Virus record (IMG/VR): IMGVR_UViG_3300021142_000062
Coordinates: 1 to 42,826 of that record
DNA: 42,826 nucleotides
Direction: 5' to 3' (one strand)
DNA from: a virus
The position numbers and the translations under genes were made by a program. This document shows positions 1 to 42,826 of the stretch, one piece after another (the first letter of the stretch is position 1; the number at the start of each line of letters is the position of its first letter). The notes below the pieces were generated by a model. That model ran no database searches and was not told the DNA's origin. It was given only the letters and a program-made list of their open reading frames with translations.

Positions 1-201
1 CCGAGCCGTTGGCTCGTTGTCGAGAAGGTGAGTAGCGCTACCCCCTACAACGGGAAGATCGCCACGTGCCGTGTGCACAAGCGCGTGCACACGACGAAAG
101 GCGAGATGATCATCGACACCGGTCGCACGACTCGCGTGAGAGTGGATCGCTTCCGACCGACGTCGACGGGCTACAAGCTCGTCGAGCGCATCGGCGAGTA
201 A
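1..201 (+). CDS. C-terminal fragment of an unknown protein
   Basis: An open frame runs from the first base of the window to a TAA at 199-201 and encodes the last 66 residues of a protein that begins upstream. The fragment is basic and probably beta-rich (it ends TGYKLVERIGE). It has the same strand and GC-rich third positions as its neighbours, and thyX starts 11 bases later, so it probably belongs to the same transcription unit. I do not recognise the family. Confidence 0.6.
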   Translation, partial: PSRWLVVEKVSSATPYNGKIATCRVHKRVHTTKGEMIIDTGRTTRVRVDRFRPTSTGYKLVERIGE

Positions 202-212
202 GGGGTGGCGTG

Positions 213-968
213 ATGCAACGCGAGATCAAGCTGCTCGACCACGGGTACGTGCGCGTCGTCGAGACGTGGGGAAGCGATGAGCGGATCATCGAGGCCGCTC
301 GGATGTCGACCGCGAAGGGGTTCGAGGGGTGGGGCCCGAAGCCGGTGCGCGTGCCGTCGAAGCTCCCGAGCGGCGGCGAGACGATCGAGATGCGCGCGGG
401 CGACGAGAAGCTGCTGCGCTTCCTCTGGGAGAACGCGCACGCGACGCCGTTCGAGATGGCGGGCGCGATCATCGAGGTGCAGGCGCCGATCTTCGTGTTC
501 CGCGAGTGGCACCGGCACCGCACGCAGAGCTACAACGAGATGAGCGCGCGTTACACGCCGCTCCCCGACGTCAGCTACATGCCGACGGTCGACCGGTGCT
601 TGGTCGTGAACGGCGCGAACAAGCAGGCCAACGCCATCGACGGCGCGAGCTCGCTCACGCACGCGGCCGCGCTCGACTGGCTCGAAGACGTCGCGCGCAT
701 CTACGAGCGGTGCGAGGCCGTCTACCAGAAGGGGCTCGCGCTCGGCATTCCCAAGGAGGTCGCGCGCATCGTGATCCCGGTGGGGCGCTACTCGCGGATG
801 CGCGCGAGCGCGAACCTGCGCAACTGGCTCGCGTTCCTCACGCTCCGCTCGGATCGCAACGTCGGCGCGCAGTGGGAGATTCGGCAGTACGGCAACGCGG
901 TCCACGAGCTCCTCGCGCCGGTGTTCCCGCGCACGCTGGCGCTTTTCGATGAAGGAGCACGGCGATGA
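213..968 (+). CDS. thyX: FAD-dependent thymidylate synthase ThyX
   Basis: A 251-residue protein carrying the ThyX signature RHRTQSYNEMSARY at residues 101-114 (the RHRx7S motif that binds dUMP and FAD), preceded by the usual aromatic/His stretch FREWH. ThyX makes dTMP from dUMP using methylene-tetrahydrofolate and NADPH, so it feeds thymidine to phage DNA synthesis. The length is typical of the family. The frame is open further upstream, but I chose the ATG at 213 because the protein starts there in the usual way (MQREIKLLDHGYVRVVE) and the upstream frame overlaps another gene. The stop overlaps the next start as ATGA. The assignment is firm. Confidence 0.95.
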   Translation: MQREIKLLDHGYVRVVETWGSDERIIEAARMSTAKGFEGWGPKPVRVPSKLPSGGETIEMRAGDEKLLRFLWENAHATPFEMAGAIIEVQAPIFVFREWHRHRTQSYNEMSARYTPLPDVSYMPTVDRCLVVNGANKQANAIDGASSLTHAAALDWLEDVARIYERCEAVYQKGLALGIPKEVARIVIPVGRYSRMRASANLRNWLAFLTLRSDRNVGAQWEIRQYGNAVHELLAPVFPRTLALFDEGARR

Positions 969-1228
969 GCGACGAGAAGGTCAACCACCCATCGCACTAC
1001 AACGCGCACGCGAGCGGGGTCGAGTGCATCGAGATCGTCGAGCACATGAATTTCAACCGCGGCAACGCGGTAAAGTACGTGTGGCGCGCCGGCGAGAAGG
1101 GCGACGAGATCGAGGATCTCAAGAAGGGAATCTGGTACCTACAACGCGAAGTCGCTCGACTTCAGAAGATGCAACTCGGTGCGGCACTTGAAGCACTGAT
1201 GCCGAAGAAGAGCGCGAAGAAGAAGTGA
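965..1228 (+). CDS. DUF3310 family protein
   Basis: An 87-residue protein with the DUF3310 pattern: VNHPSHYN at residues 6-13, then ECIEIVEHMNFNRGNAVKYVWRAG, then DLKKGIWYL. DUF3310 proteins are common in phages, often near nucleotide-metabolism genes, and are sometimes annotated as nucleotide-kinase-like without proof. The start overlaps the thyX stop (ATGA), so the two are probably co-translated. A Lys-rich tail (PKKSAKKK) closes the protein. The last ~30 codons use codons much less GC-biased than the first part, just upstream of an HNH-type gene, which suggests a recombined 3' end. Confidence 0.85.
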   Translation: MSDEKVNHPSHYNAHASGVECIEIVEHMNFNRGNAVKYVWRAGEKGDEIEDLKKGIWYLQREVARLQKMQLGAALEALMPKKSAKKK

Positions 1229-1231
1229 GCG

Positions 1232-1753
1232 ATGCCCGCGTTTGTTGATCTTGCCGGTCAACGATTCGGTCGACTCATCGCGGGTCGCGATGTGCGAGTC
1301 GGTATCGGGTCGAAAAGCGTCGCGTGGATATGCGTGTGCGACTGCGGGAAGGTTTGCACCATTCTCACTCGTCATCTTCGCAGTGGTGCGACGATCAGTT
1401 GTGGGTGCGCGCGCACCGATCAACTCCACGGGCGCGCTCGTCACGGCTACGCGCGCAAGGGTGCGGTTCATCCGTTGCACGTCGCGTGGCGTCACATGCT
1501 CGCGCGATGCGAGAACCCACGCGATCCGCGGTTCAAGACGTACGGTGCGCGCGGCATCACCGTCTGCGAACGGTGGCACGTCTTCGAGAACTTCCTGGCA
1601 GACATGGGAGAGCGGCCTCCCGGTGTGACGCGTGGAGGTCGAGCGCTCTACAGCATCGACCGAATCGACAACGACCGCGGGTACGAGCCGGGCAACTGCA
1701 AGTGGTCGACTCCGAAAGAGCAGATGCAACGTACGACGAGGTGGCCGAGATGA
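1232..1753 (+). CDS. HNH-like homing-endonuclease-type protein, copy 1 (lacks C-terminal HTH)
   Basis: A 173-residue member of a widespread phage family that starts DLAGQRFGRLIAG. It has an N-terminal Cys cluster (CVCDCG and later SCGC, residues ~31-70) and a C-terminal block with RC.NP, YGARGITVCERW, IDRIDNDRGYEPGNCKW. The second part resembles the DNA-cleaving core of phage HNH/AP2-type endonucleases. Unlike the copy at 4884, it ends right after the core and lacks the helix-turn-helix tail. Codon use is relaxed compared with neighbouring genes, which suggests recent arrival. It sits between the DUF3310 gene and the SbcD-like gene and overlaps the latter by 4 bases. Endonuclease activity is inferred. 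Confidence 0.75.
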   Translation: MPAFVDLAGQRFGRLIAGRDVRVGIGSKSVAWICVCDCGKVCTILTRHLRSGATISCGCARTDQLHGRARHGYARKGAVHPLHVAWRHMLARCENPRDPRFKTYGARGITVCERWHVFENFLADMGERPPGVTRGGRALYSIDRIDNDRGYEPGNCKWSTPKEQMQRTTRWPR

Positions 1754-2493
1754 ATATCGTTGTTTGTAGTGATGCTCACTTGGATCACACGACCGCGGGC
1801 GTCTCGCGCTTCGCAGAGATCGAGCGCGGGATGCTCGAAGCCGCGGCGCACGCGAGCCGCATCGCGGCCGACGCGTTCGTCTTTGCGGGCGATCTCTGCG
1901 ACCCCGATTCGGGGCCGGTGGTGTTGCGGTGCGCGCGCGTGGCGGTGCACATCGCGCACGCGCTCGAACGCGCCGACATTCCTTCGCTTTGGCTCGCGGG
2001 CAACCACGACGTCGCCCACGACGGCAACGGAACGACGTCGCTCTCGCCGCTGCACGCGATCGCTGAGGTGTACGACGTGCCGGGGATCGCGACGGGGCGG
2101 CACGACTGGTCGCACGACCTGCTCATGCTGCCGCACGTCTCGGGGGCGATCGACTACTCGGCGCGCGTGCGTGAGCTCGCGGCGATCGCGACCAAGCCGC
2201 TGGTCATCTTCTCGCACCTGACGATCCCGGGGATCGATCCCGGCGAGGAGTCGACCGAGATGCCCCGCGGGGCCGAGCGCACGTTGCCGATCGAGGCGAT
2301 CGAGGCGTTGCCGCAAGTCGCGTGCGTGATCTCGGGCCACTACCACGAACGCGCGAGCTACTTCCTCAAGGGCGGTCGCGCGTGCGTCGGCAACCCCGGG
2401 GCGCAGATCGAGCTGCACGTCGTCGGCTCGCTCGCGCGGCTCACGTTCGGCGAAGAGCGGCACCGGCCTGGCTACATCGTCGTGGAGGTCTAG
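1750..2493 (+). CDS. sbcD-like: SbcD/Mre11-like metallophosphoesterase
   Basis: A 247-residue calcineurin-like phosphoesterase. Visible metal-binding motifs are DAHLD at residues 8-12, FAGDLCD at ~39-45, GNHD, the FSH motif and GHYHE. In SbcD/Mre11 this fold is the nuclease half of a complex that opens DNA ends and hairpins. The SbcC/Rad50-like ATPase follows one gene downstream, which supports that role. The ATG at 1750 overlaps the stop of the HNH-type gene. The first ~15 codons are unusually AT-rich (e.g. AAT, GTT, TGT, AGT, GAT, TTG), continuing the compositional footprint of the upstream element. It is shorter than bacterial SbcD, as usual for phage versions. Confidence 0.88.
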   Translation: MNIVVCSDAHLDHTTAGVSRFAEIERGMLEAAAHASRIAADAFVFAGDLCDPDSGPVVLRCARVAVHIAHALERADIPSLWLAGNHDVAHDGNGTTSLSPLHAIAEVYDVPGIATGRHDWSHDLLMLPHVSGAIDYSARVRELAAIATKPLVIFSHLTIPGIDPGEESTEMPRGAERTLPIEAIEALPQVACVISGHYHERASYFLKGGRACVGNPGAQIELHVVGSLARLTFGEERHRPGYIVVEV

Positions 2494-2904
2494 ATGTCGA
2501 GGAAGAAGATCGAGACGACCGCGGAACGTTCCGCGGTGGGGCGCATCGAGCACGTCGAGATCGGTGCGTCGCGGCTCGTGACGATCGACGCCGATCACGG
2601 ATTGTGGAAAGGGCAGGCCGGCGTCGGTGACTTCAAGGGGGCGATCGTGCGACTGCGGCCGCCGCTCGACTGCCCGGGTGAAGTCGTCGCGACGATCCGC
2701 GAGCTCGTGATGACGTCGGGCGCTCTCGCGGTGCGGCTGCTGCCGACGCGGCGAAGCGAGGTCGTGACGCAGCAGCGCGCGCGCCACGCGCAGAAGGTGA
2801 CCGCGCGTGACGTCGGCAAGCAGATCGTCGCGGCATCGAGTCACCCGGATCGCGCGGCGCTGCTCGCGCGTGTGGAAGCGCGGCTCGACGAAGTTGGGCT
2901 GTAG
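2494..2904 (+). CDS. Unknown protein between SbcD-like and SbcC-like genes
   Basis: A 136-residue protein with no family I recognise. The N-terminal two-thirds looks beta-rich (GRIEHVEIGASRLVTID, then AIVRLRPPLDCPG); the end is helical and basic. The ATG follows the previous stop with no gap. Codons 9-15 contain the 20-bp palindrome that recurs at 31919, so either this start carries an operator inside the gene or translation begins at the in-frame GTG at 2536. Its conserved position between the two nuclease subunits suggests an accessory role in recombination or replication, which is inference only. Confidence 0.75.
   Translation: MSRKKIETTAERSAVGRIEHVEIGASRLVTIDADHGLWKGQAGVGDFKGAIVRLRPPLDCPGEVVATIRELVMTSGALAVRLLPTRRSEVVTQQRARHAQKVTARDVGKQIVAASSHPDRAALLARVEARLDEVGL
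2518..2537. repeat. 20-bp perfect palindrome, copy 1
   Basis: ACCGCGGAACGTTCCGCGGT reads the same on both strands. The identical 20-mer occurs at 31919-31938. Here it lies inside the first codons of a coding region; there it lies between genes, upstream of a promoter. Its centre AACGTT matches the centre of the AT-rich 22-bp palindromes in this window. It is probably a protein-binding site. Confidence 0.7.
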
Positions 2905-2913
2905 GAGGCACGC

Positions 2914-4887
2914 GTGCGCATCGCATCGATCAAGCTGAAAAACTGGGAGCCGTTTCGGGGTGAGCACACGCTCGACCTCGAAGCCAAGACCTACGCGATC
3001 GTCGCGCAGCGCTCGGACAACCCCGACGCCTCGAACTGGGCGGGCAAGAGCTCGCTGCTGCGCGCGATCGACTTCGGCCTCTACGGGCGCCACGTGCACC
3101 CGAAGGCGAACGGCTGGATCTCGGAGGGCGAGACGTCGGGCGAGGTCGTGATCACGCTCGACGATGGCGCACGCATCACGCGCACGCGCAGCGGCTCCAC
3201 CGCGACGAAGGTCTGGTGGTACCCGGCGAACGGTGGCGCGGCCGCGATGGGCGACGAGGCCGAGAAGGCGATCGTGCTGGCGATCGGGCTCACGGCGAAG
3301 GACTTCCGCGCGAGCTCCTACTTCGAGCAGCGCGCGATGGGGCGCATCGTGCTCATGGAGGCCGGGCCGCGCATGGAGCTCGTGTCCGAGTGGCTCCGGA
3401 TGGGGCCGCTGCAGGACGCCGAGCAGACCGAGCGCGACGCGTGTTCGGCGCTGGTCGAGAAGACCGAGAAGGCGGACCGCGCGCTCTCGATCCAGACCGA
3501 GCTGCGGGCGCGCGCGCTCGCGGACCAGAACGCGGTGACGCTCGCCGAGCTCAAGGACGACCAGGCGACGTGCGAGGCCGACCTCGGCACCGCCAACGCC
3601 CGGCTCAAGAGCGCGCGTGAAGCGTCCGAGGCGAACGAGCGGCTCCTGGCCGCCGAGGACGCGAAGACGCGCCTGGATGCCCTCGTCGCGGACGGCAAGG
3701 CGCTCGCGGCGGAGGTCGACGCCGGCGACCGCCCGGTGATCACCGACGCCGACGTCGAGAACATCTCCGAGCGTGCGCATCGGCTGCGTGGCGAGGCAGC
3801 CGAGTGGGGCGCGAAGGCGACGGCGGCGGAGCGCGGGCTCGTGCAGAAGCGACGGCTCGCCGCTGGGCAGTTCGACGGCGCGTGCCCGGTCGCGACGATC
3901 GCGTGCCCGGCGAAGGTGCAGATCAACGCGATGCGCGACGAGCACGCGCGCGCGCTGACCGCGGCGATGCACGAGTCGGCGGAGCTCGATCAGGCCGCGC
4001 ACGCGGCGCGGTCAGAAGCCGATGAGGCGAGCGCGATGGTGCAGGAGCACGAGCGCAAGCGCGCGCGCCTCGACTCGATGCGCAACGAGGCCGCGCGCCT
4101 GCAGGAGCAGATCGAGGTGCTCGACACGGCGACGCCGATGGCGCGCGCGACGCTCGCCTTCGAGAACGAGAAGGCGCAGCGCGACGTCGTGGAACTGCGC
4201 ACGGAGCGCGACTCGCGCCAGCGAGCGATCGCGGACGTCGAGAAGGCGGACGTGGAGATCGCGCGGCTGCAGGCCGAGCTCGTGAGCCTGCGTACGGAGG
4301 CCGAGCTCGCGCGCGCCTGCCTCGCCGTGATCGGCAAGCAGGGGATCCAGCGCCGGCTCGCCGAGGGCGCGCTCGGTGAGATCGAAAGTGAGGCCAACGA
4401 TCTCCTCGCGGCTGCTGGTATCGGCCTCACGGTCGGAGTGAAGTGGTCGCGTGAGGGTAGTGGGCTTGCGGCATCGTGCGATGCATGTGGGCTCGCGTTC
4501 CCAACGAGCGCGAAGGTGAAAGTGTGCACGCGATGCAACACGGCACGCGGGCCGAACTTGGTGAACAAGTTGGAGATCGAGCTCTCCAACCGGTCGGGTG
4601 CTGCCGAAGACCTATCTGGTGCAGCGATTCAACTCGCTGCCTCTGCGTGGCTGCGTGATGACCGCAGTAGTCCCTGGAGCGTCGCGCTGATCGACGAGCC
4701 GTTCGGGTCGCTCGATCGTAATCTGCGTCGCGCATTTGCGACGCACCTCGCCGCGTTTCTCTCGCGTCGTCATTCGGTGGAGCAGGCATTTATCATCAGC
4801 CATTCGCCCGAGACGGTGGAGATGCTTCCAGGTCGAATCTTGGTGGTTCGCGATGGAGCATGGAGCCGAGCTAGCGTCGTCGCATGA
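2914..4887 (+). CDS. sbcC-like: SbcC/Rad50-like ATPase
   Basis: A 657-residue SMC-type ATPase with a GTG start behind the GGAGG at 2903-2907. The N-terminal head holds a variant Walker A (NWAGKSSLLRA, residues ~41-51). A long coiled coil fills ~170-480. The C-terminal head has a signature-like DLSGAAIQLA (~566-575) and Walker B ALIDEPFGSLD (~591-601). Mid-coil C324 and C331, each followed by Pro (CP-x5-CP), may form an atypical zinc hook. C522, C525, C538 and C541 form a zinc ribbon near the C-terminal head. With the SbcD-like protein it should form an ATP-driven DNA end-processing nuclease. From ~4380 onward codon use becomes much less GC-biased up to the HNH-type gene. Confidence 0.88.
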   Translation: MRIASIKLKNWEPFRGEHTLDLEAKTYAIVAQRSDNPDASNWAGKSSLLRAIDFGLYGRHVHPKANGWISEGETSGEVVITLDDGARITRTRSGSTATKVWWYPANGGAAAMGDEAEKAIVLAIGLTAKDFRASSYFEQRAMGRIVLMEAGPRMELVSEWLRMGPLQDAEQTERDACSALVEKTEKADRALSIQTELRARALADQNAVTLAELKDDQATCEADLGTANARLKSAREASEANERLLAAEDAKTRLDALVADGKALAAEVDAGDRPVITDADVENISERAHRLRGEAAEWGAKATAAERGLVQKRRLAAGQFDGACPVATIACPAKVQINAMRDEHARALTAAMHESAELDQAAHAARSEADEASAMVQEHERKRARLDSMRNEAARLQEQIEVLDTATPMARATLAFENEKAQRDVVELRTERDSRQRAIADVEKADVEIARLQAELVSLRTEAELARACLAVIGKQGIQRRLAEGALGEIESEANDLLAAAGIGLTVGVKWSREGSGLAASCDACGLAFPTSAKVKVCTRCNTARGPNLVNKLEIELSNRSGAAEDLSGAAIQLAASAWLRDDRSSPWSVALIDEPFGSLDRNLRRAFATHLAAFLSRRHSVEQAFIISHSPETVEMLPGRILVVRDGAWSRASVVA

Positions 4888-5513
4888 GGTTTGTCGATCT
4901 CACCGGACAGCGATTCGTGCGTTTGTTGGTCGTCGCGCGCGTTGGGAATCGTGGACCGCGTGTGACGTGGAAAGTCGTCTGCGACTGCGGCGAGACAGGA
5001 GTCGTGCTCGGGTGCAATCTCACAAGCGGCAATACGCGTAGCTGTGGGTGTTTGAATCGTGAAGTCACGCTCGCGCGGGTCACGACGCACGGCGAGAGCA
5101 AGACCGCTGAATACGATGTCTGGACAGGGATCAAGAATCGTTGCGCGAACGAGAACGAACCCGCGTTCAAGAACTACGGCGGTCGCGGGATCCGCGTGTG
5201 CGTGCGGTGGCTCGACTCGTTCGAGAACTTCTTGCTCGATGTCGGTCGTCGACCGAGTGCGATGCATACCCTCGAACGCGTGAACAACGACGGCAACTAC
5301 GAGCCCGGCAACGTGCGCTGGGCGACTCGCACTGAGCAGAGTCGAAACCGTCGCAGCAACAAGATGCTCACCTTCGGGTCGGAGACGATGTGCCTCGCTG
5401 CGTGGGCGGAGCGGGTTGGGCTTTCATCCGATTGCATCGCAGAACGCCTACGCCTCGGGTGGTCTATCGATCAGGCGCTCACGCTGTCGAAGGGAGTGCG
5501 TCGTGGCACGTAG
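4884..5513 (+). CDS. HNH-like homing-endonuclease-type protein, copy 2 (with HTH tail)
   Basis: A 209-residue relative of the gene at 1232: VDLTGQRFVRL start, Cys-rich N-terminal module (CDCG, SCGC), core with NYGGRGIRVCVRW and NNDGNYEPGNVRWATRTEQSRNR. Residues ~155-205 add a helix-turn-helix-like segment (FGSETMCLAAWAERVGL, GWSIDQAL) typical of DNA-recognition tails in this family. Codon use is relaxed and GC-poorer than its surroundings. It overlaps the sbcC-like stop by 4 bases, and the resolvase start lies inside its last codons, so it is inserted exactly at a gene junction. Function as a selfish nuclease is inferred from the family. Confidence 0.8.
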   Translation: MRFVDLTGQRFVRLLVVARVGNRGPRVTWKVVCDCGETGVVLGCNLTSGNTRSCGCLNREVTLARVTTHGESKTAEYDVWTGIKNRCANENEPAFKNYGGRGIRVCVRWLDSFENFLLDVGRRPSAMHTLERVNNDGNYEPGNVRWATRTEQSRNRRSNKMLTFGSETMCLAAWAERVGLSSDCIAERLRLGWSIDQALTLSKGVRRGT

Positions 5514-6033
5514 ACCCCTCCGCGCGATCGTCTGCGGGCTCGATCTCTCGCTGCGCGGCACGGGGGTCGCGATCGTCGACGCCACGACCTGGGGGCTCGA
5601 CGTGACGCGCGTGCGCACGCGCCGGTTCGGCGAGCAGCTGCCGAAGACCGCGAGCCCGGACGAGAAGGCCGACCGGCTCGATCTCATCGTGAACGCGGTG
5701 CTCGTGGAGATCGTCGCGCGCGGCGTGACGCACGTGTTCGTCGAGGACTACTCGTATGGGATGGCGCAGGGCGCGCACCAGCTGGGCGAGCTCGGAGGCA
5801 CGATCCGGCTCTGCCTGCGGCGCGCGTTCGGGCACGCGCCGACGCCGGTGAACAACTCGACCGCGCGGCGGTTCTTTCTCGGCGCCGGCGCGCCGCGCAA
5901 GGGCATCAAGAACCACGTCGCCGCGGTGGGCAAGGCGATGAAGCTCCCCTTCGCCGGCGACGAGCTCGATGCGTTCGTGGTCGCGAACTACGGGCTGAGC
6001 GAGCTGGGTTTCCCGGCGCTCTCGATCGGATAG
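5503..6033 (+). CDS. ruvC-like: RuvC-like Holliday-junction resolvase
   Basis: A 176-residue RNase H-fold nuclease. Acidic motifs appear in RuvC order: GLDLSLRGTGVAIVD near the N terminus, FVEDYSYGM in the middle, and DELDAFVVANYG near the C terminus. Such enzymes resolve branched DNA before packaging. I chose the GTG at 5503 because it starts VARRPLRAIVCGLDLS and has AGGGAG just upstream; longer starts would run through the HNH-type gene. The TAG stop is at the same time the first half of the TAGGCT promoter box of the next gene. Confidence 0.85.
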   Translation: MARRPLRAIVCGLDLSLRGTGVAIVDATTWGLDVTRVRTRRFGEQLPKTASPDEKADRLDLIVNAVLVEIVARGVTHVFVEDYSYGMAQGAHQLGELGGTIRLCLRRAFGHAPTPVNNSTARRFFLGAGAPRKGIKNHVAAVGKAMKLPFAGDELDAFVVANYGLSELGFPALSIG

Positions 6034-6036
6034 GCT
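6031..6036 (+). promoter_or_regulatory. -10 box TAGGCT of a predicted leaderless promoter
   Basis: TAGGCT lies 10 bases before the ATG at 6047; there is no Shine-Dalgarno in between. The TAG doubles as the stop codon of the resolvase gene. A -35 is not clear. Confidence 0.5.
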
Positions 6037-6046
6037 CCCGGGCACC

Positions 6047-6583
6047 ATGGCGAAGGCACCGGTGTCGAAGTGGGCGGAGTCGAAGCGCAGCGGCGACTAC
6101 GCGAGCGCGAAGGCGAAGGCCGACCAGGCGTCCGCGACGGCGGCGAACCACGGCAACGAGCTCCGGTCGAGTGCGGAGAGCGCGAAGCTTCACGACCGCG
6201 CGGCGAGCCTGCACAAGGAGGCCTCGAAGCTCGCGACGACGTCGCGCGACAAGAAGGACCACGACCGCTACGCGCTGGAGCACACGCGCGACAAGGCCGC
6301 GCACGAAGGCTACGCGGTCGAGCCCGAGAAGGCCGATCACTACAGCAAGCTGGCGAGCGATGCGTCGGCGCGCGCGGGTCGCGAAGAGGCGCGCGGTTCG
6401 TCGCAGAAGGACGAGTACCACCGCATCGCCGCGGACGCGCACGCGAAGGCTGCGAACCTCCAGCTCGAAGCCGGCAACAAGACCAAGGCGCTCGACCACG
6501 CTGGGCGCGCGCAGCTTCACGCGAGTGCTTCGGGCGACGACAAATACGTCCGCGATGAGCTCGGCCGCTTCGCCGGGAAGTAG
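6047..6583 (+). CDS. KWA/GRFASK family protein 1 (Ala/His/Lys-rich repeats)
   Basis: A 178-residue, Ala/Lys/His-rich, predicted all-helical protein. It begins with the family box PVSKWAESK (residues 5-13) and ends RDELGRFAGK. In between are repeated helical segments in which Ala, His and Glu/Lys recur (SAKLHDRAASLHKEASKLA, then DEYHRIAADAHAKAANLQLEAGN), giving a TPR-like look. It is the first of three tandem paralogues; two more lie at 11590 and 28431. There is no Shine-Dalgarno; a TAGGCT box sits 10 bases upstream. Function unknown. DNA-binding, scaffold or virion roles are possible but unproven. Confidence 0.85.
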   Translation: MAKAPVSKWAESKRSGDYASAKAKADQASATAANHGNELRSSAESAKLHDRAASLHKEASKLATTSRDKKDHDRYALEHTRDKAAHEGYAVEPEKADHYSKLASDASARAGREEARGSSQKDEYHRIAADAHAKAANLQLEAGNKTKALDHAGRAQLHASASGDDKYVRDELGRFAGK

Positions 6584-6586
6584 GAT
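6581..6586 (+). promoter_or_regulatory. -10 box TAGGAT of a predicted leaderless promoter
   Basis: TAGGAT, with TAG as the stop of the upstream gene, is 6 bases before the ATG at 6593. No Shine-Dalgarno is present. The same arrangement recurs at 7211. Confidence 0.45.
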
Positions 6587-6592
6587 CAGAAC

Positions 6593-7213
6593 ATGAGCCG
6601 CAAGTATTCGAGCGCAGCGGGCACGGCGAAGCTCGCGACGGACGTCGCCAATGAGCGCGGTGGTGCGGCTGCACACGTCGAAGCGGCGGGTGCACATCGG
6701 CGCGCGGCGTCGGTTGCGACCGCGCTCGGGCGTCACACCGAAGCGGCCACGCACCAGGCGCAGGCGAGCAGTCACGACCGCGCGTCTGCAGATCAGGGAG
6801 CGCTGGCGAAGTGGGCGTCGGATCGGCGAGCGGGTCGTGTCGAGTTCGTGCCGGGGCTGGAGAAGGCGTTGGGCCGAGCCGCGCAGGCCGCGACGACGAA
6901 GGCCGAGTCGGCGTCAGCGAAGGCGAACGCGGCGTCGCATCCCGATTCGCGCAAGCCCGATCACGAGGCGTCGCAGCTCCACGTCGAGGCGTATCACGCG
7001 CACATGGCTGCGGAGGCCGCGCACAAGGAGGCTGAGAATCCGGAGCGCGCGCGCGAGCACATGGTCGAGTCGTCGTTGCACGCGATCAAGGCGCGCGAGC
7101 ACCAGGAGGCGTACGTCGCCGGTGGAGGGTTCAAGACCTCGATCGATAAGAGCGCGAGCGGTGGTACGAGCACCATCCCGCGAGACGAGCACGGGCGCTT
7201 CGCGTCGAAGTAG
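6593..7213 (+). CDS. KWA/GRFASK family protein 2
   Basis: A 206-residue paralogue. The KWA box is not at the start but internal (LAKWASDRR, residues 71-79), so the first ~65 residues look like an added or duplicated repeat segment (AAAHVEAAGAHRRAASVATALGR). A second Ala/His helical segment follows (HAHMAAEAAHKEAENPERA), then the C-terminal tag RDEHGRFASK. It is therefore effectively [repeat]-[KWA box]-[repeat]-[tag]. It starts 9 bases after the previous gene, with a TAGGAT box instead of a ribosome-binding site. Function unknown. Confidence 0.83.
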   Translation: MSRKYSSAAGTAKLATDVANERGGAAAHVEAAGAHRRAASVATALGRHTEAATHQAQASSHDRASADQGALAKWASDRRAGRVEFVPGLEKALGRAAQAATTKAESASAKANAASHPDSRKPDHEASQLHVEAYHAHMAAEAAHKEAENPERAREHMVESSLHAIKAREHQEAYVAGGGFKTSIDKSASGGTSTIPRDEHGRFASK

Positions 7214-7216
7214 GAT
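7211..7216 (+). promoter_or_regulatory. -10 box TAGGAT of a predicted leaderless promoter
   Basis: TAGGAT (TAG is the upstream stop) lies 6 bases before the ATG at 7223, with no Shine-Dalgarno. Confidence 0.45.
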
Positions 7217-7222
7217 CCCACC

Positions 7223-7792
7223 ATGGCGAGTTCTCCGGTGCAGAAGTGGGCGGCGTCGAAGGTGCCCGACATGAAGGCGGTCGAGAAGGCCGCGCGCAAC
7301 GCGTTCGGCCAGTCGACGGCCGCCGGCGAGGCGAAGTCGATGGGTCGCGACACCGCGAAGATGCACAGCGACGCCTCGGCCGCGCACCGGTCTGCCGCGT
7401 CGGTGGCGACCAACGCAGGCATGTTCGCGCGTGCGAATCAGCACGAGATGATCGCGCGCGGGCACGACGTCGATGCGATGAAGCTCGGGTCGAAGGCCGA
7501 GCCGAAGGCGGCTGCGAAGCCCGCTGGCGGTGGTGCGAAGTCAGCGATCGATCTCGCGCGTCACGCCGAGTCGCTCACGCAGAAGCAGAACGGCGAGAGC
7601 GGCCACCGCGACGCCGAGAAGGCGCACCTCGCGGCTGCGTCTGCCTACCGTGCCGAGGGCAACCGCGAGCGCGCGGACCATCACACGCACGAGGCCGCCA
7701 CGCACGACAGGCTCGCCGAACGGATCGCGAACGAGCGCAACGATCCCGACGACATGCCTCGCGACGACCACGGACGCTTCGCGTCGAAGTGA
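7223..7792 (+). CDS. KWA/GRFASK family protein 3
   Basis: A 189-residue paralogue with the N-terminal box PVQKWAASK (residues 5-13) and C-terminal tag RDDHGRFASK. The middle holds helical segments with the family pattern (SAAHRSAASVATNAGMFARA, then HRDAEKAHLAAASAYRAEGN and HTHEAATHDRLAERIA). A Lys/Ala/Gly linker around residues 92-108 separates the two repeat blocks. It directly follows paralogue 2 and precedes the ParB-methyltransferase gene. Function unknown; the conserved ends suggest both termini are docking or processing signals. Confidence 0.85.
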   Translation: MASSPVQKWAASKVPDMKAVEKAARNAFGQSTAAGEAKSMGRDTAKMHSDASAAHRSAASVATNAGMFARANQHEMIARGHDVDAMKLGSKAEPKAAAKPAGGGAKSAIDLARHAESLTQKQNGESGHRDAEKAHLAAASAYRAEGNRERADHHTHEAATHDRLAERIANERNDPDDMPRDDHGRFASK

Positions 7793-7826
7793 GCCGCTGA
7801 TACCGTCGGGCGCGGAGGCGCGCACC

Positions 7827-9104
7827 ATGGGACGAGTGGCGATGGACGGAGCAGCTGCGGCTGCTCCTGAGAAGGTTGCTGCGAAGCGTTCGAAGAAGGC
7901 TGACGCGACGAAGGTCGTGAACCTCGGCTACGAGCTCGTCGATCCGTCGACGCTCAAGGAGCACCCGCGCAACGCGCGGCGCGGCAACATCAAGTCGATC
8001 GACGAGTCGGTCGGCAGCAATGGCTTCTACGGTGCGATCGTCGTGCAGAAGAGCACGCGCACGATCCTCAAGGGCAACCACACCTACCAGGTCGCGGTGG
8101 CGCGCCGGATGGCGTCGGTGCCGGTGATCTGGGTCGAGGTCGACGCGAAGACCGAGCAGCGGATCCTCATCGCGGACAACCGCACGTCCGACCTCGCCGG
8201 CTACGAGGACAAGGATCTTCTCGCGCTGCTGGTCGAGATGCAGAGCGAGCACAACCTCGTCGGCACCGGCTACAACGACGACGCGGTGATGCGCATGATC
8301 GCGTCGTCCGAAGAGGGGCGTCGCGCGACGATCACCGAGGACACGCCTCCGCCGGTGCCGAAGGTCGCGGAGACGAAGGTCGGCGATCTCTACCGGCTCG
8401 GTGACCACTTGCTCGTGTGCGCGGACTCGAAGACCTCGTCCGAGGTTGAGCGCGTGATGGGCGGCGCGCTTGCCGACATGGTGTGGACCGACCCGCCCTA
8501 CGGCGTCGCCTACAAGGGTGGGACGGCCGAGGGGCTGACGATCGAGAACGACGATCTCGACGCGCCGGCGCTGCGCGAGTTCCTGCGCACGACGCTGGGC
8601 GTCGCGTACTCACTCGCGAAGCCCGGCTCGGCTTGGTACGTCGCGGCGCCGTCGGGGAACCTCTTCTTGGAGTTCGCGGCGGTGCTCGGGCGCGAGGGCT
8701 TCGACGTCTGGAAGCACACCATCGTCTGGGTGAAGGATTCGCTCGTGCTCGGGCGCGCCGACTACCACTACCGGCACGAGTCGATCTTCTACGGGTGGAA
8801 GGAGGGCGCGGGTCACTTCTTCATCGACGACCGCAAGCAGGACACGGTCTGGGAGATCGCGCGGCCGAAGAAGTCGACCGACCACCCGACGATGAAGCCG
8901 GTCGAGCTCGTCGCGCGCGCGATCCAGAACAACACCGTGCGCGGTGGCATCGTGCTGGACGTCTTCGGCGGCAGCGGCACGACGCTCATCGCGGCCGAGC
9001 AGACCGGGCGCAGCGCGCGCCTGGTCGAGAAGTCGCCGAACTACTGCGACGTGATCGTGAAGCGATGGCAGGCGCTCACCGGGCGCACGGCAGAGAAGCT
9101 GTGA
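7827..9104 (+). CDS. ParB-like domain fused to a DNA (N6-adenine or N4-cytosine) methyltransferase
   Basis: A 425-residue two-domain protein. Residues ~33-130 form a ParB/Srx-like domain (LKEHPRNARRGNIKSID, ILKGNHTYQVA, VEVDAKTEQRILIADNRT). The methyltransferase has catalytic DPPY at 222-225 and the SAM-binding motif DVFGGSGTT at 378-386. DPPY before the glycine motif gives beta-class order. Such fusions are common in phages and modify phage DNA, often as protection from host restriction. The ATG at 7827 has GGAGG at 7814-7818; longer frames run into the upstream gene. The stop overlaps the next GTG. Confidence 0.92.
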   Translation: MGRVAMDGAAAAAPEKVAAKRSKKADATKVVNLGYELVDPSTLKEHPRNARRGNIKSIDESVGSNGFYGAIVVQKSTRTILKGNHTYQVAVARRMASVPVIWVEVDAKTEQRILIADNRTSDLAGYEDKDLLALLVEMQSEHNLVGTGYNDDAVMRMIASSEEGRRATITEDTPPPVPKVAETKVGDLYRLGDHLLVCADSKTSSEVERVMGGALADMVWTDPPYGVAYKGGTAEGLTIENDDLDAPALREFLRTTLGVAYSLAKPGSAWYVAAPSGNLFLEFAAVLGREGFDVWKHTIVWVKDSLVLGRADYHYRHESIFYGWKEGAGHFFIDDRKQDTVWEIARPKKSTDHPTMKPVELVARAIQNNTVRGGIVLDVFGGSGTTLIAAEQTGRSARLVEKSPNYCDVIVKRWQALTGRTAEKL

Positions 9105-9526
9105 TCTCGGACCGGGTGCGCCGGTGGTTGATCCGCATCGGCGAGAAGCTTTCGAAGACGTACTTCGAGGGGCCAGAGCCGCCCGAGCGGATCGCCGAGA
9201 TGGCGCGCGCGTTCGCCTCGATGAACCCGCGCGCGACGAAGGGCGAGTGGCTCGCGATGAGCGAGGAGCTCGCGCGTGAGGCGTACCGGTCCGGGTGGAC
9301 GCGCGGCTTCGAATTCGCGGAGCGGGATCCCGATGAGCCGAACCCGGCACCGGAGGAGCTCGCGGACGTGATGTCGCCGGGCTGGCGCGACCGCGCGCAC
9401 GATTGGCGCTGGGCAACGGACCTGCCGGTGCCGACCGAGCTCGATCGCGTGCCCGACGACGCCGGCCCGACCGTCGACGAGCGGATCGCGGCATTGATCG
9501 AAGCCAGCAGGACGCGCCGCGATTGA
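9101..9526 (+). CDS. Unknown protein downstream of the methyltransferase
   Basis: A 141-residue, mostly helical and charged protein (DRVRRWLIRIGEKLSKTYF at the start, WRDRAHDWRWATDLPVP later) with a GTG start overlapping the methyltransferase stop, so translation is likely coupled. I recognise no domain. The stop codon TGA is contributed by the AT-rich palindrome 9521-9542, placing a probable operator right at the end of this gene and marking a transcription-unit boundary. Confidence 0.75.
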   Translation: MISDRVRRWLIRIGEKLSKTYFEGPEPPERIAEMARAFASMNPRATKGEWLAMSEELAREAYRSGWTRGFEFAERDPDEPNPAPEELADVMSPGWRDRAHDWRWATDLPVPTELDRVPDDAGPTVDERIAALIEASRTRRD

Positions 9527-9542
9527 AAAACGTTTTTCGATC
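9521..9542. promoter_or_regulatory. 22-bp AT-rich palindrome, site 1
   Basis: GATTGAAAAAC is followed by GTTTTTCGATC, a near-perfect inverted repeat centred on AACGTT. It overlaps the stop of the upstream gene and lies 18 bases before the ATG of the next. Five other copies occur at 14544, 21679, 26663, 28693 and 34129. It stands out sharply in DNA this GC-rich. Probable repressor or partition-type binding site. Confidence 0.75.
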
Positions 9543-9560
9543 ACGCGCCGAGGAGGACCG

Positions 9561-9992
9561 ATGGACGCCGATGGGCTGCGAACGTGGGTGGAGACGATCC
9601 GAGGCGCGCGGCGCGCGCTGATGCACCGGGCGACGGGCCGCTTCGGCGCGGTCGTGGAGTTCTACGACGGCGTCGAGAAGGTCTACCGGTCGACCGAGGA
9701 CGGCTCGCTCACCGAGGGGCCGGTCGTCGAGCTCTCCTCGGGAGACGCGTTCCACGTGTATGCGGACGAGGACGGGTTCGGACCCGAGATGACGTTCCGC
9801 GCGCTCACGGTCGCCGAGACGCGCTTCTGGAGCCTCACGATGAGCGCGATCGCGGCCGCGGTCGGCGAGATCGCCGCGGCGGGTGCGGCGAACAAGATCC
9901 CAGAGGACATCGGGCCGGCGATGATCGCGGCGGCGCTGCGCCATCAGGCGACCGCGATCGCGGGGCCGATCGGTGACGAGGCGGTGCTGTGA
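9561..9992 (+). CDS. Unknown protein following palindrome site 1
   Basis: A 143-residue protein with a strong Shine-Dalgarno (AGGAGG at 9551-9556). The first half looks beta-rich (GRFGAVVEFYDGVEKVYRS, AFHVYADEDGF). The second half is Ala-rich and helical (AIAAAVGEIAAAGAANKIPED). It heads a block of six overlapping small genes running to 11577. No family recognised. Confidence 0.75.
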   Translation: MDADGLRTWVETIRGARRALMHRATGRFGAVVEFYDGVEKVYRSTEDGSLTEGPVVELSSGDAFHVYADEDGFGPEMTFRALTVAETRFWSLTMSAIAAAVGEIAAAGAANKIPEDIGPAMIAAALRHQATAIAGPIGDEAVL

Positions 9993-10357
9993 TCTTCGCG
10001 ATCGAATCGGTGGAAGGCGCGCAAGGGACGCTCGCGCGAGTCGTCTTCGTCGACGCGCCGAGCTTCTACGACGCGCGCGAGTGGGGTCGCGCGAAGTACG
10101 GCGAGCGGCTCCAGCTGGTGCTCGCGCACACGAAGCCGATCCTCGACAGCGACGGCCCGGTGCTCAAGGTCGGCGCGGTGCACCAGACGCCGTACGAGCG
10201 CGAGAGCGAGCACCGCGAGTCGATCACGGCGCGCGCGTACGAGAAGGGGCTCAAGGTCGGCATCGAGCGCGGGCGCGAGGAGATCCTCCGCGCCGGTCCT
10301 GGGCGTGCGTTCGACTACCCACCGGTGGCGCCTGCCGCCAAGTCGAGGAAGCGATGA
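9989..10357 (+). CDS. Unknown protein
   Basis: A 122-residue protein with a GTG start overlapping the previous stop by 4 bases. It has a short beta-rich N-terminal part (MIFAIESVEGAQGTLARVVFV), a central YDAREWGRAKYGE that resembles small phage proteins handling aromatic-rich surfaces, and a basic tail (AAKSRKR). No known domain is visible. Its place inside the run of 4-base overlaps indicates co-translation with its neighbours. Confidence 0.7.
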   Translation: MIFAIESVEGAQGTLARVVFVDAPSFYDAREWGRAKYGERLQLVLAHTKPILDSDGPVLKVGAVHQTPYERESEHRESITARAYEKGLKVGIERGREEILRAGPGRAFDYPPVAPAAKSRKR

Positions 10358-10773
10358 GCCAAGCCGCCAACGTGCACAACGCCATCGCGTCGCTCGTGGC
10401 GCTCTACGGGCAGACGCTCGCCGAGCAGGCGCGCGAGGCCGAGGCCGCGGTGAAGTCGCGCGACACGCAGATCGCGAGCCAGAGCGTGGTCATCGATTCG
10501 CTCAAGGTGGACCTCAAGGGGGTCGTGGCGGATCTCGCGAAGGCGAAGGCGCAGATCGAAGATGCGCGCGCCGAGCTCCTCGACCGCGAGGAGGTGATCG
10601 CGAATCAGGCGCAGTCGATCACCGAGGTCACGGCGCGCGCGGAGAACTTGAACCTGACGATGCTCCGTCAGTCGCGCGATCTCGATGCGTTGCGCGAGGC
10701 GTGGACGCAGCGTGGCAACGAGGCGCAGGAGCTCCGTGCCGCGCTTGCGGCTGCGACGGGAGCGCCGGGCTGA
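10354..10773 (+). CDS. Coiled-coil protein of unknown function
   Basis: A 139-residue protein that is almost entirely heptad-patterned helix from about residue 20 to 130 (AEQAREAEAAVKSRDTQIA, LAKAKAQIEDARAELLDREE). It has no Cys and few aromatics. It overlaps both neighbours by 1-4 bases. It could be a small oligomeric scaffold or partner protein; nothing more specific can be said. Confidence 0.75.
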   Translation: MSQAANVHNAIASLVALYGQTLAEQAREAEAAVKSRDTQIASQSVVIDSLKVDLKGVVADLAKAKAQIEDARAELLDREEVIANQAQSITEVTARAENLNLTMLRQSRDLDALREAWTQRGNEAQELRAALAAATGAPG

Positions 10774-11090
10774 TGGACGGCATCTCGACGACCTCGCGCG
10801 AGCTCGACGCGTTCCTCGCGCTCGCGCACGGGCCGAAGGCAGCGGCGTGGCTCGTGCGGCGGTTCCGCAGGTCGCTGAAGCAGTTCGGCGTGTTCTTCGT
10901 CGAGGTGAACCGCGGCCAGCAGGTGCCGCGCTGGTTCAGGCTCGCGATCGCGTCGCTGCGATCGCCGACGCACGCGCACGTCTGGACGGTGCTCTCGGTG
11001 CACCGGATCGGCTACGGAAACTCGCGGTTCGTCGTGAAGTGGAAGCTCTGGCCACACGAGGCCAAGCGCGCTGCGAAGCGGAGGTCGTGA
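10773..11090 (+). CDS. Basic unknown protein
   Basis: A 105-residue, Arg-rich protein (WLVRRFRRSLKQFGVFFVEV near residue 26, tail EAKRAAKRRS). Alternating hydrophobic and basic residues in the centre suggest a small alpha/beta fold able to bind nucleic acid, but no known motif is present. It starts at a TGATG junction with the coiled-coil gene and ends at a TGATG junction with the next gene. Confidence 0.72.
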   Translation: MDGISTTSRELDAFLALAHGPKAAAWLVRRFRRSLKQFGVFFVEVNRGQQVPRWFRLAIASLRSPTHAHVWTVLSVHRIGYGNSRFVVKWKLWPHEAKRAAKRRS

Positions 11091-11335
11091 TGGCGCGGAT
11101 ACCTAAAACACTCTATTGGCGGCACCACGGTCCCGAGCTTCACGTGTGCGTCTCGCGCCGCGGGCGCATCCTCCGCGCGCGCCTCGTCGCACCGCCGCGG
11201 ATGAAGTCGGGGATGATCGGACGCATCTCGGACGTCGTGTTCTACGGGTACATCGACACGAACGACGTCGAGTACGTGCCGGTGAAGATCGTGAGTCGCG
11301 ACAGCGTGATCGCGACCTTCGGGGAGATCGGCTGA
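11090..11335 (+). CDS. Small beta-rich unknown protein
   Basis: An 81-residue protein with a likely SH3-like or other small beta-barrel pattern (ELHVCVSRRGRILRARLVAPP, DVVFYGYIDTNDVEYVPVKIV). Codons 4-10 are unusually AT-rich for this region, which may keep the start unstructured for translation. It overlaps the previous and next genes by one base each. Function unknown. Confidence 0.72.
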   Translation: MARIPKTLYWRHHGPELHVCVSRRGRILRARLVAPPRMKSGMIGRISDVVFYGYIDTNDVEYVPVKIVSRDSVIATFGEIG

Positions 11336-11577
11336 TGGCACGCGTCAGCGAGAGCGCGACGCACGTGATCGAGCGGCCGGACTTCGCGCCGCACGTGCTT
11401 GCGACCTGGGAGCGCCGGCGCGTCGACGAGAGCGGTGAGGTGCCGCCGCAGCGGATCGAGCTCCGGTGTGATCGGTGCGAGGCGACGCACCTCGTGATCT
11501 GCCAATCCGGGCAGGTACGGCGGCACATTCACGCGTTCGGCGTGGCGCATCTGCACCGCGACGCGCTCTCGCGATAG
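11335..11577 (+). CDS. Small putative zinc-binding protein
   Basis: An 80-residue protein with a likely metal site: C45, C48 and C56 in ELRCDRCEATHLVIC, plus H64 and H66 in RRHIHAF. The N-terminal half is charged. It overlaps the previous gene by one base. The TAG stop is also the first half of the TAGGCT box of the next gene. No family recognised. Confidence 0.72.
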   Translation: MARVSESATHVIERPDFAPHVLATWERRRVDESGEVPPQRIELRCDRCEATHLVICQSGQVRRHIHAFGVAHLHRDALSR

Positions 11578-11580
11578 GCT
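11575..11580 (+). promoter_or_regulatory. -10 box TAGGCT of a predicted leaderless promoter
   Basis: TAGGCT is 9 bases before the ATG at 11590, with no Shine-Dalgarno between. The arrangement is the same as upstream of the paralogue at 6047. Confidence 0.5.
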
Positions 11581-11589
11581 CCGACCACC

Positions 11590-12210
11590 ATGGCGAAAGA
11601 CGTCGGCGCGAAGGTCGAGACCTCGAAGTACACCGGGCGCGTCGGCGTGACCGGCAAGGTCATCGGCAAGGTCGAGAAGGCACCGGTCTCGACCTGGGCT
11701 GCGGCGAAGCGTGATCGCGTCGAGGGATCGTTCGGGCGCGCGGTGAACGCGATCGCAGACGCGAGCCACGCCTCCTCCGACGCGAACATCAGCAACACCG
11801 CGGATGCGCATCTCCGCGCGGCGAAGGCGTACGACCGCGCTGCGGAAGTCGTGAAGTCGCGCGGTGGTGATCATGAGCACTACGCACGCGAGGCCGATGG
11901 CCATCGCGAGAAGGCTGCGAAGGCGAGCGATCTTCCCGGGCGCATGAAGGCGAGCGCGGAGAAGATGCACGGAGCCGCGTACGCGGCGAGCGACAAGGCG
12001 AACCAGACCGGCAAGGCAGCCGATCACGTCGACGCCGCGCAATCGCACGCGCGCGCCGCTGGGCAGTTTCCATCGGGCGATCCGCGCAAGCGCGCGCACC
12101 TCGACACCGCGGCGAATCACAAGGAGGCCGCGCGCACCGGCGCGAAGGCCGCGGGCGTTTCGGGCGATGATCGGCCGCGCGATGAACGTGGTCGGTTCGC
12201 GTCGAAGTAG
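11590..12210 (+). CDS. KWA/GRFASK family protein 4
   Basis: A 206-residue paralogue. About 30 extra N-terminal residues (Gly/Val/Lys-rich, VGVTGKVIGKVEK) precede the family box APVSTWAAAK (31-40). Helical Ala/His segments follow (DAHLRAAKAYDRAAEVV, HYAREADGHREKAAKA, HVDAAQSHARAAGQF, HLDTAANHKEAARTG) and the protein ends RDERGRFASK. It lies alone, 3.8 kb from the triplet at 6047-7792, yet keeps the same promoter layout, so the family appears to be regulated as a unit. Function unknown. Confidence 0.84.
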   Translation: MAKDVGAKVETSKYTGRVGVTGKVIGKVEKAPVSTWAAAKRDRVEGSFGRAVNAIADASHASSDANISNTADAHLRAAKAYDRAAEVVKSRGGDHEHYAREADGHREKAAKASDLPGRMKASAEKMHGAAYAASDKANQTGKAADHVDAAQSHARAAGQFPSGDPRKRAHLDTAANHKEAARTGAKAAGVSGDDRPRDERGRFASK

Positions 12211-12226
12211 CGGGGATTCCCGGGCG

Positions 12227-12266
12227 AAAAAAAAAACTTTGCATTGCCCGCGAGGCGAGCTAGCTT
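12227..12266 (+). promoter_or_regulatory. Sigma-70-type promoter P1 with A-tract
   Basis: A ten-base A-tract (12227-12236) precedes the -35 TTGCAT at 12239-12244, then a 16-base spacer and the -10 TAGCTT at 12261-12266. Transcription would start near 12273, giving a ~37-base leader with AAGGAGG before the ATG at 12310. The same design recurs at 13956-13991. Confidence 0.72.
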
Positions 12267-12309
12267 GGTCTCCACGGACGGCGCTTGAGGGCGCACCAAG
12301 GAGGCTCAG

Positions 12310-12546
12310 ATGGCGATGATCCCGACGACCCTGATCGTGGCGCTTGCGGTGCAGAACGTGGAGCTCTGGCGCGCGCCCGAGAACGAGAACCCGCTCCCCG
12401 GTGCGTCGGCCCCCGACTTCGCGGAGGCCTCCTGGGAGGTGGCGCGCGACAGCGACGAGCGCTTCGAGCGCTACAGCGACGAGGAGCTCGCGGCGTCGTG
12501 GCCGACCTACCTGCGCGCCTTCATGGCCGCGGCGGCGGTGTCGTGA
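12310..12546 (+). CDS. Small acidic unknown protein, first gene after promoter P1
   Basis: A 78-residue protein with a strong Shine-Dalgarno (AAGGAGG, 12298-12304). It starts with a hydrophobic stretch (MIPTTLIVALAVQNVELW) and continues very acidic (FAEASWEVARDSDERFERY). Being the first gene of a strong promoter, it is probably early-expressed; small acidic early phage proteins are often inhibitors of host functions, but that is speculation. It overlaps the next start by one base. Confidence 0.75.
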   Translation: MAMIPTTLIVALAVQNVELWRAPENENPLPGASAPDFAEASWEVARDSDERFERYSDEELAASWPTYLRAFMAAAAVS

Positions 12547-12863
12547 TGGCCCGCGCGCTCACGAAGTTCACGCCCGGCGACTGGGGCTGCTACTCGGGCG
12601 CCGAGCGCTTCGCCGGCGGCGGTGAGCCGCTCATCGGCGGGATCATGATCATCGTCGCCTCGGACGAGGCCGGCTGGGTGAACGACTCGATGCTGGCCGA
12701 CGTGATCGTGCACGGCGCAGGCGTGATCGTCGCGGTGACGCCCGAGTGCATGCTCGGGATCGCGTGCCCGACGAAGGCCGCGGCGGTGGCGATCGCCAAG
12801 CTGCTCCCGCAATCGATCACGCAAGAGGAGCTCCACGAGCTCGGCTTCGCCGATATCGGCTGA
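12546..12863 (+). CDS. Unknown protein, paralogue of the gene at 13178
   Basis: A 105-residue protein similar along its length to the product of 13178-13486: LTKFTPGDWGCYSGAERFAG here versus LRRFTKNDWDGFAGATHFAD there, both followed by DPLI or EPLI and ending with a short helix (TQEELHELGF versus SPETLVAAGL). The two define a small family that arose by local duplication. It looks like a compact alpha/beta domain. Function unknown; it sits in the P1-driven early-type operon. Confidence 0.78.
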   Translation: MARALTKFTPGDWGCYSGAERFAGGGEPLIGGIMIIVASDEAGWVNDSMLADVIVHGAGVIVAVTPECMLGIACPTKAAAVAIAKLLPQSITQEELHELGFADIG

Positions 12864-12865
12864 AC

Positions 12866-13138
12866 ATGGATGCGAAGACGAAGGCCACCGTCCGCAACAG
12901 CGCGCGCGACTCGTACGCCGTTGCGGACGCGTGCGAGCGGCTCGCCAGCGCGCTCGCCGCGCACGACCCCGAGGGGGCTGCCGAATGGCGTGCGGATGCG
13001 AAGCGCGCCAACACCGCGGCGCGCGCGGCGATGCGTAGGCTCGGGCGGTGGGGGCGCGACGCGTACCTTCGGGTGGAGCTCGAACGATCGGAGGCGAACG
13101 ACACCGCGTACCTGATGCTCACCGACGCAGATCACTAG
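12866..13138 (+). CDS. Small helical unknown protein
   Basis: A 90-residue, largely helical protein (SYAVADACERLASALAAHDP, AEWRADAKRANTAARAAMRRL) lying between the two paralogues at 12546 and 13178. It starts two bases after the previous stop and has no clear Shine-Dalgarno, so it probably relies on translational coupling. No domain recognised. Confidence 0.7.
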   Translation: MDAKTKATVRNSARDSYAVADACERLASALAAHDPEGAAEWRADAKRANTAARAAMRRLGRWGRDAYLRVELERSEANDTAYLMLTDADH

Positions 13139-13149
13139 GACCGATGTAT

Positions 13150-13166
13150 GGCCCCCGAGGGGGCAG
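13150..13166 (+). repeat. 17-bp leader repeat with hairpin potential, copy 1
   Basis: GGCCCCCGAGGGGGCAG occurs here and at 14014-14030. GCCCC and GGGGC can pair around a CGAG tetraloop. In both copies it lies 11-15 bases before the chosen start codon, next to the ribosome-binding site. Confidence 0.6.
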
Positions 13167-13177
13167 GAGAGATCACG

Positions 13178-13486
13178 ATGGCGACGCTTCGACGCTTCAC
13201 GAAAAACGACTGGGATGGGTTCGCCGGCGCCACGCACTTCGCGGACGGCGCCGACCCGCTGATCGCGTACATCAAGATCGCCTTCCCGGAGGCGCAGTAC
13301 GACGCGGTGCTCGTCGTCGACGGCGAGGGGATCGCGGTCATGGCGTGCGACGACGCCGGCATCGAGATCGGCCTCTGGGCGAACCACAAGATCCCGGTGC
13401 ACGAAGCGGTGCTCCTCGGTGCGACGTTGCCCGCGGTGGTCTCGCCCGAGACGCTGGTCGCGGCCGGGCTGGAGGATCACTCGTGA
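13178..13486 (+). CDS. Unknown protein, paralogue of the gene at 12546
   Basis: A 102-residue protein aligned to the 12546 product (FTKNDWDGFAGATHFADGADPLI). I chose the ATG at 13178 over the in-frame ATG at 13148 because its protein lines up with the paralogue's start, because AGGAGA at 13165-13170 is correctly spaced, and because 13148 would translate the leader hairpin that is non-coding at 14014. The protein contains a predicted beta-strand run (AVLVVDGEGIAVMACDDAGIE). Function unknown. Confidence 0.75.
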   Translation: MATLRRFTKNDWDGFAGATHFADGADPLIAYIKIAFPEAQYDAVLVVDGEGIAVMACDDAGIEIGLWANHKIPVHEAVLLGATLPAVVSPETLVAAGLEDHS

Positions 13487-13761
13487 TCGGCGCGGTGCCG
13501 ATGCACGAGATGGTCGAGCGCGCGGAGCGCGTCGCCGAGGCGCAGGCCCAGGCGCGCACCGGCGCTCGCGCGTGGTGGTTCAGCGCGTGGGGCACGCGCT
13601 ACGACTCGGGCTGGTGCTTCGGCGCCTCGCCCGAGGCCGCGCGTGAGCGCGTCGTGAGCGAGCTCGCCGCGCGCGGCTTCCGCGGCACGTACGCGATCTG
13701 CCTCACCACGCGCGAGGGCAACGAGTCGGTGCGCTTCGAGCGCGTGGAGATCGGCAAGTGA
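13483..13761 (+). CDS. Unknown protein
   Basis: A 92-residue protein with a GTG start overlapping the previous stop. An amphipathic helix (HEMVERAERVAEAQAQART) is followed by an alpha/beta segment rich in aromatics (ARAWWFSAWGTRYDSGWCF) and a helix-strand pair. No motif links it to a known family. It is the last clear gene before promoter P2. Confidence 0.72.
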   Translation: MIGAVPMHEMVERAERVAEAQAQARTGARAWWFSAWGTRYDSGWCFGASPEAARERVVSELAARGFRGTYAICLTTREGNESVRFERVEIGK

Positions 13762-13815
13762 GCCCGCGGCGCGTGCGGTGCGTAGCGCCGCGACGAGCTC
13801 CTCGCCTCGTACCCG

Positions 13816-13914
13816 ATGCAATCGGTCGTGCGGCTCATCGTGGCGGCGCTCGATCGGCTGCACGCGGGCGAAGTCGTCGAGGTGGCGCGCCTCCGGATCT
13901 GGCGCATCTCGTGA
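13816..13914 (+). CDS. Possible short or broken gene
   Basis: A 32-residue frame (MQSVVRLIVAALDRLHAG and on to VARLRIWRIS) has the strongly GC-biased third positions of real genes here. The coding signal extends upstream to about 13783 in the same frame but is cut by a TAG, with no good start codon or ribosome-binding site. It may be the end of a frameshifted gene that began near 13758. Only weakly supported. Confidence 0.3.
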   Translation: MQSVVRLIVAALDRLHAGEVVEVARLRIWRIS

Positions 13915-13955
13915 TCCATGGGTTCGCGGAACCCGCAAGAAAAACCGCACCTAAT

Positions 13956-13991
13956 AAAAAAACTTGCAAGGTGCCGGTCCGTGCGTATGCT
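13956..13991 (+). promoter_or_regulatory. Sigma-70-type promoter P2 with A-tract
   Basis: An A-tract at 13956-13962 is followed by TTGCAA (-35, 13964-13969), a 16-base spacer and TATGCT (-10, 13986-13991). It closely matches P1 in A-tract, -35, spacer length and the downstream GGTCTC. The leader to the ATG at 14046 is ~48 bases and holds the 17-bp hairpin repeat. Confidence 0.75.
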
Positions 13992-14013
13992 GGGTCTCAG
14001 GCGACGACGAACC

Positions 14014-14030
14014 GGCCCCCGAGGGGGCAG
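14014..14030 (+). repeat. 17-bp leader repeat with hairpin potential, copy 2
   Basis: Identical to 13150-13166. It lies in the leader of the P2 transcript, 15 bases before the ATG at 14046. Confidence 0.6.
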
Positions 14031-14045
14031 AAGGCGCAGGACCAG

Positions 14046-14459
14046 ATGGCGATCAACAACCGACCGACGATGAGCACGGAAGAGGCGATCAACGAGGCGC
14101 GCGCGACGATCCGCGCCGCCGGCATCCGCGGCCTCCGCGCCCTCCCCGAGTCGAGCGGCGATTACATCTGCGCCGAATTCGAGCGCGCCGACCGCCGCGT
14201 GAACTGCACCCTCTACGTGCGCACCGGGTACCCGCGCACCGAGAAGGCGACCTGGAAGGGCGCGGGCGAGAACGAGATGGTCTTCGGGACCACGATCGTG
14301 GTCGAGATCACCTGGTCGAGCACCGGGCGCACGCCTGCCGAGGCGATCGCGTGCATCAAGCTATACACCGAGGTCGCGGAGCTCGCGGCGGAGCTCGAAG
14401 CCCGCTTCGCGCACGACCGGATCGGCGAGGTGCTCGACGTGACGCCGAAGGCCGGCTGA
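14046..14459 (+). CDS. Unknown protein driven by promoter P2
   Basis: A 137-residue protein. An N-terminal helix (STEEAINEARATIRAAGIRGL) is followed by a beta-rich core (YICAEFERADRRVNCTLYVRT and MVFGTTIVVEITWSSTG) and a C-terminal helical hairpin (IACIKLYTEVAELAAELEARF). The ATG lies downstream of the P2 leader; the frame is open upstream, but that DNA holds the promoter. No family recognised. Confidence 0.8.
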   Translation: MAINNRPTMSTEEAINEARATIRAAGIRGLRALPESSGDYICAEFERADRRVNCTLYVRTGYPRTEKATWKGAGENEMVFGTTIVVEITWSSTGRTPAEAIACIKLYTEVAELAAELEARFAHDRIGEVLDVTPKAG

Positions 14460-14472
14460 GCGCGGCATCGAC
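14460..14472 (+). promoter_or_regulatory. 13-bp gene-junction motif GCGCGGCATCGAC, copy 1
   Basis: It lies directly after the stop of the upstream gene and 4 bases before the tRNA-like fold at 14477. Near-identical copies precede the genes at 20777, 22079, 25584 and 28776. The motif may mark transcription starts. Confidence 0.5.
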
Positions 14473-14476
14473 GGAG

Positions 14477-14542
14477 GCGCCGCCCGACCGGGCGGAGCGA
14501 GGGCAACCTCGCCAGCGGGTTCGACCCCCGCGCGGCGCGCCA
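14477..14542 (+). ncRNA. Compact tRNA-like RNA with perfect acceptor and T arms and encoded CCA
   Basis: A cloverleaf can be drawn with no mismatches: acceptor GCGCCGC (14477-14483) with GCGGCGC (14532-14538); a 3-bp D stem (CCG/CGG, loop of 6); a 5-bp anticodon stem GCGAG/CTCGC with a 6-base loop GGCAAC; a 2-base variable region; a T stem GCGGG/CCCGC with loop TTCGACC; discriminator G and CCA at 14540-14542. It lacks U33, the 8-9 linker and a normal D loop, so it is probably not a decoding tRNA. It may be a processing signal, a decayed tRNA or an attachment-site remnant. Confidence 0.5.
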
Positions 14543-14543
14543 C

Positions 14544-14565
14544 GATTGAAAAACGTTTTTCGATC
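14544..14565. promoter_or_regulatory. 22-bp AT-rich palindrome, site 2
   Basis: The sequence is identical to site 1 (GATTGAAAAAC then GTTTTTCGATC). It begins one base after the CCA of the tRNA-like fold and lies 31 bases before the ATG of the DUF932-like gene. Confidence 0.75.
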
Positions 14566-14596
14566 GCGAACCCAGACCCCAAACCAGGAGAGACCG

Positions 14597-16246
14597 ATGC
14601 CCCGCATGCCGCTCGCTGCCACCGCCACCGTCGACGCGATCCGCTACTTCACCCTCACCGCGTTCCACACGAACCCCGAGCTCGTGTGCGTCGCCCTCGG
14701 CGACGCCGCGCTCTACGTGCAGGCCGCCGACTGGGACCGCGCGTGCGAGGAGCTCGTGAGCCGCTACCCGGGCGCCGGCGCGCCGACCGTGACGCCGAGC
14801 CCCGCGCGCGCTGCAGCCCCGCAGGCCGCGCCGGCGGCGCCGACCACCCTGGCGACCGCGGCGCCGGTGACGACGCTTGCCAGCCCCCTCCGCGTGGCGC
14901 CGGCGGTGCAGCGCGGCGTGATGGTGGACCTGGAGGGCGCGGTGCGCTCCGGCAACGACCTCGCGCTCGCCGAGGCCGCGGGCTTCGCGCCGAAGCAGCC
15001 CTACTTCACGCGCGGCACGATGGTCGTCGACATCGGCGTCGAGAACGCGCGCCAGATGCGCATCGAGCACGACGCGAAGCCGACCGCGTTCGAGGCGTGC
15101 GGCGACTTCTCGAAGCGGATCCTCGGCGAGCAGCGGTGCGACGAGATCGTCGGCGTGCACGGCCTCGGCATGGAGCCGACCGGGCACCTCTACGACGACG
15201 CGACCGAGCGCCGGTACGTGCTGCAGCAGGCCGCGTTCGAAGGCTTCTGCAACCGGCTCGGGTTCGGCGGCGCCGCGTACCTGACGAAGTGCTGGCCGGT
15301 GCTCCGGCAGCACAACGTGAACGCGTGGCTCGGTGAGATCGCGACGCGCGAGGACAGCGCGCGCGCCGACCACGCCGAGGAGCAGGCGCGCCTCGCGCCC
15401 TCCAAGCGCCGCGCCTTCGAGCCCGCGGAGCTCAAGTTCCGCACGCGCAACGGCGCCGCCGGGCGCGAGGTGTTCGGGATCGTTTCGCCGAGCTACCCGA
15501 CCTTCGACGTGAACCTGATCGCGGACGCGATCGCGCTCGCCGCGCCGCCGGATGCGCGCTGCGTGATCGACTACGACGGCACGCGCGCGCGCTTCGAGGT
15601 GATGTTCCGCAGTGACGTGCTCCCGGAGAAGTACGTGGCCGGCGAGTTTTTCAAGGCCGGCGTCATCATCCGCAGCGACGACACCGGGCGCGGATCGCTC
15701 CGCGGCAGCGCGACGATCTTCCAGAACCTCTGCCTCAACCTGATCTGCATCGACGAAGCGCGCCAAGACCTCTTCGCGATCCCGCACATCGGATCGGTCG
15801 AGGCGATGGCGGCGAAGTTCCGCGACGGGTTCAAGAAGGCGCTCGGGCGGATCGAGCCCTTCCTCAAGGCGTGGAACTACTCGCTCACCGACGACGTGCT
15901 CGCGACGGCGCGCACGATCGACCCCGAGGTGCCGATGAGCGTCGAGGAAGCGCTCCCCGGGCTCTTCACCGCGATCGTCGAGCGCGAGCTCGTGCCGGTG
16001 CGCGGTCGCACGGTCGATGCGGTGCCGAAGCTGATGCAGATGTGGCACGAGGACACGAGCGCGGCGCGCCTCGACGCCTCGGTGGCGACGCGCGGCTCGA
16101 TCGTCAACGCGTTCACCCGCTACGCGCACAAGGTGAACGACGACGCGTTCTTCGCGGACGAGATCCAGCGCGCCGCCGGCAAGATGCTCTTCGGGCGCAA
16201 GGGGCAGAAGCCCGCGCCGTTGCCCTGGATGCCGGTCAACGCGTGA
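14597..16246 (+). CDS. DUF932-like protein
   Basis: A 549-residue protein with the hallmarks of the DUF932/LGT-type phage and plasmid family: GREVFGIVSPSYPTFD (~residue 292), a beta-rich centre (FEVMFRSDVLPEKYVAGEFFKAGVIIRSDD), GRGSLRGSATIFQNLCLN, and a helical C-terminal region. Residues ~60-100 are an Ala/Pro/Thr linker joining a small N-terminal domain. The role of the family is unknown, though it is frequent on plasmids and large phages near replication or recombination genes. The start has AGGAGA upstream. It follows palindrome site 2. Confidence 0.8.
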   Translation: MPRMPLAATATVDAIRYFTLTAFHTNPELVCVALGDAALYVQAADWDRACEELVSRYPGAGAPTVTPSPARAAAPQAAPAAPTTLATAAPVTTLASPLRVAPAVQRGVMVDLEGAVRSGNDLALAEAAGFAPKQPYFTRGTMVVDIGVENARQMRIEHDAKPTAFEACGDFSKRILGEQRCDEIVGVHGLGMEPTGHLYDDATERRYVLQQAAFEGFCNRLGFGGAAYLTKCWPVLRQHNVNAWLGEIATREDSARADHAEEQARLAPSKRRAFEPAELKFRTRNGAAGREVFGIVSPSYPTFDVNLIADAIALAAPPDARCVIDYDGTRARFEVMFRSDVLPEKYVAGEFFKAGVIIRSDDTGRGSLRGSATIFQNLCLNLICIDEARQDLFAIPHIGSVEAMAAKFRDGFKKALGRIEPFLKAWNYSLTDDVLATARTIDPEVPMSVEEALPGLFTAIVERELVPVRGRTVDAVPKLMQMWHEDTSAARLDASVATRGSIVNAFTRYAHKVNDDAFFADEIQRAAGKMLFGRKGQKPAPLPWMPVNA

Positions 16247-16279
16247 GCGCGTAGCGCGTGAGCGCGTAGCGCGTGAGCG
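16241..16279 (+). repeat. Tandem 15-bp repeat, 2.6 copies
   Basis: GCGTGAGCGCGTAGC is repeated exactly at 16241-16255 and 16256-16270, with a partial third copy. The first copy overlaps the stop codon of the DUF932-like gene. It leads straight into the hairpin at 16279. Confidence 0.8.
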
Positions 16280-16300
16280 GGGGAGCGGTGCTCCCCCCTT
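16279..16300 (+). terminator. Probable intrinsic terminator-like hairpin
   Basis: GGGGGAGC (16279-16286) pairs perfectly with GCTCCCCC (16290-16297) around GGT, followed by CTT. The 8-bp GC stem is strong but the T run is very short, so termination may be partial or the hairpin may protect the 3' end of the DUF932-like mRNA. Confidence 0.5.
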
Positions 16301-16302
16301 GC

Positions 16303-16374
16303 GCCCGCTAGCGGCTACGTGGCGCGCGGACGCGTGCGTTCACGGGCGGGGTTCGACTCCCCGCGCGGGCACCG
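16303..16374 (+). ncRNA. Second, more degenerate tRNA-like fold
   Basis: The T arm is clear: CGGGG (16347-16351), loop TTCGACT, CCCCG (16359-16363). GCCCGC (16303-16308) pairs with GCGGGC (16365-16370) as an acceptor, followed by a TA linker and a 3-bp GCG/CGC D-like stem. The centre forms only a 4-bp CGTG/CACG hairpin, and the end is ACCG rather than CCA. Its T-arm sequence resembles the fold at 14477, and it also precedes a large gene. Confidence 0.33.
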
Positions 16375-16400
16375 AGACCACCAACCGAGGAGAGAGGCCG

Positions 16401-18032
16401 ATGGACCAGACCGCTTCGACGACCACGCGCGCGAGCGCCGACGACGGCTACGACACGTTCTTGAACGCGGTGAGGCGCCGCTACGCCCAGTACGCGCTCG
16501 CGGTCGAGCACACGCTCTACCAGACCAGCGCGCGCGAGGTGCTCTGGAAGGCGTACCTCGATGCGGCGCCGCCCGGTGAGCGGCAGCAGCGCAACTGCCG
16601 CTCGTGCCAGCAGTTCGTGGAGCGCTTCGGCGCGCTCGTGTGGGTCGACGACGACGGCGCGCAGTACTCGGTGATGTGGAATCCCGAGACGGCGCCGCCG
16701 GCGTACCGCGAGGTCGCGAAGGCGATGCAGCATCTGGCCGAACGCGCGACCGTCGAGGGCGTGTTCCTCTCGACCGAGAAGGTCTGGGGCACGCCGTACA
16801 CGGGCGAGGTCGAGGCACCGACTTGGATGCACTTCGCGGTCGTGCCGCCGTCGCTCAATCTGCACCGCAACCCGATCTTCGACGCCGGGCAGGTGATGGC
16901 GGAGAAGCGCCAGGACTTCGAGATGCTCGGTCGCTCGTTGAACGACTTCCCGCTCGCGGCGGTGCGTGAGGCGTACGCGCTGCTCACGACCGAGAAGCTG
17001 TACCGGTCGGAGAAGTGCATCGGGGTCGCGAGCTGGCTTCTCAACCTCCACGAGCGGCTCGCCGCGGTGTCACCGCGCGCGCGGCGCAACCTCATCTGGC
17101 GCGCGGTGGCGCTCGCGCCTCCGGGCTTCGTGCACGTGCGCAGCGGGATGATCGGTACGCTGCTCGAAGACGTGATCGCGCAGGTGCCGTTCGCGACGCT
17201 CAAGCGGAAGTTCGACGAGAAGATGAACCCGCTGCAGTACCAGCGCCCGACCGCCGCGCCCTCGGACGGGCAGATCGACCAGGCCGAGAAGATCACGAGC
17301 AAGCTGCGCAGCGCCGGCGCGCTGGAGCGTCGCTTCGCGCGCATCTCGGACACGCGGCCGCTGTGGATCCCGAGCCCGCCGAAGGTGACGCCGCCGAGCG
17401 GTGGCGTGTTCGGGCACCTCAAGTCGAAGAGCCCGCTCGACGCGCTCATCGATCTCAAGGTGCCGGCGACGGTCATGACTTGGTCGAAGTTCGAGCGCAC
17501 GGTGCTATCGGGTGCCGAGAAGATCGAGTGCCTCGTGCCGCACGGACACGCGAACTTTTGCGCCTACACGACCGCGACCAACGCGGACGCGCCGCCGATC
17601 CTCCAGTGGGATCGCGAGGAGCTCCGCAACCCGGTCTCCTGGTACGTGTACGTCTCGGGCTCGCCGGCGTCGCAGTGGTCGATCACGCCCGGCTGGTGCG
17701 AGGTCTCCGCGGTGATCTTGCAGCCGACGATGTGGGATCCCGAGCGCGCGTACGCGCACCAGAGCGAGTCGGTGCTCTTCGCGCTGAAGGGCGCGCGCGA
17801 CGCGCGCCGGGGCGTCGGGTTCTTCGTCGAGCAGCTGCGCGCCGAGTACCACGGCATCCGCAAGACCCTCGAAGCGTACGCGCGCCGGATGGAGCTCACC
17901 GGGCGCGAGGACGAGAACCTCGCGAGCGGCCTGCGCTTCCAGAAGGGCAGCGAGACCGCGATCGACGAGCGCATCGTGCGCGTGACCGCGCGCGGTGTCG
18001 TGACGACCTTCAAGCTGGATCGGTGGGATTGA
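16401..18032 (+). CDS. Large conserved-type phage protein of unknown function
   Basis: A 543-residue protein with GGAGAGAGG upstream of its ATG. The N-terminal part has NCRSCQQFVERFGALVWVDDDG (~72-93), with a possible Cys pair, and VWGTPYTGEVEAPTWMHFAVV. The rest mixes helical segments and a C-terminal beta region (WYVYVSGSPASQWSITPGW). I have the impression of a family seen in large phages but cannot name it. It lies between the DUF932-like gene and the helicase, which suggests a replication or nucleic-acid role by context only. Confidence 0.8.
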   Translation: MDQTASTTTRASADDGYDTFLNAVRRRYAQYALAVEHTLYQTSAREVLWKAYLDAAPPGERQQRNCRSCQQFVERFGALVWVDDDGAQYSVMWNPETAPPAYREVAKAMQHLAERATVEGVFLSTEKVWGTPYTGEVEAPTWMHFAVVPPSLNLHRNPIFDAGQVMAEKRQDFEMLGRSLNDFPLAAVREAYALLTTEKLYRSEKCIGVASWLLNLHERLAAVSPRARRNLIWRAVALAPPGFVHVRSGMIGTLLEDVIAQVPFATLKRKFDEKMNPLQYQRPTAAPSDGQIDQAEKITSKLRSAGALERRFARISDTRPLWIPSPPKVTPPSGGVFGHLKSKSPLDALIDLKVPATVMTWSKFERTVLSGAEKIECLVPHGHANFCAYTTATNADAPPILQWDREELRNPVSWYVYVSGSPASQWSITPGWCEVSAVILQPTMWDPERAYAHQSESVLFALKGARDARRGVGFFVEQLRAEYHGIRKTLEAYARRMELTGREDENLASGLRFQKGSETAIDERIVRVTARGVVTTFKLDRWD

Positions 18033-18034
18033 AC

Positions 18035-19528
18035 ATGGACGCCTTCGACGACTTCGCCCCCATCGACCCGAACCGCCCCGTGCCGCAACCGTTCGTCGAG
18101 AGCGCCTACCAGGCCGCGATCTGCAACGACGCCGAGACCGGCAGCGACCACGTGCTCGTGCGGGCGCGCGCGGGCTCGGGCAAGACCGAGACGATCGTGC
18201 GCGCGATCCGCCGCATCCCCGAGCGCCACATGGGCAGCGTGCTGCTCGCGGCGTTCAACTCGAAGATCGCCGACGAGCTGCGCCGGCGCGCGCCCTCGAC
18301 GTCGGACGTCATGACGCTGCACTCGTACGGCTTCCGCGCGGTGATCCGCCACCTCGGCGGCAAGCCCGAGGTCGACAAGTGGAAGGTGCACGGGATGGCG
18401 CGCGAGCTGCTCGGCGACGCGCCGGGCACGGCGGAGATCCGCGGTGCGCTGCAGCGCGCGGTCGCCGCGGCGAAGAACACGCTCGCCACGACGGTCGATC
18501 AGATCGACGCGCTCGTGGACGCGATGAACATCGATCTGCCCATCGGCACGCGGCGCCTGGAATTCGCGAGCGACGTGCTCTCGGTGCTGGAGCAGTGCAA
18601 GAACCCGAAGGGCGTGATCGACTTCGACGACCAGGTCTGGTTGCCGGTGGTGCTCGGGCTCAACACGCGCAAGTTCGACCGCGTGTTCATCGACGAGACC
18701 CAAGACCTGAACCCGACGCAGATCGAGCTCGCGATGGCGGCGTCGCGGCGCGGCAGCCGCGTGACCGCAGTAGGTGATGACCGGCAAAGTATCTATAAAT
18801 TCAGAGGTGCGGACGAACACGCGATGGACCGCGTGAAGCACCGGCTCAACGCGAAGATCCTCCCGCTGAGCGTGAGCTACCGGTGCGCGCGCAGCATCGT
18901 GAAGCTCGCGCAGCAGACCGTGCCGGACATCGAGGCCGCGCCGGGCGCGCGCGAGGGCGAGGTGCGGTTCGGCGTGCGCATCGACACGCTCTACCGCGAA
19001 GCGCAGCCCGGCGATTTCATCCTCTCGCGGGTGAACGCGCCGCTGCTCACGATGTGCCTGCGCTTCATCCGCGAGGGGCGTCGCGCGACCATCCAGGGAC
19101 GCTCGATCGGTGACGAGCTCGCCGCGTTCGTCCGCAAGATCGACTGCGACCGCTACACGCCCGCGGGCGTGACCGTCTTCCGCGACTACGTGGACGCGTG
19201 GAAGGCGACCGAGGTGGCGCGGCTCGTGGCGAAGGAGCGCGACACGCAGGCGGTCGAGGACAAGGCCGCGTGCCTCCACGCGCTCGCCGACCAGGCCAAG
19301 AACGTCACCGAGATCGAGCGCGCGATCGCGAACCTCTTCGAGGACAAGGACGACGCGACGCGGATCATCCTCTCCTCGACGCACCGTGCGAAGGGCATGG
19401 AGCGCGAGCGCGCGTGGCTCATCGGCGACACGTTCCGCCCGACGCGCGGCATCCAAGAGGCGAACCTCTGGTACGTCGGCGTCACCCGCGCGAAGGGCTC
19501 GCTGCAGATCGTGAGTGGGGTGCCGTGA
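18035..19528 (+). CDS. UvrD/Rep-like superfamily 1 DNA helicase
   Basis: A 497-residue SF1 helicase. In order: Walker A ARAGSGKTETI (44-54), TLHSYGFRAV (motif Ib region), Walker B FIDETQDLN (218-226), motif III GDDRQSIYKFRGA (247-259), SVSYRC (motif IV), STHRAKGMERE (motif V) and LWYVGVTRAKGSL (motif VI). It should unwind DNA 3'-5' during replication or recombination. It is shorter than bacterial UvrD, lacking most of the 1B/2B insertions. The 14 codons of motif III use rare AT-rich codons, unlike the rest of the gene. Confidence 0.93.
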   Translation: MDAFDDFAPIDPNRPVPQPFVESAYQAAICNDAETGSDHVLVRARAGSGKTETIVRAIRRIPERHMGSVLLAAFNSKIADELRRRAPSTSDVMTLHSYGFRAVIRHLGGKPEVDKWKVHGMARELLGDAPGTAEIRGALQRAVAAAKNTLATTVDQIDALVDAMNIDLPIGTRRLEFASDVLSVLEQCKNPKGVIDFDDQVWLPVVLGLNTRKFDRVFIDETQDLNPTQIELAMAASRRGSRVTAVGDDRQSIYKFRGADEHAMDRVKHRLNAKILPLSVSYRCARSIVKLAQQTVPDIEAAPGAREGEVRFGVRIDTLYREAQPGDFILSRVNAPLLTMCLRFIREGRRATIQGRSIGDELAAFVRKIDCDRYTPAGVTVFRDYVDAWKATEVARLVAKERDTQAVEDKAACLHALADQAKNVTEIERAIANLFEDKDDATRIILSSTHRAKGMERERAWLIGDTFRPTRGIQEANLWYVGVTRAKGSLQIVSGVP

Positions 19529-19746
19529 TGGAAGACGTGATCTGGCTCGGCTTGCTCTTGGCGACGCTCGTCTTCGGCTACCTGATGGGACGCGCGGACG
19601 AGCGGCGCAACGGCTCGGCGCGGGTGCGGCGCACCGAGCTGCTCTCGAACGCGATCGGGCTCAAGCGGGTCGACAAGGTGAACCGACGCTTCGTCGGTGA
19701 GAGCGACAGCGCCTTCGCGGCGCGGCGTCGCGCCGGAGGACGGTGA
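19528..19746 (+). CDS. Small membrane protein
   Basis: A 72-residue protein with one predicted transmembrane helix right at the N terminus (IWLGLLLATLVFGYLMG, residues 5-21), followed by a positively charged cytoplasmic-type tail (RADERRNGSARVRRTELL). It overlaps the helicase stop and the next start (TGATG). Function unknown; small single-helix proteins in phages include inhibitors of superinfection and lysis accessories. Confidence 0.72.
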   Translation: MEDVIWLGLLLATLVFGYLMGRADERRNGSARVRRTELLSNAIGLKRVDKVNRRFVGESDSAFAARRRAGGR

Positions 19747-19967
19747 TGCGCTGGATGGTCGAGTTCACGAACGGGGCGAAGTCGTATGTCGTCGCCGACG
19801 ACTACGCCGGCGCCTACGCGGCCGGGCGCGAGTCGCGGCCCGAGCTCTCGGTGTACCGCGTTGCCGGCGACGTCGAGAGCGACCCGAGTCAGAACAAGCG
19901 CCACGTGCGCTCGCGCGCTCGGTCGCGGCGCGCGCGGGCGCGCGGCTGGGAACGGAGGAACCAGTGA
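19746..19967 (+). CDS. Small basic unknown protein
   Basis: A 73-residue protein; GTG at 19743 is an alternative in-frame start. The N-terminal part looks like a small alpha/beta unit (RWMVEFTNGAKSYVVADD, then YAGAYAAGRES). The last 25 residues are extremely Arg-rich (HVRSRARSRRARARGWERR), suggesting contact with nucleic acid. It overlaps the next gene by 4 bases. Confidence 0.7.
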   Translation: MRWMVEFTNGAKSYVVADDYAGAYAAGRESRPELSVYRVAGDVESDPSQNKRHVRSRARSRRARARGWERRNQ

Positions 19968-20209
19968 CGCGCGCGCACCGGTTCGTGTTGGTCGTGCAGG
20001 CGGTGATGGAGGATTCGATTCACAGCGCGCGCATCCGCGCGATCGTGATCGCGTCGGCGCTGCCCGAGGAGTGCGTGCCGCGCGACCTCTGCACGTCGGC
20101 GCTGGAGCTCGCTGAGCACATCGCGCTTGGGCGCCCGATGCCGACGTGGCTCGAAGAGCTCCTCGAACGCGCGGGGCAGACGTTGCAGCAGTTCATCGAC
20201 AACGCGTGA
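19964..20209 (+). CDS. Small helical unknown protein
   Basis: An 81-residue protein with a GTG start and CGGAGGA just upstream. It appears wholly helical (ARIRAIVIASALPEECVPRD, ALELAEHIALGRPMPTW, ELLERAGQTLQQFIDN). No Cys pairs or known motif. It is part of the co-translated cassette downstream of the helicase. Confidence 0.7.
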   Translation: MTRAHRFVLVVQAVMEDSIHSARIRAIVIASALPEECVPRDLCTSALELAEHIALGRPMPTWLEELLERAGQTLQQFIDNA

Positions 20210-20224
20210 ACGAAGGAGAGACCG

Positions 20225-20758
20225 ATGGCTCGAAAACCGATGACGATCGTGGAGACGACGGTTGTGCGTGACCCATCCGGCGGGATCGTGGACGTGCCGG
20301 GCGGCTACGTGCTGACCGGGCGCGCGGACGGCTCGCTCGACGTGCGCGGTGAGCGCCCGGCGCCGCGCGCGAAGGACGACGACCCCGACGCGGCGGTGCC
20401 GGGCATCGGTCTGCCGCGCGAGCTCGACGGGCTCTTGGAGAAGCACCGCGAGGACATCGATCGCCTGTTCATCCGCACGCGCAACCGCGTCGGCGCGGGC
20501 ATCCAGATCGCGATCAGCGCGCCCGGACCGCTCGCGGACCTCGTGTGCGTGGCGTGGTTCAGGAAGGGGCCAGGGTTCCCGCGGCGCGTGGCGTTCTGCC
20601 CATCGCTGCGCGCGTGCCTCGACCACGTGAACGCGTACGAGGACATCGCCGACACGAAGGGCGAGGCCGCGGCGGAGATCTGGCAGCGGCAGCAACGCGT
20701 GCAGAGCGAGGCCGCGGCGATCGCGAAGCGCGACGAGCTCGCGCGCGCACAAGCCTGA
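20225..20758 (+). CDS. Unknown protein
   Basis: A 177-residue protein with a strong ribosome-binding site (GGAGAGACCG then ATG). The first ~45 residues are beta-rich with Gly turns (DVPGGYVLTGRADGSLDVRG). The middle has PRELDGLLEKHREDIDRLFIR and a compact IAISAPGPLADLVCVAWF segment. The end is a long Ala/Glu/Gln helix. No family recognised. The junction motif follows its stop. Confidence 0.75.
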   Translation: MARKPMTIVETTVVRDPSGGIVDVPGGYVLTGRADGSLDVRGERPAPRAKDDDPDAAVPGIGLPRELDGLLEKHREDIDRLFIRTRNRVGAGIQIAISAPGPLADLVCVAWFRKGPGFPRRVAFCPSLRACLDHVNAYEDIADTKGEAAAEIWQRQQRVQSEAAAIAKRDELARAQA

Positions 20759-20770
20759 CGCGGCATCGAC
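20758..20770 (+). promoter_or_regulatory. 13-bp gene-junction motif, copy 2 (first base differs)
   Basis: ACGCGGCATCGAC starts at the last base of the upstream stop codon and ends 6 bases before the ATG at 20777. There is no strong Shine-Dalgarno for that start. Confidence 0.45.
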
Positions 20771-20776
20771 CGAGGC

Positions 20777-21025
20777 ATGATCGAGAGCGGTGAGGTGAGG
20801 CTGACGCGGTCCGTGCTCGGCTGGGAGCTCGGACCGGTACGGCGCGGGCGGCGGACGGTTCGGGTGCGCGTGCGATTCCCGGACCGCCCGCGCGCTCTTC
20901 GCGTCGATGGCGAGTGGGAGCTCGACGCGCGCCTCGCCGACCAGCTGCGTGGCGCGCTCTGGAGCGAGTGCGTGGTCGAGATGGCGAAGGACGCGATGCG
21001 CACCGCGCAGCGTAGGAGGACGTGA
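20777..21025 (+). CDS. Small beta-rich unknown protein
   Basis: An 82-residue, Arg-rich protein. Strands such as EVRLTRSVLGWELGPV and RTVRVRVRFPDRP alternate with turns, then a helix (LADQLRGALWSECVVEMAKDA). The start follows the 13-bp motif by 6 bases. It overlaps the next gene at a TGATG junction. Function unknown. Confidence 0.7.
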   Translation: MIESGEVRLTRSVLGWELGPVRRGRRTVRVRVRFPDRPRALRVDGEWELDARLADQLRGALWSECVVEMAKDAMRTAQRRRT

Positions 21026-21381
21026 TGACGATTCACGGATGGGAGGTGCTGAGCGTTGTGATCGCGGCGACCTTCGCGCTGATCGGCGTCGGTGAGTGGT
21101 TCTACCGGCGTTCGCTCATCGACGCGGCGCTGCACCAGAACCGGTTGCGCGCGGTCATCCATCGCAACCCGGGCTCGCGCGCGTCGCTCGCGGCCGCGGT
21201 GGAGCTCGTGGCACCCGACGCGCTCATCACGCGGTTCGTGGACGTCGCGCCCGGCAAGGTCCGCATCGAGGTCGACGGGCCGCTGTGGTGGTGGGAGCGG
21301 CGCGCGGTCATCCGCGCCATCCGCGCCGAGACGTCGTGCGGGGTCGAGGTGGACTTCTCGATCGAGCTGAGGCGACCGTGA
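21025..21381 (+). CDS. Small membrane-anchored protein
   Basis: A 118-residue protein with one predicted transmembrane helix near the N terminus (VLSVVIAATFALIGVGEWF, residues 8-26) and a soluble C-terminal domain of alternating helices and strands (ALITRFVDVAPGKVRIEVDG, RAVIRAIRAETSCGVEVDF). GGAGGA precedes the start; GTG at 21022 is an in-frame alternative. The soluble part resembles small alpha/beta binding domains, but I cannot name one. Confidence 0.72.
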   Translation: MTIHGWEVLSVVIAATFALIGVGEWFYRRSLIDAALHQNRLRAVIHRNPGSRASLAAAVELVAPDALITRFVDVAPGKVRIEVDGPLWWWERRAVIRAIRAETSCGVEVDFSIELRRP

Positions 21382-21824
21382 GCGAGAAGTCAGAGCAGCG
21401 CGCGCAGCTGATCGTGCTCGGCGAAGTGGTGCGGCGGCTCACCGGGCGCGCCGAGCTCGTCCAGAACACGGCGACGCGCCACCCCGACCCCGAGATCGCG
21501 CTCCGGTCCAAGATCCGGCTCGACGCCTACGTGCTCGCGCTGCAGGAGGTGGCCTGGGTGGTCGGCGACGTGACCCGGAACGGCCCCCTCCGGGCGCCCA
21601 CGAGCCCCGCTGACGCGCCTTCGCCCCCTGGGCGGGCAACCGGCCCCACCCCGGCGCCGGGCGCGCCCACGGCGGCTCCATTGAAAAACGTTATTCAATC
21701 GCCAACCGGGCGGGTGAAGCCGCGCCTGATGGGGTGCAACACGCACGGCTGCCAGGGCGAGGTCGGGCTTTCGACCGAGGTGTGCTCGGAGTGCAAGACC
21801 GTCCGCGGTGCGCCGCCCCGATGA
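21378..21824 (+). CDS. Two-domain protein with Pro-rich linker and C-terminal zinc ribbon; carries a palindrome inside
   Basis: A 148-residue protein with a GTG start overlapping the previous stop. Residues 1-70 are helical (QLIVLGEVVRRLTGRAELV, RLDAYVLALQEVAWVVG). Residues ~71-100 are a Pro/Ala/Gly linker. The C-terminal part has C119, C123, C134 and C137 in GCNTHGC and VCSEC, a likely zinc ribbon. AT-rich palindrome 21679-21700 lies in-frame at the end of the linker and encodes LKNVIQS. The linker may be where the palindrome was tolerated. Confidence 0.72.
   Translation: MSEKSEQRAQLIVLGEVVRRLTGRAELVQNTATRHPDPEIALRSKIRLDAYVLALQEVAWVVGDVTRNGPLRAPTSPADAPSPPGRATGPTPAPGAPTAAPLKNVIQSPTGRVKPRLMGCNTHGCQGEVGLSTEVCSECKTVRGAPPR
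21679..21700. promoter_or_regulatory. 22-bp AT-rich palindrome, site 3 (inside a gene)
   Basis: CATTGAAAAAC is followed by GTTATTCAATC. It differs from sites 1 and 2 at three positions and is the only copy wholly inside a coding region. It lies in codons for a flexible linker, so the DNA site appears to be kept for its own sake. Confidence 0.7.
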
Positions 21825-22060
21825 GCCGGATGCAGCTGGTCGGCGCGTTCGTCGCGCTCTCGGACGGGCGCCTGATCCGCTTCGACTTCCCGGTGCACCC
21901 GAAGAGCGGGTGCGTGTGGCTCGCGCCGCGCGCGGGCGCGCCGGTGCGCCTCGACGGCCACGTCGTGAGCGATCACTCGGTGGGCATCCTGATCTACGCG
22001 AGCGACCCCGGCACTGCGCTCGCGAGCGCGAACGCGGCGTTCGCTCGGCTCGGTCTGTAG
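21821..22060 (+). CDS. Small beta-rich unknown protein
   Basis: A 79-residue protein with an ATGA overlap with the upstream gene. Strand-turn patterns dominate (LVGAFVALSDGRLIRFDFPV, GCVWLAPRAGAPVRLDGHVV), followed by a C-terminal helix. No family recognised. The TAG stop is followed at once by the 13-bp junction motif. Confidence 0.7.
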   Translation: MSRMQLVGAFVALSDGRLIRFDFPVHPKSGCVWLAPRAGAPVRLDGHVVSDHSVGILIYASDPGTALASANAAFARLGL

Positions 22061-22072
22061 CGCGGCATCGAC
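22060..22072 (+). promoter_or_regulatory. 13-bp gene-junction motif GCGCGGCATCGAC, copy 3
   Basis: It begins at the last base of the TAG stop at 22058-22060 and ends 6 bases before the ATG at 22079, which has no Shine-Dalgarno. Confidence 0.5.
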
Positions 22073-22078
22073 GTCGCC

Positions 22079-22618
22079 ATGATCTGCTGCGTGTGCGGGA
22101 AGCGATACCGCAAGCCGAAGTACCCGCCCGAGTGGGGCGCGTTCTTCTGCGACTCGGCGTGCGCGATCAAGGACGCCGAAGAGCGCGAGGCCAACGCCCG
22201 CGCGACCAACGCCCGCGCGACCGAACGACTCGCCAAGGAGAAGAAGCCGATGACCGAGAACTTCGAGCACAAGCTGTGTGTGGTGTCGGCGCAGCTGCGC
22301 GACACGCTCACCGAGCTCCAGAAACTCAAGCGCGACCTCGCCGCGGTCCACGCCGGCCCGGGCGAGGTCTGGCACTGGCAGGGCGACGAGAACGATCGCC
22401 CTGCGAACCTCACCTGTCCGGTGGTGATGCACCCCGAGACGTTGCGCGAGCTGCTCGCGGTCGTGGAGGCGGCGCGGCGCGCGAGTGTCACGGTGGTGGC
22501 GAGCGACGACCAGATCGCGGAGCGTGGTCTGACCGAGGCGACTTCGTACGTGGAGGCGCTCGATGCGTGGCGCGTTCTCACCGACGCGCTCAAGCAGCTC
22601 GATCGGGGGTTCCGGTGA
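22079..22618 (+). CDS. Zinc-finger-like protein with coiled coil
   Basis: A 179-residue protein. The N terminus has a probable treble-clef type zinc site (C3, C4, C6 in MICCVCG and C24, C28 in FFCDSAC). An imperfect ANARATNARATER repeat and a coiled-coil stretch follow (~40-90). The C-terminal part is helical (HPETLRELLAVVEAARRAS). Predicted nucleic-acid or protein binding; no named family. The start lies 6 bases after the junction motif. Confidence 0.75.
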   Translation: MICCVCGKRYRKPKYPPEWGAFFCDSACAIKDAEEREANARATNARATERLAKEKKPMTENFEHKLCVVSAQLRDTLTELQKLKRDLAAVHAGPGEVWHWQGDENDRPANLTCPVVMHPETLRELLAVVEAARRASVTVVASDDQIAERGLTEATSYVEALDAWRVLTDALKQLDRGFR

Positions 22619-23433
22619 TCGTCACCGACGCCTCACGCGCGCTGACGCTGTCGATGCACTACGACCCTGAGACCGAGGTCTTCGAGTGCCCGGACGCGTA
22701 CGCGCTCGACGCCATCGACCCAGACGAGCTCCCCGCGGCGATCCGGTGGATCGCGTGGGACTTCGCCTGCGACGGCTACCAGAGCGGCCTGGAGTGGATC
22801 CTCGGCGTCACCGACATCCGCGACGACAACCCCCCGCACCGGTGGCTCCTCCGGCATGGCATCGCACCCGGGCAGCGCTTCGACGTGCGCATCCGCCCGA
22901 CGATCTGGACCGGCAGTGGCGAGGACGTGGATCACGAGCGCGGATGCGCCAAGGTCGTGTGGATCGAACCGTGGTCTCCCGAGCTCGTGCGCGCGGCGTG
23001 GCGACGCTGGCTCCTCGGCACGCCCGAGATCGCGTTCGTCGAGCGCGGTGAGCTCGTCACGGTCTACGAGCCCGCGCCGCGTGCGCGCCCGATCGACATC
23101 GAGTGGCCCGAGGCGTTCGGTGAGCGAATGGAGCTGCTCGCGCCACGCCCCTGCCCGGAGGAGTGGTTACGCGAGTACATCAACCCGGAGCGTCACGTGA
23201 TCGGGGTCGACATGGCGCTCGGCCCGGCGCGCGACACCGTGATCACGCTGCTGGAGCGGCGTGGCGATCACGTCGTGCTCGTCGATCACAAGCGCAGCTT
23301 CGATGTGCTCGCGCAGATCATCCAAGAGCGCCTCGTCATTGGACCCGATTGGCTGTTGATGCTCACCCCGAAGAAGTGCTCGGGCGCGACCTACAACGGG
23401 TGCGCGCTCACGCGCCCACCGAGGACCCGATGA
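22615..23433 (+). CDS. Unknown protein
   Basis: A 272-residue protein with a GTG start overlapping the upstream stop. Trp-rich segments (IRWIAWDFACDGYQSGLEWIL, VVWIEPWSPELVRAAWRRWLL) suggest a compact alpha/beta fold. Residues ~198-222 (HVIGVDMALGPARDTVITLLE) faintly resemble the first strand of an RNase H-like nuclease, but no other catalytic motif follows, so I do not assign that. Part of the helicase-downstream cassette. Confidence 0.75.
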   Translation: MIVTDASRALTLSMHYDPETEVFECPDAYALDAIDPDELPAAIRWIAWDFACDGYQSGLEWILGVTDIRDDNPPHRWLLRHGIAPGQRFDVRIRPTIWTGSGEDVDHERGCAKVVWIEPWSPELVRAAWRRWLLGTPEIAFVERGELVTVYEPAPRARPIDIEWPEAFGERMELLAPRPCPEEWLREYINPERHVIGVDMALGPARDTVITLLERRGDHVVLVDHKRSFDVLAQIIQERLVIGPDWLLMLTPKKCSGATYNGCALTRPPRTR

Positions 23434-23813
23434 GCAAGCGTCCCACCCACGCCGCCGACTGCCCCCGAGGCGATCCGCAGACCGGTATGATCGACGAGTG
23501 CACGTGCGGTGAGACCCAGCGCCGCGAAGCCGAACGCGCCAAGGGCAACGGACCCAAGACGCGCATCACGTTCAAGAAGAAGAAGCGGATGCGCTTCGAC
23601 AACTTCGACGTCTTCGAGATCCGCGTCGACGGTGCGTGCGTCGGGGGCTTGAACACGTCACGCGTGAAGATCGGCTACTCGATCCCTCCCAACGAGAAGT
23701 TCGGGCTCGCGTGGAAGAACACCTGGGCGGATGGCGAGAAGTTCGCCACCGTCGAAGACGCCAAGCGCGCTGCCGTCGAACACCTGCGCAAGCAGCTCAC
23801 GAGGACCCCATGA
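23430..23813 (+). CDS. Unknown protein with Lys-rich segment
   Basis: A 127-residue protein. The N terminus has a Cys set (C11, C25 and C27 in DCPRGDPQ and ECTCGE), followed by a basic run (FKKKKRMRF), a beta-rich part (FDVFEIRVDGACVGGLNTS) and a terminal helix typical of small phage proteins that pair with a DNA-binding partner. The ATG follows GAGGACCCG and overlaps the previous stop. The next gene has the same spacing and leader. Function unknown. Confidence 0.73.
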   Translation: MSKRPTHAADCPRGDPQTGMIDECTCGETQRREAERAKGNGPKTRITFKKKKRMRFDNFDVFEIRVDGACVGGLNTSRVKIGYSIPPNEKFGLAWKNTWADGEKFATVEDAKRAAVEHLRKQLTRTP

Positions 23814-24484
23814 CCGAGATCGAACAGAAGCCGTTCGTGGAGATGAAGTTCGTGTACCGCGCCAACCAGATCGGGGTGGATCCGGCGCGCCTCGGTCGCT
23901 TCGTCGAAGGGGTGACCCGTCGCGCGGTCGAGGAGCGGATCTCGGTCATCGAGCTCGCGACCACGCGTGAGGAGGTCTCGTTCACGTGCCACCTCATCCT
24001 CCACGGGGTGCACGTGCGCGAAGGCGATCTCGCGCCCGAGGACATCGCCGAACGTTGGCGCCCGGTCTTCGCCACGCTCGGCGACATCGTGCGCGACACC
24101 GAGGCCCAGTCGCACTTCGCCGAGCCCCCGCTCGGTGACGGCCCCTACGTGCGCGTCACGTACTGCGACGTCGGCGGCTGGGTGCGCCGCCAGCGCACGG
24201 TCCTCGTCTCCCCCGAGACGTACGCGCGCTGGGTCGAGCTCACCACCCAGCATGGCGCGCTGGAGGTGTTCGTGCGCTCCCCGATCGATCGCCTGATGAA
24301 CCTCTTCTCCGCCACCGTGGTCACGACCGAGACGCACCTCGACGGGCACTACTTCGGCGCCGCGGTGACCTACCAGATGCCCGCGCGTGGCGTGCCGCTC
24401 AGCGAGCACATCGCCTCCGCGCTCGACAAGCTCCTCGCGAAGGAGCTCACGCGCTGCGAGGCCGGTTCGGAGCCGTCGTCGTGA
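23810..24484 (+). CDS. Unknown protein
   Basis: A 224-residue protein with a GAGGACCCC leader and ATGA overlap. It mixes strands and helices (FVEMKFVYRANQIGVDPARL, TFTCHLILHGVHV-like region, WVRRQRTVLVSPETYARWV) and ends in a Ser/Glu tail. The layout suggests two alpha/beta subdomains. No known family or catalytic motif. The stop overlaps the next GTG. Confidence 0.74.
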   Translation: MTEIEQKPFVEMKFVYRANQIGVDPARLGRFVEGVTRRAVEERISVIELATTREEVSFTCHLILHGVHVREGDLAPEDIAERWRPVFATLGDIVRDTEAQSHFAEPPLGDGPYVRVTYCDVGGWVRRQRTVLVSPETYARWVELTTQHGALEVFVRSPIDRLMNLFSATVVTTETHLDGHYFGAAVTYQMPARGVPLSEHIASALDKLLAKELTRCEAGSEPSS

Positions 24485-24711
24485 TCCGCTTCGTCGATCT
24501 CACGGACGCGTACTGGCTCGAACCGAATGGCGAACCCTGCTGCGCGTTCCTCGACACCATCGACGACACGTTCGTCGTCACCGACTACGGCGGGCACGTC
24601 TTCACCGCGCACGGCGACTTCCCCGACAACGACCTCGGACGCAGGCTGCGCGCGCTCGTGCCCGAGCACTTCTTCGAGCCACGTACGCAGCACAATGGAG
24701 AACGACGATGA
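24481..24711 (+). CDS. Small acidic unknown protein
   Basis: A 76-residue acidic protein (FVDLTDAYWLEPNGEPCCAFL, DTFVVTDYGGHVFTAHGDFP). Strand-rich with a CC pair. GTG start overlapping the previous stop by 4 bases and ATGA overlap with the next gene, so it is translated as part of the cassette. Function unknown. Confidence 0.68.
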   Translation: MIRFVDLTDAYWLEPNGEPCCAFLDTIDDTFVVTDYGGHVFTAHGDFPDNDLGRRLRALVPEHFFEPRTQHNGERR

Positions 24712-24923
24712 AGTGCGATGCCTGCGATGCGCGACGCAAGACGCTCAACGATGGATTGTGCGAGCTCTGCATGGAGGGACATCGCACCGCGCTCGACTAC
24801 TGGAAGGCGCAGGCGCGCATGGCTCATGAGCAGTGCGCGTTCGACTACAAGCGACACCTCAAGCTCGCTCGCGCCGTTGCGCAATTCGCGAAGCAACTTG
24901 CGCGTCTCGTCGACGGATACTGA
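24708..24923 (+). CDS. Small zinc-finger protein
   Basis: A 71-residue protein opening with a CxxC-x11-CxxC zinc finger (C3, C6, C18, C21 in KCDACDARR and LCELC), followed by one long basic helix (HEQCAFDYKRHLKLARAVAQ). This looks like a DnaK-suppressor or ribbon-type nucleic-acid binder, but it is too short to name. Last gene before the packaging block; codon use near its end is less GC-biased. Confidence 0.75.
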   Translation: MKCDACDARRKTLNDGLCELCMEGHRTALDYWKAQARMAHEQCAFDYKRHLKLARAVAQFAKQLARLVDGY

Positions 24924-24952
24924 TCCGCGGCGTGCGTAGAGCGTCGATCGGG

Positions 24953-24958
24953 TAATAA
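24953..24958 (+). promoter_or_regulatory. Possible -10 box TAATAA before the small terminase gene
   Basis: TAATAA is the most AT-rich hexamer in the 50-base gap upstream of the ATG at 24974, 15 bases away. It sits inside an AGAGC/GCTCT inverted repeat (24938-24963). No good -35 is visible, so this is tentative. Confidence 0.35.
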
Positions 24959-24973
24959 GCTCTCAAGGTCACA

Positions 24974-25564
24974 ATGCCTCGAAAACCGCTCCCGAAGCCG
25001 CCCCAGTACCCGTCGACGGTGCACGCCCGAGCGCGCACGTACACGACCGCGGAGGCGCGCCAGCAGCGGCAGCTTGTCGAGCAGCTCTGGGTGCAGGGCA
25101 TCGACTCGCCGCGACGCATCGCGGACACGATCTCGCAGCTCGTCGGCTACAAGATGCCCCGCACGCGCGTCGAGACGTTGCTTGAGCGCGTGCGCGAGGA
25201 GCAGGCGCAGCTCGACGTCTCGACGCTCGCGGAGCGGAAGCGTCGGCAGGTGCAGCGGCTGCTCGACGACGCCCGCAAGGCGCGCAGCGAGAAGAAGTGG
25301 AGCGCGGTGGCGACGATCGAGAAGCTGATCGCGGACATCGACGGCACGATGGCGCCGATTCAGGTGCAGCACGATCACCGGGTGCAGCACGCGATCACGA
25401 ACGTTCTCTCCGAGCTCACGCCCGAGGACTTCGCGGCGCTCGTGGAGGAGCAGCGTGCGATCGACGCGAAGGCGAAGGCGTTCGACGAGCTCGCGCCGAC
25501 GAGCGTCGAGGTGGTGGTCGACGAGCCCCGCTTACCTGCGCGGCGCATCGACGCGGCCGAGTAG
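24974..25564 (+). CDS. terS-like: Candidate small terminase subunit
   Basis: A 196-residue protein just upstream of the large-terminase block. A Pro-rich N terminus is followed by a helix-turn-helix-like segment (VEQLWVQGIDSPRRIADTIS, RTRVETLLERVREEQ), then long helices (TLAERKRRQVQRLLDDARKA, WSAVATIEKLIADID) suited to ring oligomerisation. Small terminases recognise packaging sites with exactly this HTH-plus-coiled-coil layout. Assignment rests on fold pattern and position rather than a sequence signature, so it could be another HTH protein. Confidence 0.6.
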   Translation: MPRKPLPKPPQYPSTVHARARTYTTAEARQQRQLVEQLWVQGIDSPRRIADTISQLVGYKMPRTRVETLLERVREEQAQLDVSTLAERKRRQVQRLLDDARKARSEKKWSAVATIEKLIADIDGTMAPIQVQHDHRVQHAITNVLSELTPEDFAALVEEQRAIDAKAKAFDELAPTSVEVVVDEPRLPARRIDAAE

Positions 25565-25576
25565 CGCGGCATCGAG
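25564..25576 (+). promoter_or_regulatory. 13-bp gene-junction motif GCGCGGCATCGAG, copy 4
   Basis: It begins at the last base of the stop at 25562-25564 and ends 7 bases before the ATG at 25584, which lacks a good Shine-Dalgarno. Confidence 0.5.
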
Positions 25577-25583
25577 GGAACCC

Positions 25584-26171
25584 ATGAACCGAGACGACGA
25601 CGCGACCGAGGCGCTGGTGGAGATCCACCGCGAGCAGATGAAGCTGCACCGGTGGGTGCGCGAGACGTTCGGCGAGAAGGCCGCGACGGATCGCCACGAG
25701 CGCATCGCGCGCTTGCTCGAAGAGGTGGTCGAGCTCGCGCAGGCCGAGAGCCTCCCGAGCACGAAGGTGCAGGCGATCGTGGCGCGCGTGTACGGGCGTC
25801 CGATGGGCGACCCGCGCGCCGAGGTCGGCGGCGTCGCGGTGACGCTGCTCGCGTACCTGGCGTCGCGCGATTGGTCGTTCGTCGAGCGGCTGCGCACCGA
25901 GCTCGATCGCATCTACGCGATCCCGAAGACGACCTGGGAGAAGCGTCACGCGCAGAAGGCCGCGGACGGCATCGCCATCGACCTCAGTGGCACCGCGCGC
26001 TGCCCATCGTGTGCGCGCATCGTGGCGAGCGCCGAGGTGGCGCTGCACGACGTCGAGTGCGAGTGCGTGCCGTGCGAGACGCAGTGCTTCGGGCAGGAGT
26101 CGCGTGGGTGCCGCGCGCTCGTGCGTGAGCTCGGTCGCGCGCTCGAAGCGAAGTTGCGAGGCGAGTCGTGA
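25584..26171 (+). CDS. MazG-like nucleotide pyrophosphohydrolase domain protein with Cys-rich tail
   Basis: A 195-residue protein. Residues ~20-125 match a MazG-like phage domain: WVRETFG, RHERIARLLEEVVELAQAES, a YGRP segment and EVGGVAVTLLAYLASRDW, giving the paired EExxE and ExxxV/D helices that hold Mg2+ and a nucleotide. Such enzymes hydrolyse NTPs or (p)ppGpp-type nucleotides. The C-terminal ~55 residues hold many Cys (CPSC, CECVPC, QCFGQ), a likely zinc-binding addition. It lies between the small and large terminase genes. Activity is inferred. Confidence 0.72.
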   Translation: MNRDDDATEALVEIHREQMKLHRWVRETFGEKAATDRHERIARLLEEVVELAQAESLPSTKVQAIVARVYGRPMGDPRAEVGGVAVTLLAYLASRDWSFVERLRTELDRIYAIPKTTWEKRHAQKAADGIAIDLSGTARCPSCARIVASAEVALHDVECECVPCETQCFGQESRGCRALVRELGRALEAKLRGES

Positions 26172-26386
26172 GGCCGGCGCCGACGACGGTCACCGAGGCG
26201 ATCGACATGCTCAAGGCGATGGGCGTGGAGCCGAACACGACGTGCACCGGGTGCCGGGCGCGCGTGTTCGTCGTCACCTACTCGGTCGGGCGCGATCGCA
26301 TCAGCGAGTGCGCTGCGTGCTCGCACGTGTTCGCCGTCGGGCCTGCAACGGACGAAGCGGCCATCATCGGTCCGGAGCTGCCATGA
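26168..26386 (+). CDS. Small zinc-ribbon protein
   Basis: A 72-residue protein with a clear CxxC-x18-CxxC ribbon (C26, C29, C48, C51 in TCTGC and ECAAC) after a short N-terminal helix (VTEAIDMLKAMGV). GTG start overlapping the upstream stop. Such mini-ribbons bind nucleic acid or stabilise larger complexes. Its place beside the terminase genes may hint at a packaging accessory, but this is context only. Confidence 0.74.
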   Translation: MRPAPTTVTEAIDMLKAMGVEPNTTCTGCRARVFVVTYSVGRDRISECAACSHVFAVGPATDEAAIIGPELP

Positions 26387-26664
26387 GCGGCCCGCAGACG
26401 ATCGAGCCGAGCGGGCGCGCGGTGGTGTGCTCGCCTGGGTGCCGTCACCCGACGTGCGTGGCGATCGTGGAGGCCGAGGAGCGTGCCGCGGCCGAGCAGC
26501 TGCGTGCGATCGAAGAGACCGCGGCGCGCATCCATCGCGCCCGGGTGACCGAGCTCGTCGATCGGGTGCACGCGGGGATCATCGGCAGCCCCACCCTGGT
26601 GGCGCGCGTCGACGCGACCAACGCGCTCAGGGAGCTCGCCGAGCTGGCCAAGGCAGCGCGCTGA
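26383..26664 (+). CDS. Unknown helical protein before the large terminase
   Basis: A 93-residue protein. C16, C20 and C25 in VVCSPGCRHPTC may form part of a metal site; the rest is helical (EAEERAAAEQLRAIEETAAR, VDATNALRELAELAKAA). ATGA overlap with the zinc-ribbon gene. Its TGA stop overlaps AT-rich palindrome site 4. Function unknown. Confidence 0.7.
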   Translation: MSGPQTIEPSGRAVVCSPGCRHPTCVAIVEAEERAAAEQLRAIEETAARIHRARVTELVDRVHAGIIGSPTLVARVDATNALRELAELAKAAR

Positions 26665-26684
26665 TCGAAAAACGTTTTTCAATC
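26663..26684. promoter_or_regulatory. 22-bp AT-rich palindrome, site 4
   Basis: GATCGAAAAAC is followed by GTTTTTCAATC. It overlaps the stop codon of the upstream gene and lies 16 bases before the ATG of the large terminase, so it is well placed to control that gene. Confidence 0.75.
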
Positions 26685-26700
26685 GTGGCACCATCGGGCG

Positions 26701-28419
26701 ATGCGCGACCCGGCCAACGAGATCCACGTACCCGCCCCTCCGATCAACCTGCTCACCGACCCGGTCGCGATCCGCGCGGCGACACGCCTGCTGCTACGCA
26801 AGGCCGAGCGCGCGCGGACGAACCTGCCTGACTTCTTCGAGTTCACGCTGCGCGACGAGCTCACGCAGGCGTACCTCAAGGTCGCCGCACACCAGCGCGT
26901 GATGCTCGACTTCATCGAGAAGCACGATCGCGCGGTCGTGTTCATGCCCCCCGGGTTCGCGAAGACGTTTACCGCCGCGGGCGTCACGCTGCACCTGCTC
27001 GGCAACGACCCGAGCTCGCGCGGGCTGCTCGTGTCGGCGACGCAGGGGCAGACCAAGGCGCCGATCGTGATGGTGCGCTCGTACATCGAGAGCTCGGAGC
27101 GTCTGAAGCTCGTGTTTCCCGGGCTGCGCAAGACGCAGCGCCAGGGCGAGCCGTGGACGATGACCGAGCTCACGGTCGATCGTCCCTACGGCATCCGCAC
27201 GCCCTCGATCCTCGGCGTCGGGATGGACTCCGATCAGGTGCCGGGCAAGCGCAGCTCGTGGATCGTGGTCGACGACCTGCTCACGCGCGAGAACACGGAC
27301 ACGAAGGCGCAGCGCGACAAGATCCACACGTGGTTCGACTCGACGGTGCTCGCGCGCCTCGACCCGCGTGACGCGCGCATCGTCGTGCTCAACACGGCGT
27401 GGCACCCGGACGACCTTCTGCACCGGCTGGAGCGCGCGGGCTGGCCGACGCTGCGCATGGACATCGAGGGCGACATCACGATCCGCACGCCTCCGATCCT
27501 GCACTTCGACGGCACGATGAGCGACGACACCTGGGGCATCGACGACGAGATCTCGAAGTACATCCGCCCGCGCGACGACAGCAGCTACGGACCCGAGTGG
27601 GCGATCGTGCGCTTGACCACGCACGACCCCGACGAAGCGAACCAGGAGACGCTGTGGCCGGAGAAGTTCCCGCGTGGCGTCGTGGACCAGATCCGCTACC
27701 GGCATCTCCCGGTCGAGTTCAACCGCGTCTTCAAGCAGGTGTGCCGCGACGACGACACCGCGCTCTGCAAGATCGAATGGATCGAGGGCTGCAAGAAGAA
27801 GGCACGCGAGCTCGGCATCCATTCGATGCAATCGAAGCCGACCGCGAAGGCGAAGTGGGTGGTCATCGGCGTCGACCTCGCGGTGAGCCCGGGCGAGGAG
27901 CACGACGACACCGCGTTCGTGACGTTCGAGGTCTGGGCCGATGGCACGCGCTGCCTGCTCGATGTCGATTGCGGGCAGTTCGACGGGCCGACGATCGTCG
28001 ACAAGGTGATCGCCAAGTGGCAGCAGTACCGCGTCGCGGATCTCGACCCGCTCGTGATGGTCGAGAACAACGCCGCGCAGGCGTACATCAAGCAGTTCAC
28101 GCTCGCGAAGAACATGCTGGTCCCGATCGACGGCTTCACGACCGGTCGCGCGAAGGTGCACCCGGACACGGGCGTCCCAGCGTTCTTCATCGAGATCAAG
28201 AACGGCGTCTGGCTCTTCCCGAACGACGCGACCGGTGCGTGCCACAAGCACGTCCAGCGGCTGATCGACGCGTGCCTCTACTACATGCCGAGTCGCCACA
28301 CGGACGACGCGCTGATGGCGATGTACTTCGCCCGTGAGCGAGCTCGCCAGATCGGCATCCCGAGCGGCGGTGACGCGAACAACGGCGGCGGGCTCGGGAT
28401 CGACCTGATGTTGCGCTAG
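26701..28419 (+). CDS. terL: Terminase large subunit
   Basis: A 572-residue packaging motor. The ATPase part has a variant Walker A (FMPPGFAKTFTA, 81-92), Walker B WIVVDD (187-192) and the coupling motif VLNTAWHPDD (229-238). The RNase H-like nuclease has VIGVDLAVSPGEEHDD (388-403) with its catalytic Asp and a C-terminal DDALMAMYFA. It cuts and pumps DNA into proheads. No portal gene follows, which is unusual. No Shine-Dalgarno is evident; palindrome site 4 is 16 bases upstream. The TAG stop forms the next TAGGCT box. Confidence 0.95.
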   Translation: MRDPANEIHVPAPPINLLTDPVAIRAATRLLLRKAERARTNLPDFFEFTLRDELTQAYLKVAAHQRVMLDFIEKHDRAVVFMPPGFAKTFTAAGVTLHLLGNDPSSRGLLVSATQGQTKAPIVMVRSYIESSERLKLVFPGLRKTQRQGEPWTMTELTVDRPYGIRTPSILGVGMDSDQVPGKRSSWIVVDDLLTRENTDTKAQRDKIHTWFDSTVLARLDPRDARIVVLNTAWHPDDLLHRLERAGWPTLRMDIEGDITIRTPPILHFDGTMSDDTWGIDDEISKYIRPRDDSSYGPEWAIVRLTTHDPDEANQETLWPEKFPRGVVDQIRYRHLPVEFNRVFKQVCRDDDTALCKIEWIEGCKKKARELGIHSMQSKPTAKAKWVVIGVDLAVSPGEEHDDTAFVTFEVWADGTRCLLDVDCGQFDGPTIVDKVIAKWQQYRVADLDPLVMVENNAAQAYIKQFTLAKNMLVPIDGFTTGRAKVHPDTGVPAFFIEIKNGVWLFPNDATGACHKHVQRLIDACLYYMPSRHTDDALMAMYFARERARQIGIPSGGDANNGGGLGIDLMLR

Positions 28420-28422
28420 GCT
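28417..28422 (+). promoter_or_regulatory. -10 box TAGGCT of a predicted leaderless promoter
   Basis: TAGGCT, with TAG as the terminase stop, lies 8 bases before the ATG at 28431. No Shine-Dalgarno is present. Confidence 0.5.
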
Positions 28423-28430
28423 CGCGCATC

Positions 28431-28688
28431 ATGAGCGACGTGAGCAAATGGGCGGAATCGAAGATGTCGCCGCAAGTCGCAGCGAAGGCCGCATCGCGCG
28501 TCGCTGAGAAGAGCGGGACGTCGGTTGATCACAGGGCTGCGGCTGATGCTCATCGCAAAGCGTCGGCTGACTCGCTCGCGAGCGGCAACAAGAAGGCAGC
28601 GCGGGAACACCACGACAACGCCAAGTTGCACTCGTCGAAGGCGTCCGAGATCGAGCGCGACGAGCGTGGGCGCTTCGCCGCGAAGTAG
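28431..28688 (+). CDS. KWA/GRFASK family protein 5 (minimal version)
   Basis: An 85-residue minimal member: N-terminal box DVSKWAESK (residues 3-11), one helical Ala/His repeat block (HRAAADAHRKASADSLASGN, AAREHHDNAKLHSSKA) and the C-terminal tag RDERGRFAAK. It shows the essential architecture of the family. It lies right after the terminase gene and 5 bases before palindrome site 5. Position beside packaging genes and a leaderless promoter fits late expression. Function unknown. Confidence 0.85.
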   Translation: MSDVSKWAESKMSPQVAAKAASRVAEKSGTSVDHRAAADAHRKASADSLASGNKKAAREHHDNAKLHSSKASEIERDERGRFAAK

Positions 28689-28692
28689 GCGC

Positions 28693-28714
28693 GATCGAAA
28701 AACGTTATTCAAAC
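28693..28714. promoter_or_regulatory. 22-bp AT-rich palindrome, site 5
   Basis: GATCGAAAAAC is followed by GTTATTCAAAC. It is the least symmetric copy. It lies in the 87-base gap between the KWA protein 5 gene and the next gene. Confidence 0.68.
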
Positions 28715-28745
28715 GTCACGACGCGTCAGAGGTGCCCGAGCTTGG

Positions 28746-28758
28746 GCGCGGCATCGAG
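28746..28758 (+). promoter_or_regulatory. 13-bp gene-junction motif GCGCGGCATCGAG, copy 5
   Basis: It lies 17 bases before the ATG at 28776, further away than other copies. Here a Shine-Dalgarno (GGAGG, 28765-28769) fits between motif and start, as expected if the motif marks a transcription start. Confidence 0.5.
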
Positions 28759-28775
28759 CTCAGTGGAGGTGCCCA

Positions 28776-29678
28776 ATGGCCCGAGTGGTGATGTTCGACG
28801 TGATGGGTGCACGGTGGTTGCTCACGAACAGCGTGAACACGACACGGACCGGCGAGCTCGACGCCGCGGATGTCGTGGCGATCGTCGGAGACGGTGACGA
28901 GGTCTCGATCCACAAGAACCGCGGGGGGTCGGCGCTGGTCGTGGACTCGATCCTCAAGTGCGCGATCCTCCGCCACTGGCACGGCGAGGTCGCGAGCGAG
29001 CTCGTGAATACGACCGGTGCGCCGGACGCGCAGGCGCAGCTGCTCGCCGAGCTCGGTCGCTTCCGAGACACGGAGCTCAAGATGCGCGCGGCGCTGCGCG
29101 CGCGGGGGGGCGAGACGACGCTGCAGGCGGTCGAGCGCGCGGGCACGCAGACGCACAACGCGGATCTGCGCGCCTCGTACGCGGAGCGAGAGCGAGACGT
29201 GCTGCGCGCGGATCTGAAGGCGCGTGACCTGGCGCTCGCGGCGGTGGACGCGGTGCTCACGCGCGCCGGCGTCGAGACCGGCATCTCGCTCGCGTACCGC
29301 GTCGAGAAGCTCATGGAGCAGCGCGACGCCGCGAAGGCGCAGCGCGCGTACGAGGTCGGCGAGAGCACGGTCGCGCCGATGGAGCCGTGGGAGTGGTTCG
29401 AGGCGTGGGCGTCGCGCGTGCAGGCGCTTCGCATCGCGCTCAGCGAGAAGCCGCCGACCGACGGCGTCGGGATCGCGTACTCGCACGCGCCGAACAAGGC
29501 CGGGCACCGGTGGCGCGCGTACACGGGCAAGGGGGAGATGCTCGACGTGTGGCGCAGCGGCGTGAACCCGCGCTACGCAGCCGCGGACCTGGAGCAGTAC
29601 TTCCGCGAGCGCGTGCAGGAGCAGATCCACGCGCGGCGCGCCGAGCTCGACAAGCTCGCGATCGCGGTGGGGCGATAG
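28776..29678 (+). CDS. Unknown protein with central coiled coil
   Basis: A 300-residue protein. The first ~70 residues are beta-rich (MARVVMFDVMGARWLLTNS, VVAIVGDGDEVSIHKN). A charged coiled coil spans ~85-200 (LRASYAERERDVLRADLKAR). The C-terminal part has aromatic residues (EPWEWFEAWASRVQALRIA, KAGHRWRAYTGKGEMLDVW). No family recognised. GGAGG upstream. It lies after the terminase where a portal would be expected, but it lacks portal features. Confidence 0.75.
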   Translation: MARVVMFDVMGARWLLTNSVNTTRTGELDAADVVAIVGDGDEVSIHKNRGGSALVVDSILKCAILRHWHGEVASELVNTTGAPDAQAQLLAELGRFRDTELKMRAALRARGGETTLQAVERAGTQTHNADLRASYAERERDVLRADLKARDLALAAVDAVLTRAGVETGISLAYRVEKLMEQRDAAKAQRAYEVGESTVAPMEPWEWFEAWASRVQALRIALSEKPPTDGVGIAYSHAPNKAGHRWRAYTGKGEMLDVWRSGVNPRYAAADLEQYFRERVQEQIHARRAELDKLAIAVGR

Positions 29679-29681
29679 GCT
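29676..29681 (+). promoter_or_regulatory. -10 box TAGGCT of a predicted leaderless promoter
   Basis: TAGGCT (TAG is the upstream stop) lies 6 bases before the GTG at 29688. No Shine-Dalgarno. Confidence 0.45.
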
Positions 29682-29687
29682 CAGGCG

Positions 29688-29951
29688 GTGGGCCAGCTCT
29701 CGCAGCGTGTCGTGCCGTTCGGTCTCGTGCTCTCGAACGATCCGACGCCCGAGCTCTCCGCGGGCTACGTGCGTTGGACGATCTACCCAACCGATCCGAT
29801 GAGCGCCGGCGTCGAGCGCATCACCTACGAGACCGAGGTGCGCGCGAACCAGCTGATCGTGCACGTGACCACGCACACGCGCCGGCTGCCGGATCACGTG
29901 ATCATCCCGGACCTCGCCATCGACGACGATCGCGAGACCGCGGCGCGCTAG
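29688..29951 (+). CDS. Small beta-rich unknown protein
   Basis: An 87-residue protein starting with GTG directly after a TAGGCT box. Strand-rich (RVVPFGLVLSNDPTPELSAG, GVERITYETEVRANQLIVHV) with an acidic tail. No family recognised. Its TAG stop leads into a long inverted repeat. Confidence 0.68.
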   Translation: MGQLSQRVVPFGLVLSNDPTPELSAGYVRWTIYPTDPMSAGVERITYETEVRANQLIVHVTTHTRRLPDHVIIPDLAIDDDRETAAR

Positions 29952-29956
29952 GCCGT

Positions 29957-29997
29957 AGAGGCGCCCGGGTTGGCCGCGTAGGCGCCCGGGCACCTCT
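29957..29997 (+). terminator. Long inverted repeat; possible terminator or regulatory hairpin
   Basis: AGAGG-C-GCCCGGG (29957-29969) pairs with CCCGGGC-A-CCTCT (29985-29997): 12 base pairs with one C-A mismatch, and GCC/GGC can pair inside the 15-base loop. There is no T run after it. The remaining bases to the ATG at 30078 (about 80) hold nothing else I can identify beyond a junction-motif variant (ACGCGGCATGGAG, 30060-30072). Confidence 0.5.
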
Positions 29998-30077
29998 GGG
30001 CGTGACACCGTCCCTCCCAGTGGCGAAGACGCGCCAGCGGGGCTGCAGCGCGCCCGGAGACGCGGCATGGAGGGGGC

Positions 30078-30812
30078 ATGCCCCGAACGCCCATCCCCAC
30101 GATCACGAACGCGTCGACCGCGGCGCGCCATTCCTCCGCGAGTGCGGAGCACTTCACTCCACCCACGATCATCGAGGCCGCGCGTACCGTGCTCGGGGAG
30201 ATCGACCTCGATCCCGCGAGCTCGAAGATCGCGAACCGCGTCGTGAAGGCGACGCGCTTCTACGACGTCGCCGAGAACGGCTTCGTGCGGTCGTGGGCGG
30301 GGCCCTTCGAGGCCTCGCGCGTGTTCCTGAATCCGCCCGGTGGACGGCAGGAGCCCGATGGGCGGCGCGTCGAGAAGGGCGAGACGGGGCTCAAGGCCAC
30401 ATCGGCCGCGAAGGCGTGGTGGTTCAAGCTCGTGCGCGAGTGGACTGAGGGGCGTGTGCTCTCGGCGATCTTCGTCGGCTTCTCGGTGGAGATCCTCCAG
30501 ACCACGCAGGTGGACGTGCCGCTGTACGAGCGCCCGCGCGAGACGGGTCAGCCGCGGTTCACCGAGTCGCTGCTCGTGCCGCTCGACTTCCCGATGTGCT
30601 TTCCGAGCCGGCGACTCGCGTACTGGCACGAAGGCGACGACGGGGAGCTCGTCGAGGGCAAGAGCCCGCCGCACTCCTCGGTGCTCGTGTACCTCCCGCC
30701 GAAGTCGATGGGTGCGTTCGGGGTCGGCGTCGCGAAGTTCCGGCACGAGTTCGGCAAGTTCGGGACCGTCGTGCGCCCGATGAACATGATCGGACCCGCG
30801 GGGGATCGGTGA
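30078..30812 (+). CDS. Phage-type DNA N6-adenine methyltransferase (Dam family)
   Basis: A 244-residue protein matching the phage DNA N-6-adenine-methyltransferase family: EHFTPPTIIEAARTVLGEID (24-43), DLDPASS (43-49) and the catalytic NPPG in VFLNPPGGR (82-90), with WWFKLVREW and FVGFSVEIL following. It methylates adenine in phage DNA, probably protecting it. It is the second methyltransferase in the window. A variant of the 13-bp motif ends 5 bases before its start. It overlaps the next gene by one base. Confidence 0.9.
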   Translation: MPRTPIPTITNASTAARHSSASAEHFTPPTIIEAARTVLGEIDLDPASSKIANRVVKATRFYDVAENGFVRSWAGPFEASRVFLNPPGGRQEPDGRRVEKGETGLKATSAAKAWWFKLVREWTEGRVLSAIFVGFSVEILQTTQVDVPLYERPRETGQPRFTESLLVPLDFPMCFPSRRLAYWHEGDDGELVEGKSPPHSSVLVYLPPKSMGAFGVGVAKFRHEFGKFGTVVRPMNMIGPAGDR

Positions 30813-31486
30813 TGGCCAAGCTCGACCCCGAGGACGTGATTGCGAAGCTGCGCGAGGAGATCGAAGTGCTCGCGGCGCAACGCGACGCCGGGCGGCGTGC
30901 GCTCGCCGAGATCGAAGTGCGGCGGCAGGCGTCCATCGAGCGCGCGCGCGAGTCGCGTACCGAGCTCGAAGCGGAGCTCGCGAAGGCCGAAGACCGAGTC
31001 GCAACCGAATGCGAGAAGGTGCACACCGCGCGCGCCGAGACGCGATCGATCACCGCGCAGCGCAACCAAGCGCTCAACGACGTGCAGGAGCTCTCGAAAG
31101 AGCTCGAACGCGCGAAGGCGCACAACGCCGATCTGCTCACGCAGGTCGCGGTGCTCTCGAAGCGCGCGGGGCTCGAAGGCATCGACCTTGGGCGCAAGGG
31201 CAACCCGATCCTGCACTTCCGCGCGTCGGTGCTCGCGCTCTGCGCGCAGTTCGGCATCCGACCCGAGTACCCGAACGGGCAGGCGGGGCGCGCGCCCGAG
31301 GTGAAGCTCTGCGGCGTGTCGCTCGCGAGCGATGACGCCTACGTGCGCGCGATCTTCACGTGCGAGGAGCGCGTGGGGAAGCTGATCGATGCGGTGACGG
31401 CGGTCGTCGATGCGGGCACCGCCGCGGCCGGCGAGCACGCGATCGCGGGACTGCGAGCTGCCTTGTACGGTGCGATGCATGGCTGA
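30812..31486 (+). CDS. Coiled-coil protein of unknown function
   Basis: A 224-residue protein. Residues ~5-115 form a strong charged coiled coil (EDVIAKLREEIEVLAAQRDA, TQRNQALNDVQELSKELER-like heptads). A globular part follows (NPILHFRASVLALCAQFGIR, KLCGVSLASDDAYVRAIFT). TGATG junction with the methyltransferase. The end overlaps the start of the next gene. Function unknown. Confidence 0.75.
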   Translation: MAKLDPEDVIAKLREEIEVLAAQRDAGRRALAEIEVRRQASIERARESRTELEAELAKAEDRVATECEKVHTARAETRSITAQRNQALNDVQELSKELERAKAHNADLLTQVAVLSKRAGLEGIDLGRKGNPILHFRASVLALCAQFGIRPEYPNGQAGRAPEVKLCGVSLASDDAYVRAIFTCEERVGKLIDAVTAVVDAGTAAAGEHAIAGLRAALYGAMHG

Positions 31487-31919
31487 CTCCACGCGCGCGC
31501 TTCGGGTCTACGTCGCAGGATCGGGCAACGAGCTGCCGCGGGTGCGCGCGTGGCTCGCGGCGCTCCGCGACGTGGGGATCGAGATCACCCTCGACTGGAC
31601 GGACGCGATCGAAGCGAACCGTGTAGCCGGTGGCGATGCCTCGCTCAGCCCCGAGGTGCGCGAACACCACGCGCGCGAAGACTTCGACGCAGTGCTTCAC
31701 GCGGACATCGTCTGGTACCTCGCGCCGGTGACGGTCTCGCGCGGCGCCTACATCGAGCTCGGGTACGCGCTCGGGCGCCACAAGCTCGTGTGTGCGTCAG
31801 GGCTCGCGGTGCATCGTTCGATCTTCACGAGCCTTGCGTCGCGCGTCTTCGAGGCCGACGCCGAGGCTTTCGCGGCGATCGTCGAGTACGCGGAGTCGCA
31901 CGGGCGCTCGACGCGCTGA
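31479..31919 (+). CDS. Nucleoside 2-deoxyribosyltransferase-like protein
   Basis: A 146-residue protein with the fold pattern of the nucleoside 2-deoxyribosyltransferase/TIR-like group: RVYVAGSGNELPRVRAWLAA at the start, a central DFDAVLHADIVWYLAPV, and SRGAYIELGYALGRHKLV with a conserved Glu (E93) where the family places its nucleophile. Such enzymes cleave or exchange bases on nucleosides; phage relatives may remodel nucleotide pools or host signals. The ATG at 31479 gives the canonical start; TACGGT 7 bases upstream could be a -10 box. It ends inside the 20-bp palindrome. Confidence 0.7.
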   Translation: MADSTRALRVYVAGSGNELPRVRAWLAALRDVGIEITLDWTDAIEANRVAGGDASLSPEVREHHAREDFDAVLHADIVWYLAPVTVSRGAYIELGYALGRHKLVCASGLAVHRSIFTSLASRVFEADAEAFAAIVEYAESHGRSTR

Positions 31920-31938
31920 CCGCGGAACGTTCCGCGGT
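31919..31938. repeat. 20-bp perfect palindrome, copy 2
   Basis: ACCGCGGAACGTTCCGCGGT is identical to 2518-2537. Its first base is the last base of the upstream stop codon; it lies 21 bases before the -35 of the promoter at 31959. A natural operator position. Confidence 0.72.
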
Positions 31939-31958
31939 GGGGGCGATCTTCGCGCGTG

Positions 31959-31986
31959 TTGACCGCGGGGGTCGCTCGCGTAGCCT
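31959..31986 (+). promoter_or_regulatory. Well-formed leaderless promoter (TTGACC-16-TAGCCT)
   Basis: -35 TTGACC (31959-31964), 16-base spacer, -10 TAGCCT (31981-31986), then 8 bases to the ATG at 31995. Transcription would start at or within a base or two of the start codon. The best-supported example of the class. Confidence 0.7.
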
Positions 31987-31994
31987 CGCTGGCC

Positions 31995-33623
31995 ATGGCG
32001 ACCTGGTACCTCCTCAACGACGTTCGCGTTGGCACGCAGCTCTACAAGGCCGGGCAGTACATCGACGACAGCCAGATCGCCTCCGCGCCGATCCTGACCG
32101 TCGGCGGAATGCTCTGGCCGTCGACGGATGCCAAGGTCGCAGCGGCGGCCGCGGTGGTGCAGAAGCTCCGGCTCCAGGGGCAGAGCGGCCCCGATCTCGC
32201 CGCGCTGATGTCCGACGCGGCCGACTCGACGCTCCAGGTCGCCGCGCAGGCGGGCACGGCGGCGATCACCGCCGGCACCACGCGCACGCAGGTGGGCGCG
32301 ACGGTGCTCGCGGCCACCTACAACCGCATCGACACGTCGACGGCGCCCGCCGCGGGCTCGACGCTCGGTGACGGTGTGATCCTGCCCGCGTCTTCGACCG
32401 GCCGGGTCTTCGTCCACAACAACACCGCGAACATCGTGCAGGTGTACGCGCAGACCGGCGACACCATCAACGGCATCGCGGCGGCGACGGGCGTTCCGAT
32501 TCCCCCCGGCGACGTCGCGATCTTCGTCTGCTCGGCGGTCGGCGCGTGGGCGTTCGACGCGGGGATGGGCGCCTCGGGCGTGCTGCCGATCGAGCTCGCG
32601 GTGGACAACGTGAGCGCGGCCGGTTCGACGCAGGCCGCGTCGACGCAGCTCGTCGCCGCGTACAACCGCGTCACCACCGCCACCGCGCTCCAGGGCGTTC
32701 GCCTGCCGGTGAGCGCGCCCGGGTTGGACGTGCTGGTCGAGAACCACACCGGCGTGACGATCGTCGTCTACGGCGCGGGCACCGATCAGATCGACGACAT
32801 CGCCACGGCCACCGGGTTGCAGCAGATGGACAGCTCCGTCGTCCTTTTCACCTGCTACGGCGCGGGTAAGTGGTACACGAACGGCGCTGCGACGGGCTAC
32901 GCGAAGAACCCGAACGGGTCGGTGGTGCTCGAAACCGCGCAGTACGCGGACGCGATCACCGCTGTCGGCACCACGCAGGCCACGGGTATGCAGCTCTCTG
33001 CGCAGGTCAACAACGTCACGACGGTTGGCGCTGGTACCGGCGTGAACCTGCCGACGAGCGCGCCGGGGCTCATGGTCACCGTCGAGAACAACGGCGTGAA
33101 CCCGTTGATCGTCTACCCGGTCCAGGGCGGCTCCGAGACGATCAACGGCGCGGCCGCGGGCGTCGGTGTCTCGCTGCACCCGGGCACCGCGGCGACGTTC
33201 AACTGCACCGCGGCGGGCGCGTGGTACTCGCAGCCGGCGTCGCCGGTGATGGCGGTGCTCCAGACGGTCGCGAGCGTCGACTCCAACATCGTGCTCACCG
33301 CGGTACAGATCAGCGGCGCGGTCGCGAACGTCGACACGCAGGTCGCGGGCGGCACCGCGATCACCGCGGGTCGCAACCTCCAGCTCCCCCTCGGCACCGC
33401 GCTCGCGGCCGCGCTGCACGCGCCGACGGTGGGCACGTCGTACCGCCTGCGAATCTGCAACGCGCAGGGCGGCGCGTTCGCGTTCACCGTGGTCACCAAC
33501 ACCGGTTGGACGTTGACCGGCACCATGACGATCGCGCAGAACACGTGGCGGGAGTTCGTCGTCACCATGACGGCGGTCGGCGTCTTCTCGATCAAGAGCG
33601 TGGCGACCGGCACGTACTCCTGA
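31995..33623 (+). CDS. Tail-fibre-like protein with shared N-terminal module and repeated beta domains
   Basis: A 542-residue protein. Residues 1-73 (YLLNDVRVGT, GGMLWPS.D, QKLRLQGQSG) are shared with the spike at 38953 and probably attach the protein to the virion. Then come about three ~100-residue beta-rich repeats, each with ATYNRI/AAYNRV/AQVNNV, LP.SAPG..V.V.N and a G.W(Y/A) ending, followed by a C-terminal domain (LRICNAQGGAFAFTVVTNTG). Ala/Thr/Val/Gly-rich as fibres are. The frame opens upstream, but the promoter lies there, so I chose the ATG at 31995. Exact receptor role unknown. Confidence 0.78.
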   Translation: MATWYLLNDVRVGTQLYKAGQYIDDSQIASAPILTVGGMLWPSTDAKVAAAAAVVQKLRLQGQSGPDLAALMSDAADSTLQVAAQAGTAAITAGTTRTQVGATVLAATYNRIDTSTAPAAGSTLGDGVILPASSTGRVFVHNNTANIVQVYAQTGDTINGIAAATGVPIPPGDVAIFVCSAVGAWAFDAGMGASGVLPIELAVDNVSAAGSTQAASTQLVAAYNRVTTATALQGVRLPVSAPGLDVLVENHTGVTIVVYGAGTDQIDDIATATGLQQMDSSVVLFTCYGAGKWYTNGAATGYAKNPNGSVVLETAQYADAITAVGTTQATGMQLSAQVNNVTTVGAGTGVNLPTSAPGLMVTVENNGVNPLIVYPVQGGSETINGAAAGVGVSLHPGTAATFNCTAAGAWYSQPASPVMAVLQTVASVDSNIVLTAVQISGAVANVDTQVAGGTAITAGRNLQLPLGTALAAALHAPTVGTSYRLRICNAQGGAFAFTVVTNTGWTLTGTMTIAQNTWREFVVTMTAVGVFSIKSVATGTYS

Positions 33624-33650
33624 CGCGCGTCTCGCCTCGTGGCGGCTCCC

Positions 33651-33684
33651 CGGCCCCTCCCTGCTTCACCGCGGCGAGGGGCCG
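33651..33684 (+). terminator. Inverted repeat overlapping a promoter
   Basis: CGGCCCCTC (33651-33659) pairs perfectly with GAGGGGCCG (33676-33684) around a 16-base loop that contains the -35 of the next promoter. It may end the fibre transcript, act as an operator, or both. No T run follows. Confidence 0.5.
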
Positions 33685-33692
33685 AGTAGTCT
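33665..33692 (+). promoter_or_regulatory. Predicted leaderless promoter (TTCACC-16-TAGTCT)
   Basis: TTCACC (33665-33670), 16-base spacer, TAGTCT (33687-33692), then 10 bases to the ATG at 33703. No Shine-Dalgarno. Confidence 0.55.
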
Positions 33693-33702
33693 CTGGGCCT
33701 CG

Positions 33703-34134
33703 ATGGCCGAGAAGATCGACATGCGCCGCGGGGATGGTGAGCCGGTGCCGTGGCCGGTCTGGACCGGCAAGCATCGGCTCAACGTGCCGACCGAGGTCTT
33801 CGACGCGCTCGTCGAAGACGCCCCGATGCGTACCGTGAAGCTCGCCGAGCTCGTGGCGACGCAGCCGACGCTCGACGCGCACGAGGCGAAGAACTTCAGC
33901 GACGGCGAGATCGCGGTCCCGAAGGGCAAGCGCAACCCGCGTGGGCTGCTCATCGACAAGCCGCTTGTCTTCCGCCGCGACGGCGAGGACCGCATCTACG
34001 ACGGGCATCACCGGCTCGCGGGTGCGATGGAGCGCGGCGAGACGACCGCGGAGGTGCGCTACGTGGACCTCGACGCGGCGCGTGAGAGCGTCGGCGTGTC
34101 GCAGTGGGCGCGTGCGCGACGCTCTCGGGATTGA
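33703..34134 (+). CDS. ParB-like nuclease/kinase-fold domain protein
   Basis: A 143-residue protein with a ParB/Srx-like pattern: VKLAELVATQPTLDAHEAKNF (45-65), GLLIDKPLVF, then DRIYDGHHRLAGAMERGE (96-113), where the GHHRLAGA box matches the nucleotide-binding loop of the fold. Stand-alone ParB-like proteins in phages are variously linked to DNA nicking, CTP binding or methyltransferase targeting. Its TGA stop is part of AT-rich palindrome site 6. Confidence 0.78.
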   Translation: MAEKIDMRRGDGEPVPWPVWTGKHRLNVPTEVFDALVEDAPMRTVKLAELVATQPTLDAHEAKNFSDGEIAVPKGKRNPRGLLIDKPLVFRRDGEDRIYDGHHRLAGAMERGETTAEVRYVDLDAARESVGVSQWARARRSRD

Positions 34135-34150
34135 AAAACGTTTTTCGATC
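34129..34150. promoter_or_regulatory. 22-bp AT-rich palindrome, site 6
   Basis: Identical to sites 1 and 2. It overlaps the stop codon of the ParB-like gene and covers the place where the -35 of the next promoter should be (34140-34145), so a bound protein would block that promoter. Confidence 0.77.
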
Positions 34151-34161
34151 GTCGCGCGGCA

Positions 34162-34167
34162 TACGAT
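34162..34167 (+). promoter_or_regulatory. -10 box TACGAT of a predicted leaderless promoter
   Basis: TACGAT lies 6 bases before the ATG at 34174. The preceding GCGCGGCAT resembles the 13-bp junction motif, suggesting the two motif classes are related. Confidence 0.45.
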
Positions 34168-34173
34168 CCGCGC

Positions 34174-34509
34174 ATGAGTCGAATCGGTCTCTCCGAAGAG
34201 CAGCTCGTCGTGGCCGAGCGCGCGCGTGACGCAGCGATGATCGATCACGCGCTCGATCGGCTCGATCGGCTCGAACCCGAAGAGGTGAATTCGCTCAACC
34301 GGCATCGCGGGCGGCTCGCGATCCGGCACGACCTCACGAAGAGCCAGCGCAACTGGCTCGAAGGCATCGTCGCGCGCCTCGGGCTCGCGCGCGACATTGG
34401 CCTGGTCGAGGACTACGCGGTGCGCACCTACGCGCCACCGGCGACGAAGATGGACGAGTACTGGCAGATGGGCGCCAAGGTGACGCGGCCGCCCGGGAGG
34501 CGCGCATGA
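34174..34509 (+). CDS. Small helical unknown protein
   Basis: A 111-residue protein rich in charged helices (EEQLVVAERARDAAMIDHAL, NRHRGRLAIRHDLTKSQRNW) with a short C-terminal tail containing WQMGAKVTRPPGRR. The start has no Shine-Dalgarno and follows the TACGAT box. ATGA overlap with the next gene. No family recognised. Confidence 0.72.
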   Translation: MSRIGLSEEQLVVAERARDAAMIDHALDRLDRLEPEEVNSLNRHRGRLAIRHDLTKSQRNWLEGIVARLGLARDIGLVEDYAVRTYAPPATKMDEYWQMGAKVTRPPGRRA

Positions 34510-34868
34510 AGAAGACGCTGATCGAGGAAGCTGCACGCGTGGATCGTGCGAACGAGAAGCCGCCGGTGACGTCGGGGATGATGACCGGTCCGTCGATGAC
34601 GATCGCGTGGTCGCTCTGGGAGGCTGATCGCGAGTCGATGCGCAGCCCGGTGGATCTCGCGATCGAATTCACGCCGGACCCGGCGACTGAGAAGACGTTC
34701 CTCGTGGAGGGGCGCGTGCACATCGACGCGATCTGGGTCGCGAAGGCGATCGACCCGAAGGCGTGGAACGAGGTGCTCGTGCAGGCGGCGACGATGGTCG
34801 TGGCCGATGCGGCGACGCGTGACGCGCGGCTGCGCGCCAAGGTGAGCGCGCCCAGAGGCGAGGCGTGA
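34506..34868 (+). CDS. Unknown protein
   Basis: A 120-residue protein with an N-terminal helix (MKKTLIEEAARVDRANEK), a Met-rich turn (SGMMTGPSMTIAW) and a beta/helix core (TFLVEGRVHIDAIWVAKAID). GGGAGG upstream of the ATG. It overlaps its neighbours by 4 bases on both sides. Function unknown. Confidence 0.7.
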   Translation: MKKTLIEEAARVDRANEKPPVTSGMMTGPSMTIAWSLWEADRESMRSPVDLAIEFTPDPATEKTFLVEGRVHIDAIWVAKAIDPKAWNEVLVQAATMVVADAATRDARLRAKVSAPRGEA

Positions 34869-35254
34869 AGGGGCTCGTCGGGGCGACGGTGGAGGCGCAA
34901 ACGTTCGCCGTCATCACGCAGGAGCTCGCTGACGCCATCCGCGAGCACCAGGTGCGGTCGGCGAAGCTGCGCAAGGCGCGCAAACGCTACGAGAAGAGTG
35001 CGCTCCGCTCCCCGGCGCGCGAGCTCGCCCGCAAGAAGCTCGCGATCGCCACGCGCCACGCCACGCGCGCGGAGGTGGCGTTGCTCGTGCTCGCCGACCG
35101 CGAGCCGATCGCGTACCCGAGCGCGGAGCCCGCGCCCGAGGAGCCGCGGACGATCGGTGCGTTTGGCCCCTCCGCGGGCGTGCCGATGGCGCTCAACAAC
35201 CGTCTGCAGCGCGGCACGCCCGCGGAGCTGCGGTCGCTGCTCTCGCGCGATTAG
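34865..35254 (+). CDS. Unknown helical protein
   Basis: A 129-residue protein with a GTG start overlapping the previous stop. Basic helices dominate residues 20-80 (AIREHQVRSAKLRKARKRYE, ARKKLAIATRHATRAEVALL), followed by a Pro/Glu-rich stretch and a short terminal helix. No family recognised. It is the last gene before the promoter at 35309. Confidence 0.7.
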   Translation: MKGLVGATVEAQTFAVITQELADAIREHQVRSAKLRKARKRYEKSALRSPARELARKKLAIATRHATRAEVALLVLADREPIAYPSAEPAPEEPRTIGAFGPSAGVPMALNNRLQRGTPAELRSLLSRD

Positions 35255-35266
35255 CTCAACAAATCG

Positions 35267-35284
35267 GGGCGTTATCAGAACCCC
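35267..35284 (+). terminator. Bulged hairpin in the 89-base gap
   Basis: GGG-c-GTT (35267-35273) pairs with AAC-CCC (35279-35284) around ATCAG, with one bulged C, followed by TTCGGG. It separates two transcription units and may end the first. Confidence 0.4.
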
Positions 35285-35308
35285 TTCGGGTGTCTCGAAG
35301 CTAGACGC

Positions 35309-35336
35309 TTGTGTCGTGCATCGGCACGCGTAGCCT
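35309..35336 (+). promoter_or_regulatory. Leaderless promoter (TTGTGT-16-TAGCCT)
   Basis: TTGTGT (35309-35314), 16-base spacer, TAGCCT (35331-35336), then 7 bases to the ATG at 35344. Same -10 and spacing as the promoter at 31959. Confidence 0.65.
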
Positions 35337-35343
35337 CGCGGGC

Positions 35344-35781
35344 ATGCCGAAGGGAACGACGTTCGACAACGATCTGCTCAAGCTGATCTTCCAGAACACG
35401 GCGATCGCGAACATCGGGAACGCGGGCGGGCTGCAGCCCTCGGGCGTTGCCGGTTCGCTCTACGTCGCGCTTCACACCGCCGACCCGAGCGCCGGCAACC
35501 AGTCGACCAACGAGGTCTCGTACACCGGCGGCTACGCGCGCATCGCGGTCGCGCGGTCCGCGGGCGGCTTCACGGTGTCGACGAACACGGTCACGTTCGT
35601 CGCCGCGGTGACCTTCGCCGCGTGCACGGGCGGCACCGCGACCGCGACGTACTTCTCGATCGGCTCGCTCTCCTCGGGCGCGGGCGAGATCCTCTACTCG
35701 GGGACGCTGACCCCCAACATCGCCATCGCCAACGGAGTGACCCCGCAGATCGCGGCCGCGTCCTCGGTCACGGAGACCTGA
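35344..35781 (+). CDS. Phage tail/fibre-associated structural protein
   Basis: A 145-residue protein of a recognisable phage structural type: LLKLIFQNTAIANIG at the N terminus, SLYVALHTADPSAGNQSTNE, then VSYTGGYARIAVARSAGGF and a C-terminal GEILYSGTLTPNIAIANGVT. This pattern is common in proteins annotated as tail-fibre or minor tail proteins next to fibre genes. It starts a new leaderless unit. The exact place in the virion is not known. Confidence 0.75.
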   Translation: MPKGTTFDNDLLKLIFQNTAIANIGNAGGLQPSGVAGSLYVALHTADPSAGNQSTNEVSYTGGYARIAVARSAGGFTVSTNTVTFVAAVTFAACTGGTATATYFSIGSLSSGAGEILYSGTLTPNIAIANGVTPQIAAASSVTET

Positions 35782-35782
35782 G

Positions 35783-36139
35783 ATGCCGGCCCCTGCAGTG
35801 CAGAACCCGAACGACGGGACCGCGCTCGGCACGAACGAGGTCATCTCGAACGAGGCGATCGACCCGGTGCAGGGGTCGCGCGTCGACCCGAACATGCCCG
35901 GCACGCAGTACAAGCTGCCGCGCTCGAAGATCGCCGTCGGCGCCTACGGCCAAGACCAGGGCGACGCGTCGCAGGCAATGCCCCTGCCGATGCGCGACTA
36001 CGAGCAGCTCCGTCTCGCGGAGACGGAGCGCCTGCGCTCCACCGCGCGCGGGCACGCCGCGTTCCAGCGGTACGCGTACGAGCAGATCACGATGATCGAC
36101 GCCCGCGGCGGCGACATCTCCAACCGAGGTTCGAGGTAA
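35783..36139 (+). CDS. Probable minor structural protein
   Basis: A 118-residue protein one base after the upstream stop. Loop-rich N terminus (NPNDGTALGTNEVISNEAID, VDPNMPGTQYKLPRSKIAVG), then a helix (YEQLRLAETERLRSTARGHA). Composition and neighbours suggest a virion component, but no family is recognised. Confidence 0.7.
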   Translation: MPAPAVQNPNDGTALGTNEVISNEAIDPVQGSRVDPNMPGTQYKLPRSKIAVGAYGQDQGDASQAMPLPMRDYEQLRLAETERLRSTARGHAAFQRYAYEQITMIDARGGDISNRGSR

Positions 36140-36143
36140 TCCC

Positions 36144-36803
36144 ATGCTCGCAGAAGGTCTAGCCAGTCGATTTGTGCAGCGCGCGTCGGGCGCGCTCGTG
36201 GCGTCCATCACGTCGCTGATGTCGATGCGCGTCGCGCAGAGCGAGGGCGACGGCGACGAGCACACGCGCGCGGGCTTCCGGTTCATCGGCAACGCGGTCG
36301 GCGCCACCGGCATCGCCCCCGTGCAGACGATCCCGAGCACCGCGGCGCACTGGCTGCTTTGGAACCCGCTCGGCAACATCAACTCGCTCCTCATCGACGA
36401 GATCGCGGTCACCGACGTGAGCGGCACTGCCGGTGCTGGCGGCGCGTTCTACGGCTGCCTCGTCGGCCCCTCGCAGGGACCGACGACCATCGTCACCGCG
36501 AGCGCTGCGAACGTGTTCGTGATGAACTGCAACCCCGTCTCGGCGAAGGCGTCGCGCGCGCTCATCGCGTCCGGGCAGACGCTCGTGAACACCGCCGCCG
36601 GCAACTGGTTCCCCATCGGGCAGATGAACCCGAACGGCACGCTGCTCGCGCAGACCGTGATGTTCCAGCTCCCCGACGTGCGCGGGAAGTACATCGTGCC
36701 GCCGGGCTGCGGGCTCGCCATCGCCACGATCTCGCCCACCGGTACGACGCCGCTCTTCGCGCCGACGTTCAAGTGGCGCGAGTACGCCGTCGACCTGGAG
36801 TAA
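36144..36803 (+). CDS. Probable structural protein
   Basis: A 219-residue protein, beta-rich and Ala/Gly/Thr-rich in its centre (VTDVSGTAGAGGAFYGCLVG, AANVFVMNCNPVSAKASRAL) with a C-terminal domain ending TFKWREYAVDLE. It lies four bases after the previous gene. Composition and context point to a virion protein, perhaps a decoration or fibre-base subunit. No family recognised. Confidence 0.72.
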   Translation: MLAEGLASRFVQRASGALVASITSLMSMRVAQSEGDGDEHTRAGFRFIGNAVGATGIAPVQTIPSTAAHWLLWNPLGNINSLLIDEIAVTDVSGTAGAGGAFYGCLVGPSQGPTTIVTASAANVFVMNCNPVSAKASRALIASGQTLVNTAAGNWFPIGQMNPNGTLLAQTVMFQLPDVRGKYIVPPGCGLAIATISPTGTTPLFAPTFKWREYAVDLE

Positions 36804-36806
36804 GAA

Positions 36807-38402
36807 GTGGCCGGCGGGCTTGGATCGCTGCTGCTGTTGATGCAGCGGACGGCGGTCCAGCCCGCTCCGCCGGCGCCCACGCGCCCGATGCTGCGCTCTG
36901 GTGAGGGCGCGGTCGAGATCCCGAACTTCCCCGGCCTGGAGTTTGTCGGCGAGATCGACGGACGACCGCAGCTGCGGTCGAACTCACCGTTCATCGTGCC
37001 TGTGCCCGCGCCTGCCACGGGTCGCCCGCAGCTGCGCTCTGGCGAGGGTGCTGGGCGGCCGCAGCTGCGCAGCAACTCGCACCCGTCGCTGCAGCCTGCG
37101 CCGCCGTGGTTCATCGCGCGCGGGCTCGCCCCTGGGATGGGCGGCGGGCTGCTCTTCCTGTACGCGCGCGCCCCGGCACCGGCGGCCGCCATCGCCATCA
37201 ACGGCACGCCGCCGATCGTCATCGCCGCGGTCACGGCGGTCGGCACGTGCAACGACCCCGCTGCGAGCGTCGCAGGCATCGGCGCGCCGCTCTTCGTCGG
37301 GCTCGGCAGCTCGGCGGGGCTCGCGTCGGTCACAGGCACCGGGGTCGCCAGCTTCGTCGGCGTCGGCGCGTCGAGCGGCATCGCCACGGCGAGCGGCATC
37401 GGCGGCGCCGTCTGGGCGTCTTTGGGGGCGTCCGCGGGCGTCGCGTCGGTCTCGGGCGTCGGAGCCGCTACGTGGGCGGCTACGGGCGCGAGCACGGGCT
37501 CTGCGACGGTGGCGGGCACCGGGCTCGCGGTGACGGTGGCGGTCGGTTCGAGCATGGGCTCGGCGGCGGTCACCGGGCTCGGCTTGTGGCAGGTGCTCGG
37601 CTCGTCGACGGGAGCGGCGACGGTCGCGGGTGTCGGCGCGGGCACCTTCGCGAGTACGGGAGCGGCTGTAGGAGCGGCGACAGTCAGTGGGACGGGCGCG
37701 AGCACGTTCCGGGGCGTCGGGGCCGTCAGCGGGGCTGCAACGGTCACGGGCACGGGTTCTTCGACCTTCGCGGGGCTCGGCTCTTCGACCGGGGCGGCGA
37801 CGGTCACGGGGCTCGGGCTTTGGCAGGTGCTCGGATCGAGCACCGGTCTCGCGACGGTCTCCGGGATCGGGCAGGCGACGAGCGGATCGACCGGCACGAG
37901 CGTCGGCGCGGCGACGGTCTCCGGGATCGGGGCGGCGCTCTTCACGGGCGTCGGCTCGTCGACGGGTGCTGCGAGCGTCGCGGGCACGGGCGCGTCGCGC
38001 TTCATCGGCGTCGGGTCGAGCAGCGGCTCGTCGAGCGTCACGGGCACGGGCTCGTCGACGTGGACCTCGACGGGCGCGAGCGCGGGCGCGGCGACGGTCT
38101 CCGGGATCGTCGTGCAGCTGATCGTCGCGACCGGTTCGAGCACGGGCGCCGCGAGCGTCGCCGGCGTCGGGCAGGGGCTGCGCATCTCGACGGGCTTCTC
38201 GAACGGGCTCGCGCTCGTCGCCGGTGTCGGCACGGTGCGCTTCCCGATCACGGACACGACGACGGGTGTCGAGGTCGTGCCGGTGCGCCTCGCGGGCGTG
38301 ACCCCTGCGAACGTCTCGCGCGCGGCTGCTACGGTCACGGCGTCAACGGCGCCGATCGCGGTGGTCGTCGAGACGAGCAAGCCCCGAGGAGATCCGAGAT
38401 GA
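36807..38402 (+). CDS. Gly/Ser/Thr/Ala-rich 20-residue-repeat protein, probable tail fibre
   Basis: A 531-residue protein with GTG start. Residues ~30-85 contain four copies of RP(Q/M)LRS followed by GEG or NS. From residue 167 to 482 there are 16 uninterrupted repeats with consensus GSSTGAATVSGTGA..F.GV, fourteen of 20 residues and two of 18 (ending GLGLWQVL); a degenerate unit precedes them. Almost no charged residues occur in the array. This suggests a long fibrous or beta-helical shaft. It lies between structural genes and the BppU-like gene. Confidence 0.8.
   Translation: MAGGLGSLLLLMQRTAVQPAPPAPTRPMLRSGEGAVEIPNFPGLEFVGEIDGRPQLRSNSPFIVPVPAPATGRPQLRSGEGAGRPQLRSNSHPSLQPAPPWFIARGLAPGMGGGLLFLYARAPAPAAAIAINGTPPIVIAAVTAVGTCNDPAASVAGIGAPLFVGLGSSAGLASVTGTGVASFVGVGASSGIATASGIGGAVWASLGASAGVASVSGVGAATWAATGASTGSATVAGTGLAVTVAVGSSMGSAAVTGLGLWQVLGSSTGAATVAGVGAGTFASTGAAVGAATVSGTGASTFRGVGAVSGAATVTGTGSSTFAGLGSSTGAATVTGLGLWQVLGSSTGLATVSGIGQATSGSTGTSVGAATVSGIGAALFTGVGSSTGAASVAGTGASRFIGVGSSSGSSSVTGTGSSTWTSTGASAGAATVSGIVVQLIVATGSSTGAASVAGVGQGLRISTGFSNGLALVAGVGTVRFPITDTTTGVEVVPVRLAGVTPANVSRAAATVTASTAPIAVVVETSKPRGDPR
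37305..38252 (+). repeat. Coding tandem-repeat array, 60-bp unit, 16 copies
   Basis: Fourteen 60-bp and two 54-bp units lie end to end in frame (948 bp total). Units at 37557 and 37797 region share the shorter GLGLWQVL ending, suggesting a higher-order duplication. DNA-level similarity between units makes recombination-driven length change likely. Confidence 0.82.
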
Positions 38403-38776
38403 GTCAGCAGAAGATGACGCGCGGCGACACCCTCGTGATCAATCTCGTCGTGCGCGACTCGAACACGGGCGCGGCGATCGCGGTGCCGGGCTGGACGTTC
38501 TGGTTCACGGTGAAGCGCTTCATCAGCGACCCCGACGAGCAGGCGATCTTCGCGGCGAAGACGGGCGACGGCTCAGGGGGCGTCGTGGTGACTGACGTCA
38601 ACCTCGGGGCGGTCACGGCGACGATGCCTGCGATCTGCACGCGGCTCTTCCCGGACACCCCGACGAAGTTGCTCTACGACGTGCAGGCGATGGATGCGAC
38701 GGGCGTGATCTCGACGATCGACTCGGGCACGATCGCGATCGATCCGAGCTCCGACATCACGCGCGCGGTGTCGTGA
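38399..38776 (+). CDS. BppU-like baseplate/tail protein
   Basis: A 125-residue beta-sandwich protein. MTRGDTLVINLVVRDSNTG at the start, GWTFWFTVKRFISDPDEQAI, and LYDVQAMDATGVISTIDSG with a final DPSSDITRAV match the N-terminal BppU-type domain found in phage baseplate and fibre-attachment proteins. ATGA overlap with the repeat protein, so the two may be assembled together. Confidence in the fold is good; the exact role is inferred. Confidence 0.78.
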   Translation: MSQQKMTRGDTLVINLVVRDSNTGAAIAVPGWTFWFTVKRFISDPDEQAIFAAKTGDGSGGVVVTDVNLGAVTATMPAICTRLFPDTPTKLLYDVQAMDATGVISTIDSGTIAIDPSSDITRAVS

Positions 38777-38928
38777 TGCCGGTCGAGCCCGAAGACCCGC
38801 AGGACACGATCACGAACCCGCACTTCGTCGTCGGCTACGCGTTCGGCTTCCTCACGTGGCCGGCGATCGGTCTCGGGATGTGGATCGTCTCGAAGCTCGA
38901 AGCCTTCCGGCACTCGCTGCCGATCTGA
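38776..38928 (+). CDS. 50-residue membrane protein, possible lysis or anchor protein
   Basis: A short gene at a TGATG junction: a charged N terminus (MPVEPEDPQDTITNPHF), one predicted transmembrane helix (VVGYAFGFLTWPAIGLGMWI, residues ~18-37) and a basic end (SKLEAFRHSLPI). It sits between the BppU-like gene and the spike. Size and topology would allow a holin-like or spanin-like role, but nothing proves it. Confidence 0.6.
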   Translation: MPVEPEDPQDTITNPHFVVGYAFGFLTWPAIGLGMWIVSKLEAFRHSLPI

Positions 38929-38939
38929 CGCAGGTGCGA

Positions 38940-38945
38940 TAGGCT
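38940..38945 (+). promoter_or_regulatory. -10 box TAGGCT of a predicted leaderless promoter
   Basis: TAGGCT lies 7 bases before the ATG at 38953. The -35 at the right distance is weak (TGCCGA). No Shine-Dalgarno. Confidence 0.5.
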
Positions 38946-38952
38946 CGCCCGC

Positions 38953-41742
38953 ATGGCGACCTTCTACCTCCTGAACACGGTCCGCGTCGGCACGTACCAG
39001 ATGACCGCGGGCGACTTGATCGACGACTCGATCGACGACGTGACCGCGATCGCGACCGCGGGCGGCGTGCTCTGGCCGTCGAGTGATTCGGGTGTAGCGG
39101 TCGCGGCTGCGCAGTGTCAGAAGCTGCGAAAGCAGGGGCAGAGCGGGGCAGTGCTCGATGCGATCATGAGTGCTGCTCTCGATGCTTCTCAGCTTGCAGG
39201 TTCATCTAAACTCGGTCTCTTCGCCTCGACCCTCTCCGCGACCGGGCTCGCGACCGATGCGAGCATTACCCCGCGCACGCTCCGATCGCTGATGGTGCTC
39301 TCCCATTCGTGGGGGCACGGCAACGGCGTCTCCTCGCGCCTCGACGGTTTCCGCACGTCGCTCGACCATCGTCTGCGCTCGATGGGCCGCCCGGTGCGGA
39401 TGATCGGCACGCAGTTCGAACAGTGCACCGACCAGACGTCGCCGCCCTCGCTCACGAACCCGCACGCGTTCATGTCGTACGGATGGCACGAGGGGCACGG
39501 CGGGATCGACCTCGCAACGATGGCGACGAACCTCGCGGGCTACATCGCCACCGCGGGCGTTGGCGCGCCCGATCTCGCCGTCGTGCTTCTCGGCACGAAC
39601 GACGCAGCATCGCTCGGCAACTCGATCCACTCCGGCAGCATCACGCAGGGCCAGGCCATCGCGACGATGACCGCGGGCCTGACGTCGATCTTCAACCAGC
39701 TCGTCGCGGCCGGGACGCAACGCGTCTTCGTATGCGACGTCGCGCCCCTCGCCGTTCCGAGCGTGTCGGGCACCATCCTCGCCGACTGCAACGCTCTGAT
39801 CGCGGCGTGGAACGCGGCGCTGCCTGGCATCCTCGCCGGCTTCGGCTCGCGTGCCGTTCCGATCGTGGGGCTGAACGCGATCACGGCCGCCGACTTCGTG
39901 AACGCGGCGGACCACGTTGCAGACGGGCACCCGAACCGACGGTGCGCGACGCAGATCGGGATCTTGATCGCGGAGACCGTCGCCGCGTACATCCACGACG
40001 CGCCGAGCGGGCACCTGCCGCGACGCGTGACGAAGGGCGGGCCTGCCACGCCTTCGATCGTGCTCGCCGCGACGACGGACGGCGTGAGCCTGAATCACGC
40101 GAACCTGAAGCCGCCCGGCGCGGGCTCGTTCTGCCTGTCGCTCGACTTCACCCCGACCGCGCTTCCGGCGGGCGTCCACAACATCTACCAGTACGCCGAT
40201 GCCGTCGCGAACGGCTTCGCGATCCGCGCGAACGGCGCGACGCTGGAGGTGAACATCGCGAACGCCACGTGCATCGCTGGGTGGCCGCTTCAGGTTGGCG
40301 TTCCGGTCCGCATCACGTTCTGGGCCGACGCCGCGACGGGATGGGTGATGCTCGCGATCAACGGCGTCGTGGTGAACGCATACGCGCTCGGCGCCGCGTG
40401 GAGCATCAGTGTAAGCCAGTCGGCGTACCTCGGGTACGTGACGCCTGTGACGACTGCTGGCGCGGTCGGCTCGTACCAGCGCGTCGAGATGCGCTCGGGT
40501 GCGCTGCTCCCCGCGTTCGCGGACGCGGTTCGGTGGATCGAAGCGGACGCCCTAGAGTCGGGTCGCATTCCCGGACTGACGGGCGAGCTGCTGCTGTCGG
40601 AGGGCACCGGAGCGCCCGCAGAGACGCTCTCGACGACGGCTGCGACGATGGTCGGCAGTGCCGCGTGGGCCGCTGCGGGCGCGTACCCTCGCGCGTCGGA
40701 CGACGGCGGCGCGGACCTGTGCGACCAGCAGCCGATCGGCAACGTGTCGTCGCTCGCCGTCGGCGCGGGCGCTCCGGCGGCCGGCGTCGGCGTCGACTTC
40801 GCGTCGAGCGTCGGCGGCATGCGCTACCCGGCGATCGCCTACTCGGCGCTCCTCGCGCTCCCCACTCCGCCCGCTGGGACGGTCTACCACTGCTCGGATG
40901 CGACGATGAACGTGGACGTCTACAACGCCGGCACTCCCGCTGCGCCCGTGTGGCGCCCGGTCGGCGGAGGCGTCATCGCGTCGGAGATCACTGGATTCGT
41001 CAGCGGTGCGACGCCGACGAACTTCTATCAGGGGCCCGCGGCCACCGGCACCGGGGTCACCGCTGCGGCGGGGACGTGGACGATCCTGCTGCGCAGGAAC
41101 ACGAACTTCACCATCGCAGTGGATGAGATCTTCGGCTGCTGCACGGCGTCGATCGCCGCGGGCGCGATGATCATCCTTCAGAACGCGGGCAGCGCGAACG
41201 ACGTCTATAAGGCCGACATCACGAACGTCATTCAGTCGACCAATACGGTCAACTACTGGCAGAGCGTGCTGAATGCCAACGTTACGACCGGCACGGGGAA
41301 CGGCGCGCGCGGAAACCTGATGCTGCTCTCGCTCGTGTTCGGTGCGGGCACGTCGATCCTGTACGTGAACGGCGTTCCGGGCACGACGAACACCACGGCA
41401 GGCTACGTCGAGACCGGCACGCGGGTCTGCCTCGGAGGGCTCGGCATCGACGGGTCGTACGGCTTCGGCGACGGCTCGATCGTGGGCGTCGCAGTATCGA
41501 CGTCGAGCCTGAGCGCCGCGCAGGTACAGGCCATCATGCTCGACGTCGGCCGGCTCGGCCCGGAAGGGGCGCTGCTCAACTCTCCGCTGCTGACCTATGC
41601 GTACCTCGCGAAGAACGCTGGCGCGACGCTCGCGTCCGTCGTCGGCAGCGGCAACACGGGCGGCGGCGGTCCGACGCTCACGCGCACCGGCACGCTGCCA
41701 GTGGTTCCGTTCGTGGCGCCTGCGTGGGGGCTCGCCGCCTGA
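38953..41742 (+). CDS. Tail spike with SGNH-type hydrolase and lectin-like domains
   Basis: A 929-residue protein. Residues 1-73 repeat the N-terminal module of the fibre at 31995. Residues ~112-347 look like an SGNH/GDSL-type esterase: VLSHSWGHG (nucleophile candidate S119, in place of the usual GDS), LGTNDA (213-218) and DGHPN (D324, H326). Two LamG/concanavalin-like beta-sandwich regions follow (~375-520 and ~700-870; e.g. ILYVNGVPGT, VMLAINGVV). Such spikes remove acetyl groups or otherwise modify surface polysaccharide during attachment. Target unknown. Confidence 0.8.
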   Translation: MATFYLLNTVRVGTYQMTAGDLIDDSIDDVTAIATAGGVLWPSSDSGVAVAAAQCQKLRKQGQSGAVLDAIMSAALDASQLAGSSKLGLFASTLSATGLATDASITPRTLRSLMVLSHSWGHGNGVSSRLDGFRTSLDHRLRSMGRPVRMIGTQFEQCTDQTSPPSLTNPHAFMSYGWHEGHGGIDLATMATNLAGYIATAGVGAPDLAVVLLGTNDAASLGNSIHSGSITQGQAIATMTAGLTSIFNQLVAAGTQRVFVCDVAPLAVPSVSGTILADCNALIAAWNAALPGILAGFGSRAVPIVGLNAITAADFVNAADHVADGHPNRRCATQIGILIAETVAAYIHDAPSGHLPRRVTKGGPATPSIVLAATTDGVSLNHANLKPPGAGSFCLSLDFTPTALPAGVHNIYQYADAVANGFAIRANGATLEVNIANATCIAGWPLQVGVPVRITFWADAATGWVMLAINGVVVNAYALGAAWSISVSQSAYLGYVTPVTTAGAVGSYQRVEMRSGALLPAFADAVRWIEADALESGRIPGLTGELLLSEGTGAPAETLSTTAATMVGSAAWAAAGAYPRASDDGGADLCDQQPIGNVSSLAVGAGAPAAGVGVDFASSVGGMRYPAIAYSALLALPTPPAGTVYHCSDATMNVDVYNAGTPAAPVWRPVGGGVIASEITGFVSGATPTNFYQGPAATGTGVTAAAGTWTILLRRNTNFTIAVDEIFGCCTASIAAGAMIILQNAGSANDVYKADITNVIQSTNTVNYWQSVLNANVTTGTGNGARGNLMLLSLVFGAGTSILYVNGVPGTTNTTAGYVETGTRVCLGGLGIDGSYGFGDGSIVGVAVSTSSLSAAQVQAIMLDVGRLGPEGALLNSPLLTYAYLAKNAGATLASVVGSGNTGGGGPTLTRTGTLPVVPFVAPAWGLAA

Positions 41743-41743
41743 C

Positions 41744-41770
41744 CCCACCGCCCGGCCCGCGGCGGGTGGG
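41744..41770 (+). terminator. GC-rich hairpin after the spike gene
   Basis: CCCACCGCC (41744-41752) pairs with GGCGGGTGGG (41761-41770), 9 bp with one bulged G. It starts two bases after the spike stop. No T run; termination strength is uncertain. Confidence 0.5.
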
Positions 41771-41772
41771 CG

Positions 41773-41790
41773 GAGATCGATCGCGATCTC
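41773..41790. promoter_or_regulatory. Inverted repeat upstream of the peptidase gene
   Basis: GAGATCG and CGATCTC flank ATCG. It lies 9 bases before the TAGCTT box at 41800, covering the expected -35 region, and is a good operator candidate. Confidence 0.5.
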
Positions 41791-41799
41791 TCGTCGGTG

Positions 41800-41805
41800 T
41801 AGCTT
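41800..41805 (+). promoter_or_regulatory. -10 box TAGCTT of a predicted leaderless promoter
   Basis: TAGCTT lies 6 bases before the ATG at 41812. No Shine-Dalgarno and no clear -35. Confidence 0.48.
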
Positions 41806-41811
41806 GCTCGC

Positions 41812-42774
41812 ATGAGCGACCCCACCGAGATCCCGCCCCCGATCGACGACACCGCGACCCCCGAGGAGGTCGCGCCCACCGAGCCCGCGCCGATGGCTGC
41901 AAAGCCTCTCCGCGGGCTCGGCTACATCCCCGACACGCCCGCGCAGAAGGCGAAGCACCTGAGCGCGAAGCACCTGCTCGGCGCGCCCGTGCGGCTCCCT
42001 CCGGGCTGGTCGCTGATGCCGTACACGCCTCGATTCAAGAGCCAGCGCGGCTCGTCGAGCTGCGTGGGGTTCGCGATCTGGCGCGCCATCGAGACGCGCC
42101 TCGCCGTGCTGGGCATCCAGGCGCCCGAGCACTCGCCGCGCGGCGTGTACGACTTCACGCGGTGCTGGGAGCGCGGTGACGCGAAGACCCCGCTCACCGA
42201 CGACGGGTGCTGCCCGAGCGATGGGTACGAGGCCGCGAAGACGTGGGGCGTGCCGCTCGAAGCCGACCTGCCCTCGGACGCGGACGCGCTCGACAACCAC
42301 ATCAACGACGAGCCCGACCTCCAGGCGGTCAAGGACGCGACGCAGTTCAAGCTGACCGGCGTCTACGAGATCACCAGCGACGGCGACTCGCGCGTGACCG
42401 AGGTGTGCCACGCGATCTCGCAGGGCTACCCGGTGCAGTTTGCGATCGCGGTCGGCAACGTCTTCCAGAGCTACATGGGCGCGGGCGATGTCGAGCCGGA
42501 GACGAACCCGCGCGTGCCGTGCAACCACGCGGTCATCATCCTCGCCTACGAGACCGACGCCGCGACCGGCGAGATCGTGTTCGAGGGGATCTCGCCCTGG
42601 GAGGACTGGGGCAAGGGGCTCGGCCGCTTCACGTTCCGCAAGGCGCTGCTCTGCGACTCGCGCACGTGCGACCTCTACGCGGTGACGGTGGGGCCGAAGG
42701 ACGCGAAGCCGAAGCACAAGGCGACGCCCGACGACGCGAGCGCCGAGGCCGCGATGCTGGAGGTGTCGTCGTGA
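41812..42774 (+). CDS. Papain-like (C1A) cysteine peptidase
   Basis: A 320-residue protein. An acidic, Pro-rich leader (~1-35) is followed by a papain-type domain: SQRGSSSCVGFAIWRA with the oxyanion Gln78 and catalytic Cys84, and the His box CNHAVIILAYE with His239. The usual Asn of the NSWG motif is replaced (ISPWEDWGKGLG). Related phage proteins are found near tail genes and may process virion proteins or help entry or lysis. Starts at a leaderless promoter; its end overlaps the next start. Confidence 0.85.
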   Translation: MSDPTEIPPPIDDTATPEEVAPTEPAPMAAKPLRGLGYIPDTPAQKAKHLSAKHLLGAPVRLPPGWSLMPYTPRFKSQRGSSSCVGFAIWRAIETRLAVLGIQAPEHSPRGVYDFTRCWERGDAKTPLTDDGCCPSDGYEAAKTWGVPLEADLPSDADALDNHINDEPDLQAVKDATQFKLTGVYEITSDGDSRVTEVCHAISQGYPVQFAIAVGNVFQSYMGAGDVEPETNPRVPCNHAVIILAYETDAATGEIVFEGISPWEDWGKGLGRFTFRKALLCDSRTCDLYAVTVGPKDAKPKHKATPDDASAEAAMLEVSS

Positions 42775-42826
42775 TCGCGCGCACGGTGCCGGTGGTCGTC
42801 ACCGTCGACCCTCCTGCGGTCCAGCT
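42771..42826 (+). CDS. Start of an unknown protein, cut by the window end
   Basis: A GTG at 42771 overlaps the peptidase stop (GTGA) and opens a frame encoding IARTVPVVVTVDPPAVQ up to the last base. The coding bias fits neighbouring genes. Too short to identify. Confidence 0.55.
   Translation, partial: MIARTVPVVVTVDPPAVQ

What the first reader, a model, noticed from the sequence alone, without database searches (positions are those of the whole stretch)
6047..28688. A five-member phage protein family with fixed end motifs (KWAxSK box and RDExGRFASK tag)
The genes at 6047, 6593, 7223, 11590 and 28431 encode Ala/His/Lys-rich helical repeat proteins of 85-206 residues. All share a KWA box (SKWAESK, AKWASDR, QKWAASK, STWAAAK, SKWAESK) and all end with RDExGRF(A)xK. 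The middle varies in repeat number, and one member has the KWA box internally. Five paralogues in 43 kb, kept far apart but with the same promoter type, suggest a dedicated system rather than drift. Terminal tags of this kind could mark virion loading, proteolytic maturation or assembly with a common partner. I cannot name a known function.
Basis: partly seen in the sequence, partly recalled or inferred. Interest (0 to 1): 0.86.

Follow-up and report, generated by a model that had tools for sequence, protein, structure and literature searches.

The report
Tagged helical phage proteins, possible head cargo
A phage known only from environmental sequence carries five small helical proteins that share two short end motifs and a promoter type otherwise found on its virion genes; the same end motif recurs on portal, head-protease and injected-effector proteins of unrelated phages, which suggests an undescribed address label for loading accessory proteins into the phage head.

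Summary
Genes 6047, 6593, 7223, 11590 and 28431 end in RD[ED]xGRFA[SAG]K, carry one (V/L)xxWAxxx box, and share an Ala/His helical hairpin with four fixed histidines (H-x6-H-x16..19-H-x6-H) that no other called window gene has. Each is preceded by TAGG[AC]TC shortly before its ATG (5/5); no other gene left of the last member has such a box (0/40), but 8/18 genes to its right do. In relatives the box precedes MuF, baseplate and other genes, so the five look late-expressed though four sit among replication genes. The ends recur in unrelated phages with different middles and can be permuted (tag first, box last). The broader motif F[DN]xxxHPRDxxGRF marks portal, MuF, head-protease and ADP-ribosyltransferase/polyvalent effector proteins; one phage has five tagged genes around its MuF gene. 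Best explanation: accessory proteins docked in the head through movable short motifs, working like T4 internal proteins with a capsid-targeting sequence, but not shown to be related to them. Motif sharing and promoter type are shown by sequence; late expression, virion location and the partner are inferred. The body's function is open. No described family matched.

The parts
6047..6583 (+). family member 1, 178 aa; W box at N-terminus, tag at C-terminus
6593..7213 (+). family member 2, 206 aa; two 4-His hairpins, W box internal, tag at C-terminus
7223..7792 (+). family member 3, 189 aa; two 4-His hairpins; AF2 model helical, mean pLDDT 80
11590..12210 (+). family member 4, 206 aa; 30-aa N-terminal extension before the W box
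28431..28688 (+). family member 5, 85 aa, directly after the terminase large subunit; AF2 core of three helices with block pLDDT 90-97, both ends 52-67
6062..6085 (+). W box VSKWAESK
6803..6826 (+). W box LAKWASDR (internal)
7238..7261 (+). W box VQKWAASK
11686..11709 (+). W box VSTWAAAK
28440..28463 (+). W box VSKWAESK
6551..6580 (+). C-terminal tag RDELGRFAGK
7181..7210 (+). C-terminal tag RDEHGRFASK
7760..7789 (+). C-terminal tag RDDHGRFASK
12178..12207 (+). C-terminal tag RDERGRFASK
28656..28685 (+). C-terminal tag RDERGRFAAK
6031..6037 (+). late-type promoter box TAGGCTC of member 1 (candidate)
6581..6587 (+). promoter box TAGGATC of member 2 (candidate)
7211..7217 (+). promoter box TAGGATC of member 3 (candidate)
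11575..11581 (+). promoter box TAGGCTC of member 4 (candidate)
28417..28423 (+). promoter box TAGGCTC of member 5 (candidate)
6419..6520 (+). 4-His helical hairpin of member 1 (residues 125-158)
6674..6775 (+). 4-His helical hairpin a of member 2 (residues 28-61)
6980..7081 (+). 4-His helical hairpin b of member 2 (residues 130-163)
7364..7465 (+). 4-His helical hairpin a of member 3 (residues 48-81)
7604..7705 (+). 4-His helical hairpin b of member 3 (residues 128-161)
12025..12120 (+). 4-His helical hairpin of member 4 (residues 146-177)
28530..28631 (+). 4-His helical hairpin of member 5 (residues 34-67)

Best explanation
The five genes encode accessory, late-expressed proteins that are most likely loaded into or onto the phage head. 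Each has a folded Ala/His-rich helical hairpin body and two short linear motifs: a W box ((V/L)xxWAxxK) and a (HP)RDxxGRFxxK tag. The motifs act as docking addresses for a shared head partner (portal, MuF, scaffold or protease complex are the candidates), so different bodies can be carried by the same machinery; the body is the cargo and may act by His-mediated metal or nucleic-acid binding inside the particle or after ejection. Shown here by sequence: the motifs, their recurrence and permutation in other phages, the promoter type shared with virion genes, the tag's presence on head and effector proteins. Inferred: transcription timing, presence in particles, identity of the partner, body function.
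For: (1) Ends recur with unrelated middles: a scan of IMG/VR for RD[ED]xGRFAxK-stop gave ORFs with N-terminal W boxes in contigs L008/L012/L015 (beside major head protein and tail sheath), L009 and L011, and the GTDB scan gave one in a Methylocystis MAG contig, L017; 4 of 5 distinct strict-tag ORFs carry W[AV] near the N-terminus against a 4.2% background. (2) Motifs move: relative G003 has the tag at the N-terminus and the box near the C-terminus of one protein, and relative G406 has the tag then two boxes. (3) F[DN]xxxHPRDxxGRF in IMG/VR marks portal, MuF, head maturation protease and polyvalent/ART effector proteins; L073 has five tagged genes around a MuF gene, one an ADP-ribosyltransferase, one matching the hairpin profile. 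(4) A tagged gene lies between TerL and portal in L013 and one next to a portal-like gene in L025 (by eye). (5) Same promoter box on all five, on 0/40 other genes left of 28431 and on 8/18 right of it, including gp80-type fibre and GDSL/LamG genes; in relatives it precedes MuF-like and baseplate genes. (6) AF2: confident helical core, low-confidence ends in the 85-aa member.
Against: No virion proteome. Nearest relative G001 (terminase 68% identical) has no intact member, only a relic at the RuvC-like/MTase junction whose ATG reads ACA, so the proteins are dispensable. No portal or capsid gene was recognised in this fragment, so the partner in this phage was not seen, and no other window protein bears the tag. 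The equation of C-terminal RDExGRFASK with internal HPRDxxGRF rests on a 5-6 residue core. The promoter box is a -10-like match, not a mapped start site; in relatives it also precedes a helicase gene (G003) and a RuvC-like gene (G001).
Confidence: 0.5

Rival explanations
1. The tag is a maturation-protease site: head proteins and effectors are cut at or near GRF(A/S), freeing cargo domains inside the capsid; stand-alone C-terminal tags are trimmed.
For: The motif often lies between a portal/MuF/protease domain and an effector domain and is repeated up to four times in one polyprotein (L080, L054); L022/L023 carry it near what looks like a prohead protease gene (by eye).
Against: In the window and in L008, L009, L011, L017 the chain ends 3 residues after GRF, so cleavage there would remove almost nothing; conservation extends to the final Lys; no head protease was identified in the window fragment.
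Confidence: 0.15
2. The five proteins are not virion parts but late intracellular proteins (metal handling, chaperone-like or nucleic-acid scaffolds) whose shared ends dock to a host or phage enzyme.
For: Four of five lie among replication/recombination genes beside a RuvC-like gene and a DNA methylase; the location is kept in G003; His-rich hairpins give a weak SmbP hit in the L073 protein.
Against: Promoter type shared with virion genes; tag shared with portal, MuF and protease proteins; tagged genes of unrelated phages lie in head modules.
Confidence: 0.25
3. Ordinary paralogue amplification: the ends look alike only because the genes are recent duplicates, and low-complexity composition explains the rest.
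For: Three members are tandem, and all are Ala/His/Lys rich.
Against: Synonymous divergence in tag codons, conserved ends in unrelated phages with different middles, permuted order, body similarity above composition shuffles.
Confidence: 0.05

Closest known systems
T4 internal head proteins IPI/IPII/IPIII with capsid targeting sequence (PMC9026906)
   Same: Several small, poorly conserved proteins of one phage share a short (about 10 aa) terminal sequence that routes different bodies into the head.
   Different: T4 CTS is an N-terminal propeptide removed by gp21; here there are two motifs, found at either terminus, and no T4-like core or gp21 was found. Sequence homology to T4 proteins was not tested directly, beyond the absence of any Pfam or PHROG match.
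Polyvalent proteins and MuF polymorphic toxins (PMC5512222, PMC5576092)
   Same: Head-linked carriers of injected effector domains; many proteins with F[DN]xxxHPRDxxGRF are of this class.
   Different: The window proteins have no portal, MuF or enzyme domain; they are stand-alone helical bodies. The few term searches I made in the two papers did not show a mention of the linker motif.
Tetratricopeptide repeats
   Same: Antiparallel helical hairpins; weak hits TPR_12 E 0.0024 in the G003 homologue and TPR_2 E 2 in member 1; weak Foldseek TPR hits.
   Different: Below all curated cut-offs; fixed His at heptad spacing is not part of the TPR consensus (my knowledge).
SmbP small metal-binding protein (PF16785)
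   Same: Weak hit E 0.0016 (below cut-off) for the tagged L073 protein; His-rich helical protein with heptad repeats (from memory).
   Different: No hit for any window member even at E 10.

Membership tests
Tetratricopeptide repeat (Pfam TPR clan) | score above the curated Pfam cut-off | tested here: not met
   TPR_2 9.2 bits against 27 in member 1; TPR_12 18.4 bits against 30.1 in the G003 homologue
Tetratricopeptide repeat (Pfam TPR clan) | stacked antiparallel helix pairs | tested here: inconclusive
   AF2 helical hairpins, Foldseek best E 0.06; VIA-align Z under 8, which means little for a helical bundle
SmbP metal-binding protein PF16785 | Pfam profile match | tested here: not met
   no SMBP hit in the five window proteins at E 10
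SmbP metal-binding protein PF16785 | binds several divalent metal ions | not testable with these tools
   needs purified protein
MuF / polyvalent head-delivered effector | MuF, portal or effector catalytic domain | tested here: not met
   no Pfam or PHROG family above chance in any of the five
MuF / polyvalent head-delivered effector | RDxxGRF core shared with that class (my own observation, not a published definition) | tested here: met
T4-type internal proteins with CTS | N-terminal propeptide cleaved by the gp21 protease | not tested
   no head module in the window fragment; no particle data
T4-type internal proteins with CTS | different bodies in one phage sharing a short terminal sequence | tested here: met
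   (that the sequence acts as a signal is not tested)
PADLOC defence proteins | profile match | tested here: not met
   only one weak hit, RT_UG29 E 0.009 in one of five

The most novel reading that the evidence does not exclude
(HP)RDxxG(R/Q)F is a general head-cargo address used by many unrelated tailed phages: it marks portal, MuF, protease, ADP-ribosyltransferase and other effectors and stand-alone proteins alike, so that tagged proteins are co-packaged and can be predicted from sequence alone; the W box is a second address.
Probability: 0.3. Interest if true: 0.88.

Novelty: new variant of a known kind. Interest (0 to 1): 0.66.

Why it matters
How phages choose accessory proteins to pack into the head and inject is known in few cases (T4 CTS, MuF fusions). 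A short motif that recurs on portal, MuF, protease, effector and stand-alone proteins would give a sequence handle for predicting injected phage proteins, including effectors and anti-defence proteins, and a directly testable loading signal in laboratory phages.

Tried and rejected
Pfam, PHROGs, NCBIfam and PADLOC scans of the five: no family. tblastn of member 3 in 50,697 phage records and relatives of it in IMG/VR: none. PDB profile search: none. Foldseek PDB and BFVD: nothing under E 0.001, mostly TPR-like or designed bundles; VIA-align second look uninformative, Z under 8, typical for helical bundles. Search of 397 genomes of the order of the Methylocystis hit: only that genome itself, so not a widespread prophage family there. 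The FP_Brigit portal hit has the internal form FNEADHPRDENGQFAEG, not a terminal tag. L010, L014, L016, L018 and L020 pattern matches were chance or not coding; L019, L021, L024 and L026 have tag-like ends but no family body. Paper searches for the motif strings: none about phages. A conserved TACCGTCG element before the MTase gene is unique in the window. A sigma-70 consensus scan over 5400-14600 found no promoters; the TANNNT box was found by lining up gene starts.
Full report
WHAT IS THERE. The window is a 42.8-kb IMG/VR phage fragment of 69% G+C with ThyX, Metallophos/AAA_23 proteins (SbcD/SbcC-like by my reading), a RuvC-like gene (my recognition only; no Pfam hit), a DNA methylase, a UvrD-type helicase, a terminase (matches annotated terminase large subunits) and, to the right, fibre-type genes (gp80 family, GDSL plus laminin G) and a papain-like protease. 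I recognised no portal or capsid gene among the called genes. Codons in the tag differ synonymously (Gly by four codons), so protein-level constraint keeps it.

THE BODY. MAFFT puts four His, the core of the C-terminal tag and a few Ala in invariant columns. With tag and box cut out, pairwise alignments among the five stay above composition shuffles, z 3-9; some pairs with outside members do not. The signature H-x6-H-x16..19-H-x6-H is in all five and in no other of the window's 63 called genes; composition shuffles give it in 0.05-1.5%. The same signature is in two of the three G003 members and in the G002 member. AlphaFold2 gives helical hairpins; in the 85-aa member the three helices have block pLDDT 90-97 while box (52) and tag (59-67) are low, as expected for short linear motifs; in the 189-aa member the ends are at about 75. 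PDB and BFVD give only weak TPR-like or designed-bundle matches.

PROMOTERS. All five have TAGG[AC]TC with the hexamer TAGG[AC]T ending 6-10 nt before the ATG. Of the other 40 genes left of 28431 none has TANNNT there, and about half have a Shine-Dalgarno-like stretch; of 18 genes to the right 8 have it (Fisher 8e-7 for family versus left). All five family boxes overlap the TAG stop codon of the gene before, but the boxes of 31995, 33703, 34174, 35344, 38953 and 41812 do not, so the stop codon is not the explanation for the element as such. In relatives the box is nearly confined to the coding strand and precedes a MuF-like head morphogenesis gene (G001), a baseplate wedge gene (G003), TerL of G001 and others. 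TANNNT placed 7-12 bp before the start site is the mycobacterial -10 type, with transcription often beginning at the start codon (leaderless; PMC3898074). I infer late, leaderless or near-leaderless expression, so four of the five genes appear to be late genes placed in an early region. Exceptions: a helicase gene in G003 and the RuvC-like gene in G001 also have such a box, so it is not strictly a virion marker.

RELATIVES. G001 (82 kb, terminase 68% identical, colinear) has no intact member. At the RuvC-like to methylase junction, where the window has three members, it keeps a remnant of under 30 codons, TAK-SELLTWAAKRGAGPKTGDQGRFASK-stop, where the window's ATGGCGAAG reads ACAGCGAAG and TAGGCT reads TAGGAC: a relic in which box and tag are joined. 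Its gene after TerL is another small protein with a W box (GLMVWARSK) and no tag; a homologue with GLKEWAKK is in G405. G003 (100 kb; terminase 39%) has one member at the same junction, plus a tandem pair at 82546-83287: an 83-aa 4-His hairpin with the box at its C-terminus, and a 159-aa helical protein with the tag at the N-terminus (GEFNEDEHPRDAGRFTAKGGG) and the box towards the C-terminus. G406 has FDEDSHPRDERGRFSSGGGGG followed by two boxes, cut by the contig end. Permutation is strong evidence that tag and box are movable linear motifs.

UNRELATED PHAGES. An exact scan for RD[ED]xGRFAxK-stop in 2.9 million IMG/VR contigs gave eight stretches. True ORFs: L008/L012/L015 (two tandem tagged genes between major head protein and neck/sheath genes), L009 (which is G003), L011 (same place upstream of a sheath-type gene, wholly different middle), L013 (between TerL and portal, no box). 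The GTDB scan added a Methylocystis MAG contig, L017. Four of five distinct ORFs have the W box near the N-terminus against a 4.2% background (p 1.6e-5); one of the four, L009, is a distant relative of the window phage, so three are independent. The three L008-type contigs count once.

THE TAG AS A WIDER MOTIF. Scanning F[DN]xxxHPRDxxGRF gave 54 stretches and 47 called ORFs. Pfam and PHROGs name portal (Phage_portal 4, Portal_Mu 3, P23-45 portal 1), MuF (4), head maturation proteases, and effector or polyvalent domains (ADPrib_exo_Tox, ART-PolyVal, PBECR2, LPD1/3/13, Zeta toxin). The motif lies at the N-terminus, between domains, or near the C-terminus. In these loci 54 ORFs carry RDxxG[RQK][FW] and none the reversed motif; the loci were fetched by the forward motif, so only the additional tagged ORFs in seven loci are independent. 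The best is L073: five tagged genes around a MuF gene (Pfam E 3e-5, below cut-off), one an ADP-ribosyltransferase (E 5e-16), two with A/H-rich helical stretches, one of these matching the hairpin profile built from the window family (E 2.7e-6).

MECHANISM. Most likely the motifs dock the proteins to a head component during assembly, so that different bodies ride along: known in kind from T4, where ten N-terminal residues of IPIII suffice to load foreign proteins into the head (PMC9026906), and from MuF/polyvalent fusions (PMC5512222). Shown: motif sharing, movability, promoter type, genomic company. Inferred: particle location, partner, timing. Not shown: what the 4-His body does; metal binding is suggested by heptad-spaced His and a weak SmbP hit in the L073 protein, not in the window proteins. 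A protease-site role is the main mechanistic rival; it suits tags between domains and the repeated tags of L080 and L054, but not tags that end three residues after GRF. An intracellular role is the other rival and is supported by the replication-gene neighbourhood, which G003 keeps.

NOVELTY. No library family, and no paper found in the held library, describes the motif; subscription journals and preprints were not searched. I file it as a new variant of the known kind 'head-delivered accessory phage proteins', conditional on the virion inference.

Noticed in passing
window 9525-9538, 14548-14561, 21683-21696, 26667-26680, 28697-28710, 34133-34146: Palindrome GAAAAACGTTTTTC occurs six times (two copies with one mismatch), mostly in or at the edge of intergenic DNA; 0.01 expected in shuffles. 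Candidate phage operator or stoperator-like site.
   Followed up: partly
window 31995-33623 and 38953-41742: The two large fibre-type proteins share a ~70-residue N-terminal domain (MAT[WF]YLLNxVRVGT...), also in relative G406 at 6493-6720; probably a common virion anchor with exchanged C-terminal parts (one has GDSL hydrolase and laminin G domains).
   Followed up: partly
L073:1-10433 (-): Unrelated phage contig with five genes bearing the RDxxGR[FW] tag around a MuF gene, one encoding an ADP-ribosyltransferase and two with A/H-rich helical stretches.
   Followed up: partly
window 7842-9104; L006; L040: The methylase after the RuvC-like gene is swapped among relatives: an N4/N6 methylase in the window, separate ParB-like and methylase genes in G001, a C5-methylase-like gene in G003 (by eye; Pfam only for the window gene).
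   Followed up: no
window 36840-38402: 520-aa protein made largely of short Gly/Ser/Thr/Ala/Val repeats (GVGxSTGxATVxGxG), with a counterpart in G001.
   Followed up: no
L005:12441-12644 (-) and G405 23911-24102: Small W-box proteins with a second conserved block (DPxALAVWLRKKAIG) and no tag; in G001 directly after TerL behind a late-type promoter box.
   Followed up: no
L080:689-3988, L054:3369-7550: Large polyproteins with the RDxxG[RQ][FW] motif repeated three to four times, apparently between domains.
   Followed up: no

Follow-up and report, generated by a model that had tools for sequence, protein, structure and literature searches.

Genes in animal mitochondrial transcripts are separated by tRNA folds, which are working tRNAs, and the bacterial Y RNA YrlA is a tRNA mimic that adjoins a protein gene. 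The tRNA-like domain of tmRNA comprises an acceptor and a T arm; its D stem is rudimentary or missing, and it has no anticodon arm. mascRNA and menRNA, the tRNA-like ends of MALAT1 and MEN beta, are reduced tRNA folds at a transcript 3' end, and mascRNA is the RNase P-cut end of MALAT1. Plant mitochondrial t-elements lie beside mRNAs, where their cutting by RNase P and RNase Z defines the mRNA ends, and are not aminoacylated (PMC11658184). They are recognisable derivatives of organelle tRNAs, eight of them annotated in Arabidopsis. RNase P is also reported to cleave tRNA-like structures, mRNAs and hairpins made of acceptor, T stem and T loop, and its phage substrates include the M3 RNA of phi80, the C4 antisense RNA of P1/P7 and the T4 gene 32 mRNA (PMC11143913). 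So far, tRNA-like punctuation of mRNAs has been a matter of organelles and a few vertebrate RNAs. No phage descriptions of elements such as those reported below were found in the open-access literature, and the stop-associated, reduced tRNA-like elements of phages apparently constitute an undescribed class.

The DNA analysed here, called the window, is the whole 42,826-nucleotide virus record IMGVR_UViG_3300021142_000062, which contains two such elements, TLS1 and TLS2. Like t-elements, the phage elements are tRNA-like folds adjoining a protein gene on its coding strand; unlike them, they reside in phage genomes, are more reduced and can fill every gap of a gene array, and their cutting is presumed. 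They share with mascRNA and menRNA the reduced tRNA fold at a transcript 3' end (for the phages a predicted one) and, in some cases, a strong hairpin immediately upstream, but lie in phage mRNAs, are multicopy and often lack the D stem or the anticodon arm. In contrast to the mitochondrial tRNAs they are unable to decode, and unlike YrlA they stand behind many different genes; no Ro60/TROVE domain was found in gene B, which lies between TLS1 and TLS2, or in its phrog_1362 relatives. Whereas M3, C4 and the gene 32 mRNA are single cases, the phage elements are repeated T-arm/acceptor units past stop codons. Their composition is that of the tmRNA tRNA-like domain without an mRNA-like domain.

Structure and surroundings of TLS1 and TLS2

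TLS1 (14477–14542, + strand) consists of an acceptor, a D-like stem, a middle stem, a T arm and a terminal GCCA. As described in the first-pass annotation of this stretch, the acceptor is a mismatch-free helix of 7 bp (GCGCCGC at 14477–14483 with GCGGCGC at 14532–14538) followed by GCCA (14539–14542) and hence an encoded CCA, the D-like stem has 3 bp (14484–14486/14493–14495; CCG-ACCGGG-CGG, with loop ACCGGG), and the T arm (GCGGG-TTCGACC-CCCGC, 14515–14531) has a 5-bp stem (14515–14519/14527–14531) and the loop TTCGACC (14520–14526). The anticodon stem of 5 bp with a 6-base loop, also proposed there, gives way to a middle arm of 6 bp (14497–14502/14507–14512) capped by GCAA. Since this arm leaves no anticodon loop, TLS1 is unable to decode, as had been suspected. 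It also lacks the two bases found in tRNAs between the acceptor and the D stem.

The intergenic placement noted earlier is correct. The upstream gene (14046–14459, + strand; 137 aa from the ATG at 14046, in a frame open from 13758) ends with TGA at 14457–14459, and TLS1 starts 17 nt past this stop codon and ends 54 nt short of the next start codon (ATG, 14597), with a palindrome (CGATTGAAAAACGTTTTTCGATCG, 14543–14566, + strand) coming next.

The folding energy of TLS1 is weak for such GC-rich DNA, with a z-score of -1.7 and 10 of 200 shuffled sequences equally stable. Pairing probabilities depend on context, being 0.19 for the acceptor and 0.92 for the T stem in 101 nt, and 0.10 and 0.27 in 160 nt; with longer flanks the T strand is able to pair with a downstream CGAACCC and the acceptor competes with other folds. 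The combination of T arm and acceptor is nevertheless not due to chance. The sense strand carries two T arms with a coaxial helix of at least 12 bp, for which the expected number in the window is 0.083; not one of 300 simulated windows reached two, and a T arm, an acceptor of at least 6 bp and NCCA together were found in none of 60 simulations.

TLS2 (16303–16373, + strand), which the first-pass annotation overlooked, is made of GCCCGC, the D-loop-like stretch AGCGGCU, a long hairpin, the T arm GCGGGG-TTCGACT-CCCCGC, GCGGGC and ACC. It lies on the coding strand between gene B (14597–16246, + strand; 549 aa, phrog_1362), 56 nt past its stop codon, and gene C (16401–18032, + strand; phrog_1735), which begins 27 nt past the TLS2 tail. 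A strong hairpin, GGGGGAGC-GGT-GCTCCCCC (16279–16297, + strand), stands immediately 5' of it; the z-score is -2.5 for the hairpin stretch and -4.0 for the whole post-stop stretch.

A single close relative of the window phage was found in IMG/VR, the 81,955-base genome G001 (contig L129). Profile searches with TerL, A3 and A4 gave no second one, and neither gene B nor the element had a match in phage and bacterial genome collections. The gene B orthologue of G001 is 61% identical, with weak similarity to DUF932, and is followed on its 3' side by an orthologue of TLS2. The two elements were compared by helix position, with pairs counted outward from the T loop, because MAFFT misplaced the 5' half of their alignment. 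All 12 pairs are kept, of which four have changed on both sides and one has become G-U, and none is broken. The T loop UUCGACU is identical and the AGCGG-Y-U stretch is kept, while the middle hairpin has diverged in length and sequence, and the corresponding upstream position in G001 is taken by another strong hairpin, unlike that of the window. The D-loop stretch of the orthologue, GAGCGGUU, resembles that of tRNA-Ser. The compensatory changes sought at the outset are present in TLS2. At the TLS1 site of G001 the element is truncated, and only the 3' part, CCCCGCGCGGCGC, is left. G001 has a further element behind another gene, directly past the stop codon, with a strong hairpin before it and a TTGCAA-type promoter-like sequence directly abutting it.

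Occurrence in other phages and common anatomy

Viral contigs were retrieved by two exact T-arm sequences and scanned with a descriptor, for which the background is 0.5 per 937 kb. Its hits comprised true tRNAs, fragments of attachment sites, lambdoid-type tRNA genes that are probably degenerate and, in unrelated GC-rich contigs (L066, L173, L177, L185, L190 with two, L194, L195 and L205), window-like elements that are not called by ARAGORN. Those of L021, L076, L085 and L117, which are probably attachment-site tRNA ends, were left out of the count. Every contig element examined is on the coding strand, past a stop codon and, where this is visible, before another gene; the upstream genes include those of the major head protein (L173, L185) and the portal (L205). 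The L194 element precedes a gene of phrog_1362, the family of gene B.

A search with this family led to the Gordonia phage VanLee and to another four Gordonia phages in culture, in which related copies lie between genes. Elements and phrog_1362 genes thus occur together in the window phage, G001, L194 and VanLee, and a general link of the two was considered; it is partial, with an adjacent element in one of nine further regions (that of VanLee). The element 3' of the VanLee phrog_1362 gene reads GCCCG-GACGGTCGTA-CCGGGGG-TTCAACT-CCCCCGG-CGGGC-ACGG, and elements of this type have no anticodon arm.

Scanned over its whole genome, VanLee has 16 elements against 0.4 expected. The other four Gordonia phages have about 10 each (0.2–0.4 expected), among them Cafasso with 10 against 0.2. 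The IMG/VR phage G006 contains eight against 0.2 expected, one of which reads as a normal tRNA, G008 (182.8 kb) contains three, at a distance of about 90 kb from where its normal tRNA genes cluster, and the control phages G003 and G004 contain none. Where ARAGORN made a call on a Gordonia element, the result was mostly an intron-containing tRNA of implausible length; these calls were disregarded. The Gordonia elements are not all independent, as they are probably duplicates within each phage. The upstream hairpin seen at TLS2 was rejected as a general protective trait, being absent from TLS1 and most Gordonia elements.

The arrangement is most regular between 71,800 and 82,000 of VanLee, where each of the 16 annotated gaps that exceed 20 nt holds an element, 15 of them perfect and one bulged. 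All are on the coding strand, and 14 of the 16 begin 2–31 nt past the stop codon. The following gene often starts 46–51 nt downstream, with a leader CCCAAC-GAAAGGAG ahead of its start codon. The genome announcement of VanLee lists 164 genes and one tRNA and leaves the elements unmentioned (PMC8320454).

Conserved features of 49 distinct elements are a 12-bp coaxial helix, a T loop of the form UUCRANN and the position after a stop codon, while the anticodon arm, the D stem and the encoded CCA are variable or missing. A stretch resembling a D loop is often present. The acceptor/T helix measures exactly 12 bp in 38 of the 49, with a search that permitted longer ones, and extensions beyond 12 bp are rarer than expected (P 2e-4). 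Its division between acceptor and T stem varies from 4+8 to 7+5. The helix is bordered by an unpaired A at both base -1 and base 73 in 25 of the 49; most elements lack an encoded CCA, and 23 have ACG. A D-loop-like GG in the short linkers shows no significant enrichment (p 0.097). The two positions closest to the loop are nearly always G-C pairs, and pair types differ at 10 of the 12 helix positions, a variety that is no independent test of covariation, as the descriptor demands pairing. Independent evidence comes from the excess over simulation, the occupancy of the VanLee gaps and the comparison of TLS2 with its G001 orthologue.

With respect to known RNA classes, the elements have in common with canonical tRNAs an acceptor stacked on a T arm with a UUCRANN loop, and lack a 7-nt anticodon loop with U33, the arm of TLS1 ending in GCAA. 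ARAGORN finds no tRNA in the window or in G001. Rfam searches at the cut-off and at relaxed thresholds gave no accepted family for TLS1 or the related elements tested, and the tRNA family RF00005 was not listed at E<=10 for the elements searched. The nearest family is mascRNA-menRNA (RF01684), the best match of TLS2 (E 0.015), TLS3 and one VanLee element (E 0.05) at 17–27 bits; scores of 22.2, 17.4, 12.8 and 26.8 bits all fall below its gathering cut-off of 42.5. The elements did not show the features of tmRNA (a tag reading frame, pseudoknots and a split acceptor) and gave only partial Rfam matches to its T arm, of at most 17 nt and at 7–8 bits.

Possible role in transcript processing and alternatives

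The existence, structure, recurrence, position and compensatory changes of the elements are directly supported, and we conclude from these sequence data that the elements form a class of stop-associated, tRNA-like units, putatively serving as punctuation. For TLS1 three ideas had been advanced, a signal for RNase P and RNase Z in the mRNA, a decoy for host tRNA enzymes and a relic of an attachment site. The first appears to fit best, because there are several elements per phage, each with a 12-bp helix and no parts for decoding, and they lie just past stop codons on the coding strand. The second is a possible alternative. On balance, TLS1 and TLS2 are probably members of a recurrent group of reduced tRNAs that punctuate mRNA by means of host tRNA-processing enzymes, which is the best explanation at hand. 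Punctuation is proposed since the conserved domain is the one present in model substrates of RNase P (PMC11143913) and since the nearest Rfam family is mascRNA-menRNA and the closest functional counterparts are the t-elements (PMC11658184).

The elements would most likely be cleaved by RNase P and by a nuclease acting on tRNA 3' ends. What follows, from the cuts and their enzymes to the gain for the phage, is postulated. Once the ribosome has departed, the element would fold within the polycistronic transcript, and host RNase P would recognise the stacked acceptor/T helix with its loop and cut at the 5' end of the element. The upstream mRNA would then end just past its stop codon, behind a strong hairpin at TLS2 and some other elements. 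The 3' nuclease (RNase Z, or RNase E and subsequent trimming) would cut past the discriminator base, and the downstream mRNA would begin with a short leader free of structure, so that neighbouring genes might obtain separate stability and expression. RNase P commonly prefers U at base -1. Counting against cleavage by the bacterial enzyme, this base is mostly A in the elements, and the encoded CCA that the enzyme favours is mostly replaced by ACG. It is conceivable, though held with less confidence than the reading of TLS1 and TLS2, that phages evolved genome-wide punctuation, perhaps several times, with one reduced tRNA per gene or small block at which host enzymes split the transcript.

If the elements acted only as stable folds after the stop codon, protecting mRNA 3' ends, blocking ribosome run-on or aiding termination with no tRNA enzyme involved, the high stability and GC-richness of the gene-end folds would be accounted for, and so would the plain perfect hairpin that follows the gene B homologue of the distant relative G003. 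Such an insulator is nonetheless unlikely, given that any hairpin would suffice for it, that the conserved T loop, the 12-bp helix and the unpaired A/A border remain unexplained, and that no U-run lies 3' of the elements. Slightly less likely still is that the released element is itself the product, a small stable tRNA mimic acting in trans, for instance by tying up the host's tRNA enzymes or defence nucleases that target tRNA, with its position behind genes a mere convenience of transcription. An acceptor/T half without an anticodon arm would offer anticodon nucleases no target while still binding enzymes that contact the elbow and acceptor, and as many as 16 copies are present per genome; the presence of one element in each gap of the VanLee array and the close spacing to stop codons are left unexplained by this proposal.

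Decay of phage tRNA genes with loss of their anticodon arms is improbable. Phages do carry tRNA genes, as the G008 cluster illustrates, lambdoid-type contigs such as L012 have tRNA genes that escape ARAGORN and are probably degenerate, and the D-loop stretch of the G001 orthologue resembles that of tRNA-Ser; against this, the helices are intact and co-varying, the elements stand singly behind genes and, in G008, far from the tRNA cluster, and VanLee has 16 of them against one annotated tRNA. A fortuitous cloverleaf in GC-rich DNA would agree with the folding energy of TLS1, only 1.7 SD below that of shuffled sequences, and with its truncation in the only close relative, but it is contradicted by the simulations, the compensatory changes in TLS2 and the recurrence in other phages, which make it very improbable and, for the class, largely refute it. 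The idea of a relic of a host tRNA attachment site draws on the tRNA 3' halves ending in CCA that such sites often hold. It found no support and is hardly credible, as no tyrosine integrase was detected in the window phage or G001 (the search covered this integrase type), the 3' 21-mer of TLS1 occurs in only five bacterial contigs, in three of them inside long reading frames, and each phage has at least two different elements, with compensatory changes.

If mRNA punctuation is indeed their role, the elements would represent a new kind of phage transcript processing, in a bacterial-virus system that reaches 16 copies per genome and occurs in cultured phages. It would explain an unannotated structure, skipped by tRNA finders, in many phage gene gaps, and would provide a directly testable set of natural minimal RNase P substrates.

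Repeats and promoter-like sequences near the elements

The palindrome next to TLS1 shares its core, GAAAAACGTTTTTC, with five other sites, the six copies in the window (at 9525, 14548, 21683, 26667, 28697 and 34133) comparing with 0.17 expected. Most of them lie in the stretch from a stop codon to the ATG that follows, and they are possibly operators or terminators. At the matching place 5' of gene B, G001 has a different, AT-rich palindrome, ACCAAAAGGTGCTTTTTGGT.

Immediately 3' of the stop codon of gene B, the window contains a tandem repeat of GCGCGTGAGCGCGTA (16244–16278). In the place of TLS2, the distant gene B relative G003 (L147, about 6530–6590) carries a long and perfect inverted repeat, GACGGGCGAATGGAATCC-CGGGATTCCATTCGCCCGTC, and in VanLee the phrog_1362 gene is followed by TGAGCGCGTAG. 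Several gaps of the VanLee array (L260, 71.8–82.0 kb) have a second small hairpin between the element and a leader before the ATG, CACGGCACCCAAC-GAAAGGAG, which is conserved. About 55 codons of gene C are kept in G001 (L129 after 6841, following TLS2), and the remaining part appears to be deleted.

A tRNA-like sequence containing GGTCAGTGTACGCTTAACTGGTAAAG, not called by ARAGORN, is shared by L012, L029, L054, L063 and L074 and is probably a degenerate tRNA that is widespread among lambdoid-type prophages. Just 5' of the start codon of the gene upstream of TLS1 (13957–14045), a promoter-like TTGCA(A/T) and a TAGAGT-like hexamer are followed by the hairpin GGCCCCCGAGGGGGC, and the same unit is present on the reverse complement of G001 at about 19270–19350 and 570–640 and at both ends.
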